Origin: Thuidium tamariscinum
Lineage: Eukaryota > Streptophyta > Bryopsida > Hypnales > Thuidiaceae
DNA length: 64,000 bases
Assembly: GCA_947034885.2 (NCBI GenBank)
Contig: OX344754.2
Coordinates: 4,781,001 to 4,845,000 of the forward strand
Reading direction: 5' to 3'
Made by a program: the position numbers and the translations under genes. The notes beneath the pieces were generated by a model. It was not told the DNA's origin. It made no database searches and saw nothing but the letters and a program-made list of their open reading frames with translations. Every line of letters starts with the position of its first letter. Positions within the stretch are counted from its first letter, which is position 1. This document shows positions 1 through 64,000 of this stretch, one piece after another.

Positions 1-195
1 GAAACCTACCAAATGGGGTCCTCTTATAGTGTGCCACACTTGCTAGAACACATGGATGCAATTAAAAAACCAAACTTGCTTTTTATAATTTTGTGCTATA
101 AACTCATTCACTTTCAATTGAAAGGCAATACACATTTTTTTCATCTCAAAATTTTTAAAATTTTTTTTAATCATTTTTTATATTATTAAAACAAG

Positions 196-506
196 ATGGT
201 GAATTTCGTCAAAATGGCTATATTCCATTGGTTTGACACTTTTGACAGTTCAAACTATGTAGTCTGAAACGTAATATTGTCATAGATTTTTGAAATCTAT
301 ATGAGTTGTAGATATCTCAAATCTATACCTCTTCAAGATATTTCAGACTCCACAGTCTGAAATCTAAATCTGTCATAAATTTTGAAAATCTACATGTATT
401 TTAGATTTCTGAAAATCTATACCTATCCTAGATGTCAATTTCAGTTCAAACTACGCAATCTGAAAGATGGCATTTGGAATACCGCCATTTTAACGAAATT
501 CGCCAT
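196..506. mobile_element. 311-bp TIR element (MITE-like), copy 1
   Basis: Terminal inverted repeats ATGGTGAATTTCGTCAAAAT and its imperfect complement end the element; CAAG stands on both sides (192-195 and 507-510). Unit B at about 28810 has a single CAAG and no element, so this is an insertion with a 4-bp target duplication. The interior holds repeated AGTCTGAAA and AGATTTC/GAAATCT motifs that can fold. It has no coding capacity. Copies are at 23131-23443 and 53338-53648. The superfamily is not recognised. Confidence 0.88.
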
Positions 507-616
507 CAAGCAAAAACTTCAAACATTATTTTGGAGGTTTTGAATTTGTTTACAACTAGATTTTTCAATTATTAAATCTAAAGGTAATCACAATAATGTA
601 AAGTCCGAGTCAAAGA

Positions 617-900
617 AAATTCACCTTCTAGGTGATTACAAGAAACATTTGTCTTGTTTTTTGTCCCCAGGTTGGTTTTGACAAGTGTATTTTCATTCAT
701 AACTTTTGCATTGTATGTTAATTTTACATGAAACTTGAAATGAGGTGCATGTGAATGTTTTGGACAATATTTAATATTTTGGAATTTTCTAGAATTATTT
801 TATTATTTCTAAATAGCCTTCAATTGGATGTCTATCTTGGCATTAGGGGGGGACTATCCACTTTATAGATGGGATAAAAGTATATTACCTTTATGCAAGT
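617..900. mobile_element. Decayed end of a GGGTGATTGCA-family element inside the intron
   Basis: AGGTGATTACAAGAAACA followed by a CTTGTTTTTTGTCCCC stretch, a 'cataacttttgcat' segment and 'TCAATTGGATGTCTATCTTGG' matches, when reversed, the right end of the intact element at 39202-39931. The same relic is present in the introns of B and C, so it predates the duplications. Its left limit is not defined. Confidence 0.55.
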
Positions 901-1695
901 ATAGAAAGCCCAATTTCTTTATTCAAAGATGAAAATGGTTGAAAAGGAGTATGTTGAAGTTAGGAAAAAAAGTGCTACTTTATTTTGTTTTTTTGAATTC
1001 TTTTACAATTTATAAAAAATTAAACATCAAACTGTCTATTTTCATGATATTTTTCATTGTGCATAAATTTTAGAGATAAATTTTCTAAAGTCTAAATTTT
1101 TAAAGAAATTATGTTTTGAATACTCTACAAATTATTCGTATTTTATTTCATTTTAGAAAATCATTTATTTTAAAAGTCACAAGACTACCTAAAATAGGCT
1201 ATTTTGAGGTGAAAGAGGTGTACAGTTGTTTCTTGGAACAACCTTTGTATACATTTTTTCAAATTTTCTATTGTTTAATTCACTTTTAATTTCTTTATGA
1301 ATGTCATTTTGAAACAACTTTATTTTGAAGCAATTTTGGAAGATAGATTCTACATTTTTTAGTTTTTATAATGATATTTTATCAATTTTTTTGAAAAATA
1401 TATAGCTTCTATATAAATTAGAACTTCCTTTTAATCAATTTTGATGTTCTCAATTTTGTAAATATTTAGTACAAAACAAGTTTGAGACTAATCATTATAG
1501 TATTAGTTCCCTATGTATACAATTTGCATTAGAAATGAAATGTTTGTTTGAAAGCCATTAAAATTCCTATAGTAAATATGAAAGTGTCCAATTTGAGCTT
1601 TCGTGATCTATAAATTCCAATCAAAGTTATTTTTTATTATAGGACTAAAGTTTCATTGGAATTTGTTGTGTGTAGAAGATTTATTGAAGAAGACA

Positions 1696-3522
1696 ATGTC
1701 TATGAATTCAAACATTGCAAGTTCTAGTGGAGTGGGTAGTAGCAAAGGACCACCAACTTGTGCATGGGTATCCTTGACTTTGGAAGAGCAACTTGCAAAT
1801 TTCCGGACAAATTTTGAACGCATAGTTGGTGAATGCTATTTCATTCAAGTTTCTCCTGATGCTGCATTTCTTGAATCCATTGCCAAAGTTGTGAAGGCTT
1901 TGAGGATTGATCCGTGGGTGGATATTAAAGGTCTTCTTCGTCGAGGACTAGATAAATATCGGGCATTAGATGGAGCAACTCCTCTCCATTGGGCTATATT
2001 GATGGATGACAGAACAATGGTACAATACATCTTGACTTCAAAAAAGGTAGACATCAATGCTTCAAAGCTTGATGGAGTAAAATTTGCTTTGAACTATGCT
2101 ATAGTTGGTGGGAACTGCGACATAGTAGGAGACCTTCTTAAGCACAAAGCTGATGTTTGCATCTCTACTTTTTTCCAAAAAAATGCCCTCTTCTACATGG
2201 TCCATCACAAGGATTCCATGTTTGGCATTCTCCAAAAGGTTCTAGTCAATAATGTCAATATGTGTGACATAGGAAAGAATACAACCTTGCATTTTGCAAC
2301 AATGGAAGGAGCTATAGATGTTGTGAAATATCTTCTAGATCAAAAGGCGGATGTAAATGCACGCAATCATTTTGAAGAGACTCCACTTCATTGTGCAACA
2401 AAGAAGGGATCTCTAGATGTTGTGACATGTCTTTTGCAACAAAATGCTGATGTTAATGCATCAAGTTACTTGGGACGCAGTCCATTGCACAATGCAATAG
2501 AAAATGGAGAAATGAACATCATATCAATTCTTATGGAACACAATGCAAATGTTGAGGCTTTGGATAACTATGGATGGAGCCCACTTCTTTGTTCTATAAA
2601 GTATCAAAAGGTTGATGCATTTAATGCACTAATAGCAAATGGTGTTGACATTCACGTCAAGGACGAAAAGGACAATAATGCTCTTCATTTTGCTATTCAA
2701 GCTCATGATGAAGACCACAATATGATGGACATTGTGAAAGTTCTTCGAGAGCATGATGTCGATGCAAATGCCAAAAACATTAGAGGACATTCTCCATTTT
2801 TTGGGGCTGTACTTCAAGGTCATACAAATGTGGTGAAGGAATTTTTAAAAAATAAAGAAAAGATAAAACTCATGGATGAATGCAATGGTCATACTGCAAT
2901 CCAAATTGCATTTGACCATGGCCATGAGCATATCAAAAGAGTGCTTTTGGAGTGCGATGACATCAGCCGATATGTGAGTGATCTTTATAGAGATCGCCAA
3001 GTCTATGTGGATGCTGCCAATGCCATTCTTGTTGGTGCAGCCCTCATTGCTGGCGTTACATTTGCTTCTTGGCTTCAACCACCGTTGGGCTACACTACTC
3101 CTTATGTAGATCTTTCTCCTCCAAGCTCCAACATAAACTATGTGGATGTTCAAGACAATGTATCTCTACGAGTGTTTTGGATATTCAACACCTTATCATT
3201 TTACTTTGCCATTGGAACGGTGGTGTTTGGTGCTCGAAGCGTATTGCCAAGGCGGCGAATGTTTATCAAGGCCATTGTGGTGAAACTTCACCGAAACTTA
3301 TTGGTTACATCCATCCTTTTGGCATGTTCGGTTTTTTGTGTGATAATAGCCTTTGGAATTGCAGGGTGTATAGTCTTGACTCCGACATTAAAGTTTCAGT
3401 GGTATATGATAGTTCCTACAATTTTTGGAGGCTTGTTGTGTTTAGTTAGTTTAATGTTATTGTTCAAAAGTATGGTGGAGGATAATTTAGAAGGGAAAAG
3501 AGAGAAATTTGAAATATTCTAG
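1696..3522 (+). CDS. Ankyrin-repeat/PGG-domain membrane protein, copy A (intact)
   Basis: The product is about 608 residues from the first ATG after the splice acceptor (ATGTCTATG). An alternative start two codons on is possible. Residues 1-90 are a Ser/Gly-rich start plus a helical region. Residues 92-425 hold about ten ankyrin repeats, with clear TPLHWA, TTLHFA, TPLHCA and SPLHNA cores. Residues 442-460, 492-511, 534-561 and 569-590 are four hydrophobic helices. The first helix runs into QPPLGY (461-466), the counterpart of the PPGGY signature of the plant PGG domain. Known members such as ACD6-type proteins are membrane proteins acting in defence or stress signalling; that role is not shown here. 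The gene is the only uninterrupted copy of three in the window. Its leader exon and promoter lie to the left of the window. I am sure of the family and less sure of the start. Confidence 0.9.
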   Translation: MSMNSNIASSSGVGSSKGPPTCAWVSLTLEEQLANFRTNFERIVGECYFIQVSPDAAFLESIAKVVKALRIDPWVDIKGLLRRGLDKYRALDGATPLHWAILMDDRTMVQYILTSKKVDINASKLDGVKFALNYAIVGGNCDIVGDLLKHKADVCISTFFQKNALFYMVHHKDSMFGILQKVLVNNVNMCDIGKNTTLHFATMEGAIDVVKYLLDQKADVNARNHFEETPLHCATKKGSLDVVTCLLQQNADVNASSYLGRSPLHNAIENGEMNIISILMEHNANVEALDNYGWSPLLCSIKYQKVDAFNALIANGVDIHVKDEKDNNALHFAIQAHDEDHNMMDIVKVLREHDVDANAKNIRGHSPFFGAVLQGHTNVVKEFLKNKEKIKLMDECNGHTAIQIAFDHGHEHIKRVLLECDDISRYVSDLYRDRQVYVDAANAILVGAALIAGVTFASWLQPPLGYTTPYVDLSPPSSNINYVDVQDNVSLRVFWIFNTLSFYFAIGTVVFGARSVLPRRRMFIKAIVVKLHRNLLVTSILLACSVFCVIIAFGIAGCIVLTPTLKFQWYMIVPTIFGGLLCLVSLMLLFKSMVEDNLEGKREKFEIF

Positions 3523-4460
3523 TTTGACATTTGACAAAGATTTCTTGAATCTTTGGATGTGAAAATGTAGGATTTCTTCCCTTCTTACCATAGTATTATA
3601 ATTATGTATTTTCATGTTGGCATGGCATTGAACTCAAAAGTTGTAAGACATATAGGATCTTCTTTAGTATCAACTAACGAATGTAATTCTTTTTCTAGAG
3701 AGTAGATTGAGCATTATTTTCTTTCCTAGAAACAAATATATTTGTTCATTTTTTGAGATAAGTTTGTTATATGCTTGAAAATTTTCAAATCATTTGAAAT
3801 TTTACAACATAGAGGAAAATGATACGGGGTAGAAAGAAATAGAGAATGATTCAAAATAGTAAATTGTGAAGATTTTAATTATGAATTAACAAAGTGGCAA
3901 TCTCAATGGTTGTAATGTTGGAATAAGCAATCCACATTCAATGATTTTATTTATTTTTTGAACACTAAAAATTGAATTAAATAAAAGAATTCAAGTATTT
4001 TTAGAGAACAAAATCTTTGATCGCATGCAAACTAGAACCCTTCACAACTTCTATCTCATTTATGAAATTGACATGAATCAAAGCTTTCCGCATTTATATA
4101 AATCTATAAAGTCAATTTCAAGTTTTTGTTTATGAAAAGGCTGATTTTTTCTTATCTACCTAGACTATCCGATTAAAGAAAAAAACTACTTATTAAACAA
4201 TAACTTTTTAACCACGTAGTCAAAAGTTATGAAAAGTATTGGCCATTAACCGCTAAAGGTGCAAATACCATTTTTTGGCAACATAGAAACTTTGGATAGC
4301 TTACTATGAATAAAGTTTTTTTTGTTTTTATTTTTTGAAATTTTTGCGTAACATGTGCCAAAGGAGTAGCTTTGACGCCTCACAATTTTTCTAACATTTG
4401 ACTACATGGTTAAAAAGTTATTGCATCATATATCATTTTCGTCATTTGGTGAGCAAATTG
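3523..4460. other. 3' flank of copy A; no gene
   Basis: This stretch is conserved in B (from 31712) and C (from 56659). AATAAA at 3980-3985 is conserved but about 460 bp from the stop, so its use as a poly(A) signal is uncertain. From about 4020 the sequence resembles decayed piggyBac-like elements: TTAACCGCTAAAGGTGC at 4247 and the 'TTTTTGGCAACATA' that follows match 14078 onward. Confidence 0.5.
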
Positions 4461-5045
4461 CACTACAAAAAAAACAAGGGAATAAATGACTTGTCCATAG
4501 TCATTGTAGACAACAGTGACTACAAAATGACTACAAAATGACAGTTTTGTAACTCTTATTGTCCACAATGACTCTATGGACAAGTCATTTACTCCCTTGT
4601 TTTTTTGTAGTGTTGGATAGATCAGAGAGCTCATAAAACTTCTTCTAAAATCAATTTCTTAAGAAATTAAATTTGAAACTCATTATCTGTATTTTTATAA
4701 AGACTGAAAGCTTTTAATCATTTTATTTTGATTTATGGAATGAAAAATGTAAGGAGTTTTCATTTGAGAGTAGGTATGGTTATCATAGACTTTATACCTA
4801 TCTACAAACTAAAAATCCTCATAACTTCGATCTCATTAATTGAAATGGAATGATTCCGAATTGTCAATGTAAATAAATCTAAAGTATCAATTTCAAAGTT
4901 TAATTTCTTAGAAAAATGATTTTTTAAGAAGTTGCTTGAGTTGCTTGAGTTGCCTTCCAAATGACAAAAATGGCACTTCAAGCAATAACTTCTTAACCAT
5001 GAAGTCAAAAGTTATGAAAATTGTTGGGCCTTGTAAGCGATTAAT
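4020..5045. mobile_element. Decayed piggyBac-like (CCCCTAAAGG) sequence, shared by all three units
   Basis: Segments such as TTAACCGCTAAAGG, TTTTTGGCAACATAG and AAAAGTTATTGCAT resemble the TTAA-flanked element at 14082-15006, and related segments occur in both orientations. Its presence in A, B and C shows it predates the duplications. The limits are approximate, and it is interrupted in A by the CACTA hairpin. Confidence 0.4.
4461..4612. mobile_element. CACTA-type foldback MITE (152 bp)
   Basis: It begins CACTACAAAAAAAACAAGGG and ends with the complement, ...TTTTTTTGTAGTG. TTG flanks both sides (4458-4460 and 4613-4615), and units B (about 32645) and C (about 57585) carry the empty site with one TTG. 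The CACTA ends and 3-bp duplication are the hallmarks of the CACTA superfamily. The two halves are nearly complementary, so a transcript would form a long hairpin. No protein is encoded. Confidence 0.9.
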
Positions 5046-5545
5046 TACCCACCCTCGGTATCCAATTTAACACAACCAAGTTCTTATGATTATCTAGATG
5101 TGATTCTACATGTGGGTGATTGGGTGCCTGGGCATAGGTTCATTGTGCTTTCTAAGCAATGGATCTTCTTTAGTACCTAAGTGACTCAAAATTGTAGAAT
5201 TGGCTCAAAATATATTTTTAAAATGCTTTAAACAAACTTATTGGTTAAATATCAATGCCACTCTGGTTTTTCTTGAATGTTGGTTTAGACCAAAACTATT
5301 GACCTCATCTTGTAAAACACTATTTTCCCTTTCGAGGAATATAAAAATCATTCAAACTCGACCTTCTTACCAAAAGTTATAGAAGGATGAAGTTTGATCA
5401 CTAATTGGTTCATAAAACTTCATTCATGATTTCTAACAGTTTGAGGGTTTGAAATGAGTTGGAAATTTAAAGATAAATTTTGGCTAAGAACTTCTATCGG
5501 ATTCTTAAGTTTTGTTTACTTTGGATGATTTTCCTATGTATTCAA
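4616..5545. other. Spacer without a gene
   Basis: AT-rich sequence collinear with B and C. Only short, unconserved open frames are seen, apart from the decayed transposon sequence noted to its left. Confidence 0.6.
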
Positions 5546-5549
5546 TTAA

Positions 5550-6469
5550 CCCCAAAGGACCATTGTCCCCTTGGGGGACAATTTGGAGTTCGGGCAAGTT
5601 CATTAGACCTCAATTTTTAATGAATATTTTTGAAACTTTCTCATAAGATAGGAAAATTGATTAGCTTTATGGGAATGTAATTTTTATTTCAATTGGTGAC
5701 CAGGAGCAAAAGTTATACCACAAAAAGCACGGATTTTAGTTCAATGGACAACGGGCAGAATTTCTTTTTGCAAAAAGTCAAAATTTAATTTAATTTTTTT
5801 TTTCTGAAATAATATATTTTTGCCTACATGTGAAGCTTTGATTCACTCTATTTGGACTTATAATGAGAAAGTTGTGGACAATCTTGTTTTTCGGGCAATG
5901 TAAACAATTTTTTGAAAAAATAACTTATAGGATTCATTTTTGAATGCAATTTTCACAATTTTTCAAAAAAAATTGTTGGACAAGGTTATGTTTACTTACT
6001 AGAACAATCTCACCATTGGAATTATTGTATTTCAATCCCAGCTTAGAGTTATTAGCCATTTAGTTTTTCTTTCAATCTTGGACCTACATGTACTTAACAA
6101 TTTTTTAAAGAATGAAAATCAAGTGTTTTATGTGTGAAATTTTTTTTCATAGACTTTCAACTCAATTTATTAACACAAAAAATTATAAATTCAAAGTCTA
6201 TAGTGCAATTCTTTTTTACAAATGCCAGTCAAAGTCATATGAAATTGCAAATCACAGTTAAAAAAAAATTGTATTTCCAACTTTGAATGTTCATATCTTC
6301 CAATTTGTATGGTCAAAATTCATGAAATTTTTACCACTTGATCTCAATCAAGTTAAGTACAAGATCCTACAATTAGATTCTTAAAAAAAATTGTTTTCTT
6401 GGGTGAATGCAACAAAAATGGCAGTTTTGAGAGGTTTTTGACAAAATAAAGGCCTTGGTCCTTCAGGGG
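5550..6469. mobile_element. piggyBac-like non-autonomous element (920 bp)
   Basis: The ends are CCCCAAAGGACCA and the imperfect complement TGGTCCTTCAGGGG, flanked by TTAA at 5546-5549 and 6470-6473. Units B (about 33880) and C (about 58505) lack it; their empty site has the length expected for one 4-bp target copy but differs at three bases. TTAA duplication with CC(C/T) ends is typical of piggyBac. No transposase frame is visible. Confidence 0.75.
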
Positions 6470-6473
6470 TTAA

Positions 6474-8609
6474 TCCTAGACTATTACTTCATCCCTCTCT
6501 AACTTCTTCACCTTTCAGGGGTTTATTTGTGGAGACACATGTCTAGTTTTTAGTGAGTCAACTCTATGAACTCATGATGCTAATCTATCTTAGAGGGGTT
6601 TAATTGAACTTGCTTACTTCTTATGCCTCGGTTTAACTTTTGTCCATTTTCTATTTTTAAAGATTTTAGGTTTTATTCTTCTAGATACTAACTCTAGCTT
6701 TCTAAATAAATATTGAATTTCCTAATCAAAGCTTCATACTAGAAGTTATAGGGGGATGAAGTTTGACCGCTAATAGGTTTATCAAATTTTATTCATGATT
6801 TCTTACTAATTGACAATTCAAATTTAAGTTTTTTCTTCAACTTCAAACTCTAGATTTTGACTACTCTAAAATTTTACTCAACTTGTTCCAAAGTTTTAAG
6901 TTTTATCTATTTGTCATTCATTTTACCTTCTAAACTTCATCTAACTCTAACTTTCTCAATTTAACTTTAAATTCTATATTTAATATGTTTTAAGAAAGTT
7001 ATGAACAAGATCTATAGTAATTGGAATCTAAAACTTGGGTAAAATTTGATCTGACTACTTTGACTTGTACTTTTAGTATGGTTCCTATATTTTGAAATGT
7101 CAACTTTGAAACTCAATAACTTTTGAAGTTCTTAGAAGCCTACTTCTTTTTATGGTCTTCTTGAGTGTTGTTGTAGACATTCTTCCATATTTTCTTATTT
7201 GCCATCTTAAGACACTTGTACAATTTTTGCTCACTGCTTAAAGATGGTAGTTTCTTATAGTTTTTGGAACTTAGATATCTATTTTCTATTTTTTTTCTCT
7301 TTCTTTTCTTTTTCCACTTATCTATTTTTTTTTATTATAGTTCAAGAGTTGACTTGGAAATTATACAATAATGCTTCAAACTTCAAAATAATAATTGATT
7401 ACTTCTGCCTATTCAAGTCAATTATTATTCTATCATTAATTTTAATGGTCTAAATGTTTTTTTCAAGGTTTTCACCTAATCCTTCTTCAACTTCTAAAAT
7501 CTTTTACTATTTTGTATAACCATCCCAACTTGGCTTCCTACTCCATTCTATTGTTCTACTTGAAGTTTTTGAACTCCCCTACCTTTTGTGATTGTGGCAA
7601 AAAAACTGGTGAATTTAGAAGTTGCTAATTGATATGGCTTTTAGATGTTGATTGCTCTTCTTTTCTCCTTATTAGTCTTTTTGCTTCCCACGCTTTCTAA
7701 TCTTCTTTTTAATCTTCTACCTCTTCTTCTTCTACTAATTGTATTCTATATTTTCTACAAAACATCAACTATCAAATTTATGGGGAAAAAAAATTGATTC
7801 TCATGCAAATTTTTCCTTTGGAAAGTCAAAAAGGGCCTTAGCTTACAGCAAAGCCTAGCAACCCCTATTTGCCAGCGCAGGCTATAGGGAATGGCCCTAC
7901 CACTTTCTTACCTGGTAGGGAGCTTTTGCCAAGGGTCTACCTAGGCAAGGATGGAACCTCTAGCTGAGCTCTACCCTAGGCCAGAGAAATCAACCCCTAT
8001 TCCTACCGACTAGGCCGAAGAGCTCAACCTGTGCACCTACCAACTAGGTGAAGGAGATCAATCCAGGTGGGGATTTTATCATTGCCCAATAGGTCTGGCT
8101 GCCCTCTTTGTTGGGTCGTGGCTAACAACTGCCTTGGTCGAGGGTTCAACTTCCTGGCTAGAGTCAACTACCTGACTGCGAGTCGAGGTATCAAATAGGG
8201 ACTTGATCCCCTTGGCCCCTCCGAGTTTTTGTGGCCTATTTGAAAATTTTGGAGTTTTGGAATACTAATTGGAAATTTTAAATAGAAATTTTAAACTAAC
8301 AAATCCGGTGGAAATGAAGGAATTTGTTTTAGGAACACCTAATCCTTGGATGCTATACTTGATATGGACTTTTAATATTTTGGGCATTACTTAGCAATGA
8401 ATCTTTGCTCTTTTAAATTGTGTGGGGATTTTTCTACAACCTAGAAGTTCAAAGCTCCGCCGTCTCTTACAAAATCACTCAAATCCTATGGATTTTGCTA
8501 TAGATAAAGTCAAAGCTCCACCATGATCCCAAATGGGACAAGTAAAATATGGGCACTTAAATGAGTTAGTACAACACTCAAAACTTCAACACAAATTAGT
8601 ATAAAGGTT
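6474..8609. other. Spacer; probably an old LTR-type element remnant
   Basis: No gene. A less AT-rich block at about 7850-8220, with runs such as CCCTACCACTTTC and CTACCCTAGGCC, matches 40310-40680 of unit B. Parts of this spacer and of 10300-11750 resemble the interior of the LTR-type element at 35422-40308, suggesting that a related older copy forms the background here. Confidence 0.4.
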
Positions 8610-8617
8610 AGTTCAAC

Positions 8618-10290
8618 CACGGGGGGGACAATTCCCGCGTTTTAGCAACCCACTTGTGGCGGAATATAGGGTGGATTTAATTCATTTTGGATAATATTTA
8701 TAAGTATTTATAAAAGAATTACATATAAAATAGGAGACATGAAAAGTGGCAATTTCATTATAAGTAATGTAGGTAGCCAAAAAATATGGTTCATTCATTT
8801 TTAGGTACATGTAATTTAGGGGCAAAAGAATTAAATCCAAGGAATTGCATTTAGTAGGGTTTGTTTAATATATTATGTCGAAATTACAACACAATATTAT
8901 GTCAGATTTATAGTATAGTACTCATACATCAAAGTTACAAGATGAAACTCCAAATCAATGGATGAAGGTGCGATTTCACAAACTTAGAGTTTTAGAGTAG
9001 GTGTTGGGTGGAATATTGAATGTTTTTTTCAAATGCGTAAGTGTGTATCAAAAATGCAGCAAGGTGTTGATGTTGTAGTTTTTCTATTTGCTAGCAGACA
9101 TTTTTTCTTGTTCGCATTTTGACATTGAGGCACATTTTTAGTACTTTGCACATTTAGTACTGGGTGAATGCCCTAGGTGAATGCATGGTTGAGTTGGCTC
9201 AAAATTGCATCACAATGTCAAAAACTACACTCAATAAATTTTCAGATGCATGTAGGATATGCTTTAAAAATTAGAAAAGAAAAAAAAAATTGTTTTAGGA
9301 TCTTAAACTTCATGATAAATGTGACTTTGTTGTTGAATGATTTTTATAGCATTGCATGAAATGTAGTGAACTTTTGAAAATATAGGAGTGTGACGAATTT
9401 GCTATTAGCATATTTTTCAAGGACTTTTCAAAGATCTCTTAAGTAATCAAATTCATACAAGGGACTTTAATTCTAAGGGGGGACTTACTAAACTTTCAAA
9501 AAATCATAATCTTAATGTGTAAACATATATTGATTGTTTGCAAAGGACTTTTAATGACTTTCAAAACCTTGAAATTTACAAAGTCCTTTTTGCATTTGTA
9601 ATCATTTTTCTTTTAATTTTCTTTTGTCTAAGTTTAACGTTTTTATAAGTTGTAGGTACACCCGTTGAATTTTGGACTTTTTCATTAACCAAATTATTTT
9701 TGAATTCTTTCAACCGACATTCAACTGTAAAGAACTTCAAATATAAACTTGGCGGAGAAGATTGGGTTGTTGATTGGACTCATTAATGGCTAACTTATGG
9801 TAGTTCTTGAATTTGACTATATTTAATTTATGTTTTTTAATTTTCAAGGGACTTTGTAGACTTGGACTTTTGCCAAAATTGAGCCACTCAACCATGCATT
9901 TGCCCTACTTTCATTGACTTTAGCTTTGTGTTTTTGAACACATTCTTCATATGGCTTCTAATTGTTGAGTATGGCTTTCAATTCTAATGTTTTGTGTTTA
10001 ATTCATTCATGCTAATTGGTGTTTAGAAATTGAATATTTTTTTCTATAAACTTTCTTCTTGTCACTTTTACTTTCTCACTAATTTTTTTACTTACAAAAA
10101 AAATAGGCTAAAAAAAATTGCATTGACCTACATATTATAAGTAATGATATGGATGATTATATAGGAAATTTTTTTGCATTAGGTAATGATAGGGGCCCTC
10201 TTAATGTTGCTGAGGAGGTAAATAGACCCCCCAAAAGTATCCCTCCACCGCACATGGGTCCTCCAAATGTGGTGAGAATATCCCCCCGTG
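8618..10290. mobile_element. hAT-like element (1.67 kb), CACGGGG ends
   Basis: The left end is CACGGGGGGGACAATTCCCG and the right end ...ATATCCCCCCGTG. Subterminal inverted motifs ACCCACTTGTGGCGG and CCACCGCACATGGGT are present. Flanks AGTTCAAC (8610-8617) and ACTTCAAC (10291-10298) form an 8-bp target duplication with one mismatch. Unit B has the empty site (about 41101). The interior has no transposase frame. Confidence 0.85.
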
Positions 10291-10298
10291 ACTTCAAC

Positions 10299-11873
10299 CA
10301 ATAAAATAATAACAAGTTAGTGCAACATGTTAGTCCACAAATTCTTAAAATAAACACTAAAGGCATTTCGTAAGCAGTATCACCAATCATAAGGAAAGAA
10401 ATCCTTTAGGATTAGTACAAGATGTTAGAATACTCAACAAAAACATCACCAAATGAGCCAAAAATTTCAACAAAAGATACCAAAGGTTAGAAAAACTTGA
10501 AGGGACTCCAAATTCCTTCAAAAATTCAACAAAGACACAAAATAGGACCTTGAAATGCTCCAAAATACACACATTTTAGTAGCTTGGTTCAAACTTGACC
10601 AAAAATCTAAATAAATGAACAAACAAGAATATGTTGCCAAAAGATGGCTACAAGGGGTGATTTGAGAGAGAAATGCATGCCCATATATATTCTTCTAAAG
10701 GTGCCCACATCCTCTGATTTTCATGTGGTAATCTTATAACCTAAGATTTTTATACTAATCTAACCATTTTTAATTTTTTACGCTGATCTATTTTTTAACC
10801 TTTGGAGGTTAACTCTAAATCACAAAAAAATGCGCCATTGGCTTTAGAAGGCCATTTTTGTTTTTAGAAAAAGCCTATCTATTTTCTTGACACTAAAAAC
10901 TCAACGAATCTTAATACTGACTTAATAACCAAAAAAAGTAAAAATCTAACTTTTGAAGGTTGACTTTTCTAAGAAAAGTAACTAGCCTAAGATCTTTAGT
11001 AAGTGTAAGGGAGTAAGAAAAGACTTAATTTGAACGTCATTCTGATTTTGTAGGCATCCAAAATGGCGATCAAACTCCACTGTAATCTTTAATTTTATTA
11101 GTTTGAAGAGGACCTTGTCAGTTTGGATACTTTTGGCTATCAAAATGTCCTGAAACTTGTTCGAGATTTTCATTAACATAAAAGAGTCTATTCTAGTTTT
11201 TAATAGGATTTTACCACAATTTGAATAATTTATGAAAATCTCCGGTTGGACGTTGAAGTGATTGACTACCTAGAGAAGTATCTTTCGAAGATTAGAAAAT
11301 TTTTAAATTTTTTGAGGGGATTCCAATCGAATCCCATAAAAGATTTGAAAGACTAAATCTAAACTCTACATGATTGTCAAAGGAGAGTAAAATCTTACAC
11401 CATCCTTCAATTATTAGATTTCGAAGAATCTTTCACACGGAGAGGAATCTTAACAAAGCAACTTTGTTGTTAACTTCATAATGCGATTTCAATCCAATAT
11501 CACTGTCTTTCGGCCGTAGATTCCTTTTATCAATTTGTCACTATATTTTTCAACTTGTAGGCTAACAATTGGAATTTCTACAAAGAGTGGAATTCAATTG
11601 AGAACTCAAAATCTATTTGTGAAATTGGGCTTTAGAGTTCTCACCAAGTTCTTTCAAACCTATTTTAGCCAACTTCATCACATATACGGCAGATGGGGCT
11701 ATTTTAGATAAATCTACCAAAGATGGGTTTAATTTAAATTTTAACAATTTCTAACCTATTTATAAGTTCTTTTTTAATCTAAATGGATAAAAACACTCAA
11801 AATATGACCAAATACTATATTGGCATGTAACATATTTATTTTGATTTTACACTCTTTTTTGGGCTTTTTATAC
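10299..11873. other. Spacer without a gene
   Basis: Collinear with 41110-42690 of unit B. It appears to be an old LTR-type remnant (see 6474-8609). The open frames here are not conserved between units. Confidence 0.5.
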
Positions 11874-11882
11874 TATTTTACA

Positions 11883-12250
11883 CCCTGGGTACGCAACTCT
11901 TGTATTATATATAGGGGTCATTCACATTAAAATGGCTTAGAGGATGGCTTTTGTTAAAAGGATATCAAATTAAAGAGACCAAAAAGTTAGGTGAAGGCCA
12001 AATTAAAAAAATGTTATATGTAGAAAATGTTGCATTACATACATTCTAGAAAAAAAAACTCACAATATATATGAAGAATTAAAACACCTATGCATAGTTT
12101 TTTTAAATCCATACAAAAAATTCTCTCCAATTAAAATTAAATTTTTATTAAAAAGCCCCCAAAGTTGGGTAGCTTGGCCTATGATACATGTATTAGAAAA
12201 CTCATATGATTTAGGTTTTTAATACTATTATTGTCCTCAAAAAATATTCA

Positions 12251-12285
<35 letters not shown>

Positions 12286-12420
12286 CATTTTTGGATTCCT
12301 TGTTAAAAGGGCTACAAGAATTTCCTACATTAGAACAAATTATATACTTTGAGAATAGATTAAAATGCATTAAAAGTGATTATAATCAAAACCATATAAT
12401 ATGGGACTTGCGTACCTAGG
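11883..12420. mobile_element. TIR element of 538 bp, CCT(G/A)GGTACGCAA ends
   Basis: It starts CCCTGGGTACGCAACTC and ends with the near-complement GACTTGCGTACCTAGG. It is absent from unit B at about 42700. The flanks TATTTTACA and TTTTATACA (9 bp, two mismatches) may be a worn target duplication of Mutator length. The interior holds an (AT)14 microsatellite. No coding capacity. Confidence 0.65.
12253..12281. repeat. (AT)n microsatellite
   Basis: About 14 AT dinucleotides, inside the 538-bp TIR element. Confidence 0.9.
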
Positions 12421-12429
12421 TTTTATACA

Positions 12430-13612
12430 CTACAATTTGCAAAAATTGAAAAAAAGAAGAAAAAAAAGGATTGTAAATTATTGATGACAAATTGAAGGCA
12501 TATAGGCCTTAAAGCAACTCCAGGGGCACATATTGTGTAAAAAATTCGAACAAAAAAAACCCAAACCCACCATCTATAGTGAACTGCCTCAAATCACTAT
12601 ATTACCCAAAAATGGTGTTTGGACCTTTAGAAGTTCAATGGTGAAAATACTTGAGAGACTATGAGAAAAATTTTGAAAAAAAAAATCCATTTGTAGTGAG
12701 CTACTCCAAAATTGCTATCTTTCTTGCCAAAAAGTAGCTTGGTCTTTTAGAAGTGAACAATGTAATCTTCACAATATTTTTTACAATTTTTTTAACAACC
12801 ATCCTTACTTTGAAAAGCCAAGATAATCCTTGTGCCAAATACCTAATTAGACTAAGCATGAAGATTCATCTGCTCACTACTTGTAGTGCTTGCTTTTGGT
12901 TGAAGGACCATCGCAAATTTCATAAAATCAATAGAAGAAAAATGAGGCTACTAGAGGGATTTTTCAAGACTATAAAACAATAAAATATGTGCAAAAATAT
13001 TATAGAACTAAAAATAAAATTATTTATAATTTTTAATCAATAAAATTATAAAAAATATAAAAAATAGTAGGTGACATGGTAGTTTCTTGGCCATGTCAAA
13101 TTTCTAACATATGTAATTTTGGATTCATTTCAATAGGAATTTTTTTCCATTCATTTATTTATATAATGAAAATGTCTCATGCCGCTTTTGCCTTCCAATT
13201 TGTTCATTTCTTTTCCAAATAGTTATGGTCAATGTTCTTTTCTATTTGTCTTCTTGACCCCTCATTCTTCTTCTATTGCTAAGGAAATCTCATAGTTAAG
13301 AGTTAAGAATATTATTTCTGATGCAAACTTTAAGAAAGTTATAGAATTTGTAGTTCTAAAAAATTTGTGTTATGTGCAAATTCTTGGGCCTTGAGGGTTA
13401 AATTTTGAAGATAATGACCTCATTGATAGATCTTTGAAGTCCAAAGATGTGAAATATGCATATGTATTGTTACAGTTCCATAGTTAAACAAAAATCACCA
13501 TTGTAAAGCCTATGTCGGAACTTTCTCTACCAATCTTTCTTGCACATCAATTGAATCTAATTTTCTCCTTCTCAAAATAAAATAGCGGATTTATAGAACA
13601 CTTGCAAGTTTT
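12430..13612. other. Spacer without a gene
   Basis: Collinear with about 42705-43880 of unit B, and AT-rich. The short open frame at 12753-12983 is not maintained in B. Confidence 0.6.
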
Positions 13613-13620
13613 GTTGCATT

Positions 13621-15130
13621 CACGGGGAGGACACTCCTTGTATGTTTGGGGAACCCACGTGCGGTGGAAGAAAACTTTGACTAGGTAATACTTTGGAATG
13701 AACTATAATTTCATCCTATAATTTTGAACGTTGTTTGACAATGACTAAAGGTTTCTATTGCCAAAAATTTCAATTCCAATTAACATAAGATGTGTTGTCT
13801 AGAAAGGGTTGAAAAATGAACTAAATTGACATATTTTTCAACTAAAATATTTATAGAGATCACATGATGATGACTATTGCATCAATATTCAACTCAAAAT
13901 AAAATTTCAATAGAAAGCTATTCTATAGAATTTTTTTTTCATTTTTCAAATTTTTTTTTCTTAGGTAATACAGGGGTGTGAAAGTTATTTTTAGCTTTAC
14001 AATGTATCTTTCTTCCTTAAAAATTTATAACTAATTACTATTATCATAAAAATATCAATAATTCAAAACATAAACTTTTAACCCCTAAAGGACCAACCCT
14101 TTGTTTTTGGCAACATAACTTTTTTGGGCAGGTACCTGTGAATGGAGTTTTTAATATTTTTCTTTGAAATTTTTACACAACATGGGATCTAGGAATATCT
14201 TTAAGGCCCAACAATTTTCATAACTTTTGACTACATTGTCAAAAAGTTATTGCATAATATGTTGCTTTTTTCTCAACTCGGGCAGTTCGGGCAGATCTGA
14301 AAAAATCACTTTTTTGAAATATTGAAATTTGAAATTGGTTTGTCAAACTTATATATACATGGAAAGCTTTAAATCATTCTAATTTGATCAATGAGATGAA
14401 AGTTATGAAGTTTTTTAGTTTGTGGGCAGTTATGGATTCTTTACTTTGAAATAAACTTCGAAATTGTTTATCTAACTCAATTTTCAATATTTTTGAAAAA
14501 CAATAAAAACATTAGATGTAGATATTTTATTATAATGTCACAACCGTTGGGATTGTCATTTTTTAATTCTATAATTAAATTCTTAACAATTTAGTATATT
14601 ACATGATTCACTACTTCTTTCTACTTACTATTTTTTTTCTATATGTTGTACAATTCCAAATGATTTGAAATTTTTTGAGCACGTAGCCAACTTGTTCTTA
14701 CTAAAGAATCCAAAGAAGCACAACCATTTTGACCATTTTTTCATACAAATCAGACCTTCTGAACCGCAGCTGCCCAATTTTCAGCAGGGTTAAAAAAATG
14801 AATTTTTCAAATTCAAACGCTAATATCTTGCAATCCACACGGTGGATTCTTCTGAAATTTTTTCCACATCATTTCTATCTACTTTACTACAAGATCCTAC
14901 GGTTACATTTGTCCAAAAATATTTCTTTTCTAAAACTTGGTACTTGCACTAAAAATGACAGTTTTGGAGAGTTTTTAGTGGAAACATAGTCAAAAAACTT
15001 TAGGGGTTAAAGTAGCACAATCTATTCATAATTTTTTTTTGGAAAAAAAATTAAATTTTAAAGTATATTACTTGTATTACTTTTTCCGCCGCACATGGGT
15101 TCCTCAAACACAGGGAGTGTCCTCCCCGTG
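13621..15130. mobile_element. hAT-like element (1.5 kb), CACGGGG ends, with nested insertion
   Basis: The ends CACGGGGAGGACACTCC and GGAGTGTCCTCCCCGTG are exact complements. GTTGCATT is duplicated on both sides (13613-13620 and 15131-15138); unit B has one GTTGCATG at 43881 and no insertion. Subterminal ACCCACGTGCGGTGG and CCGCCGCACATGGGT form a second inverted pair. It belongs with 8618-10290 and 58857-59769. A TTAA element occupies 925 bp of its interior. Confidence 0.9.
14082..15006. mobile_element. piggyBac-like non-autonomous element (925 bp), nested in the hAT-like element
   Basis: The ends are CCCCTAAAGGACCA and AACTTTAGGGG, with TTAA at 14078-14081 and 15007-15010. Size and ends agree with 5550-6469, which makes this a family. 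No transposase frame is present. Confidence 0.75.
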
Positions 15131-15138
15131 GTTGCATT

Positions 15139-17586
15139 TTTAAATTACTTATGTTTTTTCTTTTGAGTATTTGTTAATTTTAAAATTAATTTTAAAAATA
15201 TTCAAATAATATGGCCACTCTATACACCCATGAGATGAAAGTAACCTCTAAAGAAAAATCATAGAAAAATTCTCTAAGTAGGTGATCTAGAGAAGTGCCC
15301 AAAGTCAAAAAAAATAGATATTTCATGTTTTGATTAATAAACAATAGGAAAATTTTAAGAATAAAAATTAAAAAATTTATTTGCAAAAAAATTTATGAAG
15401 ACGTTCATTTACCCAAAAAACACCAAAATTACTTTTTACATGTTTCAAAATCCAAGCAAAAACAAGAGCAAAATCAGACTCATTTTGTAGACTTCTATAC
15501 AACACATACTTATTTATTTCTAGAAATCCTTTGGAAAAAAGTTAAAAGTAAACTACAAAACCATCTCACCATCTCCTCTTACTTTCATCTCCAAATTTGT
15601 TCCACTGGATACTACTTTGTTCAATACAAAACAATAATGGCAAATGTTACATGTAATTGGGGGATATTTTCAAGAAGTAAAACATTTCAAGAAGATTCCA
15701 AAAAGTTAGGCAAGGTGTATAATAGTCATAAGTACCTTGTCAATAAATTTCAAGTTGTTTGGAGCTAGATGACAAAAGTTACAGTTTAAAAACTAATGAG
15801 CTAGAAACATGTGAAACAAAATAGTATATGTGTTTCATGCAATCACCCAAATCCAACTTCTAGAATCCACAATTGTCCAATTTAATATGCAAATGAGTTT
15901 GATTAGTTTTTACTTTGTATTATGAGTGGTGTTATTGAGATCTTAGGGATATTACTTCTACTTAAATTACATGAAGTTTTAGATTCTAGTAGTTGGGAAT
16001 CCTTTATTGCATCCAAATATTCTACCTTCAAAATTTAATGAGTCCAAAATGGAAAATACCTAGTGATTCGTCAAAAGCAATTGAGGTCTTGATAATAACA
16101 AGGTGTAATAGATTATGTAGGGTTTTTTTTGTGTTGGAATTCTATTGATTGGAATTCCAAGCATGAATTACAAATGGTCTTGAAGGTGAAGTAACAAATT
16201 TTGTGGTATGAGAAATCAATGATACTTCCATAGCTAGCAATGTAGTATCATTCTAAGCGGAATTTCTTAAAAATGCAATTGATAGGTCATGGTGTGAATT
16301 ATAATTGCTTCCCATCTCGAAATACTTATAAGACAATGCCTTCTTTAGTTCATTGGCCACCTTAATTTGTTCTATTAGTGCATATTACAAAATGAATTTA
16401 CATGTGATTTTAACTTTTTACTGAAGATATTTTTGAGAATTCCTCACCAAAATTAGCACTTATTTTCAACATTTTGGTAATGCATAATTTATTTCTATAT
16501 TGATGACTAAATACATATTAAGTGGATCTAGAATCTCTTAAAATTGTGAACAAGATCCAATAGAACTAAAACAATTTAATCACAAGAGCTTTGTTCACAT
16601 GTTTGTGGAGACAATTTTAGGTGTATTGAACTTGTGAATATGAAATCACTTAAGGGCTGAGTATTTCTATTACCTAAGAGCATTGGTGACAATTAGGTGC
16701 ATTATGAATGTTTTGAGGAGTTCATTGTTCGCTCTATAGGAAATAAATGAAGTGTATTTACATATGTTGAAATTTCTTTTTTGTTTTTGTCCATGTTTCT
16801 CAATCATTTAAAATTAAGGATGAAATCAAAATGAAAATCTTATACTTGAGTTTTTTTCAATTCATAAATTAAAATGCTAAAATGCTCGAGACCTACAATT
16901 CTTTTCTTGTTTTGTTTTTCTTAAGGATTGAAATTGTGCTTTGATCAACTACTGTAATAATGGATTAATTTGAAGAATATTTCATTTGTAAAGGACTAAG
17001 ACACATTTTTGGCAATTTTCAATAACTCCCAATTTTAGAGTAGTAAGAATAAATGAATGAAAAAAATTGAATCATTGACATTTGTACTAGTTTATTCTTA
17101 TAAATATATAGAAAAAATTTCAAAAGCTTTGGCCACATATATACAAGAAAATGGTTTAGATTATTGAAAGTTAGAAGGATAGTTTTTCAACCTTATCCAA
17201 TATGTTTATTAGCATATAAAACTCCTCTTAGATTATGATTCTTGTACTCTTAATAAAAAAAATTTGGGACAATTACATCCTATTCTATTTATTACATATT
17301 TGCCAACTTTCAAAAAGAGAGGATGAATTTTGTACAACCTTCAAGAGCTATTCAAGTTTCCTAAATTTCTTGAGTAGCAAAATTTTGAATTTAAGCACTC
17401 AATCAAAAAAATAATAATATTCTCACCAAGTAAGTACATGGTATCAGCTTGTATCAAAATTTTGTGAACATCAATCTAAAATTGACTTAGTTTGTAAGAA
17501 CCTATTTAAGATTTCTTGTCTATGTTGAATGTGACACTGGCTTGGTCCTTTTATCAAATTGAATGGTAGAACTTCTGAAAATAATT
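15139..17586. other. Spacer; left part is an old GGGTGATTGCA-family relic
   Basis: From 15139 to 15848 the sequence, together with bases just before 13621, reads as a worn member of the ~730-bp family, ending ...TTTCATGCAATCACCC at 15848. The counterpart in unit B is about 43853-44451. The rest is gene-free spacer collinear with 44452-47000. Confidence 0.5.
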
Positions 17587-17847
17587 GAGTTATTTGTAAA
17601 GTCCCCCCTACTTTGGGCATGACTTTTTTTGAAGTTGAGAAGACAACTATAGTTGAAGTGTCAAACTTTTTTACAAGATACTTATGTCACACGACTTCAA
17701 AAGTGGGGACCAAACTTTTTTAGGCACCATTTTGATAGAAAAATAAGTTTCATACCCACTTTTATTTCAACTTTTTTTTAACTCAACCAGCTTTTTCACT
17801 AAATTCATGGGTTTAAACCTCGGTTTAGGATACTTTACGAATAACTC
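17587..17847. mobile_element. Small TIR element (261 bp), GAGTTATT ends
   Basis: GAGTTATTTGTAAAG at the left end and CTTTACGAATAACTC at the right are inverted repeats. Unit B reads straight through (AATAATTGGAAAAGC at about 47012). The target duplication cannot be resolved cleanly, so the superfamily is open. Confidence 0.65.
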
Positions 17848-18108
17848 AAATTTGAAAAGCTAATTTGGAGCATAGTTGTGAGTTTACTTTGGACTTTTGA
17901 AAATCTTATGTGGCATTCCACATATTCAAGGAGTGGTAGTAAATTTTGAAAAAGAAGGCTAGAGTGATTCTACACTAACTAAACCTAAAATAAACCACTT
18001 TTCAAAATTGACCCCAATTTTAGAGGAACACTACATAGGGAGACCACCTAAATTGGTATGCATTTCAAGGGCAAGTCTAAAGTGGAGTTAGGGATCATTT
18101 TGACTAGT

Positions 18109-18841
18109 GGGTGATTGCACGAAAGACCTGTACTATTTGTTGCGTTTTGCAACAATACTCCTGACTTTTTCTGGAGTACTATTTAATTAGAAAAATAATT
18201 TTTAAAATTTTAAAAAAATATGGTTTATGTATAAACCTTTAAGACAAAGGTACCTTCAAAAGGAATTGTATAGGAAAATTTTCTAAGTAGGAGAACTGGA
18301 AAAGTGCCAAACCTCAAGAAAATACATACCTTCATGTTTTAATTAGGGAAAAATAGTAAAAATAAGTAAATATAAAAAATAAAAAGTGGACATTTGCAAC
18401 AACTTTATGGAGATGGTCATTCACCAAAGAACCTACCAAAATAATATTTTATATGTTTCAAAATACAAGCCGAATGAAGCTCTCTTTGTAGACCTCCACA
18501 TGACATAAAATTAACTATTTTTGAAAATCCTTCTGTGGAAAGCTAGAAGTTTATTAGAAGACCATCTCATCCAAATTTCATCTCAAAATCATTAAAAAAA
18601 GGTATTCCATAGTACTAAAAACCTCCAAATTGTCATATGTGACATTCAATCACTAGTACTATTTTTATATTAAACTATTTTTGAAAATTATCAAAAATTC
18701 ATGTAAGCTGTATGATAGTTATGAGTACCTTCTCTAGAAATCTTGAGTCATTTGGAGCAAAAATGAAAAAGTTATGGTCAAAAAACAGATCAGCATGAGA
18801 CGTGTGACGGAAAATAGTACGAGTCTTTCATGCAATTGCCC
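18109..18841. mobile_element. GGGTGATTGCA-family element (733 bp), copy in A
   Basis: Left end GGGTGATTGCACGAAAGACC, right end ...GTCTTTCATGCAATTGCCC. TAGT is duplicated (18105-18108 and 18842-18845). Unit B at about 47266 has ACTAGTGTGCAATT with one TAGT and no element. The interior is closely similar to 24984-25711 and 46154-46876. No open frame. Confidence 0.9.
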
Positions 18842-18845
18842 TAGT

Positions 18846-19963
18846 GTGCAATTCTACTTATAGTACTATGGAAGTCACAACCTTATAAGTGGTCAATTTT
18901 GGATACACTTTGTGTTGTTTTAACTTCTTCTCTATAGCATGTTTTGATACTACAAGTGTCATTTCTTCATGTGCATCAAAATGATCAAATGTATATTGAC
19001 ATCAACTACATGACACTTTTAGCACCTTACACCTTGCATCTTTGAAAATATGTCACTAATTCTCAATGTGTCTAAAAATTCTGGAACCACTTGCATTTTG
19101 ATTCATAGTCCTTCTCCATTGTGCAAAAATTGTTGTTAATTTCTTAGAGCTTTTTGTATGTGTTATGGTCTTATTTGTGTATGTATCAATGTAAACTATT
19201 TTTTGGGTGGATAGTGAGGAGAGGGGTATTATTTGATTTATTTACAAATTCAAGTTTATTAAGTTATCAACCCCCCTCTTACATAGTTTCCAAATGTAAT
19301 TGAAGACCAAAGTCATTACAAGAAATATTATGTGGTTTTTGTAGCGTTTTGTACAATAATTTTTTTCGGGAGTATTTTAAAACTAGAATTAAATTTTTTT
19401 TTTAAAAGTGAAAAATATGTTTTATATGTACACCTTTAAGAAGAAGGTACCCTAGAAAGTTTTGTCTACAAATCAATAAATTTGGGCACTCAAAACGTAG
19501 TGAAAATTGAAAACTACACCCTCATTGTGACAACTCATTTAAATATAAAATATTTATTTTAATTTTTGAAAAATAAGGGATCTAATTATGATAAAGTTAG
19601 ACATGTTCAGTAAAATATTTATATTCATTGGACCTATGCTTCAAAAGTTATAGTAGACACGAAGGAAGTGATCCACATTGTGATGAAGAATAAGATTAGT
19701 GTTTTTTGCAATGACCCACCAAATGATGTAGGTTAAGTGCTTTTGTATTTTTAAATTCACGTCATAATTTTGTATACATATCCATATTTGGATATATGAA
19801 TGTATGCATCAATATTTGTATGTTATATTTGGATATGCATATTGTATTTCAATCAATCGTAGGGGAAAGGGGGTTCTTGTGTTTTTCCAAAACTAATCAA
19901 TGGTTGTCTTTTTTCCATGCCAGGGGAGGGCGGAGGGTTGCCCCTTTTCAAGGGATATTGTTG
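18846..19963. other. Spacer without a gene
   Basis: Collinear with 47270-48708 of unit B. Around 19322-19460 a worn fragment of the GGGTGATTGCA family is visible; unit B keeps about 300 bp more of it, so A has an internal deletion. Confidence 0.5.
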
Positions 19964-19965
19964 TA

Positions 19966-20181
19966 AAGTAGGGAACCCAAATACCAACCATTCACCTAAT
20001 ACTCAAGTGTAGGACCCTTTTTGATTTTAGAATAAGAATTTATAATAGTAGTAAGTGCCTTAACTTCACAGTATATGAATGTAAGGCATTTAATATTCTC
20101 ATAGATTCTCTTTCTAAAATCAACATGGGTCCTACATTTGAGTGGTATTAGGTCAATGGTTTGTATTGGGGTCACCTACCT
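19966..20181. mobile_element. TA-flanked foldback element (216 bp), unit A copy
   Basis: AAGTAGGGAACCCAAATACC at the left and ...ATTGGGGTCACCTACCT at the right are imperfect complements, and most of each half pairs (for example TGTAGGACCC with GGGTCCTACA). TA stands on both sides. This is consistent with a Tc1/mariner-type (Stowaway-like) MITE. Unit B carries the same insertion at 48711-48930, so it predates the duplication. Confidence 0.75.
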
Positions 20182-20183
20182 TA

Positions 20184-22539
20184 GTTGCCGTGGTCGAAAC
20201 CATCAATGAGTTTTCCCTCCCCCCCAATTAGCAATTTGAGAGGAGATATTCCAGGCTCACATGTGGGTTCATTGTCGGCAAGGACAGGGGCTGAAATCCT
20301 CAGTGACAAATCAAGCGCTTTGAATCATGTACAGCTCAATTCTCTTAGAGCCCGGCCAATTCTATATTCGTGTCCCAAATTCCAATCTGATTCTGGGTAA
20401 TGTACCTTCCCAAATTTTCGATATCACTGCAGGCCGGCCGAATTAATGTTGGAAAAGCACGAACAAGTGCGATTCAGGGCTTCATTGCTTTAGAAGTATT
20501 TGTGAGCAAGTCATTGATTTGAATCCTGATTTAGATTATGTCGAGCTTGAGGAGAGGTGGCGGCCGAAGAATTTCTTCGTACTCTGAGACCAGAAATACG
20601 AATATCAAAAGGATAACTACTCGGTGTTCATGCGCTTCCGTCGTCTTCTCGTACGTCGTCCTTGCCATCAGTATTTGAACAGCATTCATTGTAATCTGTG
20701 CTTGCGCTTCTGGTTGGGCCCTGTGACGGGGTTCTCGTCGACCTGTGCGATCCTCCCTTCGATCCTTCTTCCACGAGCATCCAGGTGACCACAAAGCCCA
20801 ACCCCACTCAGGTTTCTTCGGCTTCTGCATCTTCAAAACATTCAAGGGACAACTACCGTCACTTCGACGTGCGTCGTAGAAATGTTCTGTTCAGGAGAAC
20901 TATGCCAATGAGAAGCTCAGACTGAAGACGTACTGAGGAGGGCTTCTGAGGTTGCTTCAGAGTGAAATTCAGCTTTTCGCATACTTTCATTACAAGTCGA
21001 CACTGAATACTGAGCACTTGTGCTTTCAGGCCTACCCGATGAAGTCAACAATCCATTGTTTTTCCAGGTCAAACCTCATAATCTGCAGAACCGCTGCAGT
21101 TCTCAAATTCCTCACTGCAACACATGAGCGTCACACACCCCATCGACAGCTAGCATAATTGAAATGGGACGTAGGAAATAATTGTGAAAATTCATGGAAA
21201 TTTTAACAAGCTTGGAGTTCTTGGGCAATTGTAAAATCTTTACGGAATTTGCAAGATTCTGAAGTTCAGTCATGCACACAAAATGGATGGTAATCGTTGA
21301 GACATTGTGATTTCTGCGATCATGGCTTACTGGTGGGAATTCGAGGACATGCAATTCCTGTGTCCTGACCAAACATTTGATGAGATGTAAGGTAACTTGC
21401 ATTACCATTGAGATAGTCCAGGCTTCAATTCAATGGGACCCAGCCAATGTAAGAACACATCGAATGACATTCAAATGGATTGAGTTAGAATGGTCATAGG
21501 GAGATCGAACTGGACATTCACGACTTCAATTGTCTACTCCAGTAACAAGTTGCCATGCTTCTGAAAGCATTTTACTCTCTCTCTGTGTGCTTACCTCTCA
21601 GGAACACACTCTTGGAGAATCAGAGCGGACAAATCTCAATAGAAGAATGTTGAGAACGAGAATACTCCATGAGAACAGAATCTTCATGAGCAGAATGTAA
21701 AGAAACCCAGATCTGTAAGACAAATCGGAAGTGCAATTGGAAAATTGTGAGAACCAGAGCAAACGCAAGCGCATAGATACAGCCTCGAGCATCGCTAAAA
21801 ATATGCTCAGAATCAATTGAATGCGTGGGAAGGAGATGAGGTATGTTGCAAACCATGGTGGCTTCAATTTCAGGGGCTTTTATCTTCATCCAATGTTTGA
21901 TTTCAATAAAACTTTGTTGGATTCTGTTCCTTTAAAAGTCTAGTTATTGTGGTGAAATTTTCATGCCATTCCAAGTTGTTGTGAATGTTTGGGATTAGTT
22001 TGAAGTTTAAGATCTAGATGTTTTTGGACGAAAGTGATCTTTGGCAACCTATTTCTTCTTTATATATTGTCTATTTCAAATAAATATTTTTGAGAAAGTT
22101 GCACATACTAGTCTAGTCTATGTGGTTAAATTTTCAAGAAGTAATGAGTCATTAAGATGCATTTTAGTAGAAGAAGAGTTCAACCTTAGATATGTTTTTT
22201 GTAACTTTTGTTGTTATTTTTTGACATTTCAATTTTCAAGCCATTTCATAGACACAATGAGTCAATTGAATGATATTTTGTTTCAACAACATGTTTCTAT
22301 AGAGGTTTAAAGGCACTTCTTAAGTTTAAATTTTTTCCATGTGAGTGGGTTTGGTAATCAAAATTCACCTCCAAATGTGTTTCCAAGAAAATTTCAGCAT
22401 CCTTATTCAACACTACATCATTGTAATCTATTAGCCAAATGACTCCAAATTTGATTCAAGTCATCTACAACATGTAGACTAGAACTCTACAAGATTGTAT
22501 GGTTGAGATTTTTTATACCCTAATGACGTTTTGAACTAT
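20184..22539. other. Less AT-rich conserved block upstream of the next gene copy; function unknown
   Basis: Collinear with 48933-51350 of unit B and free of the dense transposon insertions seen elsewhere. It contains GC-rich stretches (CTGCAGGCCGGCCGAATTAA at about 20430 and GGGGTTCTCGTCGACC at about 20728). Open frames on both strands are not kept between A and B because indels shift them, so it is unlikely to be coding now. It could be an old gene remnant or regulatory sequence of the ankyrin locus. Confidence 0.5.
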
Positions 22540-23460
22540 GGTAGGAGGCTCATAAACCGAGCACGGCTTTAGCACTTGCCTAGTAGGGGGGTCTGGAATG
22601 GATAGCTCACTGTGAGAAAATGAATTGTGAATTATATTGAAGCATGCTAAGATTTGATTTTTACTATTGGAATGGATGGTTTTAGAATTACATGGGTTCA
22701 ATCCTAACTAAGTGGGCAGGTGTTTACTGATTTTATTCAAAATAAAAAATGGTTGTTGAACTACCTTCTTTCAAGTGTTAAAAAAAAATCTGAAATAATG
22801 ATTAATTGAAGAATTCATTTCAGTTTTTGAAAGGGACACATTTAGAAACCATTTCTAGTGCTTTTCACATGTTGCATTACTAGTTTTTGAATCAAGCCAT
22901 TTTTTTTTAAAGTGCGCATGTATGGGTTTTCAAGGCCTATTGATCACAAATAGGGTCCTATGGCAAATTGTGTTTGAAAATTCATATCCAATTCAATAAT
23001 GCTTCAAAAAATATGAAAAGACTTGTGTTACATTCCTCATCTATTTCTCCTTGACCAAAAAATAAACTAAAATGTTTCCATCTAAAGACATACACGGAAA
23101 AGGCAGATCAATTCTTAAATGAGTGGTTTTATGGTCAATTTCATTAAAATGGCAGTATTCCAAATGCCATTTTTCAGACCGCAGAGTCTGAAGTGAAAAT
23201 TGATATCTAAGACAGGTAAAGATTTTCAAACATCTATGACATACATAGATTTCCAAAATCTATGACAAGATTTAGATTTCAAGTTGCACGGTCTGAAACA
23301 TCTTGGACAGGTATGGATTTCTGAAATCTACAACACATATAGATTTCAAAAATCTATGACAAATGTAGATTTCAAACCGCACAGTCTAAACTGTCAAAAG
23401 TGTTAAATTAATGGAATACCGCCATTTTAATGAAATTCGCCATTTTTTGAGCCTCCCACC
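22540..23460. mobile_element. TIR element GGTAGGAGGCTC, with the 311-bp element nested in its right end
   Basis: The left end GGTAGGAGGCTCATAAACC pairs with the right end GAGCCTCCCACC once the nested element and one TTTT are removed (giving GGTTTTTGAGCCTCCCACC). Unit B lacks it at about 51340. The target duplication is not clear. Net length is about 604 bp and there is no coding capacity. Confidence 0.65.
23131..23443. mobile_element. 311-bp TIR element family, copy 2 (inverted, 313 bp)
   Basis: Ends are ATGGTCAATTTCATTAAAAT and ...ATTTTAATGAAATTCGCCAT. TTTT is on both sides (23127-23130 and 23444-23447), again a 4-bp duplication. The orientation is opposite to the copy at 196-506, as the order of the CCAAATGCCATT and GACAGTT/AACTGTC segments shows. 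Confidence 0.85.
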
Positions 23461-23920
23461 ACATAACACTTTGAAAGCAATGATGTCAATTGAACCTTGT
23501 AAGGACATTATAGACAAAAATGGTCCAATGGATGACAGATGAATTCTTGCATGTAAGACAAAAGTGCAATTGTTCATCCTTGAAATTTTGTGCAAGAAGG
23601 GGACGTCGTGAATAGTAGTTGGTTCTCCAATGAATACTTTTGGATTTTTTTAAGTCGATGATTATCACGAAGGATGATTAATTTCCAAAGAGCTCAGTCC
23701 GTCCTTACAAGGTGAACCCCCAAAAGGTCGTGGGCCTTTTTGAAGAGTCGATAGCCTCTTTGAAGAGTCGACAGCCTGCAAATCAGTGAGAGTCACCCCA
23801 GTTCAAACTCAGCAAGTGATCAAGATGTGGTACAAGATAGAGCTCAGTCCATGTGTACAGAGGTTGAGCTGGAGTTGCAATGTGTGTTAAGCCTCAAATG
23901 ACAACCTGGTCGCAGAACTA

Positions 23921-24196
23921 AGGTGGGTACACCTAAAAGTGCCACTTTTTGGTACTGTGCCTAGTAACTATTACTGGTCTGATCAAATTTTCATATAGTC
24001 TTCTTGGTAAGTGAAAGCACGTTCCAATGCACCAAAAAAACGCAGCATTTGGATACAATATGCAAAAGTTATTAAGGTTCAAAGTTTGTTTCTAATTTAA
24101 GCGCTTCAGCCAAATAGGTACATAATGGAATTCAGAAATGTACAGCAACTATAGATGGCACTTTTAGGTGAGGTGTAATTTTAGGTGTACCCACCT
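23921..24196. mobile_element. TA-flanked TIR element (276 bp)
   Basis: Left end AGGTGGGTACACCTAAAAGT, right end ...TTTAGGTGTACCCACCT, with TA on both sides. Other copies of the surrounding segment continue without it (CGCAGAAGAAATCATCC at 26394 and 27471). This fits a Tc1/mariner-type MITE. No coding capacity. Confidence 0.75.
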
Positions 24197-24715
24197 TAGT
24201 TTATACTACGTAGAATTTAGTGTAATATGCTACCTAGTTCAGGGGATTTAGTGCAATTTGCTACCTTTAAGATAAATAAGCACCAACTTTGGCTATCTTG
24301 AGAGAAAGTGGCATTTCCAAAATTAGAAAAGAAAAGATTTTGCAAGTTGTAAAGGATAATGGGGGGTACTAATACCCGTAACTAACTACAGAGATGCTAA
24401 TTCCAATATAGAGTAAGTAACAAATTGGCTATCAAATTCTATTGGTTGTAATAATTTTAGCTAAAATTTAATTTTTTCAAGGATTTTTTCCTATAGAGAT
24501 TTAGCCACTAAAAGTTTTTAGTAGCAATGGAGCAAAATTTAGCCAGTTTTGTGAACGTTGATGACGACCTGGTCACAGAAGAAATCATCCGTTTTGATAC
24601 GATTGGAAGCATCCTGCACTTTGTAAAACATTTCATTAAATTTTCAAAAGGAACCCCAAAAGGACCCTTCTCTTTGTCCTTGTCGGCTCCTAATAGCTCA
24701 TTTGTACCCTATTTA

Positions 24716-25933
24716 GTATCCCAAAAAATGAATTTTGAGGTGAAATTTGGATGAGATGGTCTTCTAGTAGACTGTAGCTAATGTCTAAAGGAATTTAAAA
24801 AATAATTAATTTTATGTGGTGTGGAAATCTAAAAAGTGAGCTTCTTTTAGCTTATATTTTAAAACATATAAAATATGGTTTTGGTGGGTTTTTTGGTGCA
24901 TGACCATCTCTATAGAGTTGTAACAAATGGACATTTTTTATTTTCTCAATTTATTTATTTTACTATTTTTAAATAATTTAAACAGGTGATTGCAAGAAAC
25001 ACCTGGCTATCCTACTTGTTGTGTTTGGCTGATTTTTTCGGGAGTACTTTAGAATTTAAAAAATAATTTAAAATTTAAAAAAATAATATGAATAGTGTAT
25101 ATACCTCTAAAATGAAGGTTTTCACTAAAGGAAATGGATAGAAAAATTCTCTAAGTAGGAGAACTTGAAAAGTGCCAATCCTTCAGAAATTACATACCTT
25201 CATGTTTTAATTAGGGGAAAATAGTAAAAATATATATTTTCAAAAAATAAAAAGTAGAAATTTGCAACAACTTTATAGAGATGGTCATCCACATAAAAAT
25301 CCACCAAAATAATATTTTATATGTTTCAAAATACAAGCAGAAGGGAGCTCACTTTGTAGACCTCCACACCTCACAAAATTAACTTCAAAAAAAAAATCCT
25401 TTCCTAGAGAGCTAGAAGTCTACTAGAAGACCATCTCATCTAAATTTCATGTTAAAATCATTAAAAGAAGGTATAGCTCAGGTACTAAAAACCCCTAAAT
25501 TGTCAAGTGTGACATCCAATTGGGGTCTATTTTTGGATAGTAAACTATTTTTGAAAATTATGAAAAAATTACGGAAAGTTTATGATAGTTATGAGTACCT
25601 TCCCTACAAATCTTGAGTCAATCGGAGCTAAAACACAAAAGTTATGGCCAAAAAACAAATCAAAATGCAACATGTGACACAAAATAGGACAAGTGTTTCT
25701 TGCAATCACCCAAACATTCAAGTACCTATGACCTATTTTCTTAAGGTTTGTCACTTTTCTAATTCTCCTACTTAGAGAATTTTTCTACAAATTTCCTTAG
25801 ATGGTTACCTTTGTCTTAAAGGTATATATATTATTCATATTTTTTTAAATTAGTTTTTTAATTTTAAAGTTCTCCCAAAAAAATCATGAATACTATTGAA
25901 AACGCATCAAAATCGACAGCCTGTGCTTCTTGC
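24716..25933. mobile_element. Worn GGGTGATTGCA-family copy, split by a younger member
   Basis: Sequence at 24716-24983 and 25716-25933 corresponds, in the reverse order of the inner element, to the second half of 46154-46876, and it ends ...CTTCTTGCAATTATCC. Its other terminus was not found, so it is truncated. The younger copy at 24984-25711 sits inside it. Confidence 0.55.
24984..25711. mobile_element. GGGTGATTGCA-family element (728 bp), nested
   Basis: Left end AGGTGATTGCAAGAAACACC, right end ...GTGTTTCTTGCAATCACCC. AAAC is duplicated (24980-24983 and 25712-25715). The interior matches 18109-18841 along its length. No open frame. Confidence 0.88.
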
Positions 25934-26619
25934 AATTATCCTATAACTTTTTGAAAGCAATGATGTCAATTTAACCATGTAAGGACATTATAGACAAGAA
26001 TAGTCCCAATAAATGATAGAGAATTCTTCCATGTAAGATGAAAATGCAATTGTTCACCCTTGGAATTTTGTACAAAAAGGGGAGGTCATGAATAATAGTT
26101 TGATCTCCAATGAATACTTTTGGATTTTTTAAAATAGATGATTATTACAAAGGATGATTTTGAAAGAGATGAGGCTTACAAGGTGAAACCCAAAAAAGCC
26201 TTGGGTTCATAGCCTGCAAATCAGTGAGAGTCACCCCAGTTCAAACTCAACCAGTGATGAAAATCAGAAGAAATCCCTGTTCCGATTCATTTGTTTAAAA
26301 TTAAAAAAATAGAAATCCGTGCAACTGAGTGATCAAGATGTGGTACAAGATGGAGCTCATTCAGCTCAGTCCATGCGTACGGAGGTTGAGGTCGCAGAAG
26401 AAATCATCCGTTTTGATACGATTGGAAGCATCCCACTTAAAAATAACCACCTTGTCAAATAGTCATTGGAGTCAAACTTCTGTGCAACTCCCTTTGGCAC
26501 AGAACTCTGAGGGTGAGCATGTGTACTTCAGTTGTGCCGTTTAGTTGTGAAAACCTCATACAAACATACCTCACTGTAATTCCAACAATTTATTCATAAA
26601 TTGAGAAAAGGTCAGCATT

Positions 26620-27056
26620 TTCTGTCTTTCAGCTGTGAGGTTTGGCTTGAAGAGTGTGACATTGAAGCACACTAACTTACAAGTGGGTAGACATGTGAGG
26701 AAGTGGTCACTGAAACGTCTGATGTACTCTACTCTGAATTCATTTGATGGGCTTCTGTACAACAGCAAGGAAGGTTTGGTTGCAAACCCTACTTTTTTGG
26801 TTGCAGGCATCCTTGTTCATCAGATGAACTAGTCTTCATGCTGTCTCTTTTATGTTGGCATCATGCCGCTTGTGCAACAGGAGAGGGCTAAGTACTAGCG
26901 GAGGAGGTGAGGCACTGATGGTTTCGTACAGTTTTGGTGGAAGTGCAGCTCTGTTTCTGAGTGTATCCGTCCCTCAAGTGCTCTTTAGCCATGGACATGC
27001 CTTTCTTGTAGAAATGATTCACATTGAACCCCAAAATGCCCAAGGCCTTTTTTGAG
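26620..27056 (+). other. Unrecognised exon-like fragment, unit A only
   Basis: This patch is less AT-rich than its surroundings. One frame is open from a good-looking acceptor (TTTTCTGTCTTTCAG, ending 26630) to a stop at 26832, with a second open stretch at 26852-27055 in another frame. I do not recognise either translation, and unit B has no counterpart to test conservation. It could be a captured gene fragment or chance. Confidence 0.25.
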
Positions 27057-27639
27057 CTTCTTAGAATTCACTAAAAATTGAATAGAACGTGAACTTTTTA
27101 ATAAATTGTATCAATTTCTTAAGAACTGTAATCATAAAAATTCAAACTAGACATGCTAGACATTGCATACAAAAAGTAAAACACAGCAATATTACTTAAT
27201 ATGGAGTGGAAGATTATAATGTTTGACCAAGAGGGTTTTGGAACTAAGGCCTTGGGTTCATAGCCTGTAAATCAGTGATTCACCCCAGTTCAAACTCACC
27301 CAGTGATGAAATCAAAAGAATCCCTGTTCCGTTTCATTTGTTTCCAAGAAAAAGCAAATCCGTGCAACCGATCGAGTGATCAAGATGTGGTACACGATCG
27401 AGCTCAGTCCATGCGTACGGAGGTTGAGCTGGAGTTGCAGTGTGTGTTAAGCCTCAAATGACGACCTGGTCGCAGAAGAAATCATCCGTTTTGATACAAC
27501 TTGAAGCATCCACTTTCAAATAACCATAGAATAGTCAAGCAGTCGTTCGGGTCAAACTGCTGTGCAACTCCCTATTTGGCACAGAACTCCAAGGGTGCAC
27601 ATGTGTACTTCAGTTGTGTCGTTTTAAATCGAGAGATTC

Positions 27640-28358
27640 TTTGTCCACCATGTACCTCATTTTGGCCTCCTCACCTAAACAGGGCCCAACTTGTTCTGAA
27701 CAGGGCAGCCACGTTCTCACGGAGGAAAGAGTCTCCGCATGAAGAGCCCGGTTGAAAAGGTAGTTTGAGTGTCTAGACACCCCATTTTCGAAGCTTGCCG
27801 TCCCTTCGTAATCTTGCTCTTGGTGGAGGTTTTCGTTTTCGTTTGCAGACTCATAGCGCAGCTGGGTACCTTCCCTTTCTTCCCTTCCCTTGCTGTACGT
27901 GGAGGTGCGAGTCCTTAATTGCATCAGTGTGGTTGTCCGGCTGATCCATCCATCGAGGAGTCCATCGATCTGTACGTGGAGAGCTGTTCATGATTGAGGC
28001 ATTTGTTTCCTTTGCGGTGGAGTTGTTGTGAGTCGATCGATCCTTCAGTTGTACCGTACGCGCTGTTATTGTGTCGCTAGTCGATCCGTCAAGGAGACCA
28101 TCGATCTGTATGCGGAGAAGCTGCTGAAGCTGTTTAGGGTCGAGGCATTTGTTTCCATTTGAAGACGGACTCGATCAAGGTCCTATCGCTTGGAGGAGAC
28201 GGAGTTTTGGACTAGGAAGTGCCCAACTTGAGCGAGTGGAGCTTTGACGTTGGCGGCTGTTGCAATATTCATTGTATTGTACTGTGACGCTGTCGGTTTG
28301 GATCGTGGCTTTGTGGAGCTCTTCTGCTGCTGACCGTGTGGAAGTACATCCTCGGAAG
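27640..28358 (+). promoter_or_regulatory. Putative promoter and 5' leader exon of gene copy B
   Basis: This is a less AT-rich stretch ending in a strong plant splice donor, CTCGGAAG|GTGAGA (exon end 28358), which is conserved at 52877 in front of copy C. Two related modules, at about 27935-28020 and 28076-28170, share CCATCGATCTGTA and GAGGCATTTGTTTCC. The second keeps a short open frame reading IDLYAEKLLKLF before a stop. The transcription start and a TATA box could not be fixed. The leader of copy A would lie just left of the window. Confidence 0.55.
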
Positions 28359-29931
28359 GTGAGAATAGTTGGTGGCTTTGATTGGCAGTTGTTTTGGTGG
28401 GTATCTCCTGGTGAGGTCGTTTTCCTACTACGAAGGAACAGTAATGAATGATGTTGGGTGCTTTCACGCTTTGAGTACTCCAAAAATGAAGTCAGAAAGT
28501 GACAGTTTGCAATCTTGCAACTTGGACACCTGTTTGTGAATAATGGGCTTTGTAGAGTCTATACTTGGGTGTTAATTTCTCTATCTTTTTTTCAAAATTT
28601 GATAGGTATAGAACGAGGGAACCTACCAAATGGGGTCCTCTTATGATGTGCCACACTTGCTAGAACACATGGATGCAATTAAAAAACCAGACTCACTTTT
28701 TATAATTTTGTGCTATAAACTCATTCACTTTCAATTGAAAGGCAATACACATTCTTTTCATCTCAAGATTCTTCAAGTTTTTTTTAATCATTTTTTATAT
28801 CATTAAAACAAGAAAAAACTTCAAACATTATTTGGAGATTTTTGATTTGTTTACAACTAGATTTTTCAATTATTAAATCTAAAGGTAATCACAATAATGT
28901 AAAGTCCGAGTCAAAGAAAATTCACCTTCTAGGTCATTACAAGAAACATGTATCTTGTTTTCTGTCCGCAAATTGGTTTTTGACAAGTATATTTTTGCTC
29001 ATAACTTTTGCATTGTATGTTAATTTCACATGAAACTTGAAATGAGGTGCATGTGAATGTTTTGGACAATATTTAATATTTTGGAATTTTTTAGAATTAT
29101 TTTATTATTTTTAAATAGCCTTCAATTGGATGTCTATCTTGGCCATTAGAAGGGGACTATCCACTTTATAGATGGAATGAAAGTGTATTACCTTTGTGCA
29201 AGTATAGAAAGCCCAATTTCTTTTTCCAAAGATGCAAATGGTTGAAAAGGAGTATGTTGAAGTTAGGAAAAAAGTGCTACTTTGTTTGTTTGTTTTGAAT
29301 TCTTTTACTATTTATAAAAAATTAAACATCAAAGTGTCGATTTTCATGATATATTTCATTGGGCATAACATTTAGAGATCAATTTTCTAAAGTCTAAATT
29401 TTTAAAGAAAGTATGTTTTGAATGCTCTACAAATTATTCATATTTTATTTTCCTTTAGAAAATCATTTATTTCAAATGTCATAGGATTATCTAAAATAGG
29501 CTATTTTGAAGTAAAAGAGGTCTACTAATGTTTCTCGGAACAACCCTTGTACACATTTTTTCAAATTATTTATACTTTAATCCAATTTTAATTTCTTTAT
29601 GAATGTCATTTAGAAACAACTTTATTTTGAAGCAATTTGGAAAGATAGTTTCTTAGCTTTTGTAATGATATTTTTTCAATTTTTTTGAAAAAGATATAGC
29701 TTATATATAAATTAGAACTTTCTATTAATCAATTTTGATGTTCTCAATTTTGTAAATATTCAGTGCAAAACAAATTTGAGAATAATCATTATAGTATTAG
29801 TTCCCTATGTATACAATTTGCATTAGAAATGAAATGTTTGTTTGAAAGCCATTAAAATTCCTACAGTATTAAAGTACCTAATTTGAGCTTCGTGATCTAT
29901 AAATTCCATTCAAAGTTATTTTTTATTATAG
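28359..29931 (+). other. Predicted leader intron of copy B (about 1.57 kb)
   Basis: GT at 28359-28360 in AAG|GTGAGA and AG at 29930-29931 after TTATTTTTTATTATAG. It matches the introns of A and C but lacks the 311-bp element, with the empty CAAG site near 28810. The decayed GGGTGATTGCA-family end is retained. Confidence 0.6.
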
Positions 29932-29984
29932 GACTAAAGTTTCATTGGAATTTGTTGTGTGTAGAAGATTTGTTGAAGAAGATG

Positions 29985-31711
29985 ATGTCTATGAATTCAA
30001 ACAATGCAAGTTCTAGTGGAGTGGGTAGTAGCAAAGGACCACCAACTTGTGCATGGGTATCCTTGACTTTGGAAGAACAACTTGCAAATTTCCGGACAAA
30101 TTTTGAACGCATACTTCGTGAATGCTATTCCATTCCAGTTTTTCCTGGTGCTGAATCTCTTGAATCCATTGCCAAAGTTGTGAAGGCTTTGAGGATTGAT
30201 CCGTGGGTGGATATTAAAGGTCTTCTTCATCGAGGACTAGATAAATATGGGGCATTAGATGGAGCAACTCCTCTCCATTGGGCTGTAATGATGGATGACA
30301 GAACAATGGTACAATACATCTTGACTTCAAAAAAGGTAGACATCAATGTTTGGAAGGTTTCTGGAGTTCAATTAGCCTTGAACTATGCTATAGTTGGTGG
30401 AAATTGCGACATAGTAGGTGACCTTCTTGAGCACAAAGCTGATGTTTGCATCTCTAATTTTTTCCAAAAAAGTGCCTTGTACTACATGGTGCATCACAAG
30501 GATTCCATGTTTGGCATCCTCCAAAAGGTTCTAGCCAATAATGTCAATATGTGTGACATAGGAAAGAATACAACCTTGCATTTTGCAACAATGGAAGGAG
30601 CTATAGATGTTGTGACATGTCTTTTGCAACAAAATGCTGATGTTAATGCATCAAGTTACTTGGGACGCAGTCCATTGCACAATGCAATAGCAAATGGAGA
30701 AATGAACATCATATCAATTCTTATGGAACACAATGCAAATGTTCAGGCTTTGGATATTTGGGGGTGGAGTCCACTTCTCTATTCTATAAAGTATCAAAAC
30801 GTTGATGCATTTAATGCACTAATAGCAATTGGTGTTGACGTTCACGTCAAGGACAAAAACAACAATAATGCTCTTCATTTTGCTATTCAAGTTCATGATG
30901 AAGACCACAACATGATGGACATTGTGAAAGTTCTTCGAGAGCATGATGTCAATGCAAATGTCAAGAATAGGAGAGGATATTCTCCATTTTTTGCAGCTGT
31001 ATTTCAAGGTCATACCACTATAGTCAAAGAATTGTTACAAATAAAGAGAAGATAAAACTCATGGATGAATGCAATGGTTGTACCGCAATCCAAATTGCAT
31101 TTGACCATGGCCACGAGCATATCAAAAGAGCACTTTTGGAGTGTGATGACATCAACCGATATGTGAGTGATCTTTATAGAGATCGCCAAGTCTATGTGGA
31201 TGCTGCCAACGCCATTCTTGTTGGTGCAGCCCTCATTGCTAGCGTTACATTTGCCTCCTGGCTTCAACCACCGTTGGGCTACACTACTCCTAATGTAGAT
31301 CTTTCTCCTTCAAGCTCCAACATTGACTATGTGGATGTTCAACACAATGTATCTCTACGGGTGTTTTGGATATTCAACACCCTCTCATTTTATTTTGCCA
31401 TTGGCACAGTGGTGTTTGGTGCTCAAAGTGTATTGCCAAGGCGGAGAATGTTTATCAAGGCCATTGTTGTGAAACTTCACCGAAACTTATTGGTTACATC
31501 CATCCTTTTGGCATGTTCGGTTTTTTGTGTGATAATAGCCTTTGGAATCGCAGGGTGTATAGTCTTGACTCCGACATTAAAGTTTCAATGGTATATGATA
31601 GTTCTTACAATTTTTGGAGGGTTGATATGTTTAGTTAGTTTAGTGTTATTGTTCAAAAGTATGGTGGAGGATAATTTAGAAGGGAAAAGAGAGAAATTTG
31701 AACTATTCTAG
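29985..31711 (+). pseudogene. Ankyrin-repeat/PGG gene copy B: one repeat lost, frameshift at the ankyrin/PGG join
   Basis: The first frame runs from ATG at 29985 (an adjacent ATG at 29982 is also usable) to the stop at 31053-31055, about 356 residues. It covers the N-terminal region and the ankyrin repeats, less one repeat removed by an in-frame 99-bp deletion at 30604-30615. An A-run at about 31036-31040 has one base fewer than in copy C (ACAAATAAAG against ACAAAATAAAG), which shifts the frame. The last ankyrin repeat and the whole four-helix PGG part stay open from 31061 to 31711 (216 codons from an ATG five bases after the stop) and differ from copy A at about 13 positions. The gene is either a pseudogene or the source of a soluble ankyrin protein. 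PGG signature PPLGY is kept in the second frame. Confidence 0.85.
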
Positions 31712-33161
31712 TTTAACATTTGACAAAGATTTCTTGAATCTTTGGATGTGAATATATAGGATTTCCTCCCTCCTTACCATGGTATTATAATTATGCATTT
31801 GCATGTTGGCATGACATTGAATTCAAAAGTCGTAGGACATATGGAATCTTCTTTAGTATCAACTAATGAATGCAATTCTTTTTCTAGAGAGTAGATGAAG
31901 CATTATTTTCTTTCTACAAAACAAATCTATTGGTTCATTTTTCAAGACAAGTTTGTCATATGCTTGAAAAATTTCAAATCATTTCAAATTTTACAACATA
32001 AAGGAAAATAATACGGGGTAGAAAGAATTAGAGAATGATTCAAAATAGTAGATCGTTAAGAGTTTAATTATAAAATTGAAAATTGGCAATTTCAATAGTT
32101 GGAATGTTGGAATAAACAATCCACATTCAATGATTTCATTAATTTCTTAAACACTAAAAATTGAATTAAATAAAAGAGTTCAAGTATTTTTAGAGAACAA
32201 AATCTATGATTGCGTGCAAACTAGAACCCATTATAAATTTTATCTCATTTATGAAATTGAAATGAATCAAAGATTTCCACATTTATATATATCTACAAAG
32301 CTAATTTCAAATTTTTGTTCACAGAAAGAGTGATTTTTTCTTATCTACCTAGACTATCCAGCCAAAGAAAAAACTACATATTAAACAATAACTTTTTAAC
32401 CATATAGTCAAAAGTTATGAAAACTATTGGCTATTAACTTCTAAAGGTGCACACACTATTTTTTGACAACATAGCGATTTTGGATAGCTTACTATGGATA
32501 ATTCTTTTTTTTTTAAAAATTTTAAATTTTTGCGCAACATGTGCCAAAGGAATAGCTTTGAGGCCTAACAATTTTTATAACTTTTGACTACATGGTTAGA
32601 AAGTTATGGCATGATATGTTATTTTCATCATTTGGCAAGTAGATTGGGTAGATCGGGTAGCTCATAAAACTTCTTTTTAAATCAATTTTTAAAGAAATTA
32701 AATTTGAAATTGATTTTCTAGATTTATATAAAGATTGAAAGCTTTGAATCATTTTATTTTGATTTATGGAATGAAAGTTGTAAGGAGTTCTCATTTGAGG
32801 AATTGAGGGTAGGTATGGTTTTCATAGACTTGATACTTACCTATCTACAAACTAAAAATCCTCATAACTTCCATCTCATTAATTGAATTGGAATGATTCA
32901 AAACTATCAATGTAAATAAATCCAAAGTATCAATTTCAAATTTTAAAATCTTAAAAAATGATTTCTTAACAAGTTTTACGAGTTGCTTCAGTTACCTTCT
33001 AAATGACAAAAATGACATATGAAGAAATAACTTTGTAACCATGAAGTCAAGAGTTATGAAAATTGTTGGGCCTTGTAAGTGATTAATTACTCACTCTTAG
33101 TAATTGATTTAACACAACTAGGTTCTTATGATTATTTTAATGTAATTCTATGTGTAGGTGC
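31712..33161. other. 3' flank and spacer of unit B; no gene
   Basis: Collinear with 3523-5150 of A and 56659-58100 of C. It has the empty site of the A-specific CACTA hairpin near 32645. Confidence 0.7.
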
Positions 33162-33169
33162 TTAGGCAT

Positions 33170-33467
33170 CAGGGTTTTTTTTTTCATTTCTTGTGAAGTG
33201 TCAAAGTGGCGATATTTCATTTTATTGTGGAGCTCCAAATCTCAACATTCATCCATATATTACATAGAAAGTATCATATTAGCACATAATACATATCTGT
33301 CATTCTATTGTCATCCATTATTTGGCGATTTCATCCACTATTTTAAAAAAAATTGAAGTTTATTGGCGATTTCATCCAAAATTTCACTGTTTTTTTCCTA
33401 TAGGCTTGGTGCCAGGCCAAAAAATTTGGTGCAATTTTGCACCAAATCGCCAGAAAAAAAAACCCTG
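33170..33467. mobile_element. hAT-like MITE (298 bp), CAGGGTTT ends
   Basis: It begins CAGGGTTTTTTTTTTC and ends GAAAAAAAAACCCTG. TTAGGCAT is duplicated exactly (33162-33169 and 33468-33475), and unit C reads GCTTAGGCATAGG with no insertion near 58095. Internally GGCGATTTCATCCA is repeated, and ATTTGGTGCAATTTTGCACCAAAT is a 24-bp palindrome. An 8-bp duplication with CAGGG ends is typical of hAT. Confidence 0.9.
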
Positions 33468-33475
33468 TTAGGCAT

Positions 33476-34152
33476 AGGTCCACTCTGCTTTCCAAGCAAT
33501 GGATCTTTTTAGTACCTAAGTGACTCAAAAGTGTAGAATTGGCTCAAAATATAATTTAAAAATACTTTAAACAAAATTATTGGTTAAATATCAATGCCAT
33601 TGTGGTTTTCCATGAATGTTGGTTTAGACCAAAACTATTGATCTCATCTTATAAAACACTCTTTTTCCTTTCAAGGAATATAAAAATCATTCAAATCCAT
33701 CTTTCTTACCAAAAGTTATAGAAGGATGAAGTTTGATCACTAATCGGTTCACAAAACTTTATCCATGATTTCTAAGAGTTTTAGGTTTTGAAATGAGTTG
33801 AAAATTCAAAGATAAATTTTGGCTAAGATCTTCTACTAGATTCCTAAATTTTGTTTACTTTGGATGATTTTCCTAAGTATTCATCCAATCCTAGACTATT
33901 ACTTCATCCCTCTCTAACTTCTACACCTTTCAGGGTTTTATTTGTGGGAACGCATTTCTAGCTCTTAGTAAGTCATCTCTACGAACTCATGATCCTAATT
34001 GCCCATTCCTATCTATCTTAGAGGGGTTGAATTGAACTTGCTTACTTCCTATGCCTCGGTCTAACTTTTGTCGATTTGCTATTTTAAGAGATTTTAGGTT
34101 TTATTCATCTAGATACTAACTCTAGATTTCTAAATTCATATTAGATTTTCTA
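33476..34152. other. Spacer without a gene
   Basis: Collinear with about 5150-6690 of A (minus the A-specific piggyBac-like element) and with 58100-58780 of C. Confidence 0.7.
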
Positions 34153-34155
34153 ATT

Positions 34156-34295
34156 CATTACAAGAGAATGGGATCTCTTATATAGTGTGCTAGATAGTCT
34201 TTTCAGTAAAATTTTACTTAAAAGATGCATTAAAAGACATTACTTGAAAGATGTGATGTCTAGGACACTACTTAAAAGACCATTCTCTTATAGTG
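34156..34295. mobile_element. CACTA-type foldback MITE, unit B copy (140 bp, left arm shortened)
   Basis: Starts CATTACAAGAGAATGGGATC (first C of CACTA worn to CAT) and ends ...CATTCTCTTATAGTG. The flanks ATT and ATC are a 3-bp duplication with one change. Unit A has the empty site (CCTAATCAAAGC at about 6721). The centre TAAAATTTTACTTAAAAGATG can fold on itself. Unit C carries the same insertion at 58783. Confidence 0.85.
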
Positions 34296-34298
34296 ATC

Positions 34299-35416
34299 AA
34301 AGCTTCATACTACAAGTTATAGAGGGATGAAGTTTGACTGCTCATCAATTTATCAAATTTTATTTATGATTTCCTACTAATTGATAATTCAAATTTAAGT
34401 TTTTCCTTTCAACTTGAAACTCTAGATTTTGAGTGCTCTAAAATTTTACTCAACTTGTTCCAAAGTTTTAAGTTTTATCTATTTGTCATCCGTTTTACCT
34501 TCTAAACTTCATCTAACTCTAACTTTCTCAATTTAACTTTAAATTCTATGTTTAATATGTTTTTGGAAAGCTATAAATTAGATTTATACTAAATGGAATC
34601 TAAAACTTGGGAAAATTTTGATCTAACTACTTTGACTTACACTTCTAGTTTGGTTCCTATATTTCAAAATGTCAACTTTCAAACTCAATAACTTTTGGAT
34701 TTCTTAGAAACTTATCTCTTTTTAAGGCTCATCTTGAGCGTTGTTGTAGACATTCTCCCGTATTTTTTTGGTTTCCATCTTAAGACAATTGTACAATTTT
34801 TGCTCAGTGTCTAAAGATGGTAGTTTCTTATAGTTTTTGAAACTTGGGTAGTCATTTCTAATTTTCTTTTAATTTTCTTTTTCTACTTATCTATTTCATT
34901 ATTGTAGTTCAAGAGTTGACTTGGGAATTATACAATAATGTTTCAAACTTCAAAATAATAATTGATCATTTCTTTCTATCCAAGTTCATTATTATTCTAT
35001 CCTAATTTCTACTGATCTAAATGGTTTTCCAAGATTTTCTCCCAATCCTTCTTCAACTTCTAAAATCTTTTACTACTTTGTATAAACATCCTAACTTAGT
35101 TTCCTACTTCATTTTATTGTTCTACTTGGAGTTTTTGAATTCCCCTATCTTCTATGATAGTAGGAGGAAGAGTGGTGATTTTAGAAGTTGCTAATTGATA
35201 TGATTTTTAGATGCTAATTACTCTTCTTCTCTCCTAATTGCTCTTTTTGCTTCCCACTCCTAATCTTCTCTCTAATCATCTACCTCTCCTTCTTCTACTA
35301 ATTATATTCCATATTTTCAACAAAACATCAACTATCAAATTTATGGAAAAAATGAATTAATTGTTGTGCAAATTTTTCCTTTGAAAATCCAGGAAGGGCC
35401 CTAGCTTCCAATAGAG
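34299..35416. other. Spacer without a gene
   Basis: Collinear with 6722-7855 of A and 59865-60978 of C. No conserved frame is present. Confidence 0.7.
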
Positions 35417-37410
35417 CCTAGTGTAAGTAAATTCTAACTCTACCCTTGAGTTAAAATTTAACACATGGGTTCTATGTCTAATCAAGTATTATCTCTTAAT
35501 TGGATGTTCAAAGAGTGCCTTATAAGCAATGAACTCTTTAATTGCGTCTTTTTGATTCTAACAATCACTGATTTCACTAGTTGTGGTTATGGTTAATAGT
35601 TGAAGGTTTTGGATGAATTTCCTAAATCTAAATCCTAATCTAGTACTTTAAGTATTCTACTCTATCTAAGTCTAAGCTTTTCTCAATTATTCTAAATGAA
35701 AATCTAAACTACTTATTAATGCTCAAGAGCTTGGTAATATAAAATTGAACAACAAAAAAAGTAAAATGAAAATTAAATAGGGGCAGCTCACTTCGTTGGC
35801 GTAGATCTCCACAATCCCATCATCAAACATCATCATATGCACATACTCATTGGCGATTTTCCCATTAAACTCCTCTTGCTCGTCCATTGAACTAATCCAT
35901 GATAAATTTCCCTTTTGTTGGTAAAATTGATTATTCTTAGTTCCAATTGCACTAATAATTATGGGAATTTAAATGAATTGTGTATTTTTTGTTCATTCCT
36001 AATTTCTTGGTAATTAGAAAAAATACCACAAAGTTAATTCAATCCACTAAATTAAAACAAATGACTTCCTAAGTGACTTGAGCAATTAATTCCTAGTAAA
36101 CAAAAATTATTCTAAATGAAATCAATGATTAATTCTAGCTAATTTGTTAATTTTTGTTATTGTTTTGTTTTGTTTTGGAATTTTTGGCCTAAATTCAATG
36201 ACAATTAATTAATTTAGAATCTAAAAATATAATCAAATATTTTCAAATCTAATTAATTTTTAATTTTTCCTAATTCTTAAAAAAATTGGTTGTCAAATTT
36301 GTCCTTTTGTTTTCGGCTTATTAGGCCTAATAAAACAAAACTAACAAAATTCACACCTTCTAAGAATATAACTAATAACTAACTACCAAAGAATAAAGAA
36401 CAAACCTGAAGAATGAGAACAATTTCAATAATAAGATCCCCAAGAAATTAGTTTTAATGTCAAAGGTCAAGCTAAGGAATAAAGAACCCTTTTCAATAGT
36501 GATATTCTAAGAAAATGAGTTTTTTAATGCATTCCTTCGATCATTCTCCCATGTCTACTCTTCCTCATTCTTTTTCAAATCATTTGTGGAGTTTGAGTGT
36601 GAGAATGTGGAGAGAGACCTTTGAAGTTTGGCTATGGTGGCTTGTAGAATTTCTTTGGTTTCAAAACCAAAATAGGTTTGGTGTAGCTCCAACTGCTTAA
36701 CCCTTTGAATTATAAGTTCAATAGTTAAACCAACTTTGAATATGGTTTGTTAATAAACTCACAGATTTTGGTTTGATGTTCTAGTGTTGCTAAGCTTTGA
36801 CCTGTCTCTGAATGAATTGAGCTTCCACTCTTTGTCTAACGAGACTGGTTCCCTCCTGTCGGACTGAACCTAAGTTCCTTTGGCCCGTTGCCTTAGCCCT
36901 TTGCCCCTTTCCCCCCGCCGGCTACGTGTCAGGCTGGGATTGGCGGAACCCCTCTAGTATGTGCCCCGTCACCCGGCCAAATGTCGCGCTAGGAGTGCTG
37001 CCTTAGTCGAAAGGGAGCCTATATGACTGTGGCCGACTGGTTTGGCCCCTTCCTTGCTAAACTGGCTCTGTTCCTTGGCCGAACTGGCATGTTCTTTGGC
37101 TGAACTGACTCTATACTAGTTTCAAACACACCCAAAAACACACATAAAATGGCTAACGACTAATTTATAAAAGTTCACGAATGAACTTACGCAATGAAAT
37201 TTTTGAATTTTGTGGCATACCTTTTTTCCCACATATGAAGAAATTAACAGAATGCCAAGTAAGATGAAGGAAAGGGATTAATGAGCATGGTTTTTTACTA
37301 AATCGTTCTTTTAAGTTGTAAAATTCCACCTAAAAATCCTTCTCTAAATGATTTAAGTGTAAGGAACAACTAATAGTCACCCACTAATGGTATTTTGTGG
37401 ATTTCAATTA

Positions 37411-37773
37411 CAAAAGGAGGTAGACATGCCAATGCTTAACCAAACTTTTGAATTAAATTTTTCACATATCAACAAAACTTAATATTTTGAGGTTTAAAAA
37501 CCAAAGGAGGTATACATGACAGTGTTTAACCAAACTTTGATATTAGAAACTTGAAATTTCAACAAACATTCAGTATTTTAAAACTTAGAAGCCAAAGAAG
37601 GTACACATGACAATGTTTAACCGAACTTTGGTGTTAGAAACTCGAAATTTCAATAAACATTCAGTATTTTAAAACTTAGAAGCCAAAGGAGGTACATATA
37701 ATAGTGTTTAACCGAACTTTGGCACTAAAATCTTAAAATTTTCACACAATATAAGTTAAACAACTAAACAAGG
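37411..37773. repeat. Tandem repeat, about 91-bp period, four units, inside the LTR-type element
   Basis: Units begin at 37411, 37501, 37592 and 37683 with (C)CAAAGGAGGTA and share AACCGAACTTTG and AAATTTCAACAAACATT. The same array is in unit C at 63036-63380, so it belongs to the element. Such arrays are common in LTRs and untranslated parts of plant retroelements. Confidence 0.85.
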
Positions 37774-39201
37774 GATTGAGGCTTAAATCCAAGCACCTAA
37801 GTAGAAAATAAGAATCAATTGAAGGGGCCCTATGCCTTTAAAGTTCAAACAACAAAGCATAAAATATACTTGGTCAAGATCTTTGGTCCAAGTAGTACGT
37901 ATTCCTACCATGCTAGTAGTATAAAACAAAGAGAGACAAAACAAATTGTCGATATGCGAGAAATGAGGGCACTAGCAACCTCGAGGGGGGCCTTTAAATA
38001 CCCATTTCCGGGCCCTCCCTAATAAATTGCTAGTAAAAACACTTTGTTATTTTTTCCCTAATCTATCATAAATATAATTTCAAAATAATACTTGTTTAAT
38101 GGTGAAAAACTTTAAAACTCTCTCCATTTAACTAATAAAATCTTGACCAAATCAAATCCAAGATCTTAATCCAAGATCTTAATCTAAGATAATTTGAAAT
38201 TAACTCTAATCTACCTAGATATTTTGCAAATTAACCAAAAATTATTTTGAAAATTGTCTTTCTTTAATCAAAAGATGGCTTTTTACGCAAAAAAGAAATC
38301 TTGACCAAATCCAATCTTTGATTTTCCAAAAGATATTTCCAAATTCACTATTAACTAACCGCAATTAACAATTGAAAAGTCAAACTAAGAGTTGACCCTC
38401 TCTATCTTTTAGGGAACAACTTGAAACAAAAATCCATCTGCGCCATTGTCTTCTAAAGACCCCAATTAGTCTACAAGGTCACTTACCCTTCATTCCTAGG
38501 CCATTTGTGAGTGCAAATTGGAATTACGGTAATTCCAATTAAAAGTTAAAAATCTAACTTTTAGAATTTGCATTTTTTAATGAATCTATCAGGCTAGAGT
38601 TGTTAGGAATGTCTATGAGAGCAAAGAATGTCTTCTCATTTGCTCCAATCGGACATCATTCGCTACTGCTACACCGATCAATCCACCGCCAAGTTGTAAA
38701 TTCACATGAAGTTTGATGTTGATGCTAGTTTTAGAAATTAGGAATGTCAAAATGTCTTCAAACTTGACAGGGTACTTATTTAGCACACAAAATCCTAATC
38801 TGATTTTTAGTGAGATTTTATTGCAACATATGTACTTTCTAAGAATTTACGAATATGTTTGTCCGTAATTAACTTTCAATGGAATCATTGTGGAATTCCA
38901 GAGAAATTCAAAATAAATTGGGTAACATCTAGGACAGTCCTAAATTCTAACTGTAAGTTCCACGCTCACTTGCACTTGTCTATTTTTAATAATTTGGAAC
39001 AACTTTGCTCAATCGAACAATTTAATTTTTGATACCCGGGAATCTTGAGTAATTGTTTGATTCTTCATGGTCCATGGTATCTCCTATCCTTAGACCACCT
39101 CTCTGTAGTCTTCAATTTTCAATTCCGCCATCTTTAATGATTTGGTATTTGAACTCTCAAACTTGTGAAGGTTTGTATTTTTAAATTCAATTCTCACTAG
39201 A

Positions 39202-39931
39202 GGGTCGTTGCAAGAAACACTTACCGGTTTTGGCTCAAAATGGCTCAAAATCAATGAGTCTTGTGAGTCCTATGACTCTTTGAAATAAAAAAGTTTTAAA
39301 TTTAAAAAAATATGGATAATTTGAAGAGCAATGAGAATATTATGTCTCTTGAAATTCAGACCTAAGAAATTTTTTCTCTAAATGTTATAGACAATGGAAA
39401 ATACAATGAAAATAGCTCTTTCTTCACTAATTTGGTAAAAATAGTAAAAAAATGGAAAAAATGAAAATGAAAAATCTATTTTTTCTTCAAGTAAAGGTCT
39501 TTCTTTTCCAACAAATTTCATCTTTGGAAAAAATTAATTCTATTCTCTACATTTGCGCAAAGTCAGCCACTTTGACAACATGTGGAGGTTGAACAGTATA
39601 GTATTTTCAAAAAATCTCTTCGTGGTCTTGTGTAACTTTAGGTGAGGTCCTTGCATGACAATTTTCAGCTCAAAATTTGCATTTTTGGGTCAAAAATAGG
39701 ACTAAAACCCCCCCTAATGGCCAAGGTAGACAGCCAATTGGGGGCAATTTAAAAATAGTAAACTAATTTTAGAAAAATTGAAAAAATTATACAACATATA
39801 AAACTTTTGTGTGCACCTTCATTCCAAATTTCAAATTGATATGGAAAACTATGAAAAATTTATGAGCAAAAAACTACATGTTGGAGGTCAAGGGGACAAA
39901 AAATAGGACAAGTGTTTCTTGCAATCACCCT
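39202..39931. mobile_element. GGGTGATTGCA-family element (730 bp), nested in the LTR-type element
   Basis: Left end GGGTCGTTGCAAGAAACACT, right end ...AAGTGTTTCTTGCAATCACCC. TAGA is duplicated (39198-39201 and 39932-39935). Its interior is more diverged from 18109-18841 than the other copies are, and is closest to the relic in the gene introns. Confidence 0.88.
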
Positions 39932-40313
39932 AGAATTGGATTTAGACCTATGTAGACTCTCTAAACCTACAATAAACTCTGTTGGCTGAGCTAGTATGTC
40001 ATGTGCATCCTTAAAAGGTTGATTTCGCACAAACGGATATTAGGACTAACTAACTTTCATACCTTCACATCTCTCGGAATTGCTAACTATTCTCTCAAAC
40101 TCACTTCTAGGACTTAGAATGACGAAAATGACTAGATTTTGGAACTTTCCACCTCTTTTAGACGTTTCTTCACTAATTTGGTAGGAACTGCTACCAAAAC
40201 ACTCCAAACTCTCTTTTTATATATTTTTCTTCTATAATTTGACTAAATTCCGCAAAACATTTGCGAAAAATAAACCTAGAGTTTCAAGTGCCAATTTGAG
40301 GGTTCACACCTAG

Positions 40314-43300
40314 CAAACCCTATTTGTTGGTGCAGGCTACAAGAATTGGCCCTGCTACTCCCTTGTTCAGTAGGGAGATTTTGCCAAGGATCCATCTCAG
40401 CGAGGATGGAATCCCAAGCCTGGCCCTACTCTAGGCCAAGAAATTCAACCCCTATTTCTGCTAACTGGGCCGGGGAGTTCAACCCCTATCTCTATCAACT
40501 GGGTAGGGAAGTTCAATCCTAGTAGGGATTTAATTACTCCGCCAAACAAATCCAACCCTACTTATTGGGTCCCAGATAGCAATTGCCTTGATTGAAGGTT
40601 TGACCTCTTGGCTGTAATCAATTGCTTAGCTGGAGGTCGAAGTGTGAGATAGGAAATTGACCCCCTTTGCCACTCCAAATTTTTGTAGCTTGCTTGGAAA
40701 TTTTGGAGTTTTGGAATACTAATCACCATTTTTAAATAGAAATTTGAAACTAACAAACCTGATAGAAATGAAAAAGTTTGTTTTGAGAACACCAAATTTT
40801 TACTATTTGGGGTACTACTTGGCAATAAATCCTTTCTCTTTTAAATTGTGTGGAGATTTTTCCACAACCTAGAAGTTCAAAACTCTGTTGTTTCCTACAA
40901 AATCACTTCAAATTCTATAGATCTTGCTACAAGTAAAGTCAAAGCTCAACCGTCTCTTACAAAATCACTCAAATTCTATGAATTTTGCTACGTGTAAAGT
41001 CAAAGTTCTACCATCCCAAATGTGATAATTGTAAGTAAAATATGGGCACTTAAACAAGTTAATACAACATTCAAAACTTCAACACAAATTAGTATAAAGG
41101 TTAGTTCAACCAATAAACTATAACTAATTAGTACAACACGTGTTAGTCTACAAATTCTTAAAATAAATACTAAAGGCATTCCCTAAGCGGCATTGCCAGT
41201 TATAAGGAAAAAAATCCTCTAGGATTAGTACAAGATGTTAGAAAACAACAAAAATTCAACAAAAACATCACCAAATGGACCAAAAACTTCAACAAAAGAT
41301 ACCAAAGGTTAGCCAAACTTGAAGGGACCCCAAATTACTTCAAAAATACAATAAAAATACAAAATAGGAGCTTGAAATGACCTAAATACACAAATCTTAG
41401 TAACTTGGCTCAAACTTGGCCAAAAATCTAAAGAAATGAACAAATGTAAACATGTTGCTAAAAAATGACTACAAAGGGTGATTTGAGAGAGAAATGAGTG
41501 CCCATATATACTTTTCTAAAGGCACCCACCTCCTCTCATTTTCATGTGGTAATCTTATCACGTAAAATTTTTATACTAATCTAACCATTTTTGACTTTTT
41601 ACATTGGTCTATATTTTAACCTTTGGAGATTAATTCCAAATCATAAATAAATTGTGCCATTAGCTTCAGAAGGCCATTTTTAGTCTCAAAAAAACCCTAT
41701 CTATTTTTCTTATGCTAAAAACTCAATGAATCCTAGCACTAATTTAATGACTCTAAAAAGGTAAAAATCTAAATTTTGAAGGTGGACTTTTCTAAGAAAA
41801 GTAACTAGCCAAGGATCTATAGTAGGTGTAAGGGAGTGAGAAAACACTTAACTTGAACCTCATTCCAATTTTTTTGGCATCCAAAATGCCGGTCAAACTC
41901 CACTATAATCTTTAATTTTACTAATTTGGAGAAAATTTCATCAGTTTGAATACTTTTGGCTATCAAAATGCTCTGAAACTTGTTGGAGAATTTCTTTAAT
42001 CTAAAAAAACCGATTATAGTTTTTAGTGGGATTTTACCACAACTTGAATAATTTATGAAAATTTCCCGTTGGAGGTTAAAGTGATTGACTATCTAGATAA
42101 GCATCTTTTGGAGATCAGAAAATTCTAAGTTTTTTGAGGGACTTCCAATGGAATCCCACAAAAGATGTGAAAGCCTAAATCTAAGCTCTACATGATTGTC
42201 AAAGAAGAGTATAATCTCGCACCATCCTTCAATTACTAGGTTCCGGGGAATCTTTCTCACAAAGAAGAATCTTGGCAAAGTGACTTTATTATTAATTTTT
42301 AAGTGCAATTCCAATCCAATATCACCGATATTTAGTCGTAGGTTTCCTTTATCAATCTATCACCATGTTTTTCAACTTCTATGCTAGCAATTGGAGTTTC
42401 TACAAAGAATAGAATTCGATTGGGAACTCAAAATCTATCTGTGAAATTGGGCTTTAAGATTTTCACAAAGTTCTCTCGAACCTATTTTAGCCAACTTCAT
42501 CACATGCACGGTAGGTGGGGCTATTTTAGATAAATCTACCAAAGATGGATTTTATTTGGATTTTAACAATTTCTAACCTATTATAAGGAGGATTTTGATC
42601 TAAATGGGTAAAAACACTCAAAATATGACCAAATATTGTATTGACATGTAACATACCTATTTTGATTTTATACTCTTTTTTGGTCTTTTTGTACTATTTT
42701 ACAGACTATATTTTGCAAAAAAAAAAAAAAAAGAATAGTGAGTTGTAGGTGACAAATTGGGGGTTTATAGGCCTTAAAGCTACTCTTTGGGCACATATTG
42801 TGGAAAAGTTTCAAACAAAAAAACCAAAACCCTCCATCTATAGTGAATTGCCTCAAATCACTATGTTGCAAAAAACGGTGTTTGGACCTTTAGAGGTTCA
42901 ATGGGAAAAAAACTTGAGAGAATGAGAAAATTTTATAAAAAAAATTCATTTGTTGTAAGTTACTCCAAATTGTCCAAAATTGCTTTCTTGCCAAAAATGT
43001 AGTTTGGTCTTTTAGAAGTGAAAAATGTAACCTTCACATTATTTTTTATAGTTCTTTTAACAACCATCCTTATTTGGAAAAGCCAAGATAATCCTTGTGC
43101 AAATACCTAATTAGACTAAGCATTAAGATTCATCTATTCACTACTTGTAGTGCTTGCTTTTGGTTGAAGGACCATCACAAATTTCATAAAATCAATAGAA
43201 AAAAAAAACAAGGCTACTAGAGGGATTTTTCAAGACTGTAAAAAAATACAACATGTGCCAAAATATTATATAATTAAAAGTAAATTTATTATTAAATTTT

Positions 43301-43852
43301 AATCAATAAAATTATAAAATATATATAAAATAGTAGGTGACATGGTAGTTTCTTGGCCATGTCAAATTTCTAAAATTTGTAATTTTGGATTCATTTCAAT
43401 AGGAAATTTTTTCCATTCATTTATTTATATAATTAAAGTGTCTCATGTCCCTTAAGCCTTCCAATTTGTTCATTTCATTTCCAAGTAGTTATGGTCAATG
43501 TTCTTTGCTATTTGGAAATTGAGCCCTCGTTCTTCTTTTATTGGTAAGGAAATCTCATAGTTAAGAGTTAAGAGTATTATTTTTGATGCAAACTTTAAGA
43601 AAGTTATGATATTTGTAGTTCTAACAAATTTGTGTTATGTGCAAAATTCTTGGGCCTTGAGGGTTAAGTTTTGAAGAGAATGACCTCATTGATAGATCTT
43701 TGAAGTCCAAAGATGTGAAACATGCATATGCATTGTTAGAGTTCTATAGTTAGACAAAAAAAATACCATTGTAAAGCCTATGTTGGAACTTTCTCTACCA
43801 ATCTTTCTTGTACAACTATTGAATCTAATTTGCTCCTACTCAAAATAAAATA
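40314..43852. other. Spacer of unit B; no gene
   Basis: Collinear with 7860-13600 of unit A, without the A-specific hAT-like element (empty site about 41101) and the 538-bp element (empty site about 42700). There is an A-run of about 15 at 42717. No conserved open frame. Confidence 0.7.
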
Positions 43853-44451
43853 GCTAATTTATAGAACACTTGCTAGTTTTGTTGCATGTTTATATTAATC
43901 TTATGCTTTTTTTTTTGGAGTACTTGTAATTTGAAAAATAATTTAAATTCGAAAGAAATAATATAGCCACTTTGTACATACTTGGGATGAAAATAACCTC
44001 TGAAGAAAAATCATAGAAAAATTCTCTAAATAGGTGACTTAGAGAACTGCCCAAAGTCAAGAAAATAGATTTTTCATGTTTTAATAATATAAAATATAAA
44101 ATTTTAGAAAAAAAAAATTCCATTTGCAAAAAATTTATAAAGACATTCATCCACCATAAAAAACCATCTCACCATCTCCTCTTAATGTCATCTCCAAATT
44201 TGTTCCACTGGATACTACTTTGTTCAATACAAAACAATAATGGCAAGTGTTACATGTAATTGGGGGCTATTTTCAAGAAGTAAAACATTTCAAGAAGATT
44301 CCAAAAAGTTAGGCAAGGTGTATAATAGTCATAAGTATCTTCTCAATAAATTTCAAGTTGTTTGGACCTAGATGACAAAAGTTACAACCTGAAAACTAAT
44401 GAGCTAGAATCATGTGAAAGAAAATAGTATATGTATTTCATGCAATTACCC
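43853..44451. mobile_element. Worn GGGTGATTGCA-family relic, unit B
   Basis: It contains GAACACTTGCTAGTTTTGTTG at the left, 'GGAGTACTTGTAATTTG' and 'AGAAAAATTCTCTAAATAGG' inside, and ...TTTCATGCAATTACCC at the right, all hallmarks of the family. Unit A has the same relic split by a hAT-like insertion. A part of the interior is deleted here relative to A. Confidence 0.55.
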
Positions 44452-44742
44452 AAATCCAACTTCTAGAATCCACAATTGTCCAATGCAATATGCAAATGAG
44501 TTTGATTAGTTTTTACTTTGTATTATGAGTGGTGTTATTGAGATCTTAGAGATATTACTTCTACTTAAATTACATGAAGTTTTAGATTCTAGTAGTTGGG
44601 AATTCTTTATTGCATCCAAATATTCTACCTTCAAAATCCAATGAGAGTCCAAAATGGAAAATACCTAGTGATTTGTCAAAAGCAATTGAGGTCTTGATAG
44701 TAACAAGGTGTAATAGATCATGTAGGTTTTTTTATTCATGTT

Positions 44743-44795
44743 GGAATTCTATTGAATGGAATTCTATTGAATGGAATTCTATTGAATGGAATTCT
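44743..44795. repeat. 15-bp tandem repeat (3.5 units)
   Basis: GGAATTCTATTGAAT repeats from 44743. Unit A has a single unit at about 16137, so this is a local expansion in B. Confidence 0.9.
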
Positions 44796-46002
44796 AAACA
44801 TGAATTACAAATGGTCTTCAAGGTGAAGTAACAAATTTTGTGGTATGAGAAATCAATGATACTTCCATAGCTAGCAATGTAGTATCATTCTAAGTGGAAT
44901 TTCTTAAAAATGCAATTCATAGGTCACGGTGTGAATTATAATTGCTTCCCATCTTGAAATACTTATAAGACAATGCCTTCTTTAGTTCATTGGCCACCTT
45001 AATTTGTTCTATTAGTGCATATTACAAAATGAATTTAAATGTGATTTTAACTTTGTACTAAAGATATTTTTGAGAATTCCTCACCAAAATTAGCACTTAT
45101 TTTCAACATTTTGGTAATGCATAATTTATTTCTATGTTGATGACTAAATGCATATTAAGTGGATTTAGAATCTCTTATGATTGTGAACAAGATCCAATAG
45201 AACTAAAACAATTTAATCACCAGAGCTTTGTTCACTTGTATGTGGAGACAATTTTAGGTGTATTGAACTTGTGAATATAAAATCACGTAAGGGCGGAGTG
45301 TATTTCTATTACCTAAAAGCATTGGTGACAATTAGGTGCATTATGAATGTTTTGAGGAGTTCATTGTTAGATCTATAGGAAATAAATGAAGTGTATTTAC
45401 ATATGTTGAAATACTTTCTTGTTTTTGTCCATGTTTCTCAATCTTTTTAAATGAAGGATGAAATCAAAATGAAGATCTTACACTTGAATTTTTTTCAATT
45501 CATAAATTAAAATGCTAAAATGCTCGAGACCTACAATTTTTTCTTGTTAATGATTGAAAGTGTACTTTGAGTAACTTGTGTAATAATGGATTAATTTGAA
45601 GAATATTTCATTTGTAAAGGACTAAGACACATTTTTGGCAATTGTCAATAACTCCCAATTTTAGAGTAGTAAGAATAAATGAATGAAAACATTGAATCAT
45701 TGACATTTGTACTAGTTTATTCTAGTAAATATGTAGATAAAATTTCAAAAACTTTGGCCACATATATACTAAGAGTTTAGATTATTTAAAGTTAGAAGGA
45801 TAGTTTTTCAATCTTACCCAATATGTTTAATAGCATATAAAACTCCTATTAGATTATGATTTTTGTACTCTCAATAAAAAAAATTTGGGACAATTACATC
45901 CTATTCTATATTAATTACATACTTGCCAACTTTCAAAAAGAGAGGATGAGTTTTGTACAACTCTCAAGAGCTATTCAAGTTTCCAAAATTTCTTGGGTAG
46001 CA
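44796..46002. other. Spacer without a gene
   Basis: Collinear with 16160-17390 of unit A. No conserved frame. Confidence 0.7.
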
Positions 46003-46153
46003 AAATTTTGAATTTAATCACTCAATCAAAAAAATAATAATATTTTCACCAAGTAAGTACATGGTATCAGCTTGTATCAAAATTTTGAATTTAAGCACTC
46101 AATCAAAAAAATAATAGTATTCTCCCCAAGTAAGTACATGGTATTAGCTTGTA
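46003..46153. repeat. Local tandem duplication (about 76 bp x2)
   Basis: CAAAATTTTGAATTTAA through ATGGTAT(C/T)AGCTTGTA occurs twice in succession. Unit A has one copy (about 17383-17455). The second copy is the one that received the following transposon. Confidence 0.8.
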
Positions 46154-46876
46154 GGGTGAATTCACGAAACACTTGTACTATTTTTTGTCACACGGCATGT
46201 GCTGATCTGTTTTTTGGCCATAACTTTTGTATTTTGACTTGAAATGACTCGAAATTCATAGGGAAGGTACTCATGACTATTATACACCTTACATAATTTT
46301 TTCATAATTTTCAAAAATATTTGAAGATTAAAACAGTACTAGTGATTGAATGTCACATTTGGCAGTTTAGGGGTTTTTAGTCACTAAGGAGTACCTTTTT
46401 TTCATGATTTTGAGCTCAAATTTTGATGAATTGGTCTTCTATTAGACTTCTAGCTTTCTACAGAAGGGATTTTTGAAAAAGTTATTTTTGTGTGGTGTAC
46501 AAGTCCACAAAGTGGACCTCCTTCTATGTTTTTTTGGAAACATGTAAGAAATGATTTTGGTGATTTTTTTGATGAATAACCATCTCCATAAAGTTTTTGC
46601 AAATGGCCAATTTTTATTTTATTTTTAAAAAAATATCCCTATTTTTTACTAATTAAAGCATCAAAGTATGTATTTTCTTGAGGTTTGGCAAATCTCAAGT
46701 TCTCCTACTTAGAGATTTTTTTAACAAATTTCCTTTGGTGGTTTTCTTCATCTTAAAGGTTTTTACATTAATCATATTTTTTTATAAAATTTAAAATTAT
46801 TTATCTAATTTTAAAGTACTCCCAAAGAAAATCAGCAAAACGCAACAAATAGTACAAGTGTTTCGTGAATTCACCC
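46154..46876. mobile_element. GGGTGATTGCA-family element (723 bp), unit B
   Basis: Ends are GGGTGAATTCACGAAACACT and its exact complement at the right. TGTA is duplicated (46150-46153 and 46877-46880); unit A has the empty site GCTTGTATCAAAATTTTG at about 17447. The interior is the reverse orientation of 18109-18841. No open frame. Confidence 0.9.
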
Positions 46877-46880
46877 TGTA

Positions 46881-48708
46881 TCAAAATTTTGTGAACATCA
46901 ATCTAAAATTGACTTAGTTTGTAGGAACCTTTTTAAGATTTCTTGTCTATGTTGAGCTTGACACTAGCTTGGTCCTTTTATCAAATTGAATGGTGGAACT
47001 TCTGAAAATAATTGGAAAAGCTAATTTGGAGCATAGTTGTGAGTTTACTTTGGACTTTTCAAAATCTTTTGTGGCATACCACATACTCAAGGAGTGGTAG
47101 TTTATTTTGAAAAAGAAGGCCAGCATGATTCAAAACTAATTAAACCTAAAATAAACCACTTTTCAAAATTGACCCCAATTTTAGAGGAAAACTATATAAG
47201 GAGACTACCTAAATTAGTATGCATTTTAAAGGCAAGTCTAAAAGTAGAGTTAGGGATCATTTTGACTAGTGTGCAATTCTACTTATAGTACTATGGAGGT
47301 CACAACCTTATAAGTGGTCAATTTTGGATACACTTTGTGTTGTTTTAACTTCTTCTCTATAGGATGTTTTGATACTACAAGTGTCATTTCTTCATGTGCA
47401 TCAAATGATCAAATGTATATTGACATGACACATTTTGCACCTTATACCTTGGCACCTTGCATCTTTGAAAATATGTCACTAATTCTCAATGTGTCCAAAA
47501 ATTATGGAACTACTTGCATTTTGATTCATAGTCCTTTTCTACTATGCAAAAATTGTTGTTCACTTCTTAGAGCTTTTTATATGTGTTATGGTCTTATTTG
47601 TGTATGTATCAATGTAAGCTATTTTTTGGGTGGATAGTGAGGAGAGGGATATTAGTTGATTTATTTACAAATTCAAGTTTATTAAGTTATCACCCCCCCC
47701 CCCCCCGCCTCTTATATAGTTTTCAAATGTAACTGAAGACCATAGTCATTACAAGAAATATTGTGTAGTTTTTGTAGTGTTTTCTACAACAATTTTTTCT
47801 AGGAGTATTTTAAAACTAGAATTTAAAAAAAAAAAAAGTGAAAAATATCTTTTATATATACACCTTTAAGAAAAAGGTACCCAAGAAAGGAAAAGCATAG
47901 AAAAATCTCTAAATAGGAGAATGAGAAAAGTACAAAATCTCATGAAAATTGGTACTTTCACATTTTAATTCGTAAAAAATAGGAATATCAAATTTTTTTA
48001 AAGTCAAAATCGTCCATTTGGAAAGAGTTGATGTTGTTGAGATTTTACCAAAGGAATGATTTTAGAACCATCTTCAATGTTCAAAAATTGTGTGCAACAG
48101 GAGGTTTATTTGTACTCATGTGGAGGACGTAAAATAACATATTTTCAAATTTCATTTGAAAGATAAAGGTTTCCACCTATGCAAATAGACCATGAAAGTT
48201 TTGTCTACAAATCATTGAATTTGGGCACTCAAAACATAGTGAAAATTGAAAGCTACACCCTCATTGTGACAACTCATTTAAATATAAAATATTTATTTTA
48301 ATTTTTGAAAAATAAGGGATCTAATTACGATAAAGTTAAACATGTTCAGTAAAATATTTATGTTCATTGGACCTACACTTCAAAAGTTATAGTCGACATG
48401 AGGAAAGTGATCTACATTGTGATGAGAAATAAGATTTGTGTTTTTTGCAATATATGACCCACCAAACGATGTAGGTTAAGTGCTTTTGTATTTTTAAATC
48501 CGCATCATAATTTTGTATACATATCCATATTTGGATATATGAATATATGCATCAATATTTGTATGTTATATTTGGATATGCATATTGTATTTCAATCAAC
48601 CGTAGGGGAAAGGGGTTTCTTGTGTTTTTCCAAAACTAATCAATGGTTGTCTTTTTTCCATGCCAGGGAAGAGGGGGGAGGATTGCCGCTTTTCAAGGGA
48701 TAGTGTTG
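46881..48708. other. Spacer without a gene
   Basis: Collinear with 17456-19963 of A. It includes a 14-C run at 47693-47706 and a worn GGGTGATTGCA-family fragment from about 47750 that is longer than in A. The open frame at 47314-47637 is not maintained in A, where the matching region (about 18885-19210) has indels. Confidence 0.6.
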
Positions 48709-48710
48709 TA

Positions 48711-48930
48711 AAGTAGGGAACCCGAATACCAACCATTGACCTAATACCACTCAAGTGTAGGACCCTTATTGATTTTAGAATAAGAATCTATGATAGTAGT
48801 AAGTGCCTTACATTCATAAAATTGTGAAGTTATGGCATTTAATACTATCATAGATTCTCATTCTAAAATCAACATGGGTCCTACATTTGAGGGGTATTAG
48901 GTCCATGGTTGGTATTGGGGTTGCGTACCT
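48711..48930. mobile_element. TA-flanked foldback element (220 bp), unit B copy
   Basis: AAGTAGGGAACCCGAATACC pairs with ...GGTATTGGGGTTGCGTACCT, and TA is on both sides. It is the counterpart of 19966-20181. The arms fold over most of their length around a short loop. Confidence 0.75.
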
Positions 48931-48932
48931 TA

Positions 48933-51840
48933 GTTGCCATAGTGGAAACCATCACTGAGTCCCTCCCCCCAAGTAGCAATTTGAGAGGAGACATTCCAGG
49001 CTATAATGTGGGTCCATTGTCGGCAAGGACAGGGGCTGAAATCCTCAGTGACAAATCAAGCGCTTTGAATCATCTACAGCTCAGACAATTCTTTTAGAGC
49101 CCGGCCAATTCTATTTTCGTGTCCCAAATTCCAATCTGGGTCTGGGTAATGCACCTTCCCAAATTTTCGATATCACTGCAGGCCGGCCGAATTAATGTTG
49201 GAAAAGCACGAACAAGTGCGATTCTGGGCTTCATTGCTTTAGAACTATTTGAGAGCAAGCCATTGATTTGAATCCTAACTTAGATTATGTCGAGCTTGAG
49301 GAGAGGTGGCGGCAGAAGAATTTCTTCGTACTCTGAGACCAGAAATACGAACTTGCCTGAGTGTAAAAGGATACTCGGTGTGCATGCGCTTCCGTCGTCT
49401 CCTCGCCCTCCTTGCCATCAGTATTCAGCATTAATTGCAATCTGAGCTTACACTTCTGGTCGGGCCCTGCGACGCACGGGGTTCTCGTCGACCTCTGCGA
49501 TCCTCCCTTCCTTCTCACACGAGCATGCAGGTCACCACCAAGCCCAACCCCGGCCCACTCAGGTTTCTTCGGCTTCTGCTTCATAACATTCAGGGGCAAC
49601 TACCGTAATTAACTTCGTCGTGCATGGGTCGTGCAAATTCAACGTTCAGCAAATCGAAGGGAACTAAGATGAGAAGATCGGACTGGAGATCTACTGAGGA
49701 GGTCTTCTGAGGTTGCTTCAGAGTTTAAGAATTCGGCTTTTCGCATTCTTTCAAGTGCTACAATTCAAGTCGACACTGAATGCTGAGCACTTGTGCTTTC
49801 AGGCCTACTGGATGAAGTGAACAATCCATTATTTTTCCAGGTCAAACCTCATACTCTGCAGAACAGTTGGAGTTCTCAAATTCCTTACTGCAGCACATGA
49901 GCCTCACATGCCTCACCAACAGCGTAATTGGAATGGGACGAACGAAATAATTGTGGAAGTTCATGGAAAGTTGAACAAGCTTGGAGGTCTTGGCCAATAA
50001 TTGCAAAATCTTTACAGAATTTGCAAAAATTCTGGAGTTCAGTCATGCACACAAAAACGGATGGTAATCGTTGAGACATTGCGATGTCCAGAGAAAGAGA
50101 TTTCCGCGATGGCTTACTGGCGGGAATCACCATTAGGGACATTCAATTCCTGTGTCCTGACTAAACATTTGATGAGATGTCTCGAGGTAATTTGCATTAC
50201 CGTTGAAATTGTCCAGGCTTCAATTGGACTCAATGTAAAAACTGTACATCAAATGTCATTCAAATGGATTGAGTTAGGATCGTCATAGGGAGATTGAATT
50301 GGACATTCACGCTTTCAATAGTGTACTCCAGTAACAAGTGGCATGCTTTTGAAAGCATTTTACTCTCTCTCTGTGTGCTTACTGCTCAGGAACAGTCTTG
50401 GAGAAACGGAGCGGACAAATCGCAATTGAAGAATGTTGAGAACGAGAATACTCCGTTTTTTTGCTAAGAGCAGAATTTTCTTGAGCAGAATCTATAGAAA
50501 CGCAGATCTGTAAGACAAATCGGAAGGGCCATTGGAAACTTGTGAGATCCAGAGCAAACGCAAACGCATAGATACAGCCTCGAGCATCGCTAAAAATTTG
50601 CTCAGAATCAATTGAACGCGTGGAAGGAGATGAGGTATGTTGCAAACAATGGTGGATTCAACTTCAGGGGCCAGCCTGTATCTCCTTCATCCAATGTTTG
50701 GTTTCAACAGAATTTGTTGGATTATGTTCCTCTTGGAGTCTGACTAGTTATTGCGGTGAAATTTTCATGCAATTCCAAGTTGCTGTGAATGTTTGGGACT
50801 AGTTTGAAGTTCAAGATGTAGATGTTTTTGGATTAAAGTCATCTGTGGCGGCCTGTTTCTTCTTCATATAGTGTTTGTTTCAAATAAATGTTTTTTGGAA
50901 AAGTTGCACATACCAGTCTAGTTTGTGGTTAAAATTTCACATCAATCCAAGAAGATATGAGTGACTAAGATGCATTTTAGTAGTCTTAAAAGGTTCAACC
51001 TTAAATATGGTTTTTTGCGATTTTCTTTTCTTTTCTTTTTCGACATTTCAATGCCATTTCATAGACACAATGAGTCAACTGAATGATATTTTCTTTCACC
51101 ACCATGTTTCTACTTTGGATTGAAGGCACTTTACTATAATTTCAATTTTTTCCATTTGAATAGGTTTAGAAATCAAAATTCACCTCCAAATGTGTTAGGA
51201 AAATTTCAGCATCTTTTTTCAATACTAAGTCATTATAATCTTGCAATTTATGAAACCAAATGACTCCAAATTTGATTCAAGTCATCTTCAACATGCACAC
51301 TATAAGATTGTATGGTTCAGATTTTTCAAACCTTAATGACATTTTGGACTTTAATAACACTCTGAAAGCAATGATGTTAGTTTAATCCTATACAGACACT
51401 AGAGATCAGAATGCTACAATGGATGACAAAGAATTCTTGCATGTAGGATGAAAGCGCAATTGTTCATCCTTGGAATTTTGTAGAAAAAGAGGAAGCCATG
51501 AATAGTAATTTGGTTTACAATAAATACTTTGGAATTTTTTTAAGTAGAAGACTATCACAAAGGATGATTTCCAAAGACACCAGCCCGTCCTTACCAGGTG
51601 AAACCCCCAAAAGCGGCCTTGGGTTACTAGCCTGCAAACCATGAGAGTCACCCCAGTTCAAACTGAACCAGTGACGACACCAAAAGAAATCCCTGCAACT
51701 TAACTTAGAGATCAAAGATGCGGTACAAGAATTCATTAATGCGTACCGAGGTTGAGCTGGAGTTGCAGTGTGTTAAAATCTGTTAAGCCTCAACCGACGA
51801 TCTTATCGCAGAGAAAATCATCCGGTTGGATACAATTTGA
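48933..51840. other. Less AT-rich conserved block upstream of copy C; function unknown
   Basis: Counterpart of 20184-22539 plus the single-copy version of the segment that is multiplied in unit A. The frame at 50001-50288 and the one on the opposite strand at 49285-49599 look gene-like in length but are broken or different in unit A, so I do not call a gene. Confidence 0.5.
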
Positions 51841-51850
51841 AGCATCTACT

Positions 51851-51975
51851 TTTTTTTTTTTTTTTTGGCACAAATGAAACGGAATTTCATTGCATAAAAT
51901 AGAGTACAACGCCCAGCCACAAGTGGCCTGGGGAGAAAGACCACTAGCCACTTAAAACAAGCCAACGCACAAACA
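51851..51975 (-). mobile_element. 5'-truncated LINE 3' end with poly(A)
   Basis: A run of about 16 T (poly(A) of the opposite strand) is followed by GGCACAAATGAAACGGAATT, typical of the 3' end of plant L1-type LINEs read on the minus strand. AGCATCTACTTTT is repeated on both sides (51841-51853 and 51976-51988), a target duplication of LINE type. Unit A has the uninterrupted site AGCATCCACTTTC at about 27506. Confidence 0.8.
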
Positions 51976-51988
51976 AGCATCTACTTTT

Positions 51989-52877
51989 AGACAGAGAGTC
52001 TTCGTCCACCATGTGCTTATTTAAGGCGTCCGCGTCCTAAACAGAACCTCCGCGTTGTCAGGGCCTCCGCGTTCTGAACAGGGCTCCCGTGTTCAGAACA
52101 GTGCAACCACGTCCTTACGGAGGCAAGAGTCTTCGTCGTGGAGAGCCCAGTTGAAAAGGTAGTTTGAGAACTTGAGTCTCCCCCATTTTCGAAGCTTGCT
52201 GACTCTCTCTCTCTCAATCTTTGCTGGTGGAGGAGGTTTTCATTTTCGTTTGTAGGCGCATAGCGGAGCTGGTTACCTTCGTTTTCTTCCCTTCCCTTGC
52301 TGTGGAGTTGTGAGTCCTTAGTTGCTCCGTGTTGTTGTTGTCCGGCTGATCGATCCATCAAGGAGTCCGTCGATGTGTACGTGGAGAAGCTGCTGGAGCA
52401 GTTTACAATCGAGGCATTTGTTTCCATCGGAGACGGACTCGATCGATCAAGGTCCTGTCACTTTCAGGAGACGGAGTTTGGTTGAAGGAATTTTTCGTTT
52501 GAAGGTGCATAGCTGAGCTGAGCTGGTTACCCTCCTTTTCATTCTTCCTTCAGTTGCACCGTGTTGTTGTTGGCCGGCTCATCGATCCATAGTGGAGTCC
52601 ATCGATCTGTACATCGATCTGTACGTGGAGAAGCTGCTGGAGCTGTTTACGATCGAGGACGAGGCATTGTTTCCACGGAGACGGACTCGATCAAGGTCCT
52701 GTCCCATACATGGAGGAGACGGGGTTTTGGACTAGGAAGTGTGCAACGTAACTTGAGCAAGTAGAGCTCTGATGTTTGCTGCTGCTTCGATATTCATTGT
52801 ACTGTGAGGCTGTGTTTAGACCGTGGCTTTGTGGAGCTCTTCTTCGATCTGACCGTGCGGAAGTACATCCTCGGAAG
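51989..52877 (+). promoter_or_regulatory. Putative promoter and 5' leader exon of gene copy C
   Basis: It ends in the donor CGGAAG|GTGAGA (exon end 52877), identical to that of copy B. Two related modules, at about 52335-52455 and 52561-52700, share GGCTGATCGATCC-type, TGTACGTGGAGAAGCTGCTG and GACGGACTCGATC motifs. In the first, one frame reads VEKLLEQFTIEAFVSI. No ATG opens that frame nearby. It could be a decayed coding exon, an upstream peptide or simple duplication of leader sequence. The transcription start is not fixed. Confidence 0.55.
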
Positions 52878-54779
52878 GTGAGAATAGTCGGTGGCTTTGA
52901 TCGGCAGTTGTTTTGGTGGTTTTCTACTGGCTGGTGAGGTTGTTTTCCTACTACGAAGTAATAGTAGTGAATGATGTTGGGTGCTTTCACGCTTTGAGTA
53001 CTCCAAAAATGAAGTTAGAAAGTGACAAGTTTGCAATCTTGCAACTTGGACACCTGTTTGTGAATAATGGGCTTTGTAGAGTCTATACTTGGGTGTTAAT
53101 TTCTCCATCTTTTTTTCAAAATTTGATAGGTATAGAATGAGGAAACCTACCAAATGGGGTCCTCTTATGGTGAGCCACACTTGCTAAAACACATGGATGC
53201 AATTAAAAAACCAAACTCGCTTTTTATAATTTTGTGCTATAAACTCATTCACTTACAATTGAAAGCGAATACACATTTTTTTCATCTCAAGATTCTTAAA
53301 GTTTTTTTTTAATCATTTTTTATATTATTAAAACAAGATGGCGAATTTCGTCAAAATGGCAAAATTCCATTGGTTTGACACTTTTGATAGTTCAAATTGT
53401 ATAGTCTGAAATTTAAAATTGTCATAGAATTTTGAAATCTATATGCGTTGTAGATATCTCAAATCTATACTTCTTCAAGATATTTTAGACTGTATAGTCT
53501 GAAATCTAAATCTGTTATAAATTTTGAAATTCTATATGTATCTTAGATTTTTGAAAATCTATACCTATCCTAGATGTCAATTTTAGTTCAAATTGCGCAA
53601 TTTGAAAAATGGCATTTGGAATACCGCCATCTTAATGAATTTTGCCATCAAGCAAAAACTTCAAATATTATTTTGAAGGTTTTGAATTTGTTTACAATTA
53701 GATTTTTCAATTATTAAATCTAAAGGTAATCACAATAATGTAAAGTCCGAGTCAAAGAAAATTCACCTTTTGGGTGATTACAAGAAACATTTGCCTTGTT
53801 TTTTGTCCCCAGATTGGTTTTTGACAATTGTATTTTTGTTCATAACTTTTGCATTGTATGTTAATTTCACATGAAACTTGAAATGAAGTGCATGTGAATG
53901 TTTTTGACAATATTTAACATTTTGGAATTTTTTAGAATTATTTTATTATTTCTAAATAGCCTTCAATTGGATGTCTATCTTGGCCATTAGGGGGGACTAT
54001 CATCTTATAGATGGGATGAAAGTGTATTACCTTTGTGCAAGTATAGGAAATCCAATTTCTTTTTCCAAAGATGCAAATGGTTGAAAAGGAGTATGTTGAA
54101 GTTAGGAAAAAAAGTGCTATTTTATTTTGTTATTTTGAATTCTTTTACTATTTATAAAAATTAAACATCAAAGTATCCATTTTTATGATATTTTTCATTG
54201 TGCATAACTTTTAGAGATAAAATTTCTAAAGTCTAGATTGTTAAAGAAATTATGTTTTGAGTGTTCTACAAATTATTCATATTTTATTTTACTTTAGAAA
54301 ATCATTTATTTCAAAAGTCCCAGGACTATTTAAAATAGGCTATTTTGAGGTGAAAGAGGTCTACTACTATTTCTTGGAACAACCCTTGTACACATTTTTT
54401 CAAATTATTTATAGTTTAATCCAATTTTAATTTCTTTATGAATGTCATTTTGAAACAACTTTATTTTGAAGCAATTTGGAAAGATAGTTTCTACATTTCT
54501 TAGTTTTTGCAATGATATTTTTTCAATTTTTTTGAAAAAGATATAGCTTATATATAAATTAGAACTTCCTATTAATCAATTTTGATGTTCTCAATTTTGT
54601 AAATATTCAATACAAATCAAATTTGAGACTAATCATTATAGTATTAGTTCCCTATGTATACAATTTGTATTAGAAATGAAATGTTTGCTTGAAAGTCATT
54701 ATAATTCCTATAGTATTAAAGTGCCCAATTTGAGCTTTCATGATCTATAAATTCCAATCAAAGTTATTTTTTATTATAG
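52878..54779 (+). other. Predicted leader intron of copy C (about 1.9 kb)
   Basis: GT at 52878-52879 and AG at 54778-54779, in contexts conserved with copies A and B. It contains the 311-bp element (copy 3) and the worn transposon end, like the intron of copy A. Confidence 0.6.
53338..53648. mobile_element. 311-bp TIR element, copy 3
   Basis: ATGGCGAATTTCGTCAAAAT at the left, ...TGAATTTTGCCAT at the right; CAAG at 53334-53337 and 53649-53652. Position, target duplication and length are the same as at 196-506, so it is the same insertion event inherited by A and C and absent from B. Confidence 0.9.
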
Positions 54780-54832
54780 GACTAAAGTTTCATTGGAATT
54801 TGTTGTGCGTAGAAGATTTATTAAAGAAGACA

Positions 54833-56658
54833 ATGTCTATGAATTCAAACAATGCAAGTTCTAGTGGAGTGGGTAGTAGCAAAGGACCACCAACTTGTGC
54901 ATGGGTATCCTTGACTTTGGAAGAGCAACTTGCAAATTTCCGGACAAATTTTGAACGCATACTTCGTGAATGCTATTCCATTCTAGTTTTTCCTGGTGCT
55001 GAATCTCTTGAATCCATTGCCAAAGTTGTGAAGGCTTTGAGGATTGATCCGTGGGTGGATATTAAAGGTCTTCTTCGTCGAGGACTAGATAAATATTGGA
55101 CATTAGATGGAGCAACTCCTCTCCATTGGGCTGTATTGATGGATGATAGAACAATGGTACAATACATCTTGACTTCAAAAAAGGTAGACATCGATGCTTG
55201 GAAGGGTCATGGAGTTCATACAGCCTTGAACTATGCTATAGTTGGTGGGAACTGTGACATAGTAGAAGACCTTCTGGAGCACAAAGCTGATGTTCGCATC
55301 ACTAGTACTTCTCGAAAAAGTGCCCTCTTCTACATGGTGCATCACAAGGATTCCATGTTTGGCATCCTCCAAAAGGTTCTAGCCAATAATGTCAATATGT
55401 GTGACAAAGGAAAGAATACAACCTTGCATCATGCAGCAATGGAAGGAGCTATAGATATTGTGAGATATCTTCTCAATCAAGAGGCAGATGTAAATGTGCG
55501 CAATATTATGGAAGAGACTCCACTTCATTTAGCAGCAGAGAAGGGATCTCTAGATGTTGTGACATGTCTTTTGCAACAAAACGCTGATGTTAATGCATTA
55601 AATCTCTTTAGAGTCAATCCATTGCACAATGCAATAGGACATGGAGAAATGAACGTCATATCAATTCTTATGGGACACAATGCAGATGTTCAAGCTTTGG
55701 ATCGTCAGGGGTGGAGTCCACTTTTCTATTCTATAAGGTATCAACATGTTGATGCATTTAATGCACTAATGGCAAATAATGTTGATGTTCACGTCAAGGA
55801 CAGAAGCGGCAATAATGCTCTTCATCTTACTATTCAAGCTAATGATGAAGACGACAACATGATCCACATTGTGAAAGTTCTTCAAGAGCATGATGTCAAT
55901 GCAAATGCCAAGAATATAAGAGAATATTCTCCATTTTTTGCGGCTGTACTTCAAAATCATACAAATGTGGTGAAAGAATTGTTACAAAATAAAGAGAAGA
56001 TAAAACTTATGGATTAATGCAATGGTCATACTGCAATCCAAATTGCATTTGACCATGGCCATGAGCATATCAAAAGAGCACTTTTGGAGTGCGATGACAT
56101 CAGTCGATATGTGAGTGATCTTTATAGAGACCGCCAAGTCTATGTGGATGCTGCCAACGCCATTCTTGTTGGTGCAGCCCTCATTGCTAGCGTTACATTT
56201 GCTTCTTGGCTTCAACCACCGCTGGGCTACACTACTCCTTATGTAGATCTTTCTCCTTCAAGTTCCAACATTAACTATGCGGATGTCAACACAATGTATC
56301 ACTACGGGTGTTTTGGATATTCAACACCCTCTCATTTTATTTTGCCATTGGCACGGTGGTGTTTGGTGCTCGAAGCGTATTGCCAAGGCAGCGAATGTTT
56401 ATTAAGGCCATTGTGGTGAAACTTCACCGAAACTTATTGGTTACATCCATCCTTTTGGCATGTTCGGTTTTTTGTGTGATAATAGCCTTTGGAATTGCAG
56501 GGTCTATAGTCTTGACTCCGACATTAAAGTTTCAATGGTATATGATAGTTCCTACCATTTTTGGAGGGTTGTTATGTTTAGTTAGTTTAGTGTTATTGTT
56601 CAAAAGTATGGTGGAGGATAATTTAGAAGGGAAAAGAGAGATATTTCAAATATTCTAG
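54833..56658 (+). pseudogene. Ankyrin-repeat/PGG gene copy C: nonsense codon at the ankyrin/PGG join plus a later frameshift
   Basis: The frame from ATG 54833 runs 394 codons to TAA at 56015-56017, where copy A has GAA (Glu395). It contains the N-terminal region and nine of the ten ankyrin repeats, ending just before the last repeat and the membrane part. The sequence stays homologous after that, but a T is missing next to 56286 (GGATGTCAAC against GGATGTTCAAC), shifting the frame between helix 1 and helix 2; helices 2-4 continue open to 56658. Compared with copy A, I count about 80 differing residues in the 394 of the ankyrin part and about 10 in the remaining 214. Repeat number is complete, unlike copy B. 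It is a pseudogene as a PGG protein; an ankyrin-only product remains possible. Confidence 0.87.
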
Positions 56659-58782
56659 TTTAACATTTGACGAAGATTTCTTGAATCTTTAGATGTGAAA
56701 ATATAGGATTTCCTCCCTTCTTACCATGATATTATAATGATGTATTTGGATGTTGGCATGGCATTGAACTCAAAAGTTGTAAGACATATGGGATCTTCTT
56801 TAGTATCAACTAATGAATGCAATTCTTTTTGTAGAGAGTAGATGAAGCATTATTTTCTTTCCTTGAAACAAATCTATTGGTTTATTTTTCAAGACAAGTT
56901 TGTCATATGCTTGAAAAATTTCAAATGATTTGAAATTTTACAACATAAAGGAAAATAATACATTGTAGAAAGAATTAAAGAATGATTCAAAATAGTAGAT
57001 TGTTAAGAGTTTAATTATAAAATTGAAAAATGGCAATTTCGATGGTTGTAATGTTGGAATAAACAATCCACATTCAATGATTTCATTTATTTTTTAAACA
57101 CTGAAAATTGAGTTAAATAAAAGAGTTCAAGTATTTTAGGAGAACAAAATCTATTACCGCCTGCAAACTGGAACCCATTATAACTTTTATCTCATTTATG
57201 AAATTGAAATGAATCAAAGATTTCCACATTTATATATATCTATAAAGCTATTTTCAAATTTCTGTTCATGAAAAGAGTGATTTTTTCTTATCTACTCAAA
57301 CTATTCAGCTAAAGGAAAAATTACATATTAAACAATAACTTTTTAATCATATAGTCAAAACTATTGGCTATTAACCGCTAAAGGTGCACACACCATTTTT
57401 TAACAACATAGCGATTTTGGATAGCTTACTATAGATAAAGTTTTTTTTGGTTTTTGGTTTTTGGAACTTTTGCGCAACGTATGCCAAAGGAGTAGCTTTG
57501 AGGCCTAACAATTTTTATAACTTTTGACTACATGGTAAAAAGTTATTGCTTGATATGTTATTTTCATCATTTGGCAAGCAGATTGGATAGATCGGGTAGT
57601 TCATAAAACTTCTTTTTAAATCAATTTTTTAAGAAATTAAATTTGAAATTGATTCTCTAGATTTATATAAAGATTGAAAGCTTTAAATCATTTTATTTTG
57701 ATTTATGGAATGAAAGTTGTAAGGAGTTTTCATTTGAGGGTAGGTATGGTTTTCATAGACTTGATACTTACCTACCTACAAACTAAAAATCCTCATAACT
57801 TCCATCTCATTAATTGAATTGGAATGATTCCAAATTGTCAATGTAAATAAATCCAAAGTATCAATTTCAAATTTTAATATCTTAAAAAATGATTTTTTAA
57901 CAAGTTTTATGAGCTACTTAAGTTGCCCTCTAAATGACAAAAATGACATATCAAGAAATAACTTTTTAACCATGAAATCAAGAGTTATGAAAATTGTTGG
58001 GCCTTGTAAGTAATTAATTATTCACCTTTAGTAAGTAATTTAACACAACTAGGTTCTTATGATTATTTTAATGTAATTCTATGTATAGGTGCTTAGGCAT
58101 AGGTCCACTGTGCTTTCCAAGCAATGGATCTTTTTAGTACCTAAGTGACTCAAAAGTGTAGAATTGGCTCAAAACATAATTTAAAAATACTTTAAGCAAA
58201 ATTATTGGTTAAATATTAATGCCATTGTAGTTTTCCATGAATGTTGGTTTAGACCAAAACTATTGACCTCATCTTATAAAACACTCTTTTCCCTTTCAAG
58301 GAACATAAAAATCGTTCAAACCCATCCTTCTTACCAAAAGTTATAGAAGGATGAAGTTTGATCGCTAATCAGTTCATAAAACTTTATCCATGATTTCTAA
58401 GAGTTTTAGGTTTTGAAATGAGTCGAAAATTTAAAGATAAATTTTGGCTAAGAACTTCTACTAGATTCCTAAATTTTGTTTACTTTGGATGATTTTCCTA
58501 AGTATTCATCCAATCCTAGACTATTACTTCATCCCTCACTAACTTCTACACCTTTCAAGGGTTTATTTGTGAGGACACACTTCTAGCTTTTAGTGAATCA
58601 ACTCTATGAACTCATGATCCTAATTTTCTATTCCTAATCTATCTTAGAGGGGTTGAATTGAACTTGCTTACTTCCTATGTCTCGATCTAACTTTTTGTCA
58701 ATGTGCTATTTTAAGAGATTTTAGGTTTTATTCATTTAGATACTAACTCTAGATTTTTAAATTAATATTAGATTTTCTAATT
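56659..58782. other. 3' flank and spacer of unit C; no gene
   Basis: Collinear with 31712-34155 of B, minus the B-specific hAT-like MITE, and with 3523-6720 of A, minus its insertions. Confidence 0.7.
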
Positions 58783-59861
58783 CACTACAAGAGAATGAGG
58801 TCTTTTAAGTAGTGTCCTAGCCATCATGTGTTTCAAGTAATGTCTTTTAATGCATCCCCGGGGAGGACAATTCCTGTTTTTTAATAACCTAAGTGCGGAA
58901 TATAGGGTACATTTAAATAATCTTAGGTAAAATTTGTAAGAAATTTACATATTAATTAGAGGACATTAAAAGTGGCATGTCCTTTATAAGTAATATAGGG
59001 AACTGAAAAATATGGTCCATTAGAATTTAGGTAGATATAAATTAAGGGCAAAAGAATGGAATCCTAGGAAAAAAATTTAGTAGGCTCAATTAATATTTAT
59101 TGTACTAGTCAGATATAGCTCAAGATATAGGTACTATAGTGTATCTACAGCTCATCTACAGCATATCTTTAAGTCATATCTAACTCCATTGATGTTTGCA
59201 ATCTAGTTGGGTGCAAGAGTTCGTGCTATGAACGACCTCTCTGAAGTTTGGGTAGCACCATGTCGTAGAGTTTGATTTTGTTTTTTCACATGTGATGGAG
59301 GGCATTAGAATAGCATATTTCTGATGTAATTCTTTTATATGAGACATATATTTGTGGTCATAGTTCACAGATGAACTTCATGTCTATGTTTTTAAATACA
59401 TTTTTGTCCCTAAATCTCTTCAATACATTTTCAACCCTAATGTCTTGCTTTTCATGCATGTATTTGTATTGTATTTGTATTCATGCATTGTTATAACTTG
59501 AATCTTTTTTTCTATAAGGTATTTGTTAGTCACCTGTATTCTCATTGTTTTTTTTGTTAGTTTTTTTCCTTACAAAGAAAATAGCCTCTAATATATTCCT
59601 TTGGCCTACATATTATAAGTAATGATAGATATGATAATATGGGAATTTTTTTTGCTTTATGTAATAACAGGGATCCTTTAAATGCTTTCTAGGAGGTAAA
59701 TAGCCCCCCAAAAAATACCCCACCGCCACATGTGGGTCCCCCAAATACACAAGAAGTGTCCCCCCCGAGAATGCATCTTTTAAGTAAAATTTTACTTAAA
59801 AGATGCATTAAAAGACAAGATGTCTAGGACACTACTTAAAAGACCCCATTCTCTTGTAGTG
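58783..59861. mobile_element. CACTA-type foldback MITE, unit C copy, split by a hAT-like element
   Basis: It begins CACTACAAGAGAATGAGGTC and ends ...CATTCTCTTGTAGTG, with ATT/ATC flanks. Net length without the inserted element and its duplication is about 158 bp. The arms carry TTTTAAGTAGTGTCCTAG and its complement. It is the same event as 34156-34295. Confidence 0.88.
58857..59769. mobile_element. hAT-like element (913 bp), CACGGGG family, nested in the CACTA hairpin
   Basis: Left end CCCGGGGAGGACAATTCC, right end ...GTGTCCCCCCCGAG. AATGCATC is duplicated exactly (58849-58856 and 59770-59777). Motifs CCTAAGTGCGGAATATAGGG near the left and CCGCCACATGTGGGT near the right match the elements at 8618 and 13621. 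No transposase frame. Confidence 0.88.
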
Positions 59862-59864
59862 ATC

Positions 59865-60978
59865 AAAGCTTCATACTACAAGTTATAGGGGGATGAAGTT
59901 TGACTACTCATCAATTTATCAAATTTTATTAATGATTTCTTACTAATTGATAATTCAAATTTAAGTTTTTCCTTTCAACTTCAAACTCTAGATTTCGAGT
60001 GCTCTAAAATTTTACTCAACTTGTTCCAAAGTTTTAAGTTTTATCTATTTGTCATCCATTTTACCTTCTAAACTTCATCTAACTTTAACTTTCTCAATTT
60101 AACTTTAAATTCTATGTTTAATATGTTTTTGGAAAGCTATGAACTAGATTTATACTAACTAAAATCTAAAACTTGGGAATATTTTGATCTAACTACTCTG
60201 ACTTACACTTCTAGTTTGGTTCCTATGTTTTGAAATGACAACTTTCAAACTCAATAACTTTTGGATTTCTTAGAAACTTACCTCTTTTTATGGCTCATCT
60301 TGAGCAATGTTGTAGACATTCTCCCATATTTTTTTGTTTTCCATCTTAAGACAATTCTACAATTTTTGCTCAATGTCTAAAGATGGTAGTTTCTTATAGT
60401 TTTTGAAACTTGGATATCTATTTTCTAATTCTTTTTTTTTCTTTTTTTTTTCTACTTATCTATTCCATTATTGTAGTTCAAGAGTTGACTTGGGAATTAT
60501 ACAATAATGTTTCCATCTTCAAAATAATAATTGATCACTTCTCTCTATCCAAGTTCATTATTATTCTATTCTAATTTCTATTGATCTAAATGCTTTTCCA
60601 AGATTTTCTCCCAATCCTCCTTCAACTTCTAAAATCTTTTACTACTTTATATAACCATCCCAACTTTGCTTCCTAATCCAGTTTATTGTTCCACTTGGAG
60701 TTTTTGAATTCCCCTATCTTCTATGATAGTGAGAGGAAGAGTGGTGAGTTTAGAAGTTACTAATTGATATGATTTTTAGACGCTAATTACTCTTCTTCCC
60801 TCCTAATTGCTCTTTTTGCTTCCCACTCCTAATCTTCTCTCTAATCTTCTACCTCTCCTTCTATTAATTATATTCCATATTTTCTACAAAACATCAATCA
60901 TCAAATTTATGGAAAAAATGAATTAATTGTTGTGCAAATTTTTCCTTTGAAAAGCCAAGAAGGGCCCTAGCAATAGAG
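59865..60978. other. Spacer without a gene
   Basis: Collinear with 34299-35416 of B and 6722-7855 of A. Confidence 0.7.
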
Positions 60979-61047
60979 CCTAGTGTGAACAACTCTACCC
61001 TTGAGTTAAAATTTAACACACGCGTTCTATGTCTAATCAAGTACTAT

Positions 61048-61219
61048 CACTACAAGAGAATGGGGTCTTTTAAGTAGTGTCCTCGACATCAAATCTTTCA
61101 AGTAATGTCTTTTAATGTGTCTTTTAAGTAAAATTTTACTTAAAAGATGCATTAAAAGACATTACTTGAAAGATATGATGTCTAGGATACTACTTACAAG
61201 ACCCCATTCTCTTTTAGTG
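61048..61219. mobile_element. CACTA-type foldback MITE (172 bp), nested in the LTR-type element
   Basis: CACTACAAGAGAATGGGGTC to ...CATTCTCTTTTAGTG, with TAT duplicated (61045-61047 and 61220-61222). Unit B has the empty site (AAGTATTATCTCTTAATTGG at about 35485). It is nearly a perfect hairpin around TAAGTAAAATTTTACTTA and is the most complete member of the family seen at 34156 and 58783. Confidence 0.93.
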
Positions 61220-63035
61220 TATCTTTTAATTGGGTGTTCAAAGAGTCCCTTACAAGCAATGAACACTTTAATAACGTCTTTTTGATTCTAACAATCACTG
61301 ATTTCACTAGTTGTGGTTATAGTTAATAGTTGAAGGTTTTGGATGAATTTTCTAAATCTAAATCTTAATCTAGTACTTTAATCATTCTACTCTATCTAAG
61401 TTTAAGCTTTTTACAATTATTCTAAATGAAAATCTAAACTACTTATTAATGCTCAAGAACTTGCCAATATAAAACTGAACAACAAAAGAAGTAAAATGAA
61501 AATTAAATAGGGGCACCTCACTTCCTTGGCGTAGATCTCCATAGTTCCATCATCAAACATCATCATATGCATACTCATTGGCGATTTTCCCATTAAACTC
61601 CTCTTGCTTGTCCATTGAACTAATCTATGATAAATTCCCCTTTTGTTGGTAAAATTGATTATTCCTAGCTCCTATTGTACTAATAATTATGGGAATTTAA
61701 ACTAATTGTGTATTTTTTGTTCATTCCTAATTTTTTGGTTATTAGAAAAAATACACAAAGTTAATTCAATCCACTAAATTAAAACAAATGACTTCCTAAG
61801 TGACTTGAGCAATTAATTCCTAGCAAACAAAAATTATTCTAAATGAAATCAATGATTAATTCTAGCTAATTTGTTAATTTTTGTTATTGTTTTGTTTTCT
61901 TTTGGAATTTTTGGCCTAAATTCAATGACAACTAATTAATTTAGAATCTAAAAATCTAATCAAATCTTTTCAAATCTAATTAATTTTTAATTTTTCCTAA
62001 TTCTTAAAGAAATTGGTTGTGAATTTTGTCCTTTTCTTTTCGGTTTATTAGGCCTAATAAAACAAAACTAACAAAATTCAAACCTTCTAAGAATCTAATT
62101 ATTAACTAACTACCAAAGAATAAAGAACAAACTTGAAGAATGAGAACAATTTCAATAGTAAGATGCATTTCTTCAGTCATTCTCCCATGTCTACTCTTTC
62201 TCATTTTTTTTCAAGTCATTTGTGGAATTTGAGTGTGAGAATGTAGAGAGAGACCTTTGAAGTTTGGCTATGGCGGCTTGTAGAATTTCTTTGGTTTCAA
62301 AACCAAAATAGATTTGGTGTAGCTCCAACTGCCTAACCTTTTGAATTATAAGTTCAATAGTTAAACCAACTTTGAATATGGTTTATTAATAAACTCATCG
62401 ATTTTGGTTTGATGTTCTAGTGTTGTTAAGCTTTGACTTGTGTATGATTGAATTGAGCTTCCACTCTCTGTCGTACTGGATTGGTTCCCTCCTGTCGGAC
62501 TGAACCCAAGTTCTTTTGGCCTGTTGCCCTGGCCCTTTCCCCCCGATGGCCACGTGTCGCACTAGGATTGGCGGTACCCTTCCAATATGCGCCTCATCAC
62601 CCGACCAAGTGTCGCGCTAGGACTGCTGTCTTGGCTGAAAGGGAGCCTACATGACTGCGGCCGACTGGTCTGGCCCTTCCTTGTCGAACTAGTTCTGTTA
62701 TTTGCCGAACTAGCTCTTTCTTTAGCTGAACTGACTCTATACTAGTTTCAAACACACCTAAAACACACATAAAATGGCTAACGACTAACTTATAGAAGTT
62801 CACAAATGAACTTATACAAAGGAGTTTTGGGATTTTGTGGCACACCCTTTTTTCCACATGTGAGAAAATTAACGAAATGCCAAGTAAGATGAAGGAAAGA
62901 TATTAATGAGCGTGGTTTTTTAATAAATCGTTATTTTAAGGTGTAAAATTCTACCTAAAATTCCTTCTCCAAATGATTTAAGTATAAGGAATAACTAATA
63001 GTAACCCACTAATGGTATTTTGTGGATTTCAATTA

Positions 63036-63380
63036 CAAAAAGAGATACATATGCTACTGTATAACCGAACTTTTGTATTAAATTTTCCACGTATCCACAA
63101 AATTTAATATTTTCAGGTCTAAAAACCAAAGGAGGTATACATGACAGTGTTTAACCGAACTTTGATGTTAGAAACTTGAAATTTCAACAAACATTTAGTA
63201 TTTTAAAACATAAAAGCCAAAGGAGGTACACATGACAATGTTTAACCGAACTTTGGTGTTAGAAACTTGAAATTTCAATAAACATTCAGTATTTTAAAAC
63301 TTAGAAGCCAAAGGACATACATATATAACAATGTTTAACCAAACTTTGGCACTAAAATCTTAAAATTTCCACACAATATA
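63036..63380. repeat. Tandem repeat, about 91-bp period, unit C copy
   Basis: Units start at 63036, 63126, 63217 and 63308 (CCAAAGGAGGTA type), as at 37411-37773 in unit B. Confidence 0.85.
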
Positions 63381-64000
63381 AGTTAAGCAAGGGATTGAGG
63401 CTTAAATCCAAGTACCTAAGTAGAAAATAAGAATCAATTGAAGGGGCCCTATGCCTTTAAAGTTCAAACAACAAAACATAAAATATACTTCGTTAAGATC
63501 TTCGGTCCAAGAAGTGCTCCTACCATGCTGGTAGCACAAAACAAAGAGAGACAGAACAAAGTGTCAGTATGCAAGAAATGAGGGCACTAGCAACCTTGAG
63601 GGGGCCCCTTAAATACCCATTTTCAGGTGCTCCCTAGTAAATTGTTAGTAAAACACTTTGTTACTTTTCCCCTAATGTATCCTAAATGTAATTTCAAAAT
63701 AATACTTGTTTAATGGTGAAAAACTTTAGAACTCTCTCCATTTAGCTAATAAAATCTTAACAAAATCAAATCTAAGATTTTAACCCAAGATATTTTGAAA
63801 TTAACCCTAATCTACCTAAATATTTTGCAAATTAACCAAAAATTATTTTGAAAATTGTCTTTCTTTAGTCAAAAGATGGCTTTTATGCAAAAAAGAGATC
63901 TTGACCAAATCCAATCTTTGATTTTCCAAAAGATATTTTCAAATTCACTTTTAACTAACAAAGTCAAATTAAAAGCTGACCTTCTCTATCTTTTAGGAAA

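What the first reader, a model, noticed from the sequence alone, without database searches (positions are those of the whole stretch)
1696..56658. Three tandem ankyrin/PGG copies diversify in the repeats but not in the membrane domain
By hand count, copy C differs from copy A at about 80 of 394 residues in the N-terminal/ankyrin part but about 10 of 214 in the rest; B versus A is about 46 of 360 against 13 of 216. Changes often hit whole adjacent codons at repeat tips: DNYGW, DIWGW, DRQGW; NASKLDGVKF, NVWKVSGVQL, DAWKGHGVHT; KDEKDNN, KDKNNNN, KDRSGNN. These tips are the usual ligand-contact surface of ankyrin repeats. The pattern recalls recognition receptors under diversifying selection, or alternatively homogenisation of the 3' part by gene conversion.
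Basis: partly seen in the sequence, partly recalled or inferred. Interest (0 to 1): 0.78.

Follow-up and report, generated by a model that had tools for sequence, protein, structure and literature searches.

The report
Selected ankyrin tips, constant membrane domain
A plant genome carries tandem copies of a membrane protein whose ankyrin repeats change fastest at the exposed tips that usually grip partners, while the membrane part stays the same, as expected of receptors pushed by selection to recognise new things.

Summary
A/C differ at 80 of 394 codons, then 10 of 212; A/B at 45 of 359, then 13 of 214. Silent divergence is not lower in the membrane part, so conversion of the 3' part is rejected for these copies. 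Copies B and C are broken, but the own genome has three more close copies, two intact. On A-D, dN/dS is 3.1 at repeat tips (p 5.6e-9), 0.67 elsewhere in the ankyrin part, 0.23 in PGG; the intact pair A/D alone gives 2.7 (p 4e-4). Two of three other arrays tested repeat the tip signal (6.9, 1.9); one does not (0.29). Against: A/D/E give 1.4 (p 0.07); dropping multi-hit codons removes the signal; the most permissive mutation model gives p 0.058 for tips. Best reading: ACD6/Lr14a-like ankyrin-transmembrane immune receptors with a diversifying ligand surface on a constant channel-like domain. Ligand, channel activity, expression and species are unknown.

The parts
1696..3522 (+). Copy A: intact single-frame gene, 608 aa, ten ankyrin repeats then PGG membrane domain
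   Evidence: ORF; Pfam Ank_2 2.1e-46, PGG 1.8e-11
1816..1872 (+). N-terminal hypervariable patch of copy A (codons 41-59), before the repeats
   Evidence: omega 3.3 on A-D, p 1.4e-5, chosen after seeing the data
1963..2952 (+). Ankyrin repeats R1-R10 of copy A (codons 90-419); tips are repeat positions 33 and 1-5
   Evidence: register; predicted helices fall at about positions 7-14 and 17-25 of R5-R9
3010..3372 (+). PGG domain of copy A (codons 439-559); four hydrophobic 19-mers lie within codons 436-590
   Evidence: Pfam PF13962 44.3 bits, cut-off 24.1; hydropathy
29985..31055 (+). Copy B, ankyrin-only open frame of 356 aa; one repeat (99 nt) is absent at about 30603; a 1-nt deletion at about 31038 ends the frame
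31040..31711 (+). Copy B, PGG-coding remainder in another frame
   Evidence: PGG 4.4e-13 for the ORF 30971-31711
54833..56017 (+). Copy C, ankyrin-only open frame of 394 aa ending at TAA
56018..56658 (+). Copy C, PGG-coding remainder, with a 1-nt deletion at about 56285
1..28617 (+). Tandem unit carrying copy A
   Evidence: self-comparison
28618..53141 (+). Tandem unit carrying copy B
53142..64000 (+). Tandem unit carrying copy C, cut by the window end

Best explanation
This is a tandem array of plant ankyrin-transmembrane (PGG) genes of the ACD6/Lr14a kind. Units of 25-28 kb were duplicated in tandem (shown), presumably by unequal crossing-over (inferred). After duplication the exposed beta-hairpin tips of the repeats, above all repeat position 2, were replaced by positive selection, while the repeat framework and the PGG domain were held by purifying selection (shown statistically, with the caveats given). 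The likely working: the ankyrin stack is the ligand-binding face, each copy with its own ligand spectrum, and the conserved PGG domain is the common signalling part, probably an ion-channel-like module as proposed for ACD6 and Lr14a (inferred from family). The broken copies (B and C here, F outside the window) are casualties of gene birth and death (inferred).
For: dS equal or higher in PGG. A/B/C: tip omega 2.74 with multi-nucleotide changes allowed, p 2.5e-5; in 100 parametric bootstraps under omega=1 the largest 2dlnL was 9.65, observed 17.7; tips of R4-R9 only, 2.77, p 4e-4. A-D: tips 3.10, p 5.6e-9; a contact-position set recalled from designed ankyrins (2,3,5,13,14,26,33) 2.24, p 3.8e-5. 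Intact A and D only: 2.68, p 4.1e-4. By position on A-D: position 2 omega 9.2; framework positions 7, 8 and 20 zero. At position 2 all eight repeats R2-R9 vary among A-D and the third codon base is unchanged in 5 of the 8, unlike block replacement. PGG omega on the C branch 0.19, below 1 at p 4e-5, so C was constrained for most of its history. Replication: array C8 23.8 Mb tips 6.86, p 2.5e-10; array C3 43.6 Mb 1.93, p 0.0019. Contacts in ankyrin complexes are enriched in beta-hairpins (PMC4687027, passages). Lr14a gives race-specific resistance and ACD6 shows ion-channel activity (PMC7878491, PMC9194748, PMC11387256; passages).
Against: Array C4 24.2 Mb has tip omega 0.29 and no clear ankyrin/PGG contrast. 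Adding distant E and F lowers tip omega to 1.80 (p 1e-5); intact A/D/E give 1.40, p 0.07. Dropping codons with two or more differences leaves 1.20 (A/B/C) and 0.83 (A-D), neither different from 1, whereas simulation under a uniform tip omega of 3.1 gives 1.75-3.39 after the same removal (15 replicates). With a tip-specific rate p is 0.029 for tips and 0.0081 for the recalled set; with own rate and own multi-nucleotide rate 0.058 for tips, 0.017 for the recalled set, 0.0034 for position 2 (post hoc). PGG of branch B is 0.52, not distinguishable from 1. No expression, ligand, allele or infection data; two of the three window copies are broken.
Confidence: 0.6

Rival explanations
1. The 3' part is homogenised by gene conversion, so the membrane domain only looks conserved.
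For: Tandem copies can exchange; PGG pieces are 94-96% identical to A in protein. In another array (C3 43.6 Mb) PGG dS is about half of the upstream dS in several pairs, e.g. 0.33 and 0.16, so it may contribute there.
Against: In A/B/C the PGG dS is as high as or higher than the ankyrin dS in all three pairs; no unusual run of agreeing silent sites (P 0.38 to 0.85); flanking non-coding K of 0.07-0.14 is of the same size.
Confidence: 0.03
2. Relaxed constraint plus a local mutational process at the tips (multi-nucleotide changes or small templated patches), without positive selection.
For: 34 multi-hit codons among A/B/C, 16 of them among 57 tip codons; signal goes when they are dropped; most permissive tip test p 0.058.
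Against: Tip omega =1 with a tip-specific multi-nucleotide rate is rejected, p 3.9e-5; recalled contact set p 0.017 and position 2 p 0.0034 in the most permissive test; third bases mostly unchanged at position 2; array C4 lacks the pattern.
Confidence: 0.2
3. The variation is decay of pseudogenes B and C.
For: B and C carry lesions.
Against: Decay gives omega near 1, not 3; framework and PGG stay constrained; the intact A/D pair alone shows tips 2.68, p 4e-4.
Confidence: 0.04
4. Diversification follows an internal partner (another subunit, a small modulator protein, or a self/non-self partner), not a pathogen ligand.
For: ACD6 is modulated by small proteins MHA1/MHA1L (PMC11387256, passages).
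Against: Nothing here tests it; separate arrays with the same pattern fit an external, fast-moving partner better (inference).
Confidence: 0.13

Closest known systems
ACD6 of Arabidopsis (ankyrin-transmembrane)
   Same: N-terminal ankyrin repeats and a C-terminal membrane domain; immune role and ion-channel activity (PMC9194748, PMC11387256, passages)
   Different: ACD6 is described by alleles and modulators; no report of tip-focused selection among tandem copies appeared in my searches (listings only)
Lr14a of wheat
   Same: Ankyrin plus transmembrane; race-specific resistance; 10-50 kb tandem repeats flank the segment and probably mediated its deletion by unequal crossing-over (PMC7878491, passages)
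   Different: 12 repeats; [quoted passage not shown]
Designed ankyrin repeat proteins (DARPins)
   Same: Variation at surface positions on a constant framework (principle in PMC8683736, passages; the position set 2,3,5,13,14,26,33 is recalled)
   Different: Natural and membrane-anchored; here the peak is positions 2-5, with 10 and 13 weaker

Membership tests
Plant ankyrin-transmembrane (ANK-TM/PGG, ACD6-like) | PGG domain | tested here: met
   Copy A 44.3 bits against cut-off 24.1
Plant ankyrin-transmembrane (ANK-TM/PGG, ACD6-like) | N-terminal ankyrin repeats | tested here: met
   Ank_2 156.9 bits; helix pairs in the model
Plant ankyrin-transmembrane (ANK-TM/PGG, ACD6-like) | Several membrane helices at the C-terminus | tested here: met
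   Four hydrophobic 19-mers over 1.6 in copy A; long helices predicted there at low confidence. Copies B and C have this part out of frame
Plant ankyrin-transmembrane (ANK-TM/PGG, ACD6-like) | Ion-channel activity | not testable with these tools
   needs electrophysiology
Diversifying immune receptor | omega above 1 at a defined ligand surface with a constant signalling domain | tested here: met
   weaker under the most permissive models and lost when multi-hit codons are dropped
Diversifying immune receptor | Binds a pathogen ligand or gives resistance | not testable with these tools
   needs experiment

The most novel reading that the evidence does not exclude
The arrays are a germline repertoire of membrane channel receptors with a DARPin-like binding surface: each repeat contributes one or a few freely exchangeable tip residues (position 2 above all) on a fixed frame, and whole repeats are gained or lost, so that ankyrin-PGG proteins recognise ligands directly. 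Ankyrin-only copies such as B and C could act as soluble decoys or modulators of the intact ones.
Probability: 0.25. Interest if true: 0.85.

Novelty: new variant of a known kind. Interest (0 to 1): 0.63.

Why it matters
What ankyrin-transmembrane immune proteins such as Lr14a and ACD6 sense is, to my knowledge, largely open. A sharply placed, apparently positively selected surface (a few tip residues per repeat) on a conserved membrane domain, seen again in other arrays of the same genome, says where to look for the ligand contact and makes it testable by tip swaps between two intact paralogues.

Tried and rejected
Gene conversion of the 3' part: rejected for A/B/C by dS and silent-site runs; not excluded as a contributor in array C3 43.6 Mb. 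A stretch where A and B agree at 14 polymorphic sites in a row (cds 575-785, 0 of 5000 shuffles) is not seen among silent and non-coding sites (longest AB run 4, P 0.76), so it is either acceleration in C or a short A-B exchange; unresolved. Silent change is low in codons 1-120 of A/B/C (0 or 1 per 60-codon window), so any homogenisation is at the 5' end; not followed. Other ankyrin fragments in the window: the only further tblastn hit has E 8.8. Viral contigs: no relative. Rfam at gathering scores and ARAGORN: nothing. Pfam on ten other window ORFs: two families below cut-off on one ORF, else nothing. The predicted model was used only for the repeat register; its membrane part is low confidence. 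Groups with one pair only (C6 23.7, C7 6.9, C3 37.9, C2 10.9 Mb; seven ORF pairs) are too small for a tip test: tip pN exceeds the rest in 2 of 7 (C3 37.9 PGG exon 0.103 and 0.058; C2 10.9 N-terminal ORF 0.390 and 0.145).
Full report
WHAT IS THERE. The window holds three homologous genes on the + strand, starting at 1696 (A), 29985 (B) and 54833 (C), in tandem units of about 28.6, 24.5 and at least 10.9 kb that align with each other over many stretches. Copy A is one open frame of 608 aa: an N-terminal stretch, ten ankyrin repeats (codons 90-419) and a PGG domain (Pfam 44.3 bits, cut-off 24.1) with four hydrophobic segments. The predicted model, made from A with the pieces of B and C as alignment, puts helices at about repeat positions 7-14 and 17-25 in R5-R9, with block pLDDT 74-96 from R4 to R8; the membrane part is low confidence. 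That supports the register used below; 'tips' are repeat positions 33 and 1-5.

STATE OF THE COPIES. B lacks one repeat (99 nt in frame) and has a 1-nt deletion; its ankyrin ORF ends at 31055. C has TAA at codon 395 and a 1-nt deletion in the PGG part. So two of the three window copies, as assembled, have no membrane domain in frame with their repeats. C's lesions look recent: its PGG omega is 0.19, below 1 at p 4e-5; B's is 0.52, not distinguishable from 1 (p 0.11).

They hold: A/C 80 of 394 and 10 of 212 codons; A/B 45 of 359 and 13 of 214 (codons with gaps or stops left out). dS in the two parts: AB 0.107 and 0.148, AC 0.115 and 0.128, BC 0.081 and 0.128. Non-coding K in the flanks is 0.07-0.08 upstream and 0.09-0.14 downstream. 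In these copies the PGG part is not homogenised; it is constrained.

WHERE CHANGES FALL. A codon model of my own with one omega per part, shared branch lengths and multi-nucleotide changes allowed gives for A/B/C: tips 2.74, other ankyrin 0.65, N-terminus 0.42, PGG 0.26; tips =1 rejected at p 2.5e-5, beyond all of 100 parametric bootstraps. Without multi-nucleotide changes it is 3.08, p 1.7e-7. The tip phase is the best of 33 phases. Within A/B/C the C branch carries most of it (5.4; A 1.5 and B 1.4 are not different from 1).

MORE COPIES. The own genome (363 Mb, 19 contigs; window at C6:4781001-4845000) has 59 PGG matches (C's broken PGG is not among them). DNA similarity shows six close members on C6: E (C6:4738608-4740580), A, B, C, D (5044871-5046700) and F (5082661-5084474). 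D and E are intact, E about two repeats longer; F is broken. On A-D: tips 3.10 (p 5.6e-9), other ankyrin 0.67, PGG 0.23; on A-F: 1.80 (p 1e-5), 0.48, 0.18. The two intact close copies A and D alone: tips 2.68 (p 4e-4), PGG 0.14; with E added 1.40 (p 0.07). Per position on A-D: position 2 omega 9.2, positions 3-5 3.4, 2.7 and 2.4, position 10 2.0, positions 7, 8 and 20 zero. At position 2 every repeat from R2 to R9 differs among the copies while the third base stays the same in 5 of the 8. An N-terminal patch (codons 41-59) is also hypervariable, omega 3.3, p 1.4e-5, chosen after seeing it.

RESULTS AGAINST. Removing all codons with two or more differences leaves tip omega 1.20 (A/B/C) and 0.83 (A-D), not different from 1. 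Simulation shows this is not only an artefact of the removal: with a uniform tip omega of 3.1 one gets 1.75-3.39 (15 replicates), with omega 1 0.46-1.29 (15 replicates). The signal therefore sits in a subset of tip codons that changed more than once; positions 2 and 3 have the highest omega. If tips have their own rate p is 0.029; own multi-nucleotide rate 3.9e-5; both together 0.058 for tips, 0.017 for the recalled contact set, 0.0034 for position 2. I take this as good but not final evidence for selection over a mutational cause.

OTHER ARRAYS. Of the rest, 25 ORFs in seven groups went into the comparison. Upstream/ankyrin omega exceeds PGG omega in 20 of 21 pairs of C3 43.6 Mb, 6 of 6 of C8 23.8 Mb, the single pairs of C6 23.7, C7 6.9 and C2 10.9 Mb, and 6 of 10 pairs of C4 24.2 Mb; in C3 37.9 Mb the one long pair is level (0.43 and 0.42). 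dS is not equal everywhere: in several C3 43.6 pairs PGG dS is about half of the upstream dS, so exchange may help there. Tip tests with four members each (4 of 8 homologous places of C3 43.6, 4 of 4 of C8, 4 of 5 of C4): C8 6.86 on 18 tip columns (p 2.5e-10; own rate p 0.029), C3 1.93 on 34 columns (p 0.0019; own rate p 0.037), C4 0.29 on 23 columns (below 1, p 4.8e-6). So two of three arrays repeat the tip signal and one is under purifying selection. In the C8 array the model gives PGG 0.87 and unassigned upstream codons 1.39, so there the contrast is tips against the rest of the repeats more than ankyrin against PGG. Repeat register in these arrays comes from a profile built from the C6 copies and is less sure.

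WHAT IT IS AND HOW IT WORKS. Membership in the plant ankyrin-transmembrane (PGG) family is met on its sequence features. Family members Lr14a and ACD6 act in immunity and are channel-like (PMC7878491, PMC9194748, PMC11387256; passages). Lr14a also lies between 10-50 kb tandem repeats, and its loss in one cultivar was put down to unequal crossing-over between them, as the units here would allow. Beta-hairpins of ankyrin repeats are enriched in partner contacts (PMC4687027, passages). The simplest mechanism is ligand sensing by the tips and a shared output by the PGG domain. Ligand, channel activity and expression are untested.

NOVELTY. Tandem duplication of this family is known (PMC9353636, passages), and so are its immune roles. 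My searches for selection in it (listings only) showed no report of tip-focused positive selection; subscription papers are mostly not in that library. Hence: new variant of a known kind.

Noticed in passing
window about 30603 (copy B): Loss of exactly one 33-residue repeat; the break lies where neighbouring repeats share a short similar stretch, as unequal recombination inside the gene would leave. Repeat number also varies in E (about 12 against 10).
   Followed up: partly
window 1816-1872: N-terminal patch (codons 41-59) as variable as the tips, amid codons 1-120 with almost no silent change among A, B and C.
   Followed up: partly
L011 (C6:5081500-5085500): Sixth array member F is broken early (stop near codon 42, frameshift near codon 305); three of the six close array members are broken.
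   Followed up: partly
G000 C3:43.58-43.88 Mb, C8:23.75-23.87 Mb, C4:24.2 Mb, C3:1.36-1.51 Mb: Other arrays of PGG genes; C8 and C3 43.6 share the tip signal, C4 does not, C3 1.4 Mb was not read.
   Followed up: partly
window 37413-37741 and 63120-63348: 91-nt tandem repeat present in two of the tandem units.
   Followed up: no
window 41817-42092 (-) and 10982-11269 (-): Weak La-domain similarity (E 3.3e-4, below cut-off) for the first ORF; a similar-looking ORF lies in the other unit.
   Followed up: no
window 15155-15851, 18097-18843, 24985-25711, 46152-46887: A dispersed repeat of about 700 nt in both orientations, perhaps a mobile element.
   Followed up: no
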